Shown in pieces: positions 1-64,000 of a stretch of 64,000 nt of DNA (positions are counted from its first letter, which is position 1; the number at the start of each line of letters is the position of its first letter). The translations under genes were made by a program, and so were the position numbers. The notes beneath the pieces were generated by a model. That model had not been told where the DNA came from and searched no databases. It saw only the letters and a program-made list of their open reading frames with translations. The stretch is from Marisa cornuarietis. Its lineage: Eukaryota; Mollusca; Gastropoda; Architaenioglossa; Ampullariidae. The stretch covers positions 3,022,001-3,086,000 of the forward strand of contig SMMW01000619.1 of assembly GCA_004794655.1 (NCBI GenBank), in the 5' to 3' direction.

Positions 1-1380
1 CTAGGGACCGTGCGCCAGGGAACTTGAAAAGGTGAGCTTGGTGAACATGAGATGTCTGAGCTACGAATCACCCGTTCTCAGTCTCATGATGGCCACCTGC
101 TCTCTCTCTCTCTCTCTCTGGGCTGTAAAGGCTGTTGTAACTAGAATACTGTTGGAGCTACCTTTGAGTTTTCTTGGCTTTAATCCACTGTGAAGGTGTG
201 AAGACAACGACACCTCACAAATAATTATCTCCTAACATTAGCTCATCACCGAGTATTTACAACTTTACCTGTTGACATATAACTTTACTTCATCACCGAT
301 TACTCACGACCTTACCTGTCGATAAATATTATTCTGCTTCAGCCCCTTGTACTCATAAACTTTCCTGTAGGTATATCATACTGAGCCCTTTGTACTCACA
401 ACTTTTCTATAAATGACAGGGGCAACTGGGGGAGGGGGGTGAGAAGCCGTTTGAGAAGGGACCAGCCTGGCGCGGCTGCAGTGGCGGTTGTTGTGAAGAC
501 GGCCTGTGTGTAGGTAAGCAGCTGAACTTGAAAGTGGCACGAAACACTTTTTGTATAATCATATGTATATTGAATCCTTAAGTTACTTTTGTTGTGTTGT
601 TAATCTAAGATTACTGTTTGCACTAAATGACTATACATTTTTTACTCGTTTCTAGTCATCCTGGTTGCCTTGTTGATTAATGTTATGAAGACTGTCAATC
701 TTTATAAAACGCGTCCGTCTCAAAATATATTTAAATACTTAACGATGTTATACAAATTATTTAGAATGTCAGGAAGTCGAAATCCACACAATTAGGGCTA
801 CATAACGGAAACTTTTCAAAAGTCTTTAAGATGTACTCTATGGATGACATGCAGTCAGTCGACGAGTGAAGATTCCATGTTCAATCTTGTAGACAGCTGT
901 TGTCATGACAGTTGACCATCAGTGTGCTCAGTCAAACATTTCATAGCTGTTGGGGTCCTTGATGTCTGCTTTTTCTAAATCTCTGCATTTATTCAACACA
1001 TATCCCGTTTGTCTTTTCATCTCCATTCAAAGACCTACTATAGTGATCCACTAATAAGATTTGATAATCTAGTAACGACATACCACATCAGATGTCTTGT
1101 TTTACTTATTTTACTTATTTAAACTTATTTTACTTCTACCATTCCGTTTTTGTGGCTTGCTTCTTATCAAAATATTTTTAATTAGATTTCCAAAATATTG
1201 TAAGACGAGAAAAATTATGTGTACTTCATGCTGTGCTCGTAAATAATTAGTAAAATAAACCAGTGTTGAGCTTAAAGAATGTGACACTTGTAATAGTTGG
1301 AACAAAATTATCTGACACCTGCCTGTTAAGACTGACTTTGTGGTCCTCAGATGTAACCCTGTGGTAACATCTCGTGTAAT
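1..1380. other. AT-rich flank, no gene recognised
   Basis: I see no convincing coding exon here. There is a short CT run near 100-120 and a diverged internal repetition of 'ctcatcaccga'-type sequence around 240-400. Short open frames on both strands lack any recognisable domain. A good donor-like site (GTAG|gtaagc) lies near 520, but no matching acceptor or conserved peptide was found upstream. Confidence 0.5.
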
Positions 1381-1390
1381 ATTGTTGTAG

Positions 1391-2479
1391 GAGACAGTAA
1401 TGCCCCCAGTGTGGGTATGTCAACTTCAAACTACATGTTCGTCCTTCTGTCTCTGCGTCTGTCCATTACTTTTATTTCATCAACTTGTGTTTTAAATTTT
1501 TTTAATCATGTCAGAGAAAATTTAAAAAGGGTAAACAAAAATAAGTGTTCATAAGAAATATATTATATTTATTTAAAAACATTTTATGTCGACAATGTAT
1601 TCCTTAAACTGTAATTCTTGTCTGATTTAATATTATTTCAGGAGCCAGTGATACCAAAAGAAATTGTATAAGCTGCGTTTATGAGGTGGATGACAAAGCA
1701 TCTTTAAAAAGAGATACCAGACATTTGTGTGAATAAAAAATGTATCCTACTTACCTTAAGTGTTGTAATGTTGTCGTTATACTCCTTGAACGGTAATCCA
1801 TGAGTAGCAACTGGTTTAATATTATTTCAGAAGCCAGTAATACCACCAGTTCGGGAATGTCCACTACAAACTTTATATTTCTGTCTGATTGTCTGTCTGA
1901 ACACCTATTTGTCTGTCTTGTGCACGTGTTAGTCTGTCCTTCTATCAGACTTATGTTCGAATCACATCGCCGCCTGTACTTGATTTATTTATGTTTGAAT
2001 TATTTCCGATATTGTATCAATTTCTGTCTGTGTGATGAAGTCTGATTTCCTGAGAAAACATCCTTGTCTTAGTGTTTCACATGTCTTTAATCATTGAGAT
2101 CGCAGTGTTGTCTCATAGGCTTTTGTTCTGAACAGTCTTAGACAGATGTGTGATTCTTACAACATTTTCTTACCTTTATTAATTTAAAATTGCTTCCTTA
2201 GACTGATGTAGGTGACAGTGTAAATAGTAGACCTATCTTTGAGTGACAATGGCTTAGTAAAAGCACCAGTAGAAGAAGCAAATGTTTATTGCTGAAAAAT
2301 CTGTGTTTTCGAGGCGGATAACAAATAAGAAACATAGAGATGGACAGAGTTTACAGACATACAAAATACATCCTATTTATTTAAATTATTTTTCTGTCGA
2401 CCTTGTATTCCTTAAGCTGTCATCCTGAGTAGTCTCTAATATAATGTTATTTCAGGAGCCAACAATGGCAGCAGTGCAG
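1391..2479 (+). other. Array of four 24-nt phase-1 micro-exon-like units
   Basis: Four similar blocks occur at 1391-1414, 1642-1665, 1831-1854 and 2456-2479. Each is exactly 24 nt, is preceded by a branch or polypyrimidine stretch ending in TAG or CAG, and is followed by a donor (gtatgt in units 1 and 4, gtataa in unit 2, the broken gaatgt in unit 3). Read in phase 1 they give GDSNAPSV, GASDTKRN, EASNTTSS and GANNGSSA, a Ser/Thr/Asn-rich pattern suited to an extracellular stalk. Flanking intron sequence ('ttatttcag' upstream, 'cgacaaactt' type downstream) is repeated too, so whole exon-plus-intron units were duplicated. Their symmetric 1-1 phase matches the slot between Ig exon 3 and the membrane exon of the receptor genes further right. 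No Ig or membrane exon of the host gene was found in the window, so it may be off the left edge or dead. Confidence 0.55.
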
Positions 2480-4011
2480 GTATGTCCACGACAAACTTTG
2501 TCTCTCTTTCTCTTTCTTTGTCTTGTCTGTACACCTGTTCGTCTGTCTTTCGCCCTTAATTACAGGTCTTTACAAGACTTAGCTATACTTGACGAATCTG
2601 ATAATGAGGAAGATGAAAATCATAGACAGAGTGTGTAATGCTTTCCTAACCATCCCTATTACACTCCTATCAACCATTTTAATATTGTTTGCCGAGCTCG
2701 TCTTATTCGTGATCCTTCTGGCATGACAGGTTGTCGCAGCAAGTTTTCACCTGCAGCTCAGAATGATACAAGCCAGACATGCATAACAAATTTGTTGGCA
2801 ATGTCCAAATTCCTTCTAACAAAGTATCGCCATTCACCTTCCACGCTCTGTGAACTTCCCCCCAAAAAACTCTTACATCAGAACATTCTCGGATCCGAAC
2901 AAAAATAAAATAAAATAAAAAAATAAATTAAATTAAATTAAAAAGCTATATCCATCCTCTACTTTATGAGTCTCCTGAAATAAAAATTAACTCTAATAGT
3001 TCCCTCTTTTTCCTACCCCAACTCTTCGACTTTCTCTGTCCGTCCGTCCGTCCGTCCGTCCGTCCGTCTCTTTCCTTTTATCTTCTTTACATTGAATGAT
3101 CTGATCTTGGAGGAGACAGCGCTGTAATGTGTCTTAAGTTTTGTAAGAAAGCCATCGTCATCATCGTCATCGTCATCATCCCTCCATCGGTTATTATGTT
3201 CACATCAAGTCACATGTCACACACATGAGATATTTGCTCAAAGCAGCAAGTGCATCATCACAGGTCACTTCCAACATTTCTGAACTCATTAGCCATTGCA
3301 CAAACTGTCATTTGTCTTAAAACTACAATGCATGTTCAGGGTAGGTCAGCAATATTCAACAGGCACTCAGGGTAGAGCTTACAAACTAGTCTTAGGAGGA
3401 ATCTTCCATTTTAAGTTGGGTATAAGGACAGTTACGGTGATACAATTATTTGTTGTTCATTCGTCTTTCACACGCAAACACACACCCAAACACCAGTCCT
3501 CCACCCACCCACCCACCCCACACACCCAGGTGAGAGATTGAGACCTATTTCTCTCTAGTGTCCGGTTACCTAGTTGTCATTATTCTGTAAGATGAGATGA
3601 GGGTTAAGCCCCGTTAATGTCTCGTGTCACGTTTTCAATAAAGGGGTGAGAGGTTGCAGGTGAAAGGGTACATAAGGATGACGTCAATCTTGTCCTCGCT
3701 TACACTACCCTCCCCACCAACAACTCTCCTGTCCCGAGGGTCAGACATTCTCTCTACTGGCTGATGCACAGTACATGACTCACAAGGTCCTTATCCCCGA
3801 GTTTTGCTGACACCGGCTTATGTAGGCCAGGCGGGGACGACCAGGAGGGAACTCAATGGGTGAATGTCTTCTACTGGTTTTTTTGTACTCTCCACGAATC
3901 AAACTCTCTCTCTCTCTGTGTTTTCTTTTATATCCTACCCTTGTACCCAAATGGAGCTCAAACACACTTCACCAAACTAATGTAGCGGAACGCGTAAACC
4001 TGTCTGCGCGC

Positions 4012-4063
<52 letters not shown>

Positions 4064-5325
4064 CGTTAGTGGAGGCGAGGTGTTAGCGACTGCACATTTT
4101 CGTGGCCAGCTTCATAAAAGAGGAGATGCCCCTCCCCTGCCTCTCACTACTTTTAACCTCCCCTTCCCCCAGACTACTATCTAACCACTCGATTTTCCGC
4201 TCGCGTGTGTCTGTCTGCATGTTTATTCCTGTAGCTCTCTGTAAGTCCGACTTGTTCACTTGTTTACCATTTAAATTCTAAAAGCCCTTTTCTTGTAAAT
4301 TCAAATATGAAGCTTCCTATTTTTAAAGTTTACAAGTGCATTCTTATTAGAGCAGAAAGGAAATGAAGCTCGTACATAAAGAACAAATAACTTGTTACCA
4401 TTAGCAATGTATATCCTAACTGAAGAAAGTTTTGTTCCTCTTCACGTGGCCGGCTGGTCAGCCATGACATGACCTTAGCTGTTGTTAACACCATCAGCGC
4501 CCACCCACTGTCTTCCCCTCTCTGTAGTCCAGTCACAGTAGTCGAGCTTTTGTCGCTGTTTGAGAATGAATGTCATGAGTTCAAACCTACGTTTGTTTGT
4601 TTGTTTGTTTGTTTTTTTGTTTGTTTGTCTGCGTGCTGTACTTGTTGCCGCAACACTACCTTAGTTACAAGCTGGACGTACAACACCAGTCCTCTCACTC
4701 ACCCCTTCTTCCCCCAGTGATCTACTTTCTCGTTAAAAAGCGATCTTCTTCTTCTGACTTCTTGTGAGCTGTTACTCACAGAGTGTAATAAAAGCATAAA
4801 CTGTGCATCCTATTGACAGAAAATGCCTTCATGATTGTCAAGTAAGAAAAGAACATTAAAGGAAATATCAAACTCGGATCAACCAAAGAAAACAAAATAT
4901 TGATGAAAGTAAAAGTAACGGGATGAGCTGTTGCTCATTAGTCGATGTTTGTCTCTCGTCTGCTCACCAGATTGAAGAAACCTGTGTAGAGTGTGGAGCT
5001 CGTCACACTTTAGTTGTTCACGTAACACACAAGAAAGTCAATTTGCTACACCTGACCTCTCCTGCCTGGAAATCACTTTGCCGAGCCACATGACCCGTCA
5101 ACACCACCCGACGATATCAGCCACACGGACCTCGACACAATGGAAGGTCCGTGATCCGCGACACACAATACGACAGACCGACAGAGTAGGAGGGTGGGAA
5201 GCGGGTATGGCAAGGGGGTAGGCTGAGCTGTGAAAACAGGGCTAATGTGTGTGTGTGTGTGTGTAGGAGTGCTGCAGACTCACCAGCTCATAACACGGTT
5301 AAGTGGGACTGAGTCACCAAACACC
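2480..5325. other. Intergenic, simple repeats only
   Basis: No gene is recognised. A CCGT tetranucleotide run lies near 3040-3066, a GT run at about 4013-4058, and a GTTT run near 4590-4625. A small open frame following an acceptor at 2566 (ending in an acidic stretch DESDNEEDENHRQSV then a stop at 2638) could be a tail exon linked to the micro-exon array, but nothing else supports it. Confidence 0.4.
4070..4205 (-). mobile_element. Diverged tRNA-derived SINE fragment
   Basis: This stretch matches the better preserved element at 8765-9012 in order: the 'gaggtgttag' block, a 'ggccagctt' block, a CT-rich middle and finally 'ctaaccactcg...ccgc', the reverse complement of a tRNA-like A box. It is too diverged to be a tRNA gene. 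Confidence 0.45.
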
Positions 5326-7599
5326 ATGATAGTCAGTTGTATGACAGTTTGGGCCATGGTCGTCTTTCTACCCTGGACAGCACGTTCACAGCACCAAGGC
5401 GTTCCAGGTGAGTGGTTATTTGTTGTCTCTAAGACAGTGATAAATATAATTTTCAATAATATTAATATTTCATGTTTGCCATCCTAAAGACGCACTGAGA
5501 ATATAGTACAAAATTACATAGTAAAGAGTAATACATGTCAAGTATTCACAGTCTCTCTCTCTCTCTTACCTGAGCATCAAACGCCTCTTCTCTCCATCAC
5601 TATGACCAGAAGTATGACAACACCTCTCAAGTAAACCACTCTACAGGAAAATACAAACAAGACATCATACATCAAAATCCTATCTCGAAGCTCCCTTCCC
5701 TACCACAGACCATCCAATCTCCCTCGCTAACCCTCGTGATAAATGCCCGACATAACGAACACGGGGCACGTTGCCCCCAACCATACAAATACTGGAGAAC
5801 TGTTGTACTCAGGGTAGTGGCATGGCACTGGCAGGCGACTAGCAACAGACTAGGCTAGAGTTCATAGCATCTCTAGACTCCTTCACCTCCAAAAACAAAC
5901 TATTCTTGACCTACTAGCAAAGTTTCTCCAACACAAGTTGCCTTCCCAGCGTGGCTATGCAACATCGCAATGAAAAGATAGGGGAATAAAATGTACTTCT
6001 GTAACATGGCAGAATGCAAAAATAATACAAAAAACATCTGGAAAGCCATCGATATCCTAACAAGTAAATCTATATAACTACTCTCACGATCGCAATTTCT
6101 TCTAATGAACTAAACTCACACTTTGCCTCCGTTGGCAGCAGAGTTGTTACGAAGGATAAATCAAAAGAAAACAGACAAATTTGAAGGCTTCTGCAACTCG
6201 AGGTAAATTAAAACCACTCTCAACATTACCCTAATGAATTAATTATTTAATGTCTATAAAGTGTTTATACAGCTAAAGCAAACAAAGAACAGAGGGCCTG
6301 ACAACATGGACAACAAAATACTAAAACTCTCGGCACCAGTCACTTCAGAAATGCTGACCTACCCATACAACCTAAGTATTGGTAATTCCATTGACCAGTC
6401 TACTAAAAGATACAGATTATCTCAATTCATGTTGGAGAATCCTAAAAACTATCTGCCTCCATCAATTCTTGTATCACTCTCACATTCATACTCACCTCCA
6501 AATTTAAAAAACCAAATTTGAAGTTCGGAGTTCGACAAGGATCAGTCTTAGGTCTGGTTACACTAATGATGAGTGTCAGAACCCCTTATAGACAAATCAC
6601 GGGGCTGTATTTTATTTATTTAATTAGCGCCGATTTGATTGCACTCCTTTGAACGATTACGAGAGGCCTCATCGAAAGACCACAATCAGAGTCCCACAGG
6701 GTGGAAGAGTAATTCATGGTTGACTGAATACAGGGTGTGTACAATAGTCTCCGAAAGTGAGGATTTCAAAAGTGTTTTCTCCATAGTTTTCCATGTGGCT
6801 AGGGTCTGTTGGCACCAAGACATATTCTTATCCATAGATACACCTAGAAGCTTATGGCTTTGAACTTCTAGTATTGGTTGGGTACTTAGATTTTTTGAAA
6901 TGGAGCGGCTAGGTTTTGTCTCTTTGCCTGGTTGTTATAAACATAACTTCTGTTGTCTGAGGGTTGAGTGCCATGTGGTTTAGTTCAGTCCAGGACTGAA
7001 GCTCATCAGCAGTTTGTGACATGCATGTTGTGTCATCGGCAAACATTGCGAATGATTGGGAGATGAGAAGGGGAAGATCATATAAACAGACTAAAATACA
7101 ACAAAATTATTCTCATTTATAAAATACTCACAGGAAAAATGTGCTTAAGACTTTCTACATCATTTACCGTCAAAATAAGAGGGTCCCTCAAACTCAGTAC
7201 TCCTACTCCTAGTTTCGACATTCAAGCCTGAAATATCCAGGTAGACTTCAAGGAACAACCTTCGTTCACACCTTCAACAAACGGAATCAGGTGTAGACAA
7301 GTTCAAAGCAGGTCTCCCACAACATTTATATCAAACCCTTTGATCTTATACAGAGGCTTCACACTCAGCGTACACACCCACCAGTAACAACGAAAAGAGG
7401 GAATTAAACAACCTCCATCTTTATACGTGCACTCATTACCCTCATTAACTTTATCTTATTTTAATTACCACGTTTAATAGTCAAATTTTGTCTCAGTTTC
7501 CTGTCCTTAGATAGAGGGCTAGATGTAGAAAAGCATAACTTTTGCTTCTGTTACCCTAGAAAATAAAGATTTGTCATCTCTCTCTCTCTCTCTCTGTCT

Positions 7600-7639
<40 letters not shown>

Positions 7640-10165
7640 CACACAGCTACACACACACACACACATATGCGCGCACTACCTTAACATTAACATTTTTTCG
7701 TCTATTAAATAATAAAATATCTCGTGTTCTTTCTCTCTCTTTTTTTGTCTTTCTTTTTCTCGCTCAGTTATATCAATGAACATTAACCAAGAACGCGCTG
7801 GAGCACACTCACTCACACACAGTCATGCTGTTGTCATTTAGACTCTTGAAGTTCTATTAGCTTCCAACTCATGACTGTTGCTGCCTCTTGTAATTTTTAC
7901 ACAATCTATTATTGATATTCTCTGTTATTTTCCTGTGGTTCAGAAAATTCTACCTGTCTGGTGCGAGACGCAGGTGAAGAGCGAAATTCGTCCGTTGTTA
8001 CCTGTCGGTTCCCAATCAAAATTTCAAACTTCCGCGTAGACTTGTATCAAGAGAATGGTAAGAGGTTTTGTTGTTACTGTGGGTGTTTAGTATGACATGA
8101 TAGTAATGTAAACAAGTGCAGAAGACAGCCACTTATTTAACTAAGCCAAGCGTTTAAAATATTTCTAGAACATGTAAGAATGGCATTGTGTCTTACAACT
8201 GACAGAAGGCATTAACACAACTAACATTAACTAAAGACAATGGTAAACAACAACATAAATATGTTCCCTTGTCACAAAACAATTACATGTGCGCTCAAAA
8301 AAAAGCGAGCAAATACTTACAGAAAAAAGTAACTTCCATTGTAAAAATGATTTTGTAATTCTCTTACCTTTATTTTAATCGGCCGCCAGGTAACTAAACA
8401 TGTTGTGGACAAGTAATTTTGTTGCTCACGCAGCATTTTGTTTGACAGGGAGCTCACGTGACCCTGTCATCGTCTGCTCTCCATGCTATGTAGCAAAGGA
8501 GTTCTCTGGTCTCATCACACTCTTGTTCCCTGACAACCATACAGCAGACACCTGGTCATTTGAGGTTCTGGGGTCACGTGACACAGCAGGGCGGTACACG
8601 TGTCATGGCAGTCGATGGCTGGAAACCTTCCAGTCCCTGCCGTGTAGTGTCACTCTCACCCTGGAAGACAAAGCCAATGACACAGCCACCAAGAGCCTGA
8701 CAGAAGGTGGGTGTTCAATCAGTCGATGTCCACTACAAGCTTATAAAAAAAGGTAAAGGTCATCCCATAACCTGTTCAGGTCGTAGGGGAGTGAGGTGTT
8801 AGAGACCCCACTTTTCTCGGGGCCAGCTTTTACATGAGGGTGGTGCCAATCTCCTCTCCCTCACTGCCTTACCTTCCCCAACCCTCTATGGAGTCAGGTA
8901 CCCATTCCCGTCAGCTGTGTCAACTGGGGGAAGTTTGCTGCGCTTATCGGGAAGTGAACCAGCGCGCTCTCGGTTCGGACTCCAGCGCTCTAACCACTCG
9001 GCCATCCGCTTCCCTAAAGCTCCTACCAAGCTCCTACCAGTCGGCTGATATGCATCAGAACGGACTTGATATCTGTTAGGAAAGTGAATAATAACAGCTT
9101 TTAAATATCACTAATGACAAGGATACATGTAGCTAAACATAGGATCACATTTGTGATGAGCCGGAAGAAAAGTAAAAATTAAAAAAATTGTCAAAAACAA
9201 ACATAAATGTTAAAAGTAAACTCACTGCTGAGGCTTTTGTGTGGGTAACGACAAATAGAGAAATACTATTGTGTACAGATAATACAAGAAAACATTCGTG
9301 TAACTTTATAAAAAATGTCAAACAACATTCACAACTTCCTGGCTCTGTTGTCCCTTTATTAATGATTGTGATGTAAGTGTTGCTGAATTCGACAAATGAA
9401 CACAGGTGAAGAGAATATAAATGGTGCAGCTGAAGGACAGTTTGTTTTGGGTTTTTTCAGATAACAGTGGAGGTTCCAATGAAATACTTCTTTGGATCTT
9501 GATTCCAACTTTAAACCTTTTTCTCGTTGTCAGCTCCGTCACCATCTTGTGCTGCGTCCTGTACAGGTGAGTCTTGACATGAGCACTTGGAGAATAGTTG
9601 ACATGATGGTCCAGGGGAGGTGATACTTTTGCCTCATTGAAACTAACCTCCCGATCTCACTTACAAGGGACTCACAAAAACATTTAAAGAAAAATTTTAA
9701 TCCGACAAAAGAGCCTACAAAATAAAATTAGTCAGCAATGTTGAACCTTGAAGACAGGTACACAAATATATTAATGCAAAACAACTTAAGAGACTCTCTC
9801 TTTCTCTTTCTCGCTACCCGACTCATGCTCACTCACTCACTCACTCACTCACTCACTCACTCACTCACTCACTCACTCACTCACTCACTCACTCACTCAC
9901 TCACTCACTCACTCACATACACACACACACACACACACACGCACGCACGCACACGCACACACACACATTTCTTTCTTGATTCTTTACATGAGCGTATGTC
10001 TACTATTAGACGCAGTTCAATATTTGATATATTATGAATCCACCCATTATTAATATTTGTGTGACTTGATTGTTTAGGTGCCGACTGCTGAGCTGTATTC
10101 GTGAAACAACAGCATGCAAAGAACAGTATGCCTACCAAGCAGCATCTGGCAGCTCTTTATTTTGA
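5326..10165 (+). CDS. Gene A: short-tailed single-Ig membrane protein, five exons
   Basis: Coding exons are 5326-5407, 7944-8057, 8449-8706, 9461-9566 and 10078-10165, giving 215 residues with consistent phases 1-1-1-2. Exon 1 encodes a signal peptide (MIVSCMTVWAMVVFLPWTA, then RSQHQGVP). Exons 2 and 3 form one Ig-like domain: a B-strand Cys in SSVVTCRFP, a C strand FRVDLYQEN, a CSPC motif opening exon 3, and the F-strand signature DTAGRYTCHG. Four N-glycosylation sequons are visible (NST, NSS, NHT, NDT). Exon 4 is the membrane span (ILLWILIPTLNLFLVVSS...). The tail is only 28 residues, with CRLLSCIRETTACKEQYAY and no ITAM or ITIM. The start at 5326 was chosen over in-frame ATGs inside the GT repeat because it gives a clean signal peptide. 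Gene B is a clear paralogue with the same exon lengths. Ligand and function are unknown. Confidence 0.8.
5980..6545 (+). mobile_element. Decayed LINE reverse transcriptase fragment in gene A intron 1
   Basis: The open stretch from 6261 reads LKQTKNRGPDNMDNKILKLS, which matches the start of non-LTR reverse transcriptases (the K-x-PGPD-x-hh segment), then continues into a scrambled NYxPxSIL-type block. Stops and frameshifts break it on both sides. It is an old copy of a jockey- or CR1-like LINE in the sense direction of gene A. Confidence 0.6.
6640..7070 (-). mobile_element. Antisense LINE fragment with FADD motif
   Basis: On the minus strand the sequence near 7050 translates to AMFADDTTCMSQTADELQSW, which contains the reverse transcriptase catalytic FADD motif, followed by LNPQTTEVMFITTRQRDK. 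It then breaks with stops. It lies between two plus-strand LINE fragments, so either one element was inverted internally or a second one was inserted. Confidence 0.6.
7065..7430 (+). mobile_element. LINE 3' end relic
   Basis: Translation of the plus strand gives a broken C-terminal reverse transcriptase tail (RLKYNKIILIYKILTGKM, then a region resembling the usual conserved LINE carboxy end). It probably belongs to the same old element as the fragment at 5980-6545. Confidence 0.45.
7585..7670. repeat. CT / CA / TA compound microsatellite
   Basis: A run of CT, then CA, then AT, then CA dinucleotides sits about 270 bp before exon 2 of gene A. It is intronic and has no coding potential. Confidence 0.85.
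8765..9012 (-). mobile_element. tRNA-derived SINE, minus orientation
   Basis: The reverse complement of about 8945-9012 reads as a tRNA-like head: GGCCGAGTGGTTAGAGCGCT (A box) followed by GGTTCACTTCC (B box-like). A non-tRNA body follows (down to about 8765). The head resembles a serine or leucine tRNA, but the continuous repeat body and the second copy at 4070-4205 mark it as a SINE. It lies in intron 3 of gene A. Confidence 0.65.
9827..9966. repeat. CTCA tetranucleotide and CA microsatellite
   Basis: About twenty copies of CTCA are followed by CA and GCAC runs in intron 4 of gene A, ending about 110 bp before the last exon. Confidence 0.9.
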
Positions 10166-10432
10166 ACTCCAGTCGCTGTGATATGCTCAGCAAAGGGAGA
10201 GCAACAGGCGACATGAACAGTTTATGATTTTTACACAGTTACCTTCCCTTGAGTTTTTTCAGTGCTGTGGAGGCTGTAAACAAGAGTTTTGATAATCGCC
10301 TGTAACATTTATTTAATATCAGTATATTAAGGAGGATCAGCTTTGAGACATTGTGAAGTGTAAAGAACTTGAAAACAGCGACTAGAGTTAAATGTAAAGA
10401 TAGACAACTCGCTGAGCACAGGAAAGAATAAT

Positions 10433-10797
10433 ACTGGCACTGTGTACATGTGTACATGTTAATACTGGCACTGTGTACATGTGTACATGTTAATACTGGC
10501 ACTGTGTACATGTGTACATGTTAATACTGGCACTGTGTACATGTGTACATGTTAATACTGGCACTGTGTACATGTGTACATGTTAATACTGGCACTGTGT
10601 GCATGTGTACATGTTAATACTGGCACTGTGTACATGTGTACATGTTAATACTGGCACTGTGTACATGTGTACATGTTAATACTGGCACTGTGTACATGTG
10701 TACATGTTAATACTGGCACTGTGTACATGTGTACATGTTAATACTGGCACTGTGTACATGTGTACATGTTAATACTGGCACTGTGTGCATGTGTACA
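10433..10797. repeat. 31-bp minisatellite, 12 copies
   Basis: Twelve near-identical 31-bp units begin with ACTGGCACTGTGTACATGTG; spacing is a strict 31 bp from 10433. Each unit contains the self-complementary core TGTACATGTGTACA, so single strands could fold. Two units carry a single A to G change (GTGTGCATG). The array starts 270 bp after the stop codon of gene A and could lie in its 3' UTR. Confidence 0.95.
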
Positions 10798-10881
10798 TTA
10801 TTCACATTCCCTTAATAAGACACTCACCCTCATGTGATGACGAATGTACAAAGAGTTATGAACTAGACAGAGAGAGAGAAT

Positions 10882-10883
<2 letters not shown>

Positions 10884-10954
<71 letters not shown>
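10884..10954. repeat. TG microsatellite
   Basis: A nearly uninterrupted run of about 35 TG dinucleotides. The open frames across it are artefacts of the repeat. Confidence 0.95.
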
Positions 10955-10958
<4 letters not shown>

Positions 10959-12135
10959 CGAAATCTACAATGTAGTGCACTATTTAGCTCGTGCGTGTAA
11001 CTGTGGGAGTGCGAAGATTCCTGTTGTAAGACAGATTGCCTGCTAGAACTACTGGAGGCTAAACGATCATAAAATATATTTGTGTGTCGTTCTGGAGGTC
11101 AGGTAATATTCTTTATACATAATGACACCCCCGTATATATCTCGATGTACATCGTTTGCACATTTATATATATATATATATGTTTACACACACATCTAAG
11201 TGTCAGGCTATAAATAAAAAACTCCGCTCGGAAAGCTCTTAAGCAAAAGTAAGAATGTAAAATAATAAATAAATAAGTAGAAGTAATAGTCAAGATACTG
11301 AAGTCTCTTCTTAAAGCTTCCTGTTTTTAAATGCACGAGGAAAGTGTGTTTTTATCCGTGTTATTCCTCGTCCTGACCAGACAGAAAACCTGAGACCCAC
11401 CCCGTGGTGTGCTGACTGTGTGAAGGGTGTGCAAATACCCAGTGACAGGCCCGTTAGTCTATTGAACTCGCATGTAGTCGGTTTCTAAGATACTGGGATA
11501 CCTGGAGTCAAGTATGTAGCTGTGGAGCGAGTGAAAACACCCGAGGTTAAGGTTCACAAGGCGCTGGCTTCTATAATATCAAAGAAATCTTTCATTTCGC
11601 TTGTAGAAGAACGAAGATTTCTTATTCAAAATACTAAACCAAGGCACCGCACCACCACACGAAATAATTTGTTAGCAGGCATTTTCTAGCTTCAGCCACC
11701 TCGCACATTGGTGAGTGTTGATATTTACATTTATATCCCTTCCCTTCAAAACTAACAATTTCAAAAGATTTCTTTATGTTAAATGTAATGTATTATATGT
11801 ATTATCCTATGCAATAACTGAAACCTAAACATTTGAATCTATTACACATCTAAATAAATTCTTTAATACAAAACTTCAAAAGCCGGTTCAAAAGTGTGGA
11901 TAATATATAAAAATATATATATAAGTATGCAAGAAAAACTAACATTCGCACTGTTGCTACTACTTCTGTTTACTGTTTGAGACTCTCACATTGCAGAATG
12001 AGAAAGAGTTTTTTCTCATCCGGGGACGGAATTACAAGTTTCCTTAGCTACTCACTAAAAAGCAAAAAATCTAAATCAAAGTAGCAGCTAAATCGTCTTA
12101 CGTTTTACTTCTGAATTTTCCCAGAGTTTCTGCTT

Positions 12136-12406
12136 CAGGGGCCGGTTGCACAACACATTTCTAACTTTAAACACATCTAGGCCGTAAATCTTTTTAGATT
12201 AATTAGTTTAAAGTGCACACCACAATTTTAGAATGTTTAAAACTAAAACTGCTTCAAGTAAGATAAAGTTGTTTAAGTCTGACTGTCCGTCCTGTCAGTA
12301 CAATTTTTTGTATGTTTTTCTGCAATGAACCAAAATGGCAGAGAAGAGATTTTGCTTCTTTAGAACAGTTTTAAGGTTTAGAAACATGTTGTGCAACTGG
12401 CCCCTG
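12136..12406. mobile_element. MITE with imperfect ~30-bp terminal inverted repeats
   Basis: The left end starts CAGGGGCCGGTTGCACAACA and the right end finishes as the reverse complement of CAGGGGCCAGTTGCACAACA; similarity continues for roughly 30 bp with scattered mismatches. The 271-bp body is AT-rich and codes for nothing. CAGGG ends are typical of hAT-type elements, but the 8-bp flanks (TTCTGCTT, GCTTTTTG) do not match; only GCTT is shared. The superfamily is therefore open. Confidence 0.75.
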
Positions 12407-12995
12407 GCTTTTTGGTTGTTGTTGTTAGGTTGCGGCAAGCAATGTAGTGACAGAGTTGTTTACTCATGTAACTCAACTATGATGTTAAAATTTATGTTAA
12501 CCTGTATTTGTATAGATATTTCAGCAAACAACAAATACTTATCTATCAAAATGTTCACATGAATGCTTATTTGTTCATAGTTACCATCAATCTTCATGGT
12601 TCAGTCTGAAGTTCTCGGTAATGGAACTTTTCTTTCTCAATATTTATCTTGTTCGATTCGATGATATCTAGTTTTCTTCCTTGAGAAAAATACACTTTAC
12701 ATGAAAATTAAAAAAATTTCATTTCAAGATTGTTTTATTGCTAGTTTAACAACTTAAATCAGCATACTTGTTTAGTTTCATTCAACAACCCCCATGTTTA
12801 CGTCCCCGAGGCAACCCAGCTTGTCTCCCCTTTTTTTTTTTTTTTTTTTTGCTTCGTTGTGTAGCGTGTTCTTCCCTCGATCTTTAGTTCCTCTGTCCAC
12901 ACATGATTAATTTTTTTTCATTATTTGAGACAAGTTTTTCCGTCGTTATTGTTTTGCTGGCCTGATCTGTTACTTCATTTGAGTCAAGCGTATCC

Positions 12996-13080
12996 TGACG
13001 TCAGTGGAGCGAAACGGCGGAACACGTGGTCTTCATGCCACGTGCTCGACAGTTGACGCTCGGCGACGTAGCAACACGTG
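12996..13080. promoter_or_regulatory. CRE plus three E-box cluster
   Basis: A perfect cAMP-response palindrome TGACGTCA lies at 12996-13003, followed by three perfect CACGTG E-boxes at 13023-13028, 13039-13044 and 13075-13080. The surrounding 110 bp are visibly richer in CpG than the AT-rich neighbourhood. No first exon could be identified on either side, so the target gene is unknown. It may be a promoter or enhancer; chance is unlikely but not excluded. Confidence 0.4.
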
Positions 13081-14402
13081 GTCACTGAAGCCGCCAAGTG
13101 ACTCGCTCGCTCGTTCTCTCTGGTCTTTCGCTTTCTCCATTTAGAAGTCTTAGTTTCTTCTGCACAACTTTAATTTCTTTGAAGCCAGGAGTAAAATCAT
13201 GGAAGAAAAACAAATATGTTTCTGAATATTCATCCTAAATTTGATCTGGATCGAAAAAACGGTGTGAGCGATCACATCTCTCTCTCTCTCTCTCTCTCTC
13301 AACACACAGTCAGAGTGCATGGCACTAAGATAAGAAATAATAATTGTTACAGGTCTGCTGTGGCTCATAATCCTTTAAAACAATAAGTTGAGCTCCGTAC
13401 AGAAGAATGACGCTAATATACGAAATAGTATTAAAGATCAACAGAAGCCCATCAATTAATTTTAAATCATGTTATGGAGTGAGTTCTGTACAAAACATTA
13501 TCTAGCCCAAACCTGAAGGTATAATATCATACCATTCTCGTGATAAACCATCCATCAGAACCAAGCACAGAACTTAACGAAGCCCAAATGTTCACATTAA
13601 GATGCAGAAAGATTTCTGGCGAGTGTTGACCTCTTACCTGTTAGTGAACACGTGGGGGGGGGGGCGTTCGTGTGCGACTGTAGTGATGATTACTTCCTAC
13701 CATCAGTCAGATATTATTTACTCTGTCTTCAGTGCAGTTCCTTGGATGTAGCCTTAGTCGTCACTCGTGCAACATTTGCTATGAGTGCAGTGGAGATCTG
13801 CTTAACATCCCTCTTCTTTATATATAAAAACGCATTTTATGTCCATTAAACTAGCGATAGACGTGCAAACATTAATGCGATATAATTTCATACAGGTTCA
13901 AATAATATATCAAAGTCAAAGAAATGCGCTAATGACACCATGAATCCATCACAAAATGATGGCTACTAAATAAGGATGGGATCATCCTGGTTTAAATTTA
14001 AAGTGATGTTTAATGTCAACTGTTTTGTACAATGAAAACGACATCATGGCAGACGAGAACTTAAGATGTGATTAACATGACGAGCACATTGTAAGACAAG
14101 ACTACGCAGTATGCGTTGATTGTGCCCTTGAGAGAGAATTTTGTTACAGAAAACTAAAATACACTTAAAAAAGAAAGTGCGATGTCAAGATTTAACTACC
14201 ATCTATCATCTCGGGATTCTTGAGGTCTTCAACTCTTATATTCTCAGACAGGACTCGCTACATTTACGAGAGGCCGACACCAGGTGTACAGAGAAAGAAG
14301 TGGATGGCGCTCAGAACACTTTCTTCAAATTACTCATTTTTAATTCGGTTAAAAATACAGAACTGTTAAACCTCCCTCTAGAGGTGTACTTTATTAACGC
14401 AC

Positions 14403-14406
<4 letters not shown>

Positions 14407-14467
<61 letters not shown>
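14407..14467. repeat. TG microsatellite
   Basis: About thirty TG dinucleotides. Overlapping open frames on both strands are repeat artefacts. Confidence 0.95.
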
Positions 14468-14468
<1 letters not shown>

Positions 14469-14520
14469 TTAATATGTTATATGGGTTTCTTATATGTTCG
14501 CGCGTGCTAGTGTATCCACA

Positions 14521-14694
14521 TCTCTGGCGGTCCGGTGGGGCAACAATACTGTGAAGGTTGGCTGTCCTGGGTTCAGTTCTCGTCTCGGGCACGCTGTTCT
14601 TTCTCTGCATGTGGCATCTGTTTACAGGGCTGGCTACCTTGCCGTGATATAGCCTTAGTTGCTGGCTCGGCGTAAAACACCAATTAAAAAAAAA
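14521..14694 (+). mobile_element. tRNA-derived SINE with A-rich 3' end
   Basis: The head GGCGGTCCGGTGGGGCAACA and a B-box-like GGTTCAGTTCTCGTC lie at the proper spacing for a tRNA-derived promoter. The tail ends CTCGGCGTAAAACACCAATT followed by an A run. The tail module recurs, degraded, at 33236-33290 in intron 3 of gene C. Confidence 0.7.
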
Positions 14695-15039
14695 GAGCAG
14701 GGGTGAGGGCTCGTGTATCAATGTTGGTATCATGTCTTTTCTATAGATGCCGTCTCCCGGATATTTCCTTGCTCGTATCTTAATCTAGTTAAAGGGTAAG
14801 TGACTAAGTGTGGGAAAACTGCTCTACACGCGCATGTACAAACTTTGCTCACATCATTGGAAGTAGAGCTATGGGTGTCTGTGTTCTGACAAAGAATGTA
14901 CTGGATTCTTTTTATTTTGTTTACATGCCTACTAAACAGAGTTTCTTCAGTCTTAATCATACTCTTATTTATGTGGTTCCTTACATGTCTTTTAGTAAGT
15001 TTAGAATTTGGTGCGTGCGTGTGTATATATATATATATA

Positions 15040-15115
15040 ATTAAATCAGATTTATATAGCGCATTTTTCAGAGTCGGCTCAATGCGCTTTACAAATCCAC
15101 TTCAAAACAGATTGA
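15040..15115. repeat. Short interspersed repeat ('tatagcgca' type)
   Basis: ATTTATATAGCGCATTTTTC followed by an AATGCGCTTTACAAAT block. A related segment occurs at about 42200-42285 in intron 1 of gene D (GTATAGCGCATTATC...GGTGCTTCACAAA). It is probably a retroelement end; its coding partner is not visible. Confidence 0.45.
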
Positions 15116-15389
15116 CACAAAACATCAGGTTCAAACAAAGACCAAACATATTAGCAAACAATCACATAGAGAAATCGCAACAAACAGAACTACAAACAAG
15201 AAAAAAAAATACTGCAAGCAAGCAAGAAGACAACCTGCGTGAATGCATGTCCAAGCGGCGAAGAAGACAAACAAACACATGACTATACATAAATATATCT
15301 CATTGATTGTCGCATCCTATCACTCGTTAGAGGCGTGAGTCAAGCAGGCAGTTAATGAGGCGTCCACCTCGAAGCTGATTTACAAGACA

Positions 15390-15780
15390 CGGATTTCTTA
15401 AAGACCAACACGAGTACAATATTTTTTTTCTGATCGGGGTTCATTATAAAATAATAATTTCAAAATATCAGTTCATAATTATGCTTAACTTATAAGCCTT
15501 TAAAAATCGCCGTTTTCACCTGCCACTAGGACAGCAGAAGGAAATTACTTTCCCACACTGGAGAACTCCGCTGTGCGAAAGTAACATTTGTTACAGTGAG
15601 TCTGTCTCAGTTCAGCAAATCTGTGGATGTCTTAGAGTCAGATGTAGAAACATCGCTCAGGTTGTCGTGTTCGAGAAGCAATTTTTCCCGGAAAATGAAG
15701 CTGCTGATTTTCAAAAACAACCCTACAGATTTGAACTTAATTTAGAAGATTTAATTGAAGTTTAAAAAAATCAGTGTCCA
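15390..15780. repeat. Interspersed ~380-bp repeat, copy 1
   Basis: This block aligns with 19750-20105 in the same orientation, through shared segments such as the GATCGGG block, 'cacctg(c/t)cactaggaca', 'aacagtgag', and the final 'gattt(g/gg)aa...acagatt' block. It is non-coding and about 65-75% similar by eye. No terminal repeats were detected. Confidence 0.6.
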
Positions 15781-15789
15781 AACCAAATT

Positions 15790-16556
15790 CACTCGACAGA
15801 CTGATGAGTAAATCTTCTCCAGGTCAAAATTTGATGGGCGACAATCACTGACATTAAAGTCTACGTTGTATTATATTGTTACTATGTGGGCATATTTGAG
15901 ATGATTGTATTGTTAATAAAATATAAACACATCTCAACTGTGCATTTGTCTAAGATAAACGTCTGTAATTCTCTTTTGATAGATAGTTTCCAGCATTGCA
16001 TTTTTATTTTATGATTAAAAATAACTGCTGATAATCAATTTTAACTATTAGAAATTTAACGTTTTAAAAGTTTGCTACATATTTATGCATGTAAAAACTT
16101 ATTTTGTCCTCAATTGGCTCCGCGCAAAAGTTTCTATTTACTTAGTCGAACGTGTTTCCGTTTAAGTTCCTCATACGTTTGTCCCTCTTAATACATTTTT
16201 TTTAGCTGTTTCGAGCTCGCATATCAATGGAGTCATCACACTGTCAGTTGTAGCATTGTCCTGGATAAGGATACGATGATGATATCCGAGTGTCGAAGAG
16301 AACATTCAGCAAGAGCACATTGTGTCCTGGTCTGTTTTCTTTTACCGATGATTGCATCTTCCTTTCTTCACTTCCTGCTTTCTCGACAAATCCAGGTGTG
16401 ATATAGAGAAAAAACATTAAGATAATATTTTTCGTGCCTCTTCGTCATAAAATACCACCAGAATATGCTTTTGTGATACTATATTTCCAGCGATTTTCTC
16501 TGACCGCTCGTGTTGGCCTTTAAGGTGTAAAGATAAAACCGTAGAACGTTTGACGT
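15790..16556. other. Intergenic, nothing recognised
   Basis: AT-rich sequence with no supported exon, RNA gene or repeat relationship inside the window. Confidence 0.5.
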
Positions 16557-17418
16557 TTGCAGTTATTTTTTCGTGCACTCTGTAAATCTGCAGCTTTACC
16601 TAGTATACATCTTTCAGGTCCTTACAATACAATACCACTTTATTTATCCCCAAGGGCAATTCCAAAATCCCCCCGGAGGATCATATCCTTGTCGCGGTCG
16701 GGGGGGCTTGTGTGTATCGATGACCCTGAGAGCTATACCGGGCAGGGCCACCCAAGCCGGGCAGGTCAAAGGGTAGATGCCAGACGAAGCATGATCCCTG
16801 GTCCTCCAGGTTGGGGGTTGGGCACAGGGCTAACAACCCTGTCCCGTAAAAAACACTACTGTTACGGAAATAGCGACAAAGAAAGCTACCACTATTGTGT
16901 GCGATGGACATGGTTGTGGCTACATGAATGAGAACGGAGAGAGACTAGTGGAGCTATGCACTACGTACAACCTGGTGATTGGAGGAACATTATTCCCTCA
17001 CCGTAACGTCCACAAGCTAACATGGTGCTCACCCAATGGTAGGGACAGTAACCAGATCGACCACCTAATGATCAACGGCATCTGGAGACGTTCCCTACTC
17101 GACGTCAGGGTGAGAAGAGGAGATGTTGGGAGTGACCATCACCTTGTTGTAGCAAACATAAAAATGAAACTGCTAAGTACAGGATGCACCGACCAAATAT
17201 TTGCACTACGCAACATCATTGAACAGTGTACAGAGTGGCAGAGACAGCTCTACATTAACTTCGTGGATTTCCAGAAGGCATTTGACAGCATCCACAGAGA
17301 AAGCCTTTGGCGCATCCTAAGAGCGTACGGAATACCAATGGAAATTGTGCTGCTGATCAAAAGCTTCTATACGAACTTTTCATGCTGCGTTGGTAACAGT
17401 GATATCTGCTTTTTTTAG
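16557..17418 (+). mobile_element. RTE-like LINE with endonuclease fused to mid-RT by deletion
   Basis: From 16915 an open frame reads NENGERLVELCTTYNLVIGG, then SNQIDHLMINGIWRRSLLD and VGSDHHLVVANIKMKL. This is the C-terminal half of an exonuclease-endonuclease-phosphatase domain with its SDH motif. The frame runs on without a stop into YINFVDFQKAFDSIHRESLW, the reverse transcriptase palm motif A region. The roughly 300-residue linker normally between them is missing, so this is an in-frame internal deletion. The upstream part (16620-16860) contains the repeat TTTATTTATCCCCAAGGGCA. The frame ends near 17418, where the opposite-strand LINE begins. Confidence 0.7.
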
Positions 17419-18440
17419 CAGTTCGGCGCAGTGATGGAGGGTGCATCCGCAGATCCCATCTGGACCCGGAGCCTTGTTAACATTTACTCGCCTCAAGAGA
17501 TGTTTGACACAGAACTGGGCAATCACCAACCCATGCTCAGAGACCAGAGACTGCTTTAGTGTGGAAACATTGAGAGAGAAGTCGTGTTTCTCAAAGAAGG
17601 CATAAAAAGAATTAAGCAGGTTGGGATGATCACACTCATCAACGCCTGCAAGTGCCACTGGTTTTTTAAGAGCGTTTTCTTTGTGGTTAACCGAGGACAT
17701 GTTCTTAATACCATGCCATGCTGCCCTTAGGTCACCACTACTGATCAACTTTATCTTTGTACCTTGTCTTAGCCTCCCTAATGCCATCCCGCACCTCCCT
17801 GTTCGCTACTTTTTTGTGATGTACAGTTCCAGCATAAAATGCACGCTTCTTGTTATTTATTACAGATTTGAGTTCCTTCGTCATCCAGGGTTTATTTTTA
17901 GGAAAGATGACATTTTCCTTAGACGGTATGACTGTGTCGAAACAGAAAGTGATGTAGGAGGACACAACATCAGTCAAGTCATCTAGATTGTCAGTGGAAT
18001 TGTAGAAAACTTGCCAGTCCGTGCAATCGAAGCAGCCTTGCAGGCGGGTGATGCTCTCTTCTGTCCAGCACTTTACTGTCTTCACCACAGGTGTAAATCG
18101 TCGACTTTGTTCCGGATGGATTGAACATTGGAAAGAAGAACAGACGGTAGTGGTGGAGATTTACGTCTGTCACTGAGGTCGTATTTCCTCAGCCGACGCT
18201 GAACTCCTCCTCTCTTTCCTCTCTTTCCTCTCTTTCGATATTTTCTTCTGATGTACGACCGAGTCTTGAGGTCAGATATCAGTTGGAAAGTTGGAAGTGT
18301 CAAGGTGGAGGGTAGCCGAAGACGGGAAGAGTGCGAGAAGGTACTCACGACTGTACAACATAGTGAGGCCCGCCATCTTGTTAGCCAGTTGCACTCGAAG
18401 TCCAGGAAAATGTACAAAAACAGCACAAACAAACACACTG
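17380..18440 (-). mobile_element. CR1/L2-like LINE remnant
   Basis: Minus-strand pieces in order are: PPLPSVLLSNVQSIRNKVDD (start of the CR1/L2 endonuclease, near 18110-18170), then the region before the RT (WTEESITRLQGCFDCTDWQV, IFPKNKPWMTKELKSVINN) from 18088, then VNVNKAPGPDGICGCTLHHC near 17450. Frameshifts occur at about 17760 and 18080, and the endonuclease body is missing. It abuts the plus-strand RTE fragment at 17400, giving a head-to-head nest of two LINE families. Confidence 0.75.
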
Positions 18441-19399
18441 AATGATCTTTGCAAGTCCACTATCGTAGACGTGAACCCTAGCAACACGATGAACTTGAAA
18501 AAAAACTGAACAGTTGATATGAAAAAATAGTAATAAGAACTAAACTGCTAGCGAGCTGGGACAAGTCGCCCTCGTGGTGAGCGTCCTCGACCTTTTTCTC
18601 TTACAAACTTGCATTAGAAACGAATTATGTTCCTAAATGTCAGGATAATCGCATTCAAGAACACTGCGCAAAACATGCTCATTCGTGTCAAGTGCTCCCC
18701 GGCCCCACCCGACCTGTGAGATCCTTCAACCTTTGAATACCTGCACACACCTGCCGTTGAGAGACGCAGCAACTGTTGTTTGTTTAGTGCGCTAGTTCTT
18801 CAATTTGATGAGTGTCCTGTCCTAACAGGTTTTCTCCTTTCTTCTCTCTACACAAAGGGTGACCCGCCTTTGTTAACGTCTTTGTTTCTTCTCTCTCTCT
18901 CTCCCGCTGCTTTTGCGTGTGTGCGCGCGAAGGTGCGAGGCAACAAATTTGTATTCCGGGTCAAGGATAGTTTCAAAGATTAAAATTGAGCGGCAAACGA
19001 GTTGGCACGTTACTGGGCGGCGCGGTGTTTGTGGACTACAAAGATGAACGTTCGCTGTCTGATGCCTCGGCCAAGTAAAGCATTCTCCGCCGCCTGCATA
19101 TAGTACGTAGAAAACCAGTTTCTTTAGTGTTCTTCTATTTTTCTGTCACTGTTTGTCTCCTTATTTCTCCATTTTTTTTCTCTCTCTCTCAATTCTCCAA
19201 CCATGTTCTTCCCTCTCTTTCTCTCTCGTTCGTGTAGTGTTCACCATCCTTTATCTCCTTACGTCTCTCATAATCTGTCTCTTCGTTTTACCTAATCTAG
19301 TCTGTAATTTATTTGCCCTATTTATCTCCTGATATTTTGTATCCTCTGCTCTTTTGCAGCTACATCAACAAATAGAGGAAAACACAATTAGAAAAACAC

Positions 19400-19468
<69 letters not shown>

Positions 19469-19750
19469 GTGATGATGTCCTTTTGTAATGCGCACATATC
19501 CATTAAGAAGAATGCTCATTGCATAGCAAAACCAGAAAAAATATATAAATAAGATAAACAAATAAATAAAACACCAAGAAAGTAAACAATAAAGACAGAA
19601 GTGGTGCTAGGTTGTTTAAGTCTGTCTTAAGTAAACAAATGAGTCTTCAGTCTTTTTCGAAACGTGGTTGCTGAGGTGATGGTGGACAGTGACGATGGCA
19701 GAGCATTCCACAGTTGTAACAACTGGCAAAGTTGTAAATCGGACGGTTTT
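18441..19750. other. Intergenic, one trinucleotide repeat
   Basis: No gene is recognised. It contains a GAT trinucleotide run at 19402-19478 and CT-rich stretches near 18890 and 19180. Confidence 0.55.
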
Positions 19751-20105
19751 AGAGGCTAACCCGCGTCCAACAATTTTTCATTATGATCGGGTTAAAATAA
19801 TAATTGCCAAAATATGAGTACATAATTATGTTTAATTTTCAAGATATGTCTTCAAACATCGGCATATCACCTGTCACTAGGACACCAGAGGAAAACTACT
19901 GTCTCGCAGAAGAGCTCCTTTGTGTGTAAACATTATTTGTAACAGTGAGTGTGGCTCAGCTCAGCAAAATATCAGATGAAGAAACATCGTTCAAGTTGTT
20001 GTGTTCATGGAGCGATCATTGACCCAGAAAATGAAACGGCTGATTTGGAATACACCCTTACAGATTGGAACTTTATTTACAAGCTTCGACTGAAGTTAAA
20101 AATAG
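19750..20105. repeat. Interspersed ~380-bp repeat, copy 2
   Basis: This is the partner of 15390-15780, in the same orientation. It shares the blocks GATCGGGTTaaaataataat, 'cacctgtcactaggacacca' and 'aacagtgagtgtggctcagc'. It carries no coding potential. Confidence 0.6.
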
Positions 20106-20729
20106 TATAAAAAAATGTCCAGACAGCACAGACTCGTTAGAAAAAGAAAAAAGAGAAACCTGCATTATAGCCACCCGGTCAAGCCTACCATAGACGGACT
20201 GCAGACAGCAGACACCCAGGGCACAAAGGAAAAACGGCAGAGAACACTGCACTGTAGACACTTGGTCACACCTACCGTAGTAAACTTCCTTCAGACAGTT
20301 CACATGTATCAAGTTCTGACCAATTTTTTTCTCCATGCTATGTATTTTTGAAATTTACTTTTCAATGATGCAGTATTTAGCGAGGTATGAATCAGTTTAT
20401 CCTTTGAAAGGTTTTAGCCAATAGGTGTACATGTGTGCATATGCTGATTTTTTTCTGATGTTGACTAACCACTTTTTTTTGTTGCGTCTCAGCTGTTCAC
20501 AATCTGCAGGACTGCACTTGTTTGATGTTTTTTTTTCTCCATCTCTTATGAACACTGTTAGCTCTGAATGTGTCCTGTATGATGTTATAAAATGGATGTT
20601 ATTGTATTTAGTGTAGGTTGTGAGCCCATGGCCAGCTATGTACTCAAGGGTTGTAATGGCATAGGCTAGACTAGTCCCGAGGGGATAGTCTGTAAGGTAG
20701 CACCGGGGTGGTGTACCTGTGATGTGTTT

Positions 20730-21085
20730 GCTTAGTATGGGGGTGACCGCCAGCTATCTCCGCTCAAGCGGTATAGTGGGGTACCCAAGCGAAGCAGAAC
20801 TCGATGTTCCAGAGTTTGCTCGTCAGCAGAACCCGCGGGGTTGCTGCACAGTTTATGTAGTTATGGTCACAATGATGTGTTTGTTTAGTAGGGGGTGACC
20901 GCCGGCTATCTCCGCTCAAGCGGTATAGTGGGGCACCCAGGCACTGCGGAACGCAAAGTTCTCGCGTCAACAGAACCCGTGGGGTTGCTGCTCAATGTGT
21001 ACTGTGGAATTATGTCTTTGTATGATAGGGGGTGACGGCCGCTGTGTCCCCTCAGGTGGTATAGTCGAGCATCCCGAATGTAACT
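20730..21085. repeat. Three tandem ~140-bp repeat units
   Basis: The block beginning GGGGGTGACCGCC starts near 20738, 20891 and 21027. Each is followed by a conserved '(t)atctccgctcaagcggtata' segment (changed to gtgtcccctcaggtggtata in the third), and the first two also share GCAGAACCCG/ACAGAACCCG then GGGGTTGCTGC. Units become more diverged rightward. CCGCTCAAGCGG is a perfect palindrome. No known RNA or mobile element was recognised. Confidence 0.75.
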
Positions 21086-21729
21086 TGTATGGCTCATGTG
21101 TTAAGAGCCACAGATGTGCTATGCAGACGTGTCAGAGAATTGATTGTCTATGTTGCTGCACGAACCAGGTTGTTGAACCGTCTGAGACGAACGCAATTTG
21201 CGTTAGATATAACCGTCGATACAGTCCAGCTGCCACAGACGTCATTCACTCCTCCGCTGGTCAGCTGCTCCCGCTAGGCTCCCTCCGGCCAACTACCCTG
21301 CGTACTTGACACTAACCCGTGACAACCAGCAATAGACGGACTAATGGCGCAGACGCAAAATTTCCTGTGATTCATGAAACCTCGCGTGTGATGTTCAATA
21401 CAAGATCACAATAAGTAGCCTGCTCATACCAAGTGATAACAGAATAAGTCACATGCTAGAGTATTTGATCGACATTAGTCACCAAACTCGCCATATTGCT
21501 GGCAGGTAAAGCTTGATGAAAACAGAGAGCTGTTAGTAAGTATATTTAGTTTGTTTTTAATCAGAAGGCACATGAAATGATGAAACTTAGTTTCTCGTAC
21601 CAATAAATAATTGAAATCCATCATGTGTTTTAAAGTACTAAATGTAAAATCACCTGCAAATTCTACCTCAGGGGCCATAGCTAAGGTAGTTCAAGGCAGT
21701 AGATGAGGTGGACATCAACTGGGTCCACG

Positions 21730-24207
21730 ATGAGCATCGTCACATCTGTCTTCGTGATTTTAACACACTTTTCATCTCTCGCCTCTTCACAGGATCAAAG
21801 TATTCCAGGCAAGAGTTGTACAAATAAAATGATTTAGTTTCTTTGAAGACTTCCGACACATTTGTCACTTTCTGTGAGAACTTCCGACATAGTCGCTGTT
21901 ATTTACTTTCAAAGACTTCTCTTCTTTGCCTATCATCATGCTTCTCATGTCTGTGTCTGTAGAACTATACTTCTTTTTCTTTCTTTCTTTCTTTCATTCT
22001 TCCTTGATTTCTTTCTTTCTTTCTCGTCGAGATTTGCTGCTTTCGTAAATAAGAAACATGCATTTGTACTGTACTGTGTATTTTTTCAATGGTTTCATTT
22101 AATATTTCAGCAAGTATTAGGTTTTCAGAAAGTAATTCGGTAATTTGTCTCAATGGACAACTAAACTGGAACGTAAATTAATTTTTTTTAACGGAATGTT
22201 CATAGAAAGTGCTTAAAATTTGATGGATATGATCACAGACTGTGTAATGTGCTCTATTAGTCCTCATCTATCTTCCTCCATCACTCTTTTTTTCGCTTCT
22301 CTAGTATGATAGAAACTTTTATTCAGGAAATCCTTCCTGCCAGCTGCGGGCCACCTGTGACAAGAGCAACACATCTGTTATAGATTGTGTATTTCCTGTC
22401 AACATTTCCTTCTTTCACGTCAGCATCTATAAGGAGCCTGGTGAGCATGTCGATATTTTTTTCATCAGGATAAAGATGACGACGATGAAGATTACAGGGA
22501 AGATTTTTAAAAAGTGACGTTTGACTGGTTGATTGATTGATTTTATTGGATGCTTGTTCAAATCCAATCCAAGACTAGATTATATGAAACTTATTTCAAA
22601 CTGGTGTCTGCTGTTTCTTTGTTTTGGAATTTTCCGACAGACAAAACGATATTTTCTGCTGTCATCGCCTAACTACAGCAGAGGCTGCTTAACAAGTTTC
22701 TTGTCTTATGCTGGAGTAATTTAAAATAAAACAGTAACTCGATATATTTTTTCAAGAAAGGCTGACGGGCAACTGGTAAGTGATAATAAGGTGAAAGACA
22801 GACAGACAGACAGACACTCTGAATGATGGAGAGACATGTTGATTATATTTCTTCTTGAACCTTACAGAAATGTTGACTATGTGCGTTTATAATGTATAAT
22901 CCTTTTGGTTTACAGAAAATTCTCCTGCAATTATAATAACCTGCTCACCATGTAGGATAGCAGAAGAATTTGATAGCCTCATCATTCTCAAGTTCCCTGA
23001 GACCTCGACACAGGGCGAGACGTGGACTTTTGAAGTCAAGAGGTCACCAAATACTCTGGGGTCATACACGTGCTATGGCTTCCAGGGACCAACAAGTCTT
23101 CGTACTACACAGTGCAATATCACAAACACTTCTGGGCAATGCTCTCTTTCACTGACAGGTACATTCAAGACCATAGTTTTCTTACACATTAAAACTCAGC
23201 ACAATAAAGTCTTAACTGATGTTTCTGATGTTATTTAACGGTTTATAATTTTTAATAAGCTTTCATTTGTCGCAAAATAAGTTCATGTCCAAGACAGACA
23301 GACTCCTCAACCAATTATTCTGCCATTATATGTGTGTATAGAACTATTACAAGCGATACTAACCAAAATCAACAAAGGCTAACAAATAGGTATTTCAAGG
23401 GAACTAAGTGGGAACAGCACTAGAGTGGTTCAATTGCTCTAATATCGTTTTGTTTCCATGTCAAAATAAAAGGAAAATATTGCACATGTAATATAAACAT
23501 TGTTTACTTTTTCATTCATTTATCAGAAGAAGAGAGCAACACTCCAGACTCATCCACTGAAATGCTGCCATTAATTTCAATTCCTGTTGTCATCTTGGTT
23601 CTCATCCTTGTGCTGGTGGTGGTGTACAGGTGGGTTTTACTTGTGGTGTCAGTTCAAATAAACACTGAAGGCCGCTTCTATAAACCTACTCTATATACTG
23701 AAGTGTAGTTAAAGCTAGCAACTGAACTGTATGGCTGGACTACAGAATTGTGTTGCAAAGATAAATGATAGGAGAGAGTTTACTATGCCCAGTAACGCAT
23801 GACACATACAAGTGGAAAAGTAAACAAACTGGAAACAGATAATCATGAAATAGTTTCCAGGTTTGGAGAGCAGTACGTCTAGCACACACGTATGTTCTTT
23901 TTTTTCCACTCACTCACTCACTCACTCACACTCACTCACTCACTCCAGAGATAAATAGAAAGACAGAGAAAGAGGAACACATTTCTCCACACATGGATGT
24001 TTGTGCAGGCGAAAGCTTTTCAAAGACAAGAGACAATCACCGAAGGTGCCTGGTGACCAGAATCGTCTCCCCTCGTCCATAGAAAGCTCGCCACTGAAAA
24101 TCCAAGGTTCAGAAGAAGACCCTCGATCAGAAGGCGATGGTTTGGTTAAAACAAAGCCGTTGTCTCCAATTGAGTTGGATGATTCTAATGGTGGGACAAA
24201 ATGCTGA
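21730..24207 (+). CDS. Gene B: medium-tailed single-Ig membrane protein, five exons
   Basis: Coding exons are 21730-21808, 22327-22440, 22916-23158, 23527-23629 and 24009-24207, giving 245 residues in phases 1-1-1-2. Exon 1 is a signal peptide (MSIVTSVFVILTHFSSLASS, then QDQSIP), parallel to gene A. Its donor is CCAG|GCAAGA, a GC-AG intron. The Ig domain has SVIDCVFPVNISFFHVSIYK (exon 2) and IIITCSPCRIAEEFDSLIIL (exon 3), and ends with the F-strand NTLGSYTCYG. It has the same C-x2-C motif as gene A and several sequons (NTS, NIS, NIT). Exon 4 is the membrane span (MLPLISIPVVILVLILVLVV). The 65-residue tail is basic then Ser/Pro/Asp-rich, lacks tyrosine and ends in Cys. The intron 3 to exon 4 part was copied to 37790-38245 and is broken there. 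Confidence 0.82.
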
Positions 24208-24269
24208 ACTAATAGTGATGAATGGTAAAGACAGATGGGACTGCTTCAGTTATCACAGTCGCTGTAATG

Positions 24270-24326
<57 letters not shown>

Positions 24327-25434
24327 CGTGCGTTTTAAAACTGCCATTCCATTCCAGTCTTCCAAAGTCCTGCATTTTCAATGGTCTGTATTTGCACAGT
24401 TGTGTTTGCATAGAATCTATGCATTTGACTCAATGGCAGCAAACATCCGCGTCTGTCTTTTTATCATATTTTTTTAAATATTTACTTTATCTAACCATTT
24501 TTGTAGCACGTGTTTTTATTAAAATTGTATTAAAGCAGCATAACACACATTTTGTCGTCAGTTTGCTCAAAAGGGACGTAATGTGTGTGGAGAGTCCCAA
24601 CTGGAAAATATAAATTCTACACCATAAAGTTTGTTTTTATTTTATAATGAATGGTGTAATTTATGCAAAAAATAATTTGTTTTCTCCTTTGCTTAACTCA
24701 ATACCAAGTGTAAGAACCGTTAAATTTCATGTGTAGATAACAGGAAAATGTTTGAGAACACCTGTTGAAAACCTTTGCGTATATTAGATGGTAGTCTGCA
24801 ATCATGTAGAGTTCTGTCCCTTCGCCTACGAGATTTAAGAGATCGGCTCTCCTTGATTTTGTTTATGCTTTGTTGTCGTGCTTCGATTTGGATAAAAGTG
24901 TTCGATCTTCATGTTTACATGTGCTTCTGATGCATTTTCTTCCTCTCCTGGTTTTTGCAGATGGACTTTATAAGATGTTATTTTGATGTGCAAATTGTTT
25001 GGATCTATTGGCTGTTTTCCACTCCGCCGTATGTCACTCGCTCCGGCAGCGACCTTGAGCTGCAATGAATAAACTATCACCCTTCTGCAGTTTCTATATG
25101 ATAATATTTCTTCATATTCTCAATATTACTCTATATCTTCATTCTCCTGATGTCACCAACCCACTATTTCTTGGAGTCGTTATCTGCAGTTATCTCCCTT
25201 TACTGTCGTAACGCATCGAACCGTCGCCTTGTTCTTCCTTCTACATCTTTGTGACTATTTCGTGATCTTGTTCAGCGCAGTGAGTCCGCCTTTGGCTGAG
25301 ATATTGGGCGTTAAAAATTTTCACATTATCATTATTAATAATATTAATGCGAACCTAAAAGTGCATTAAAGCCACTCAAAACACATCGACAGGTAGACAG
25401 AATCGTCGATAAAATAAGGTTAGATTTCACACAC

Positions 25435-25493
<59 letters not shown>

Positions 25494-25770
25494 CTAGTCT
25501 CCCAATATGGTTTGTCTAGAAAGTGAAGTACATGCAATACTAGTGCACATTGTTATTAGAAATGAACCCACAATAGTCAGTGATTTACTTCAAACGATAA
25601 TACCTTTAACCACGTACAAATGATTAACAATGTGCACGGAATAATTAGAAATGTTATTCGTGTTGTTTGATTTCACGTGATCTGTTTATTTTGTGACCAA
25701 AGACAAAGAGGAGTGTGACAGAAAATACCCACACAAGACATCAACTGTCGACATGTTTCTAAATTTTTTA
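24208..25770. other. Downstream of gene B, no further gene
   Basis: A GT run lies at 24272-24322 and another at 25437-25492. An AATAAA at 25068-25073 is 860 bp past the stop of gene B and is a weak candidate poly(A) signal. A segment near 25270-25320 resembles SINE tails. No exon was recognised. Confidence 0.5.
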
Positions 25771-26252
25771 AAACCTCAAAATTTATAATTCTCGCAGGTT
25801 AACAGCACATAAGCTAATAAACTTTCTCAGTGTGGGACGAGTAGGTGTTTCAGATGGCGAAAGAGAAACGTACAGACGATAGACCGGTGAAATGCAAAGG
25901 TCACACTCATAAGGTTGACCCTGGTTTCTCATCCAATTTCAACTCTCTTGTCATGGAAGGTAATTCAAAAACAACTTGCTTGTTCAAACGATTTGTCTTT
26001 TGCTTTTATGTGTAGACAAAGGAACATGGACAGAAAGTGGAAATAAATGTATCAACGACAAGAGTCACCATTGATGGCTTCAAGAAACAGAGTAGCCAGG
26101 TTTTGTCTTGTCGGAGGCCACAGAGGAGGGAGACTCGTGCTGTGTGATTGATGAGGAGCAGAGTGCATGTGGTCTCTAACACTCCTTTATTTCTTCCCTC
26201 TCTCTCTTTTTCTTCTTCTCCGAGAAGCACTTTCGCTCTCTCTCTCTCTCAA

Positions 26253-26260
26253 ACACGCGC

Positions 26261-26297
<37 letters not shown>

Positions 26298-26300
26298 CGA
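26253..26300. repeat. GCAC tetranucleotide repeat
   Basis: About ten GCAC/CACG units. Open frames with Thr-His or Arg-Ala runs over it are artefacts. Confidence 0.9.
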
Positions 26301-26429
26301 ACATATACATGCGAGCACACGCAATCTTCATCGTTTTTGTCCTTCCATCTTTAGCTCGCCAAGTCATCTTTTATGAAAATTTCCGGAAGAGCGAGCTTAT
26401 CTCACATTTCAGACAGTGCTACTTGTCAG

Positions 26430-27217
26430 ATGATGGCTACGACAAAGGTATATCAGTTGTCACTTGAACCTTTTCGAAGTTTTATTCTTTCTTGTCATGT
26501 TTAGTAAGCTTTCATCGCTGTTCTACAATAAATGACAAAGCTATGTCGGTAAAAATGACATCGCTTAGAAAACATTGGAAAATGTATTTTGAACATCGTA
26601 GACAGACTGCATTTAATGAAGGTTATCACTGAGTCGATAAGACAGTCTTCTCAACAAGTCGCGGCTACATGTGCTTCCATCAAACCATTTGTGTAAAATC
26701 TCGACATAAAGGCTTTTAATGAAGTCTGTCAACATGTTCCTAAAGTTCCTTCTTAACAGGACCAATAGCTAACTTAATTATGCAAAGTTTGTTAATAACC
26801 GTCAGGTGAAAACTTTTCCAAGCTTGGTTTAATTTTCTTCCAGACTGGTTCTGTTGAAGGACCCTGACACAAGACAGCCACAGAAATATCAAGACTCTTG
26901 CATCTTGACAAGCTGCTCCACCATTTACCTTATTTTTCATGATAATTATAAATTATAATTACTTTGAAAGCTGTAATGACAGTCAGTAGAACATGGACTG
27001 CAGTTCAACATCGTCGTTACTGACTTGATGTGTAGGGACATACTGTGAGATGAGTCTTACCAGCAAGTTGAACAGTGCTACCGAGATGTTTCACTGCCGT
27101 GCGAACTGACCTGGGAGGAGGAAGTGTGATGGGAGGGGGGAAGGAAGGAGATAAGCGTGTAGAGCCGTGCGAGTGAGAGAAGATATAAATAGCCTCCCGT
27201 GCCCGTTCAAAAAAAAT

Positions 27218-27259
<42 letters not shown>

Positions 27260-27737
27260 TTCTTCATGCTTAGGAAAACAGTTATATGCGTGAACGTGCG
27301 AACAACGTGTGCGTGCGTGTGTGTGTGAGTGTGTGTGTGCGTGTGTGTGCATTCTTTTTGAATACATGATAATAGAGCAGTTGATCAGCTCTCCCTTTGA
27401 CGCTTTCATACATTGATGAAGAACATTTTTGTTCCTTGGGTGACAGAAGAGACGCGTAAGGAAACCAAGAGCAGAGAGTTGCACGAACTCGCATCGCTCG
27501 CTGCTTCAATTTTGAATGTAAAATGTATTTGCAGGACATTCGTCTAACATCATCCTAACCTGCTCCAGCCCTTGTAAAATGGCAGAACAGTTTGTAACAC
27601 TACATCACTTTGAGTTTTCCCGAGACAATGACAGGCAAACAAGAGGACAGTTGATGTCAAGAGGTCACCAATAACAACATGGCTTTAGAGTGGTTGAGTG
27701 TATTGATAGACATTGTGTAACATCACTTACACTCCAG
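26430..27737 (+). pseudogene. Dead Ig receptor gene, unit 1 (exon 2 and exon 3 relics)
   Basis: Exon 2 relic at about 26430-26498 follows a CAG acceptor and reads DDGYDKGISVVT, a TGA stop, then TFSKF, aligning with the SSVVTCRFP region of gene A; the stop replaces the B-strand Cys codon. The exon 3 relic at 27535-27737 begins after TTTGCAG and reads HSSNIILTCSSPCKMAEQFV, matching the CSPC opening of genes A and B, then frameshifts before a GTTGATGTCAAGAGGTCACC segment shared with gene B, and ends with CNITYTP before a donor. No exon 1, membrane or tail exon was found. Confidence 0.75.
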
Positions 27738-28020
27738 GTGATAACCTCGCAACTGTCACAGACCACCTGGTCATTATACCATGCACATTCTCCTCAACTA
27801 TCTTCTGTTTTCTTGCTCTAGTTTGAGTCGTCTTATCGAAATGTTACTGAGAGCTGTTTGAGGTTTTTTTTCTTGATGAGTCGTTGATGTTATCAGTATA
27901 AGTGATAAACAGCTGCAAAAAAGCTGCACCAAATCTTGTACTGAATATTTATATACAACATGACACAAACAGTAAAATAAAACATTAATTATATTAGTTT
28001 TATTTGCTAGCTATTGGCGG

Positions 28021-28021
28021 G

Positions 28022-28079
<58 letters not shown>

Positions 28080-28085
28080 CGTGCG
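28021..28085. repeat. GT microsatellite
   Basis: About thirty GT dinucleotides ending in GTGC units, within duplication unit 1; it has no counterpart of equal length in unit 2. Confidence 0.9.
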
Positions 28086-28244
28086 TGTGCGTGAAGATGC
28101 ATGCGCGCGCTTGTGTGAGAAAAGGTCATCAATCGGTCAGTCTTCTTTCTCTCGTCTTTCTCCTTCCTTGGTGAAATCTTACTTACATGTGCAGCTTTAG
28201 TCAACAGCAAGATGTTACAGGTTATAATGTGATTCAGCATTCAA

Positions 28245-28376
28245 CTCAGCCTTATAACTGCCGCCTACACTCAAACCTGTTGTACAGTGCTAGAAGACAT
28301 GAGGCTAAACACTAACACTGTATTCATAGGAGTGACTGTAGCAAAACTAGATGTGTATCTGAACGAGCGCCCGTGA
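28245..28376 (+). pseudogene. Possible further exon-2 relic, unit 1
   Basis: In the frame ending at 28374 the stretch reads NTNTVFIGVTVAKLDVYLNE, which by eye aligns with the C-strand part of exon 2 of the family (gene D VTLSRVDF, gene A KISNFRVDLYQ). The expected phase-1 donor is not intact. The same block at 40745-40892 in unit 2 reads NTVFIGVTVTKVDVYLSDRP. Alignment is short, so this is tentative. Confidence 0.3.
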
Positions 28377-28460
28377 AATCAAAAATACAAACCTTGATAA
28401 AAGCCTGTCACATGTTAGGTGTGTGTTGGAGGGAATGTGAAATTAATGATGCGTGAAGCT

Positions 28461-28566
28461 TGATTTGACAATAACAGTGACAATGACTATAACAATAACA
28501 GTGACAATGACAATGACAATAACAGTGACAATGACAATGACAATGACAGTGACAATGACAATGACC
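28461..28566. repeat. GACAAT hexanucleotide repeat
   Basis: Imperfect tandem GACAAT and AACAGT units, absent at the matching place in unit 2. Confidence 0.85.
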
Positions 28567-28721
28567 AACTTTATTTGAATATGGGAATGTGCTCAAGTTC
28601 AACAGAGAATAAAATGAAAAAAATGAAAAAAGAAGTGGGCAAGTAACAATCATATCATATATAGGTGTATATATATATATATATAACTTACAAGAAGGAA
28701 ATCAAGTATGCACCTACAACA

Positions 28722-28722
<1 letters not shown>

Positions 28723-28788
<66 letters not shown>
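28723..28788. repeat. CA microsatellite
   Basis: About thirty-two CA dinucleotides, preceded by a TA run near 28665-28683. Confidence 0.95.
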
Positions 28789-28949
28789 ATTGACATTCAT
28801 CTAAGATTGAGCAGGTGAACTGCGGATGACACAAATGATGTCAGGTGTCTGTTACTCTTACATATAGGTATGGCATAGCGTGTACCTAAGCTTAATAATA
28901 CAAATTCTTTTGTTAATACATGTTCAGGTGATGATAAAATACATGAAGC

Positions 28950-29420
28950 TTTCCGTACTAATTGCTGGTCACAAAAAAGAAGCTAAATCCCTCTGTCTGA
29001 TACCAATTATCTTAGAAGAGATGTTCACAACACTGTTCAGACTGTTCCTATCATGGACAGAGAGATTGCGAAACCACCAGACAAATGAGAAAGATAGAAG
29101 ACTCTCAATGAATAACTGGTAACAGCGACCTAACATTACTTGACTGACTGAAAAACTATTTAATTTATGCAAAAGATACATTCTTTGTTGGTCACGTTTA
29201 ACAATGTGTTCGGTGTTTAAATTCCATTTGAGCTGACTATCAACAATAGTTCCCAGATACCTGAAGGAGTTAACAACTTCAACAGGTTTACTATGAATCA
29301 CACTGGGAATAACACAATCCTCTTTGGTCTTCCTAAAGTCTATAACTATTTCTTTAGGCTTATCTACATTCAACTCTACGTAGTTCTCATCGCACCACTG
29401 TACACAATTTGTTCAGGCAT
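28950..29420 (-). mobile_element. CR1/L2-like LINE 3' end
   Basis: The minus-strand open frame reads NVDKPKEIVIDFRKTKEDC, SFRYLGTIVDSQLKWNLNTE and QQRMYLLHKLNSFSVSQVML. This is the thumb and C-terminal region typical of CR1/L2 reverse transcriptases, including the F-x-Y-L-G motif. It is open for 134 codons, so it is a fairly young 5'-truncated copy. It is present in unit 1 only, so it inserted after the segmental duplication. Confidence 0.8.
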
Positions 29421-29950
29421 TACCATGATCTTTCCTATGTTCCTGTAAAAGAGTTGACAATGCTTTATTGAATCAACTAGACTTTTAAAGATGAGTAGAG
29501 AGTAGAGAGTTAAGACAAATTATGTCTTTTCTTCATTTTGTGATTGCTCTCAGAATTCATGTCCATCTAAAAGACATACACATCTGTGCACGTACACACA
29601 AATAGTTGCGCACGCTCACACAGATGGACACGTGGTGACAGATGCCACAAAACATCGGACAAGCTTACAGTTTATAGTTCAAGAGAGAAGATGAAAAGTG
29701 AATGCAGTATCCACCATTTCTACCGCCGCCGCCGCCACCACTACAGCGTCAACAACAATGTTTTGCCTCCTGCTCACCGGGAAAACCCACAGAGTGCAAG
29801 AAATATTGATTGTCTCGTCATGCCACTCACACCAGCTTCACCAGAAAGAAAGCGCAGCGCGCGTTGAGCCCCCCCCCCCTTTGTGTCTAGTCACCGGGGC
29901 TTACCCAGAAAATAGGCGACCTACACACACACATACACAGACCAATCCGT

Positions 29951-30071
29951 AGAGTATTTGCTTCTTGACAACAGGTAGACTACTGTAGGTTTTAGCTCTT
30001 GTTTTGTGTTCTGGTGGTTTGAAGTTCATTCTTGACGACTGAGCAGTGTTGTAGTACAGGAACTGTCAGCC
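29951..30071 (+). promoter_or_regulatory. Conserved upstream block of gene C
   Basis: The 110 bp before the start codon of gene C match the block before gene D (41465-41576) with only about four differences. It probably contains the promoter and 5' UTR. No TATA box at a standard position was seen. The block begins TTGACAACAGGTAGACTACT. Confidence 0.5.
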
Positions 30072-33000
30072 ATGTTGGTTACAACAATCTGTCTCCTACA
30101 ACTGTTTTCGCAGCTCCATCCTGCGAAGGGTGAGACCACAGGTAGGTGAGACCTTCATGTCTACTAATACCCGCTACAGATATGGATAAATAATCTCACC
30201 TGACACGAATTCTATTTCACACTGTGATAATATTGAGGTGATAGAGTAGGTCTAGTCTAGACTCGCTGGAAACATGTACAATATTTGTGAGAGGCCTGTG
30301 TGCACAACAACCCGCAGTTTAAGCCAGACATTGCTTTAAAATGTTTATTAAAAATACGTATGATGTTTTGATTGAGGTTGACCGCAACAGTATGTGTTGA
30401 GCGAACAGTGTTGTGACAGATGATTCATTTTTATCGGGACCCAGTGGGATTTGTAAGCAATGATATCTTGACTGCTCAACACACGGGGCAATAATAAGAC
30501 TTCTGCTCGAAACATGTTCCTGCATAGATAGCGCAGACCTGGCAAACAGACGAAGTAAAACAAAGAAAGTTCTCACCTGGTCTGGTTTGTAAATCATCGA
30601 GTTTCTAGAGATCATCATCATCACATACAAAACATTTACCAGTTTACCCGTTTCTGCAGACGGATAGATAGATGATAGGTTGACGAGAGATATTATAGAT
30701 AAGGGCAGAAGGGAAGTAAAAAAATGGAGGAAATCCTCCTAACATTATATTTACCTGCCCACCTGTTACTTCCAGGAGAACTACTAGAGTCTGTTGGGAA
30801 GCGAACACAAGGAGAAAGTTTTGACCAAATATCCTGCAGTTTCAACATAAACATCACCCTGTCACACGTGGACCTCGTTAATAAGACAGGTACCAATGTA
30901 TTGTCTGTATACAGTTCAAGAAGTGTTGAATAATTGTGTTATTGTCATCATGGTGTTAATATCATGAAGAACAGCTGTGGTACTGTAGTTACACAGTTAC
31001 TGTTGGTGTCAAGTAGTCAACAGTCAGAGGAACAATACGGAGGCAGGGACTAGTCCGTGACAATCATTATATAATCCACCTTGTGTAAACATGTCTTACA
31101 GTTAATATTGTGCTCAGTGATTGTGCTGCTGTAGTATTACAACTGTGCCAAAGCGGAAAGCAAGATGGTTAGAGTACTGGTGTCTGAACAAACATCTTTA
31201 ATGTCAACTTCTGTTTGGAGCTCACATCAGCAATACACTAAACAACATGCAGTCGCATCTCATAAACCCATACAACTACTACACTCTTAACCCCCCTCCT
31301 AACAATACACACACACACACACACACTAAAATATCACATGGTGACAGGGACGAACACCACTTCACATTGACGAGAAAAGTCATGTACGGCATCTCATCAT
31401 TTGGTTCAGTCCCAGCTATGCCCCCAGTGCATTTCCTCCCTTTAGTTTCACATCCCCCTTATTTTAATAGACAACAGCCTTTTCTGTCGAAATTCTTTGT
31501 TTCACCTTGCCCATATCATTCTGGACAGATGCACAGTTCTTGGCAACAAAGTCAGCTTTAAGGTCTTTGCTAATCCCTGGCTTATTGTTGCTAAGCCGCT
31601 TAATCGCTTTTGTTTCTACAACACAGTTCTCACAGAAGTGGATGTAGGCAGTTACAGTTCCTGGGAGTTCATCACAGACAGAACATCTGTCAAAGAACAG
31701 ATGCCCGTCCGTTGCCTCAAAGCAGCTACACAGTGATTCAGTCTCGTCATGTGACCACAGCTTAGTCTCTATAGTTTTTGGTTTAACGCTTTTCACCTTT
31801 CTGTCTGTATCCCGGGATGAGGTGAACCACGCTGCGTTCAGATCTGCCTAAGGGAGGCCTGCATCTGTTTGCATCAGCACTTGAGACAGAGCTCTAACAT
31901 TTGTCCAGCACACGGTTCTGTCGAGGGGGACAGCTAGCATGTTGAGGGCGATTCTTCGCTGAGATCACAATTATTAAAGTTGCTGAGAATAGAGGCAGCC
32001 TGATCGGTATATTTGTGGAAGGTTTTGATGTAACTAGATGCTATCTGTGCGGCGGTGCCCTTGATGTCAGGTCCGGGAACAAACACCAACATGACTGCCA
32101 CTGGTCCAGATTCATGTCTGATACGATTCAGTATTTGATATGACACAATGCTAGTTGTTTCAAGTACTGTCAACTCCTTGGCCCAGTTGTTATTAACGAA
32201 TGTACAAAGCCTTCCGCCTTTATTATTTTCTGTCTTCTCGCCATCTCTATCATGACTAACTCGTGAAACCCTCGAAGTGGATGTATATGTTGTTGCTATT
32301 CAGCCAGGTCTCTATATTACATATTAGACTGCTACAGCAACAGTCGCCGTCGTATTTAACCAGTGGGCGACTTCTGTCATCTTGTCAATGGAGTTGGCGA
32401 TGGTTAAGGTCGTCAGCGGCAACCTGACCCTCTTCCTTACCACTCCTCTAGATCCCCGCTTCTTCTTTGTTGTCTTTCTTCTCGTGTTGTCTCTGGTTTG
32501 TTGACTGTTAGGTGCCGTTGTGTACTCGGTCCAGTCAATGTGCAGTAAGTCATGTCCGGCGTGGTCTGGCGTGGAAAGGGAAAATCCCGTTGAAGCAGCG
32601 AGAATCTGGACATAGGAGTAGCAAAATATATTTAAATAAAATGAAGCTATCAATTCTTGCAGTCCTACACTACCAGGCACTGTTCAAAATACTCACTCCC
32701 CCTTCACTAAGATAAGAAGAAGTAAACAAAAAGTCGGAGCTCTCTCAACAGGGTCGAGTCGAGAAGAGTCGCGCCCCCTTTAAATATATACCCGTGCAAG
32801 TTAGTTAACATATTTTCGCTTGTGTAAAAATACCCGATGCCTGTGCAATCCAACAGGGTCAAAGGTTTTCGCCATCGTGGACTGTGGTACCAAATGCAAA
32901 GTTCTCAGCAACTACCAAGATGTCCTCCGTATCGTATCTCCAGAGAACACGAGTTTTGGCGACTACTTTGTCTTTAATGCCAAACACTCAGAGAAGACCA

Positions 33001-35546
33001 TCGGAAGGTACACGTGCCATGGAATTCATACACCCCAGGTGGCCTCCCCTCCCCCGTCAGGGAATGGCGATGGGGATGGCGATGGTGATGGCGATGAAAG
33101 TCAAAAGACATCAGTTCCACTGTCTGACACAGATGAGGCCTCACACAATGCTGGTGAGCGTGTCTTTCCTTTGTAACTAGTTGTCATAATAGTGGATGGT
33201 TCCTATCATGCATTGCCACTTTGGATTCCCCTTCCTCTTACCGTTATGTAGCCTTAGTTGCTGGTACGGCGTAAGCTCCAAACATTTTTCTCTATCTATC
33301 CATACAAAGTGGGTACTATATTATTGTACTATACTATAAATTATATATTCAATCTTTGATAAATATGACTTTCTATATCTGTACAGTAAATATATATATA
33401 AATCACATTTGGATAAGTAAAAACACACTTTTACTTTCCGATACTCTAAATAAGTTATGAATAAATATTTGTGGCCCTAACGAACCTTTATCTGTCTTTA
33501 AAGTTTCCCTTCACTTGTATCGACATATCAATAGTCAGTTAATTCCATTTCTGTGTTGCTGTAGGTGGAAACTTAAACGGACTATTTGCACTGTTTATAA
33601 TCCCCATCGTGGTGGTACCCATAGTAGTCATAAGCCTTTACAGGTAAGCCAGCATTATGTTTATCCAGTGTTTTAATCAGTATACTCTATCAACTATTTT
33701 GTTTTATTTTATGTGGTTTGATATTTATTTTATCGGAAGATGATATCTAATTACAGCTTGATCGATATTTTTTTAAATTTGGACGTTAAAAATACTTTCA
33801 GTTAAAGAGTAATATTCCACCTTCAGCTAAAAGACTTCCATACCATGGATATAATCTTTCTTCACACACACACGCACGCACGCACGCACGCACGCGCGCA
33901 CTCACTCACTCACTCACTCACTCACTCACTCACTCACTCACCTTCAGCTGCACGTCCACACTAACACATGTTCAGGAACTAGGTGTCTCTCACTTCTGGT
34001 TCTCATCAGAATCTTCCATTGCAGGCGAGGTGTGATTCGGATTCCATGTCGGAGGAAAACTGGAGGCAAATTCAAGAGCGATTTACCCTACCTCGTTGAG
34101 GAATCATTTGGCGACGATAGAAACGACGAGCGTAAAGACGGTGAAATGTTTGTTGTTAAAGAACAACAGCCATTATTGCGGGTTTCGTATAACAGCACCA
34201 AGCCCACACATGACAAAAATGTTTATGTCCAGGAGGGTCATACATTACCACAGTCTACACTTTCACCTGACAGCACCGAGCTCAAAGGTGACAACGGTGA
34301 TGCTGAAGAGCACCAGACATCACTACAATCTTCAGTTTTATCCAACAGCATCAAGTCCACAGACGTGGAACCGGTTGCCGCAGACCTAATTGCAGCAGCT
34401 TCGTCAGGTGGCGGCATTCAGCATAAAGGGGAGTCAGCTCCTACAGAAAGGCAGACATTAAAGCCACCTGTTCCGCCCAAAACGTACAAAGATCGTGACC
34501 AATTCAAGACCTCGCCAACCACGACCTTGACTACGGAACCGGGCAACGGAAAATTCCGAGACGTTACGAGTGACAGTTGCCTCCCTTCGCCACCTTCTTG
34601 GTCAGTAATTGACCATAAAAAGTCCGAGGATAATGCGACTGGCCGTCCTTCTCCGACCGTAAAACCAAAACCTTCCAGTGCAGAGAGTGGAAGCAACGTA
34701 GCAAAGATGCTTGCTCTTTTTGAAGAAAAAGAAAACACACAACATCATTCTGACGCCATGGGAGAAATAAAGCGAGGAGAAAACCAAAGCAAGAAGGGGC
34801 AGTTAAAAACAGCGCAAAATACAGAAGACAGGAAAGGAAACAAAGAGAAAGAAGGCGAGAGGGCACTGATCGACATGAAAGAGAAAGAAAGTAGTGAAGC
34901 AAAGTCAGAAACAAGAAACAATGACTACATGAAGGGCCAGTATACAACAGATGAAAATAAGGAAGACACGGGTGGAAACAAAGAAAGAGAAGACGAGAAA
35001 GCAAACGTTGAAATGGAAGAAAAAGAAATTATTAAAATACAGTCAGAGACAGAAAACAAGGAGGATGCAAGACAGAAACAGGAACAAATTAAAGAAACGA
35101 TGGCAGGAAAGGTTGAGCAAGAACACAAAGAAGAAGCAAAGATGGAAGTAGGGCATCCTCAAGAAGTGGAAGTAGAGTATCCTCAAGAAGTGGAAGTGGA
35201 TCATCCTCAAGAAGTGGAAGTGGAGCATCCTCAAGAAGTGGAAGTGGAGCATCCTCAAGAAGTGAAAGTAGAGCATCCTCAAGAAGTGGAAGCAGAGGCA
35301 GTGAGAGAACTTAAAGCAGACACGAGAGCAGAAACAGTGCAAACTAACGAAGAACTGGACAAAAATGGCCATAAAGACGACGGCGATGACGGCAATAGTA
35401 GTAGAGATGCTGAAGGCGCTGTTGCTGTTGATAAGTTGGATGGCGCAAGTTCTTCTGGGCAGAACTTAGTATACACCGACCAGCCTCTTCCTGAACACTC
35501 TCAGAAATGTTCTGAAGGCGAAAGGAAACCATTAGAAGTAAACTAA
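30072..35546 (+). CDS. Gene C: long-tailed single-Ig membrane protein, five exons
   Basis: Coding exons are 30072-30141, 30776-30889, 32857-33153, 33565-33643 and 34025-35546, giving 693 residues with phases 1-1-1-2. It starts with a signal peptide (MLVTTICLLQLFSQLHPAKG). The Ig domain has the B-strand FDQISCSFNINITLSHVDL, then FAIVDCGTKCKVLSNYQDVL with C-x3-C, and the F-strand TIGRYTCHG. A Pro/Gly-Asp stalk with five GD dipeptides follows, then a span (GLFALFIIPIVVVPIVVISL). The 506-residue tail carries an acidic dileucine sorting motif EQQPLL, an SH3-type KPPVPPKTYK, a long Lys/Glu-rich probably coiled or disordered region, and six 8-residue HPQEVEVE repeats. No kinase, TIR or death domain and no ITAM or ITIM is visible. 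Gene D is its duplicate. Role unknown; a cell-surface recognition receptor is an inference. Confidence 0.85.
31140..31215 (+). mobile_element. Degraded tRNA-SINE head in gene C intron 2
   Basis: The sequence AAGATGGTTAGAGTACTGGT followed by GTCTGAAC matches the SINE head at 43355-43432 in the same intron of gene D. It lost its B box. Insertion therefore predates the duplication of C and D. Confidence 0.5.
31464..32680 (-). mobile_element. CR1/L2-like LINE, 5' part, decayed
   Basis: Minus-strand pieces are: a basic N-terminal segment with RKTTKKKRGSRGVVRKRVRL (about 32440), an endonuclease piece IVSYQILNRIRHESGPVAVM (about 32090), and the pre-RT piece ETESLCSCFEATDGHLFFDR with RLSNNKPGISKDLKADF (about 31560-31740). 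Order and motifs match the LINE at 17380-18440. It lies in intron 2 of gene C and is missing from the short intron 2 of gene D, so it arrived after duplication or was lost from D. Confidence 0.75.
33236..33290 (+). mobile_element. SINE 3' module fragment
   Basis: The segment ATGTAGCCTTAGTTGCTGGT ACGGCGTAA matches the tail of the SINE at 14521-14694. It lies in intron 3 of gene C. Confidence 0.55.
33866..33941. repeat. CACG and CACT tetranucleotide repeats
   Basis: About seven CACG-type units followed by about ten CACT units in intron 4 of gene C, 80 bp before the tail exon. Confidence 0.9.
35151..35294 (+). repeat. In-frame 24-bp coding repeat in gene C tail, 6 copies
   Basis: Six 24-bp units encode GHPQEVEV, EYPQEVEV, DHPQEVEV, EHPQEVEV, EHPQEVKV and EHPQEVEA. 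The unit length is a multiple of three, so copy number changes keep the frame. Gene D has no such array at the matching place, so the expansion followed the C-D duplication. Confidence 0.95.
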
Positions 35547-36167
35547 AAGGCTTATCCAGTAAAATCAGTGAATATGAAAGAACAACAGCCTGGAGGTGTA
35601 AGGGAGAATACAACTGGCTGTCCTCAAGTAATCGCCACGTCACACAATCTGAGGGGACCTGGCAATGTATGGAGCACAGTATGACATGTCAGTGAGAAGT
35701 TTGACAAGACCAAGAAAGCCTGAACCACAGACACACAGAGCTCTGCTGTATTCTGATGAGTTTCTTGATGTCTAGGTTTCTATTATGTTGACCTTAGCTC
35801 CTCATCTGCCTTTAACTTCAACCTCCCGTGACGAGAAGGAAGCTGAACAAGATACTTATCTGGGAAAAGCGGGTCCTTTAGTCAACAACGGTCCGAACTG
35901 AATGACATTTGGGAGGTAACTGTGCAGAAGAGAACCATGAGATGTGTAGACATGTCAGCCAATTTCATTCCATCATTAATACTGGAGATGTGATAATTTG
36001 AACCTAGGGGGGATAAGGAAACAGAACTAATACAAACATCCTAGGACGTGAAAGCCAGAAAGCTGAGACTAAACATTAGCTCTTCGGCAAGTCTCCAGAC
36101 ATTGGCATTTAAATCTGAAGCCATTGGTCATGAACAAGACAGAAGAGACTATTCACTGACAAGACTA

Positions 36168-36173
36168 AATAAA
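36168..36173 (+). terminator. Candidate poly(A) signal of gene C
   Basis: AATAAA occurs 620 bp past the stop of gene C. In unit 2 the equivalent sequence is mutated (AATGAA, near 48148), while gene D has another AATAAA at 46720. Confidence 0.45.
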
Positions 36174-36219
36174 CTGTTCAAACTGAAGTGAGCAGGAAGG
36201 TGGACTGAGCCTCACTCTC

Positions 36220-37195
36220 ACTGATCGCCCGTGCCGGTCAGGAATGTTAGGAATAGGGGTTATCTCCCTTATACGTTTGAACAAGTAGGGATAGTCGCCC
36301 TTAGAGGTACGCTTGAGAATGCTTGGTAGTGAGTACGATTTATGAAAGACTGAGTGAAATAGTCACTGTAGCCCCTGTACATGGGGTGAACTCAGTCTAA
36401 TCATTCCCACACCAAATGTCGAAGAAGAAAGACGTGGTTGACTTTCTGTGTGAAAACGACAGGGGAATCAGTATAATTCCTTGCCTAGTCAATGTATGGG
36501 ATAAGTTTTCTTTATTGCTTTGTCTTCATGATGGTCAGCGAGAAAATGATGTGAGCTTTGAATATTTGGTTACAAATTTTGGTTATTGTAAAAAGGTCTG
36601 GTTGTTTTCTTGTGTAACAAACTGTATCAGTTAAATTTGGTGTGAGTATTCACGGAATCGCCAGGATTTCAGGAATTAGTTGGGGGAGAGAAGAGTGAAG
36701 GAGATATCGTCTACAGAAAGTTGTCTGCCGAGACAACACCCGTTGTTCATAAATAAGGGGGAGGGGGTATTGTTGTCAGAGTTCTGTATGCACCTCGTCC
36801 ACACCCGCTACCCGGAGTATTAGAGTTATACACTCAGTGGTCTGCGAATTCGCACCGACAGCTCGTCATACAGACTAGTTTCAAGGGAGGTTATTCTAGG
36901 AAGGTGTACATATGTGAGTGAGTGTATTCTGACCCCGACTTTGAAAGTAAGTACGATTTTGGACATTTTGTTTAAATGAGAATATCGAATCGGGACATGA
37001 GTACTACCCGTTACGGTTCTCTTATGAAAAACTGTGGTTTGGAAATTTGAAGAGAATTGGACTTAGAGAAGGAACTGTTGTTTATTGAAGTTGGATGATT
37101 GGAGGTGGATACTTACATATGTCATTGATAAGGTTTTTATGATCGATTGTTAGTAGAAGTATATTAATTAGAGTAACCTATGACTGAGTGGTTTA
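36220..37195. other. Unit-1-specific ~1-kb insert, unidentified
   Basis: The two duplication units match up to '...gagcctcactct' at about 36220 and again from about 37200, but the DNA between differs completely from unit 2. It is GC-moderate, non-coding and without inverted or direct terminal repeats that I could find. It could be a decayed LTR or other element. Confidence 0.4.
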
Positions 37196-37229
37196 CCTAG
37201 CCTGTAGTTAGTTGATTAGTACCCGAGGA

Positions 37230-37740
37230 GATCACAACACACCTGTTCTTCTGCTCAAAGATGAAGCTGGTGTCATTCCGTATTACTGTCAGCATCACTT
37301 TGCTTGTTTTGACCACAACATTAGGTTTATTATGAACTACAATCTGTACACATCCCTCGTAGTACCGAACATTTTTTAATGATGTAAAGGGTGGTCTCTG
37401 CCGACATGGATAGAAGAATCCAGGAATCCGAGAAGATGTGCCTGAAGAGGTTACTACTATGGACATACGATCTCCGAACATAAAACCTGTGACAGTAAGA
37501 AATACAATCGCCCCGCTGGTGGGTCAACAGAAATTTCTACTTGCAACAGTCAAGAGGCGTGAGCTGATCTTGTTCAGCCTTATAGCCCGCAAAAATGGTC
37601 CTTCAAGACGAGAGAGCAGAAGCAAAACAAAGGGAAGAAAATCTGCAGACATGGAAGAAGATGATAACAAGCATCTGATGATGATGTTTAAGGTAGACCA
37701 GTAAGACTGGTGGCCGTCCTGTCGATACTGATCACGTGGA
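37230..37740. mobile_element. Scrambled RTE-type LINE debris, unit 1
   Basis: On the plus strand from about 37345 the translation runs LYTSLVVPNIF, then NTIAPLVGQQKFLLATVKRR, matching the C-terminal part of the intact element at 56777-59443 (RLYKSLVVPILLYG and RNKIATLVGHQEPLLSTVKRR). Just before it, on the minus strand, 37240-37320 reads KTSKVMLTVIRNDTSF, matching SKVMLKVIQNRI of the same element. The two parts are in opposite orientation, so the copy was internally inverted. Confidence 0.75.
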
Positions 37741-37789
37741 TGGCGCAAGTATTTTTTTTCTTGCACATTAGTACAATAATCAGTACAAT

Positions 37790-38245
37790 AATCTCTTGAC
37801 TAGTGTTTCTGGTGTTATTTAACTGCTTATAATTTTGCAATAAGCTTTCATCAATGGCAAAATAAATTCATGTCCAAGACAGACTCCTCAAACAATTATT
37901 CTGCCATTATATGTGTGCATAGAACTATTACAAGCGATTCTAACCAATATCAACAAAGGCTAAAAAATAGGTATGTCACAGGAACTAAGGATGAACAGCA
38001 CTAGAGTGGTTCAATTGCTCTAATATCGTTTTGTTTCCATATCAAAATAAAAGGAAAATATAACACTTGTAATATAAACACGGTTTATTTCTTCATTCAT
38101 TTATCAGAAGAGAGTAACACTCCAGACTCATCCAGTCAAATGCTGCCATTAATTTTAATCCGGTGGCCATCTTGGTTCTCATCCTTGTGCTGGTTTTACT
38201 TGTGGTGTCAGTTCAAATGAAATTTGAAGGCCGCTTCTATAAACC
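37790..38245 (+). pseudogene. Truncated copy of gene B membrane exon
   Basis: It matches gene B intron 3 and exon 4 almost base for base. The exon relic starts at 38108 after TTATCAG and reads EESNTPDSSSQMLPLI. A one-base loss after CATTAATTTTAAT shifts the frame, and an 18-bp deletion at 38193 removes the end of the span together with the splice donor. No tail exon follows. It cannot be translated as in gene B. Confidence 0.88.
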
Positions 38246-38766
38246 TCCTCTCTATATATATATATACATAATTATATACACCATGTTTTCCATTTTCTTT
38301 AAAACCTCAAAATTAATAATTCTCGCAGGTTAACAGCACATAAACTAATAAACTTTCTCAGTGTGGGACGAGTAGATGTTTCACGAGGATAATGACGAGA
38401 AAATAGCATTAATATAATTAATATAAAAGAGAGATGTACAGACGATAGACAGGGTGAAATGCAAAGGTCACACTCATGAGGTTGACCCTGGTTTCTGATC
38501 AAATTTCAACTCTCTTGTCATGGGATGTCATTGCGAACCAACTTCCTTAGTCAAACAATTTGTTGTAGCTACTATCTTATCTTTCACTTTTATGTGTAGA
38601 CAAAGGAACAGACAGAAAATGGAAATAAAAACATCAGAGACAAGAGTTCCGGAAGACCGAGCTTATCTCACTTTAAAGGCCATGCTACTTTTCAGATGAT
38701 GATTCCGACAAAGGTACATCACTTGTCAATTGGACCTTTTCAAAGTTTAATTCTATCGTATCAGGT

Positions 38767-39504
38767 ATGGAAAAATGTATTTTGAATATGGTAGACAGAC
38801 TGCATTTAATGACGGTTGTCACTGTGTGGATAAGACAGTCTTTTCAACAACTCGCGGCTACATGTGCTTCCATCAAACCAGTGTTTTGTTGTTTTATTAA
38901 CCACCAGCATGTTTCCATCTTCATGGCTCCGTGTTCGACTGAGATGAGGCTGGAGGCGATGAGCGACAGTTTCTCGGCTGTTTACCTTCACATTGCTGAT
39001 GAATGTGTCTCTGCTTCGAGCATCTCGACTTTATTCTCTGTTCCAGTCTCAACAGTAACTTCACCCTCTCACTCGCTCAAGCTCTCGGATATTCCATCTT
39101 CCATCTCATCGTCGGTCGGTGTGCATATTGGTGTTCAGGATGATGACATCGCTAACGACGATGACAATGTTAATGAAGGGAACTGGTCTGCTAGGCTGCT
39201 GAATGTGAAAATCCATTGTGTACAATGTAGACAAAGTGCTTTAATATTAATGTTCTTCTTAACAGGACACGTTCGCACGGACACTTGGCTAACTTATGCA
39301 AAGTTTGTATATAACCGTCAAGTGAAAGTTCAATTTTCTTCTGTTAAAATGATTTTGACACAGTGCAGCCACAGAAATGTCATGAAGTTTGCATATAGAC
39401 AAGTTTTTCCGACATTTAGTGTTTTTTGCATCGATTATCAACATAACAAAAATTTAATGAAAGTCAGTACAACATGGACTGCAGTTAAACATCGTCGTTG
39501 CTGA
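38767..39504 (+). other. 245-codon open frame of unclear status
   Basis: The frame starts four bases after the exon 2 relic and is open to 39504. The outer parts are duplicated intron sequence with stops in unit 1. The middle (about 38885-39240), absent from unit 1, encodes a Ser-rich stretch (SVPVSTVTSPSHSLKLSDIP) and an acidic one (VQDDDIANDDDNVNEGNW). No domain, signal peptide or splice support was recognised. It may be a chance frame or a fragment of a retrocopied exon. Confidence 0.2.
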
Positions 39505-39749
39505 CTTTATGTTTAGAGACATACTGTGAGATGAGTCTTACCAGCAAGTTCAACAGCACTACCAAGATATGTCACTGTCGTGGCAATCACTGTATGAACT
39601 GAACTGGGAGGGGAACAAAATGTGGGGAGAGGAGGAGATAAGCGTGAGAACCTCGGGACTGAGTGAAGACATAAATAGCCTCCCTTGCCCACTAACAAAA
39701 CATTTATTCATGCTTTTGATAAAATGATAAGTGTGAAAGCGCGTACAAC

Positions 39750-39751
<2 letters not shown>

Positions 39752-39807
<56 letters not shown>
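39752..39807. repeat. GT microsatellite
   Basis: About twenty-eight GT dinucleotides. The matching place in unit 1 (27300-27350) has a shorter, interrupted run. Confidence 0.95.
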
Positions 39808-39808
<1 letters not shown>

Positions 39809-40744
39809 GACAGTTGTCTTTCTGTTAAGGAATACCAGGAAGGTAGTTTTAAATTTACCGTGTACACATTTTATTTGAATACATTATAACAGACCACTTC
39901 ATCAGCTCTCTCTTTAACGCTTACATCAATCAATGAAAAACAATTTTTGTTCCTTGGGTGACAGAAGAGACAATTAAGTACAGAAACACAGAGCAGAGAG
40001 TTGCAAGGACTCACCTCGCTCGTTGTTTCAGTTTTGAATGTAAAATATTTTGTATTTGCAGGACATTCGTCTGACATCATCCTAACCTGCTCCGGCCCTT
40101 GTGAAATGGCAGAACAGTTTGTAAACTTCATCACTTTGAGTTTTTCCGAGACAATGACAGGCAAACAAGAGGACAGTTGATGTCAAGAGGTCACCAATAA
40201 CAACATGGCTTTAGAGTGGGTTGAGTGTATTGTTAGACATTGTGTAACATCACTTACACTCCAGGTGATAACCTCGCAACTGTCACAGACCACCTGGTCA
40301 TTATATCAGACACATTCACCTCAGCTGACTTCTTTTGCTGTTGTTGTCGTTTTGTTGTTGTTTTTTTTTTTTTTTGCTTTTTGTTTTTTGCTCTAGTTTG
40401 AATCGTCTTATCAAAATAATATTGATATCTAATTGAGACTTTTTTCTTGACGAGTGGATGATATTCGTGATAAACAGCTGCAAGGAAACTGCACCAAATC
40501 TTGTACAGAACCAGGATTAAAAAGTTCAGAATATTCATATACAACATGAGACAAAAAGTTAAAAACATTAATTATATTAACTTTTTCATGCTACTATCGG
40601 GTGTATGTAAGTATTTATGTGTGTATGGCTGTGTGAGATTTGGTGTGTCTATGTGTTTGTTTGCTGTTGACTAAGCTGCACATTTTTAGAAATCTTACTG
40701 TCTCTAAAAATGTGCAGCTTAGTCAACAGCAAGATTTTACAGGT

Positions 40745-40892
40745 GAGTAATGTTGACAGCATTCAACTCAGCCTGATAACTGCCGCCTACACTCAGACCT
40801 CCCGTACAGTGCTAGAAGACATGAGGCTAAACACTGTATTCATAGGAGTGACTGTAACAAAAGTAGATGTGTATCTAAGCGATCGCCCGTGA
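40745..40892 (+). pseudogene. Possible further exon-2 relic, unit 2
   Basis: Open to a TGA at 40890-40892, with NTVFIGVTVTKVDVYLSDRP resembling the C-strand half of exon 2 (gene D VQVTLSRVDFLH). The unit 1 copy at 28245-28376 is disrupted. The donor is not in the family phase, so it is either decayed or unrelated. Confidence 0.3.
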
Positions 40893-41464
40893 AAGCAAAA
40901 CATAAAAAGTTGTATAAAAGCCTGTCACAAGCCAGGTGTGTGTAGCAGGGAATGTGAAGACAGTCGTTAATGATGCGTGAAGCTTGAATTCAATCAACTA
41001 GACTTTTAAAGACGAGTAGTGAGTTCAGACAAATGTCTTTCATTTCTTTTGTCATCGCTTTTCTGATTCATGTCCATCTAAAAGACATCTGTACACGCAC
41101 ACACTAATAGATGTGCACGCTCACACAGATAGACACACGGTGACAGATATCCACAAAACAGCAAACAAGATTACAGTTCAGGAGAGAAGTTGAAAAATGG
41201 ACGCAGTATCCATCATTGTCACCACCACCACCACCACCACCTCGTCACCAGCAACAATATTTTGTCACCTCTGCTCACCGGGAAACCCCACAGAGAGAAA
41301 ATCATTGATTTTGTATCGTCATTGATGGCTATCCCAGTCACACCAGCTTCGCCATAAAGAAAACGTGCGTTGAGCCACCCCTTTGTGAGTCTAGTCACCT
41401 GGATTTACCCGAACTGATAGACCTTTCCCAGAAAGTAGGCGACCTACATACATAGACAAATCGT

Positions 41465-41576
41465 AGGTCTTGACAACAGGTAGACTACTCTAGGTTTTAG
41501 CTCTTGCTTTGTGTTCTGGTGGTTTGAAGTTCATTCTTGACGACTGAGCAGTGTTATACTACAGGAACTGTCAGCC
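41465..41576 (+). promoter_or_regulatory. Conserved upstream block of gene D
   Basis: It is nearly identical to the block before gene C (29951-30071), so both genes are probably driven by the same ancestral promoter. Confidence 0.5.
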
Positions 41577-42158
41577 ATGTTGGTTACAACAATCTGTCTC
41601 CTACAACTGTTTTCCCAGCTTCAACCTGCGAGGGGTGAGACCACAGGTAGGTGAGACCTTCATGTCTACTAATGTCGCTAATGGCCGCTACAAACATGGA
41701 TCATCTCACCTGACACGAATTCTATTTAACAGTATGATAAAATTGAAGTGACAGAGCAGGTCGAGTCTAGGCTCGCTGGATAGATGTGCGATATTTGTGA
41801 GAGGCCAGTGTGCACAGCAACCCGCAGTTTAAGCCACACGCTGCCTTAAAATGTTTATTAAAAATGTGTTTAATATTTGGACCTTGAACTTGACTGTAGC
41901 AGTGTAGGCGTTAAGCGAGTAATGTTGTGTTATTATTCACTTTTATTGAGACTTAGTTTAACTTTTAAGCAGTGATAACTTGGGTGCTGAACATGCGGTA
42001 CATTAGTAAGACTTCGTGCCTACCTCACCCAGACCTCGCGAACAGACGGTGTAAAACAAGGATAGTTAATTTCCCTCGTGGTCTGATTCGTAAATCATCA
42101 AGTTTCTAGACATGTTTTAAGTGTCAACAGTCTAAACTACTTTGCTTGTGATACTGAA

Positions 42159-42201
<43 letters not shown>

Positions 42202-42730
42202 TAATAAAGGTCACTCGTATAGCGCATTATCCCTACCCTTTAGGTGCTTCACAAAAATAAATAAATAAATAAATAAATAAATTTTCACGGTACAATCTAT
42301 AGAAAACTCCTTGATATCCATATTTTCAGCTCTGTGGTCAGTCTCTTGATACGAGGTTGCTCGTTATTCCCTAAGAGTAGTTGCCACATGTCTTTTCATG
42401 GCCAAAAGAACCCGTATAGCAAGCTTCTTTACGGAAAAGTAACTGTTATCCTGCAGCACACCCTGTCTCACACCTGCGGTCATCGATGTTACACAGACTG
42501 GGTTCTGTGCAGGTGCCGCATGTGTTGTTGCAACTCATACCGTGGTACTAGCTCTGCAGGTCATTACAATAGCTTCCATGATATCCAGGAGTGCAGTCCA
42601 TTGAACATTCTCCTGTTACAATGTTGCATGTTGTTCCCCAGAGCAGTAGCACGTGCTGCTACAGTTGGGAACATACTTTACACTAGAGTAGCCCAAATCC
42701 TCCTCCTCCTCCTCCTCCTCCTCCTCCTCC

Positions 42731-42779
<49 letters not shown>

Positions 42780-44932
42780 GTGGACGGCTAGGTAGATGAT
42801 GGGATGACGAGCATGAGAAAGACAGAAAGGAAGAAAATCCTTCCAACATTTTATTTACCTGTCCATCTTTTACTTCCAGGAGAACTGATGGAGTCTGTTG
42901 GAAAACTAACACAGACAGGAAGCAATTACCAAATAACCTGCAGTTTCAACGTACAAGTCACCCTGTCCCGCGTTGACTTCCTTCATACATCCGGTACCCT
43001 TGTCCTGTCTTTACACAGTTACAGATGTGTTGAATGACTGTGTGATTGTCATCACAGTGTGCACGTCCAGAAGATCAGATTTGTTGCTGTGGTTATACGG
43101 TTTTATGTTGTGTGAACTATAGTTAACCTAGTATCGAAAAAATGTTGTCAAATAGTTAAAGTTATTTCCATATTGTCTTGTCAAACAGTGATAAATAGAT
43201 TCTATTGTCAGTATACAGTTAACATCGTCACGAATGTCTAATGCGCTGTGATATAGTTATCATTGGATTGAATGGATTGTTATGTCATGATATGATCAGC
43301 CTTGTGTAAACATGTTTTACAGTTAACTGTTTCTGTTGCTGTAGTCAAACAACTTTGTCGAGGTGGATAGCCAAGTGGTTAGAATACTGGTGTCCAAACT
43401 TTAAAGTCCGCTGGTTCGATTCCCGCGCAAAATATTTAAAAATTATTTTCTTGTTTAAAACTACCTGACACCTGTGCACTCCCACAGGATCACGCGTGTT
43501 CGCCATCGTGGACTGTGGCGGCTTTTGCAGAGTTCGCAGCACCTACCAAGATGTCCTCCACATAGAATCTCCAAAGAACACGATTTCCGGTGACTATTTT
43601 GTCTTCAGTGCCTTGCGCTCAGACAACACCACCGGAACTTACACGTGTCACGGAATTCCTATAACTCCGGTGGCCTCCCCTACTCCGCCAGGTACTGGCG
43701 ATGGCGCGGAAAATCAAAAGACATCAACTACGCCACCTGAGACAGATAAGGCCTCACATGATGCTGGTGAGATTGTTGTTGTTGTTGTTGTTGTTTTTAA
43801 ACTATTTTCATAAAAGGAGTGGATGGTTCCTATCGTGCGTTGGGGCCCCGGCTTCCCCTAGTGTACTTTACTATAAAGCTCTATCTTCAATCATATAAAT
43901 ATGACTATAAATATATTTCCTATTTTGATAAGTATTTTTCACTTAATTACTCTTGCTCATTCCTTAATTCCAAAGAAATTCATATTCATACACTTTAAAT
44001 TCCTATGCCCTGTATAAATTGCATATAAATAATTGTGTTCCACAGGAACCAGAATCAAGAACTTTTTTCTTGATTGTCTCCCTTCACTTGTTGTAGCTGT
44101 GCTGCAGACACTGCAGTCCACACAATGCTCGTCCTTCTTACCCTCCCCTCCTCTGCTCTTGCTAATTTTCTACCATCTTTCTCTACAGAATCACTATATT
44201 TTCTATGTTCTGTTACTTGGTGTGCTTTTGTGTTTTCCATCTTTGTTTTTCTGTTTGTCGTCAGTATTGTCGTTTATTCTTACGACCTCGTGTTCTGTCC
44301 ATGTAGTCCATGTCTCTTCCTTGTTTTAAGTGCTAAGAGCATGCTCTCTATGAGTGTGAATATGCGCTATACAAATCTTCATTATTATTATTATTATTAC
44401 TTGTTAAAATGTCAACACAAGCTGATGCCCCATATAATATGCACACATAGATTCGCAAGAAGACAGCCAAAGAATCAGATAAGCTGACAGTCTGATAATT
44501 TCAACCGCTATCCCACCCAGCATATCAGACAGCCGATCAGCCAGATACCTTGTCCTCTAACAAGCAAGTCCATATATCAATAGTAAAGTCAATTTTATTT
44601 CTGTGTGGCTGTAGGTGGAAGTGGTAACGGACTACTTGCACTACTAATAATCCCCATCCTATTGGTACTAGCAGGAGTAGTCTTATTCCTTCTTTACAGG
44701 TAAGTAAGCATTATAATTACATAGATTTTATGAGTGTACTGTATTTTAAGTATTTTGTCTTTATTTTTTGTGGTCTGACATTTATTTTTCCTGGAGATCA
44801 TGTCTAATTACTGATAGATCGGCTTTTCATAAAGACATTTAAAAGGCTATTAAAGAGTAGCAATCACACCTTCAGCTAAGTGTTTTTTGCCATGGACATA
44901 ACATTTCTTTTTTCGCAGCCATTCTTCGAGAT

Positions 44933-44973
<41 letters not shown>

Positions 44974-46612
44974 ACACATACACTTCCTTCAAAGGCACAC
45001 GCACACTAACACATGCTTAGTTACAGGGCGTCTGTTGCTGAAGCTTCAGTTTCTAATCAGAATCTTCTCCTACAGGCGAGGAGTGATCAAGATTCCATGT
45101 TTGAGAAAAAATGGACGAGACCGACAACAACCATTTGACCTGATGGATACCCTGTGGAATCTGCTGCAGCCTGTCACTCGTTGTTGGACAAGGATACGTC
45201 ACCACAGTCAATCGACTCAGGAGGATCATGAGACTACAAACCAGGATGAAGAACATGTCAGATATGAAGACAAAGAGATTCGTGAGATTTTCGTACATCA
45301 CCGGCCCGCAGAGCGGTCTCCCCTGTTAGGTAAAGTCGGTAGTGACGAGAGTAAAGAGGAAAATACTGACAGCAAAGAGCACCAAGCACTGATTCGTGAT
45401 TCATCCATCAGGTTCGAACCCACACAGGAGGAAAATATTGGTGTTGAGGAGCGACAGCCATTACAAGAATCTTCTCCCTTATCTAGCAGCACTAAAGCCA
45501 AAAATGAAAATGGTGGTGTTGAGGAAGGTCAGGTATCATCGAATTCTTCACTAATATCTAACAGCATTGAGGTCGAAGATGAAAACGGTGGTACTGAAGA
45601 ACTTCCGGCATTACCGGAATCACGAGCGGCGTCTTTGTCACGTGATGTCATTGCGTGTAAAGATGAGTCAGCTGATTCAACAAGACAAACATTTGCATCA
45701 GGGTTACAGTCTCATGGGACAAGAGCATCAGGAGACCGACCTGCTGCTCCGCCCAGAAGCCGTCCATCGCACGGTAATGTACTCAGAGGTACTAATGTGC
45801 CACCTTACTCGACCTTTTCTACACCATCGCACGGCAAAGACCTCCAAGATGATAGGAGTGACAGTACTTTTCCCTTGCAATCTCCTCTTTCAGTAACTGG
45901 CCATGGAAAGCCCGAAGATGAGAATGATGACATAGACCTTTCTTCTTCAACTTCACCAAAACCTCGCAATGCAGAGAAAAAAAATATTCGTCAACTTGGG
46001 GTCAGCGTGCAGCAAACACCAAACATCGCCGACTCCAAGGTAGAGACAGAAGGAGGGGAAATCAAGGACATAAACCATCAGTCAAATACAGAAAGAAATA
46101 AAGAAGAAGTAAAAGAAAAAGAAGAGAGAGAAGGCGAGAGGACAAAGGTTGAAATGGAAGAAAGAGGAAGCAAGGAAGCAAAGTCAGAGACAGAAAACAA
46201 TGAGAATACAAAATTGAAACAGGAGCGAGGTGGAGAAACAATGGCGGCAAAGGCTGAGAGAGAACACCAAGAAGAAGCAGCGTTGAAAATGGAAAATACT
46301 AAAGAATTGAACGCAGTGGAAGATAAAAAACAGAGTAAAGACATGACAACAGAAACTAAAGAAGAACTGGCGGCAAATGTCAACAAAGAAGAAGATAGTG
46401 ACAGTGATCAAAGTAGTAGTGGTTCTTCTGATGATGTTGATAGCGCTGCTGGCACAAGTCTTTCTTTCCAGCCTCTTACTGGTACTGGTGCAGCCTCTGC
46501 TGATGACACGCCGGAGCTTCCTCAGAAGAGAAACACAATACAAAGACTGAGCTCCAAGCTAAGCGGAATAACCAGCCTTTACACCACCGACAATGACGAT
46601 GTGAATGTGTAA
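41577..46612 (+). CDS. Gene D: long-tailed single-Ig membrane protein, five exons
   Basis: Coding exons are 41577-41646, 42880-42993, 43488-43766, 44615-44699 and 45076-46612, giving 694 residues with phases 1-1-1-2. The signal peptide differs from gene C at two residues. The Ig part has YQITCSFNVQVTLSRVDFLH, then FAIVDCGGFCRVRSTYQDVL (C-x3-C) and the F-strand TTGTYTCHG. A Pro/Thr stalk and a span (LLALLIIPILLVLAGVVLFL) follow. The 511-residue tail has an extra amphipathic piece near its start (PFDLMDTLWNLLQPVTRCW), the acidic dileucine ERSPLL, the proline motif RPAAPPRSRPSHG, and a Lys/Glu-rich region. It lacks the HPQEV repeats of gene C. Exon 2 differs from gene C at 16 of 38 residues although flanks are about 95% identical. 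It converges with the lectin gene E. Function unknown. Confidence 0.85.
42160..42285. repeat. ATA and AAAT microsatellites around a retroelement end
   Basis: An ATA run at about 42158-42201 and an AAAT run at about 42255-42284 enclose GTCACTCGTATAGCGCATTA, related to the repeat at 15040-15115. It lies in intron 1 of gene D. Confidence 0.85.
42697..42777. repeat. CTC and ATC trinucleotide repeat
   Basis: About eleven CTC units run directly into about fifteen ATC units in intron 1 of gene D, 100 bp before exon 2. Poly-Leu, poly-Ile and poly-Asp frames here are artefacts. Confidence 0.95.
43355..43432 (+). mobile_element. tRNA-derived SINE head in gene D intron 2
   Basis: GGATAGCCAAGTGGTTAGAA (A box) and CTGGTTCGATTCCCGCGC (B box) lie at tRNA spacing, directly before exon 3. 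The homologous place in gene C holds a decayed copy (31140-31215). No acceptor stem pairing and no tail were found, so it is not a tRNA gene. Confidence 0.65.
44075..44400 (+). mobile_element. SINE-like element with ATT tail, copy 1
   Basis: A roughly 320-bp element runs from CACACAATGCTCGTCCTTCT to ATGCGCTATACAAATCTTCA and an ATT repeat. Two more copies lie at 53985-54285 (+) and 59460-59775 (-). It is in intron 3 of gene D and absent from gene C, so it inserted after duplication. A GTG..GCGCTATA..ATT end is typical of LINE-derived 3' tails in invertebrates. Confidence 0.7.
44936..44970. repeat. CA microsatellite
   Basis: About seventeen CA dinucleotides in intron 4 of gene D. Confidence 0.9.
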
Positions 46613-46719
46613 CAATGTGCGATTATAACACAACTAATAACATCCCCCACAAGCCACACAAATATCAGTAACCAAGTCTGTCAGCTTGTGAAATGTGAGG
46701 GAGAAGTTTGACACACTTC

Positions 46720-46725
46720 AATAAA
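46720..46725 (+). terminator. Candidate poly(A) signal of gene D
   Basis: AATAAA occurs 108 bp past the stop codon, a normal distance for a short 3' UTR. Confidence 0.5.
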
Positions 46726-46729
46726 ACTG

Positions 46730-48590
46730 AGGTCACAGTTCAGTCCCGCTGTACAATATTTGCTACATTCTGACTAGCATTCAGGTCTATGGTACAAATC
46801 TGCATACACCTGCTTACTCATGGGGCTAGCAGAAAGCAACAACACAGCCTTATGTGAGAAAAGTGGATCCTCAGCTAACAAAAATGACTCTGTGTTAGAA
46901 ATTTGATGCAGAAATGGTTCTGAAAGAATATTTGTATGAGACATTCCGTGAGTGACATGGACGACAAGTTAAAAATAGGAGCCAGAAGACACACAGGTGA
47001 TGTCCATGCCAAATTGCCCAAGTGTCATCATCAGCAAGGCAAAGCTATGGATGCAGACATTATGGAAGAGGACATTACATCAGAGGGAGTCCAGCATACA
47101 CCGCGACAACACCCAAACCACCAGTGACACCACCACCCCCATCCCGGGTAGGTAGCATCCCACCAGCGACCACATCAACAAAAGCTACACCACATAAATA
47201 ATTCATGATGTATTTGGATGCTAGTAGACATCATGACAGTATTGTTGACCTCTTTCTGTGCAAGGTAATATTAACAGGCAAGAACAGGGGTCCCCCACTT
47301 GAGAAACTGTAGAATTTGGAAGTTTTAACTCACGTGGAACTGGAGAATTAACATTTTTATGTAGAAGTTCTACGACTTTAAGATTGAGAGTAGCTTGTGT
47401 GACTGATATGTTATACCTGATCTGTTGTTATTAGAGATGTATTTCTCTGTTACTTGTGTGTTCTTAGAGTAGTTTGCCTCCCCTTAAAGATAATCTTACT
47501 CCCGATAATAGAAAACGTGAAGCCCACGTACAGGTCTTGGTGATTTGTTGAGAAAAATAACACGTGCTGGAAACAGTGTTTGCTGGGGAGTAGTGTCTGT
47601 AGAGGGTTCGCTTCCCAACATGCAGGAACCACTCACAAGACAGGCAGAGAGCGGGTCCTGTCAGCTTCTGTGTCTACCCATGTGCTCTTCCACCCCACGA
47701 CCGGTACCAATCAGCGGAGGATTTAATAAATGAATGACGATGAGGTTATTTGGAAACAGAGCTAGAGGTCCTAGAAAGACAGTTAATTTATCTTTATAAT
47801 ATATTTGTGTTCCTGGACAAATTTGCTGGAGACTGAGTAAATGTGTGGCCATTTCTACAGCGCGGTATGGATGAAATACAGGGCCGTGAAATTGTCCTCT
47901 TTGGTATTCTCATTACTGTTTGCATAGCTCAGATTTCATATTTGTCTTTTTTGTGTCTGATAGCCACGAGATAACCATGCAGCGTATTTGTAAGACTACG
48001 GGGGTTAGAGTAAGAAACAATTTGGCTTCAAGACGAGAGTCTGAGACTAAACATTCGCTCTTAGGCAAGTCTCCAGACATTGGCAATTTAAAACTGAACC
48101 CATTGCTCATGAACAAGACAGAAGAGACTGTTCACTTACAACATTAAATGAACTGTTCAAACTGAAGTGAGCAGGAAGGTGGACTGAGCCTCACTCTGCC
48201 CAAAATGTCTGAAGTAAGTTGTCACAAGTTACAAGGAAGATAATAAACTACGACAAGGATAAAATCAGAACTAAAAAGAAGTAAAATTTGTGTTGTTATT
48301 ATGTTGTCTTTGTTAATTTACTCGTAGTCACTCATGTTTTTCAGCGAATGTAAACAAAGTAAAACAGATCTAACATAATTTAAGTGTTTTGTATGACATT
48401 AGTTAGGTGAATGTTTGAAATCCGAGCTCTCTGTCTCTGGCTGTAAAATGTATCTTGATGTACACTGTCAATGTTGTTTGTGCATTGTTACTTTCCTTTA
48501 TTAAAAATATCAGCGGTAACATTTTTATAAATACTAGCGAATATCAGCGCAAGTGAGCATTATTACTAGGAGGGAACTTGTGTGTGTGTG
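46730..48590. other. Downstream of gene D, no gene
   Basis: The part at 48040-48205 matches the 3' flank of gene C. A Pro-rich frame near 47110-47200 (KPPVTPPPPSRVGSIP) recalls the proline motifs of the receptor tails and might be a tail relic, but stops interrupt it. Nothing else was recognised. Confidence 0.4.
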
Positions 48591-48594
48591 TGTG

Positions 48595-48690
48595 TGGACA
48601 AGATCATACGAGACAGAGAAGAACCACGTGACCTGAGAAGATCTTTGGGGAATCTGTTGGAGCCTCCACGTGTGGATGGGCAATGGAGAC
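48595..48690 (+). pseudogene. Possible tail-exon relic
   Basis: The DNA 'cctgagaagatctttggggaatctgttggagcct' region (first 20 bases CCTGAGAAGATCTTTGGGGA) resembles 45135-45185 in the gene D tail, where the peptide is DLMDTLWNLLQP. Only about 70 bp align and stops are present. It may record a third, lost long-tailed gene. Confidence 0.3.
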
Positions 48691-48729
48691 AGGAAGTACC
48701 CGAGTAGATCACAACACAGTGCAGTGACA

Positions 48730-49235
48730 CACCTGTTCTTCTGTTCAAAGATGAAGCTGGTGTCATTCCGTATTACTTTCAGCATCACTTTGCTTGTTTT
48801 GGCCACAACATTAGGTTTACTACGAACTATAATATGTACAGATCCCTCCTAGTACCGAACCTTCTTTAGGGATGTAAAGCGCGGTCTCTGTTTGTCGACA
48901 CGGATAAGAGAATCCAGGCATCCGAGAAGATGTGACTGAAGAGGCTACTACAGACATACGATCTCCGAACATAAAACCTGTGACAGTAAGAAATACGATC
49001 GCCCCGCTGGTGGGTCACCAGAAATTCCTACTTGCAACAGTCGAGTGGGGTAAGCTGATCTGGTTCAGTCGTATACCCCAGCGCAAAATGGTCCTTCAAG
49101 ACGCGAGAGCAAAAGCAAAGCAAGATGAAGAAAATCAGCTGACATGGAAGAAGGTGAGGACAAGCATCTGATGATGATGTATAAGGTAGCACCAGTGAGA
49201 CTGGTGGCGGTCCTGATATTGATCACGTGGATGGC
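48730..49235. mobile_element. Scrambled RTE-type LINE debris, unit 2
   Basis: It is the duplicate of 37230-37740. The minus strand gives KTSKVMLKVIRNDTSF and the plus strand gives NTIAPLVGHQKFLLATVEWG, both matching separate parts of the element at 56777-59443. The inversion is shared by both units and is older than the duplication. Confidence 0.75.
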
Positions 49236-49239
49236 GTAA

Positions 49240-50135
49240 GTATATTTGGCCATCCCCTGCCCATACCGACCCCACCCCATCCTTCGCTAGTTTCAAAACG
49301 AGAAAAAGGAATTAAAAGATTAAGCGATGTTGCAAGAAAATATATGAAAGACGACGATAACAGCTCAAGCGTGTAACAACATCGGGTCACCCGCGCTTGA
49401 ACACGCTTCACGAGTGCCGCTAGTCACACAAATGATACTGATACTGCAATGGGGTGGCAAACAATTAGAACTGCCTGTGCTTAAGACCAGAGTACAAAAG
49501 GCAATAGAACTTACAAAATGGAAAAGTCAGGAAAGCTAGACAAGCATCAGATGTCAGGCAACTCTCCAGACTCGTTGACAATCTGCTTACACATCAAGCA
49601 AGTAGTCGAGAACGAGGCAGAAAGGATTGTTTTATTTTACAGACACAACTGAAAGAGCTGGTCAGAAGGGATTGCTTACAGACAATGCAACGAGAACTGT
49701 TCATTGACAAGAGTGAAAGAAAGTACACAGTCAACAGAAAGTGTTCACAGACATGCTGGTCTATGCGTCTGTTGTCCAATTCTTGTCAAAGTGGCTGAGA
49801 GTCAGCGGCTAAAATTGTAGTCAGTTTGTTGTACAGAAGTTTGTGATATAGTGTCTCTTAGTCATTCTCCACCCTCCCAATCACCCTCCTGCTTTTTTAA
49901 TGTTTTTGTTTCGCTCGTCCCTGTCCTGTTTGTCTATGATGCTCCCACCCCAGTCCACTAGACCAAAAGTCAGGTGCTGCGTGTTGCTGGTGTAGAATAG
50001 TAGCAGGAAACTGAGTTAATGTAATAATACAGGTGTTGTGTGACAAGGGTAGGCAGATGCTGAAATGCTACACTTGAAATCTAAGCTTTCTGACTGGAAT
50101 TATCTGATTAATCGTTGTAGGTGCTGTTTGTGGCA

Positions 50136-50205
<70 letters not shown>

Positions 50206-50375
50206 TTGTATGCTACTATGATGATCCATGTCAGTGCCCAGATTTCATCTACGAAATGAAATGGTCAGTATAGCCAAAAGTTTCAAATATAGATATTGTG
50301 GTTACTGCGCTTCATTTCGAAGTAGATGATCGTGTGTTCAAAGCCTGTATGAGTCTGTAAGTGAAAGTTTTCTCT

Positions 50376-50432
<57 letters not shown>

Positions 50433-50472
50433 GGATAACAAAATTCAAGGAAGTCAAGTCACATCAGCTTGA
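49240..50472. other. Intergenic between converging genes D and E
   Basis: It holds a TG run at 50139-50204 and a CA run at 50380-50430 that could pair with each other (90% complementary dinucleotide tracts 180 bp apart). No exon was recognised, and no AATAAA on the minus strand within about 400 bp of the stop of gene E. Confidence 0.5.
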
Positions 50473-61313
<10,841 letters not shown>

Positions 61314-61498
61314 CTGGTTGTCGCACAATACAGGGGAATCAACCAACAACAAACAAACAAACAAACAAAAAATGAAATGTACATACTTGGTATTTCGTTA
61401 AACAGGAATAAGAAACTTTAGCATAAATAAAAATATTACATGAGGCTTAGCTAAAAGCAGTAAATCAGCTCGCTCATTTGTAGCTCTAGAGTCTAGAT

Positions 61499-63828
61499 CA
61501 GGGGTGGGCAACTTCTCCGGTCGGCGGGCCGGATATGGGGAAATGAAGTCCTTGGCGGGCCAGATTACTGGATCAATACCTTAATCGCTTATGTATCTAC
61601 ATATGCAAGGAATAAATCGTGTTTAATGTAAACTCGCAAACTTTAATTTTAAAGCATAGAGACCGAAAACAGTATTTAATGATGTTAACGTAAGGTACTT
61701 GAATAGCTGCTGAAGTCAATGAGACAGCTGCGGTCGATCAAAGTTGTCAGCAAGTTGCTTGAACTCTGGCTGCATGTCGGACGTAGAAATCCTCAGTAAC
61801 GACTGCAGGTGAACATCAGTTAGACTGGAACGCAGATTTGTCTTGTTAATGTTCATGGTCGAAAATGTTTGCTCACAAATATATGTAGACCCGAACAGAA
61901 CAAGTAGTTTCATGGCCATCTTTCTCAGGTTGGCAAACTTGGACTCATTCAGTGACGCATAAAATTTGTCAATGCTTTCAGATTGGAATTTCTCTTTCAG
62001 GGTAGAGTCACACTGCAGGTCAATCAATTCCAGCTGTAGAGCATCCGGCACCTTTTCAAAGTCAGTTGTAAACGGGGATGACAAGACATCAAACTCAGCA
62101 GCAAGTTTCTGGAAGTCCGCAAAACGACGAGCAAATTCATTGTCTAGTGTAGATATCATATTGGTGTATTTCTCAGTTGACATCATCTGGGGTGCCATAG
62201 TCGCCAGTGTTGGAAAGTGTGTTGTGATATTCTGACTGAGCTGGCGAGAAAACAGTTTTAGCTTCATTCTGAATGCCTTCACTGTTGAGTACATTTCGTG
62301 AGCAAAAGTGCCCTTCCCTTGAAGTCTGGTGTTCAATTCATTCATATGTTCAAAGAGATCAACTGCAAACGCCAGATCTGATAGCCATTCGGATTCTCGG
62401 AGTTGAGGATATTCTGTATCTTTCCCTTTGATCTCCAAAAAGAGTAAAATTTCCGTTTTCAGGCCCCAGACACGTCTCAGAACTTTCCCCAAATTCAACC
62501 AGCGTACACCGGTATGATACAAAACATCGCTGTGATCCGAGCCGCAATCTTCCAGAAGTGTGATAAACTGTCTGTGATTTAGACCTCTCGCCCTGATGAA
62601 ATTAACAATTTTCACAACTGGATCCACAACATGTTTCATGTCAAGCACACTTTTACATAGCGCTTCCTGGTGTATTATGCAATGTAGAAATATCAGCTCC
62701 CTGGTGCAATCGACCTCTGCAACGCGGTCACCCAATCTCTTCAGTAGACCAACTTTCTTTCCTGTCAAAGATGGACAACCATCCGTAGTAATACTGGCCA
62801 TTTTCTGCCATGGTAATTGCATTGTATGCATGGCATTTTCCACACATCTAAAAATATCTTCTCCGGTAGTAGTGTCTTTCATTGATTTCATTGACAGCAA
62901 TTCTTCTGTGATTTCAAAGTTTTCTGAAATGCCTCGTACAAAGATGAGCAACTGTGCAGTGTCATCGATGTCAGTGCTTTCATCCAATGCCAAGGAAAAC
63001 AGCTGAAATGAAGGTACACGCCTTTTCAGTTGTGATGTCAGGTCTTCACCAATGGCTTCAATGCGGCGAACCACAGTTCTTCTCGACAAACTGACTTCTT
63101 CAAACTTCTTTCTTTGTTCTGGACAAACTTGATCAGCTACATCGAGCATGCACTTTTTGACAAATTCACCATCACTGAACGATTTGCTGTGCTTGGCAAT
63201 GTTGTATGCAACCACAAAGCTGGCATGAGTAGCAGCTTTCTGGGCTACTCTGGTTTTTACGAATACATTCTGCTGCTTTACAAGTTTTCTGTCCAGTTCT
63301 GTTGCTCTTGTTTGCCGTTCCGCTGCTGATAAAGTAGTGCCATAGCCTGCATGTTTCGTCGCATAATGGCGGCTAACGTTGTACTCTTTCATCACGGCAA
63401 CACTTTCACTGCACAACAAACATACTGCTTTCTTGCCGACTTCTGTGAAAAAGTACTTAGGCATCCAATCTTTGTTAAATGCGCGACACTCGCTGTCAAC
63501 TTTACGTTTCTTGGCAAAATCCATGGTACAAATGTAGAGGGCCGGTAGTCCAGCGTTGTTGCTAGTTTTGGCGGGATCTGCTGGGGCATGGCGAGAGAGG
63601 TCAAATAGCGGTTATTGGGTAGGTTAAAACGGCGTATTGCCTCGACCGTATCGGAGCATCACAAAGTTGACCCAATCAAAGATGAAAGGAGAGGACTGAG
63701 TCGGCGAAGGAGACAGCCCCCACAGCCGCGGGCCATATTATCATGTACGACCAGAAACAGTCTGCGGGCCAGTCAAAATCCCGTCGCGGGCCGGATCCGG
63801 CCCGCGGGCCGTATGTTGCCCACCCCTG
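61499..63828 (-). mobile_element. Complete hAT transposon with perfect 8-bp TSD
   Basis: The ends are CAGGGGTGGGCAAC at 61499 and its exact complement ending at 63828. The 8-bp flanks are identical, GTCTAGAT at 61491-61498 and 63829-63836. Subterminal regions are rich in GGGCCGGATCCGGCCCG-type sequence. The element is 2330 bp and holds one intact transposase gene. It sits in the first visible intron of gene E. Ends, target size and protein all agree on the hAT superfamily. Confidence 0.97.
61716..63524 (-). CDS. hAT transposase, 602 aa, intact
   Basis: This would cut and reinsert the surrounding element. The N-terminus has a BED-like zinc finger: VCLLCSESVAVMKEYNVSRH then YATKH (C-x2-C, H-x4-H, residues about 34-59). 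Catalytic-core motifs follow: ALDESTDIDDTAQLLIFVRG (first Asp), ITTDGCPSLTGKKVGL (second Asp) and FLHCIIHQEALC. The hAT dimerisation region lies at the C-terminus, with LFGSTYICEQTFSTMNINKT (catalytic Glu in CEQTFS) and LRSSLTDVHLQSLLRI. The frame has no stop or frameshift, and the length is normal for the GTF2IRD2/ZBED5-like hAT group, to which it looks closest. It is probably recently active. No intron is evident. Confidence 0.93.
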   Translation of the reverse strand: MDFAKKRKVDSECRAFNKDWMPKYFFTEVGKKAVCLLCSESVAVMKEYNVSRHYATKHAGYGTTLSAAERQTRATELDRKLVKQQNVFVKTRVAQKAATHASFVVAYNIAKHSKSFSDGEFVKKCMLDVADQVCPEQRKKFEEVSLSRRTVVRRIEAIGEDLTSQLKRRVPSFQLFSLALDESTDIDDTAQLLIFVRGISENFEITEELLSMKSMKDTTTGEDIFRCVENAMHTMQLPWQKMASITTDGCPSLTGKKVGLLKRLGDRVAEVDCTRELIFLHCIIHQEALCKSVLDMKHVVDPVVKIVNFIRARGLNHRQFITLLEDCGSDHSDVLYHTGVRWLNLGKVLRRVWGLKTEILLFLEIKGKDTEYPQLRESEWLSDLAFAVDLFEHMNELNTRLQGKGTFAHEMYSTVKAFRMKLKLFSRQLSQNITTHFPTLATMAPQMMSTEKYTNMISTLDNEFARRFADFQKLAAEFDVLSSPFTTDFEKVPDALQLELIDLQCDSTLKEKFQSESIDKFYASLNESKFANLRKMAMKLLVLFGSTYICEQTFSTMNINKTNLRSSLTDVHLQSLLRISTSDMQPEFKQLADNFDRPQLSH

Positions 63829-63906
63829 GTCTAGATGGTGAATAGTAGAAACATTATTTCAGCTGGTTTCTGTTGCTAGCTTCTATGAGGTCGCATTTGA
63901 CCCTAA

Positions 63907-64000
63907 ACTTACCCAGCAGATTGGAGAAGAAAGTAAGGAAATACGCAGCTGGAATGATACTTACCCAGCAGATTGGAGAAGAAAGTAAGGAAATACGCAG
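63907..64000 (-). repeat. 52-bp tandem duplication carrying a possible exon 1 splice donor of gene E
   Basis: The segment from 63907 repeats from 63959 to the window edge with a 52-bp period. On the minus strand each copy ends CTTCTCCAATCTGCTGG|GTAAGT, a strong donor, at 63965 and 63913. In phase 1 the preceding sequence reads AYFLTFFSNLL then G, hydrophobic like the end of a signal peptide, and phase 1 is what the next exon (61313) requires. It could be the end of exon 1 of gene E, with its ATG beyond the edge. Two donors would be available because of the duplication; 52 is not a multiple of three, so they give different frames. Confidence 0.5.

Follow-up and report, generated by a model that had tools for sequence, protein, structure and literature searches.

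A small tandem family of single-pass membrane proteins with a plausibly V-type Ig ectodomain in the apple snail Marisa cornuarietis

Apple snails are invasive pests and parasite hosts, and a locus of Marisa cornuarietis with four similar genes (A–D) within 41 kb, all on the + strand, raises the question of whether it encodes a family of recognition receptors. The window, which is the whole stretch of 64,000 nucleotides analysed, represents one haplotype of one snail genome. Splicing of the window reproduced the exon plan of the original prediction in all four genes, namely five coding exons, intron phases 1-1-1-2 and an exon 2 of 114 nt, and all four reading frames close after splicing. Gene A (5326..10165, +; coding exons 5326-5407, 7944-8057, 8449-8706, 9461-9566, and 10078-10165) encodes 215 aa with a signal peptide, an Ig-like domain interrupted by a phase-1 intron, and a single membrane span. 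Gene B (21730..24207, +; 21730-21808, 22327-22440, 22916-23158, 23527-23629, and 24009-24207) encodes 245 aa on the plan of A, with a GC-AG first intron as the exception among 16 introns, the other 15 being GT-AG. Gene C (30072..35546, +; 30072-30141, 30776-30889, 32857-33153, 33565-33643, and 34025-35546) encodes 693 aa and joins the ectodomain plan of A and B to a charged tail, and gene D (41577..46612, +; 41577-41646, 42880-42993, 43488-43766, 44615-44699, and 45076-46612), encoding 694 aa, is a duplicate of C. The predicted C-x2-C (A, B) or C-x3-C (C, D) motif, the signature G-x-Y-T-C-[HY]-G and, by hydropathy, one strong membrane segment per protein apart from the signal peptide of A were all found. 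Signal peptides had been assigned to all four proteins; that of A passes the 19-residue hydropathy threshold, but those of B–D fall below it and were judged by eye only.

The four genes are homologous. The A/B and C/D profiles matched at 97.9% probability over 86 columns with an E-value of 3.9e-13 (hhalign), so their likeness is not due to chance, and the proposal of one tandem family of single-pass mollusc proteins is borne out. A fifth member, E (L025), is dispersed to a different contig of the same genome. Its score with the family HMM is 67.6 bits, whereas the highest-scoring of 300 shuffles reached 7.6; with the A/B HMM the two values are 63.3 and 11.8 bits. The plan that had been called fixed is invariant in A–D, but E keeps the phases with a longer exon 2 (135 nt, or 138 nt when the splice falls at the first of two neighbouring AGs), so the plan is neither confined to A–D nor fully fixed across the family; the F-strand motif of E is G-S-F-M-C, as against G-x-Y-T-C elsewhere. 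Searches of the genome (534 Mb) with exon 3 of C and of E matched only A–E, a count resting on single-exon queries in which five candidates passed the first look each time and all were scored, and tblastn found no extra member within 60 kb on each side of the locus (E up to 0.05). On these searches, a large receptor repertoire was rejected. No Pfam family exceeded its cut-off for the members scanned, and NCBIfam gave no family for B, P0001, P0005, or P0009, the proteins searched there. In the open-licence literature searched (titles and abstract openings), the family is undescribed, and LOC112572753, LOC112571808, LOC112571809, and LOC112571810 are not mentioned. The claim that no named molluscan family has this plan holds for the sequence family, but proteins of this kind are already described from clusters in Biomphalaria.

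All named database matches of the family come from Pomacea, and these putative receptors appear so far to be confined to apple snails. Gene A has one clear partner in Pomacea canaliculata (P0001 / LOC112572753, 80% identity), with which it pairs 1:1 in the tree. The C/D type has been amplified separately in Pomacea, where at least four C/D-type proteins occur, three of them grouping apart from C and D; P0005, P0006, P0007, and P0008 group together at 99/99, separately from C and D. The C/D arm therefore turns over quickly. P0002–P0004, whose ORFs run into introns, were excluded from alignments and trees, and P0008, a near copy of P0006, from the second tree. Two of the Pomacea members are annotated as 'glutamic acid-rich protein-like' and 'protein IWS1 homolog', misleading names that arose probably because the tails dominate the similarity search.

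In Marisa, a tandem duplication produced two collinear units, unit 1 (25752..36218, +) with relic 1 and gene C, and unit 2 (38282..48197, +) with relic 2 and gene D. Relic 1 (27535..27790, end approximate, +), 5' of C, and relic 2 (40062..40320, end approximate, +), 5' of D, are dead A/B-type third exons and mark a duplicated unit. Relic 1 carries frameshifts and stops and has lost the stretch for the F-strand Tyr and Cys; relic 2 is 96% identical to it and has the identical deletion. The per-feature identities of the unit comparison are based on columns whose local identity is 0.6 or higher. Just 5' of the ATG, C and D hardly differ, and their introns are 61-72% identical, compared with 83% over 610 bases upstream (unfiltered); the gene bodies are more diverged than the upstream flanks. 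In the ectodomains, 102 of 154 residues are identical between C and D. For the C–D pair, dN/dS (NG86) is 0.66 overall, with 0.49 for the Ig-like part. No region has an omega as high as 1 (range 0.32-0.78), and positive selection, averaged over the comparison of C with D, was rejected. In a 15-codon window of the C–D alignment (71-85), pN was 0.22 and pS 0.13, but this window is small and was chosen post hoc.

The explanation of the whole that we favour, with evenly balanced confidence, is that A–E belong to an undescribed apple-snail family of type-I surface receptors that cross the membrane once, probably serving recognition or endocytosis. The ectodomain would be a small Ig domain, probably of V type, that is held by disulfide bonds, carries an additional conserved Cys pair where exon 3 begins, and stands on a short stalk; the single helix would be the membrane anchor, and exon 5 would supply a subtype-specific tail. 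The ectodomain would bind a ligand, foreign or self, and the long C/D-type tail might link binding to uptake via [DE]xxPLL dileucine-type sorting motifs and reach adaptors via PxxPx[K/R] SH3-type motifs. Most likely the proteins would serve haemocytes or barrier cells in recognition or scavenging, with C/D as the fast-turning arm and A as the conserved arm. Judged from sequence, the family may help cells to recognise something foreign. This recognition role, which the original prediction had inferred, we likewise infer: it gains from the Pomacea amplification and from a FREP neighbour, but the C–D dN/dS below 1 and a membership of only five detected genes speak against it. Through the shared ectodomain, five genes here and no fewer than five Pomacea proteins can be singled out as candidate surface receptors, whose expression, allelic diversity, and ligand are open to direct study.

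The Alr genes of Hydractinia encode a cluster of membrane proteins of an unusual IgSF type. This cnidarian system, likened to A–E by description only, is far larger, polymorphic and thought to be homophilic. On chromosome 3, 40 Alr and Alr-like genes are reported, some of them potential pseudogenes (PMC11876637). Nearer in kind, clustered single-pass receptors, some of them Ig-only, are known in Biomphalaria (PMC10875847, PMC7494358, PMC4361660). The PTC1/GRC, PTC2, and B. sudanica Ig-only TM1 clusters are, like A–D, clustered, lineage-duplicated, and single-pass with poor database matches, a likeness to A–E drawn from descriptions rather than from sequence comparison. By this analogy, the best reading is that the family would act in a manner resembling the Biomphalaria receptors. 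The PTC1 TM1s have more than 50 residues on each side of the span, as do B, C, and D, whereas A has 37 residues after the scored span. Hyperdiverse alleles and a resistance phenotype are further attributes of the PTC clusters. FN3 domains are described in most PTC1 genes (PMC4361660) and a TMEM154 model in PTC1 genes (PMC10875847). That model weakly matched the membrane region of three of the eight members (A, B, and one other), with a best E-value of 0.0013 and 19 bits, below the cut-off of 30.3.

The family might instead act in cell adhesion or development, its members being surface proteins that play no part in immunity, with tails that serve as scaffolds and a turnover that is ordinary drift of tandem duplicates. 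The small size of the family, the C–D dN/dS below 1, the 1:1 pairing of A between both species, and SH3-type motifs, which are typical of scaffolds, would suit such proteins; however, the separate Pomacea amplification and the rapid change of the C and D ectodomains would be unusual for core adhesion genes, and named homologues were found in Pomacea only, making this account somewhat unlikely. A bolder version of the recognition reading, in which the locus would correspond, in apple snails, to a polymorphic recognition cluster, with C/D repeatedly re-made by duplication and exchange and one ectodomain joined to alternative uptake or signalling tails, is suggested by gene bodies that have diverged beyond their upstream flanks and by the 96%-identical relics between them; it is improbable.

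The receptor reading includes a V-type Ig fold of the ectodomain, which is plausible. Four ectodomain cysteines are invariant in all eight aligned sequences and present in E, G-x-Y-T-C is invariant in all eight rows, and the B- to F-strand Cys spacing is 69-71 in A–D (V-set expectation about 65-75). The family profile scored 20.8 against real Ig domains, compared with 17.6 for the best of 60 column shuffles, although at 7% probability and over about 20 columns round the F strand (hhalign); the seven yardstick Ig domains were chosen from L001-L008 by a pattern including D-x-G-x-Y-x-C, and an F-strand match was therefore favoured. Gene A aligned with pIgR, of the pIgR/CD300-type V domains, at a whole-protein E-value of 1.5e-5, the score being summed over repeats, and three of the five matched stretches are in register with A from the B to the F strand. 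Homology of A to pIgR is not upheld, since no single domain was significant (best i-Evalue 1.7) and B, C, P0001, P0009, E, and the family profile did not repeat the match. A small disulfide-rich beta domain other than Ig would agree with that low profile probability, with the lack of a strand-C Trp (the stretch from the B-strand Cys to the Cys pair of exon 3 is free of Trp in all aligned rows and in E), and with the failure of Ig Pfam models to match the A–D ectodomains, P0007, P0009, and E (E up to 10) or the eight aligned members (E up to 1). The AlphaFold models are of low confidence (means 52.8 and 45.6), and the proposed fold searches listed low-scoring beta-sandwich and antibody chains mixed with unrelated entries; fold claims from structure were dropped, the models being too weak. 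The predicted Ig-like domain has the Cys spacing, the tyrosine-corner motif, and the pIgR register on its side, as well as the shuffle comparison, but neither Pfam nor AlphaFold, and the non-Ig alternative is doubtful.

The FREP gene (50473..61313, span without the first exon, -), which lies 4 kb downstream of the cluster and is not a family member, carries V-set Ig and fibrinogen domains. FREPs are gastropod V-type Ig proteins with a fibrinogen domain, whereas A–D are membrane-anchored, and no fibrinogen domain was found in the whole of A and B or in the first 258 (C) and 220 (D) residues. As in A–D, the Ig domain of this FREP is interrupted by a phase-1 intron, which follows the strand-C segment; many Ig genes share a phase-1 split. 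For an origin of the family from the FREP V domain there is no sequence support (hhalign 0.13%, not significant).

The exon-5 tails have 28 (A), 65 (B), 506 (C), 511 (D), and 53 (E) residues. Those of C and D are related (31% over 369 aa). Tails had been considered unrelated between A, B, and C/D, which stands for A (best match 7 residues, E 0.67) but is qualified by a weak B–D match (E 6.5e-4, no composition correction). The tail motifs are short: C has EQQPLL (dileucine-type) and PPVPPK (SH3-type), and D has ERSPLL and PAAPPR. [DE]xxPLL occurs in five of the six long tails, the sixth (P0009) having DEEALL; ERSPLL of D is out of line with the PLL column of the other tails, and the general [DE]xxxL[LI] is not enriched in five of the six (shuffle P > 0.05). 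PxxPx[KR] occurs in all long tails except P0006 and P0009 (4/6). Vertebrate paired Ig receptors turn the same ligand into different signals, and a similar system here, with alternative short (A, B, E) and long (C/D) tails on one ectodomain, would fit the common ectodomain plan with its unequal tails and the ITIM-like LVYTDL/LLYTDL in two of the six long tails, but this motif is not above chance (P about 0.28 per tail), so that ITIM signalling was rejected, and is absent from C and D, leaving such a system very unlikely. The B tail carries two [KR]xxPxxP motifs, and that of E carries ENNHLL.

The four tandem genes A, B, C, and D (5326–46612, + strand) were reconstructed from the window sequence by placing each splice site explicitly, and all four gave five coding exons with closed frames. 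The fixed exon plan of the original prediction, with intron phases 1-1-1-2 and exon 2 exactly 114 nt long in each gene, was recovered, as were the single strong membrane segment per protein and the range of tails from 28 to 511 residues (exon-5 tails of 28 in A, 65 in B, 506 in C, and 511 in D). Exon 5 is the most variable exon among the four genes; exon 3 measures 258, 243, 297, and 279 nt in A, B, C, and D, respectively, and intron 1 of B has a GC donor at the position where A uses GT. Throughout the eight aligned sequences, A–D and the Pomacea canaliculata relatives P0001 and P0005–P0007, four ectodomain cysteines are invariant, a phenylalanine lies at +2 from the first of them, and the proposed F-strand signature is present as G-x-Y-T-C-x-G.

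Ectodomain identity is 55/144 between A and B, 102/154 between C and D, and 33–40 residues of 138–147 aligned between the A/B and C/D arms, which the profile-profile comparison joined at 97.9% (E 3.9e-13, 86 columns). Exon 3 of C, searched against the snail's own genome assembly (534,278,870 bases, 572 contigs), matched C, D, B, A, and one weak site on contig C530 (E 0.5). This site (L025) holds a genuine fifth member, E, with an exon 2 of 135 nt (138 with the other of two adjacent AGs), an exon 3 of 237, an exon 4 of 154 encoding a membrane span, and an exon 5 of 163; the three junctions seen have phases 1, 1, and 2, the first exon lying outside the locus. E retains the four ectodomain cysteines and the phenylalanine two after the first, and lacks the tyrosine of the F-strand signature. 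Its family-HMM score is 67.6 bits; 300 shuffles peak at 7.6 and seven real Ig domains at 8.7. The reverse search with exon 3 of E found E, B, C, A, and D, and no further match. Since these two genome searches give only A–E, five members are detected, four of them in the window array, and no other was found within 60 kb on either side.

The best database match of A is P. canaliculata LOC112572753 (P0001), at 80% identity over its full length. Residues 1–230 of D retrieved three long proteins of the same species, P0005 (658 aa), P0006 (805 aa), and P0007 (552 aa), and the family profile added P0008 (180 aa, an isoform of LOC112571810) and P0009 (481 aa, LOC112571931). The P. canaliculata members are probably located on one chromosome-scale sequence. 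No other named organism appeared with these three queries (4/77, 3/3859, and 6/4412 candidates passed, respectively), nor did a Pomacea partner of B, in a search that requires shared 5-residue words and that remote homologues may escape. In public records, P0005 and P0006 are called "glutamic acid-rich protein-like" and "protein IWS1 homolog", labels that probably stem from tail composition and mask the receptor ectodomain. The three relevant passages of a review on apple snail immunity mention Ig-bearing lectins, with nothing seen there on this family (PMC9178244). The unnamed family originally proposed is real: A–E form an undescribed, small receptor family, so far observed only in apple snails.

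It is likely that the family ectodomain contains a V-type domain, though the evidence is divided. The B-to-F cysteine spacing of 69–71 and the G-x-Y-T-C motif favor the Ig fold. So does a phmmer alignment of A with pIgR: of its five stretches, three keep register all the way from the B to the F strand, another spans half of that interval, and the last is out of register. With seven Ig domains of this genome, chosen by F-strand motif, as yardsticks, the hhalign score of the family was 20.8, higher than any of 60 column shuffles (maximum 17.6); however, this match has a probability of 7% over 23 columns, which counts against the fold, as do the poor AlphaFold models. The pIgR E-value of A is a sum of weak repeats (best single domain 1.7), and the match was not reproduced with P0001, B, C, P0009, E, or the family profile. 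No Pfam Ig model matched any of the family members scanned. A whole-genome PF00047 search placed none of its listed matches on the window's contig (150/518 candidates scored), a weak test that also missed the V domain of the neighboring fibrinogen-related protein (FREP). The Ig-like domain of the original prediction is partly supported, by spacing, motif, and register, and is not confirmed by Pfam or AlphaFold.

The C/D arm turns over fast. In a 10-row tree, A pairs with P0001 (100/99) and B joins them (100/100), P0005–P0008 form a clade (99/99) separate from C and D, the forks that position D (90/90) and C (88/86) have lower support, and P0009 branches outside. Adding E and dropping P0008 preserves the P0005–P0007 clade (98/98), and E groups with A/B on a long branch, which makes its position unsure. 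C and D lie in collinear duplicated units (25752–36218 and 38282–48197), each containing a dead A/B-type exon 3 (27535–27790 and 40062–40320). Both relics are broken, lack the stretch of the F-strand Tyr/Cys, and are 96% identical to each other; from this common breakage and deletion, the exon would most simply have died before the units duplicated. Over filtered columns, the units share 83% in the upstream flanks, 96.5% in the relic, 94% in exon 1, 74.5–80% in introns, 71–78% in exons 2–4, 69% in exon 5, and 78% in the 3' flank. Gene bodies older than the flanks would explain this unevenness, as would flanks homogenised by exchange. For the relics, 96% identical within surroundings of only ~83%, gene conversion and hidden constraint are candidates. 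The overall C–D dN/dS (NG86) is 0.66, with values of 0.49 for the Ig-like part and 0.65 for the tail; the divergence is fast, without positive selection on average.

The six long tails contain many charged residues. [DE]xxPLL occurs in five (C, D, P0005, P0006 twice, and P0007), with DEEALL in P0009, PxxPx[K/R] in four, and ITIM-like LVYTDL/LLYTDL in two; the B tail has [KR]xxPxxP twice, and the E tail ENNHLL. Most PLL motifs share one alignment column, that of D lying off it. Such short motifs suggest sorting and adaptor binding, and no more. In the C tail exon, HPQEVEVE units repeat in frame (35143–35300), opposite a gap in the D and Pomacea rows of the alignment.

The B. glabrata cluster PTC1/GRC is described as encoding seven proteins that cross the membrane once and have beta-rich ectodomains; FN3 is present in at least four of them, and most show 5–10% nonsynonymous divergence among alleles (PMC4361660); PTC2 is another Biomphalaria cluster (PMC7494358). 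In B. sudanica, further clusters are reported, with some genes Ig only and several with TMEM154 (PMC10875847), to which A, B, and one more of the eight aligned members likewise show a weak match. This match and the cluster descriptions point to a likeness in working to the Biomphalaria clusters, to which the family may or may not be akin. A putative recognition role for A–E is a reasonable inference.

A FREP identity for A–D was excluded, as the parts scanned contain no fibrinogen domain of the kind described for FREPs (PMC7588048). The neighboring FREP gene (61313 to 50473, - strand; V-set 28.1 bits, cut-off 26; fibrinogen 1.4e-69) has an open frame from Ig to stop, and its Ig is also split by a phase-1 intron; its V domain showed no sequence match to A–D (0.13%). 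A LINE reverse-transcriptase frame lies inside a FREP intron (56780–59449), and another, FREP-like Ig half-domain fragment, 58% identical (+66684–66833 in window coordinates), may be a second copy or relic just beyond the window. On the - strand, 61716–63611 is an open frame resembling hAT-family transposases, in which Pfam recognizes a Spin-doc zinc finger. Three similar 24-nt mini-exon-like segments, seen by eye at ~1390, ~1830, and ~2455 (+ strand), might code for the repetitive stalk of a protein whose gene starts upstream. Elsewhere in the genome, contigs C389, C498, and C71 carry dense clusters of PF00047 Ig-domain exons, with many, for example, in C389:5.02–5.08 Mb.
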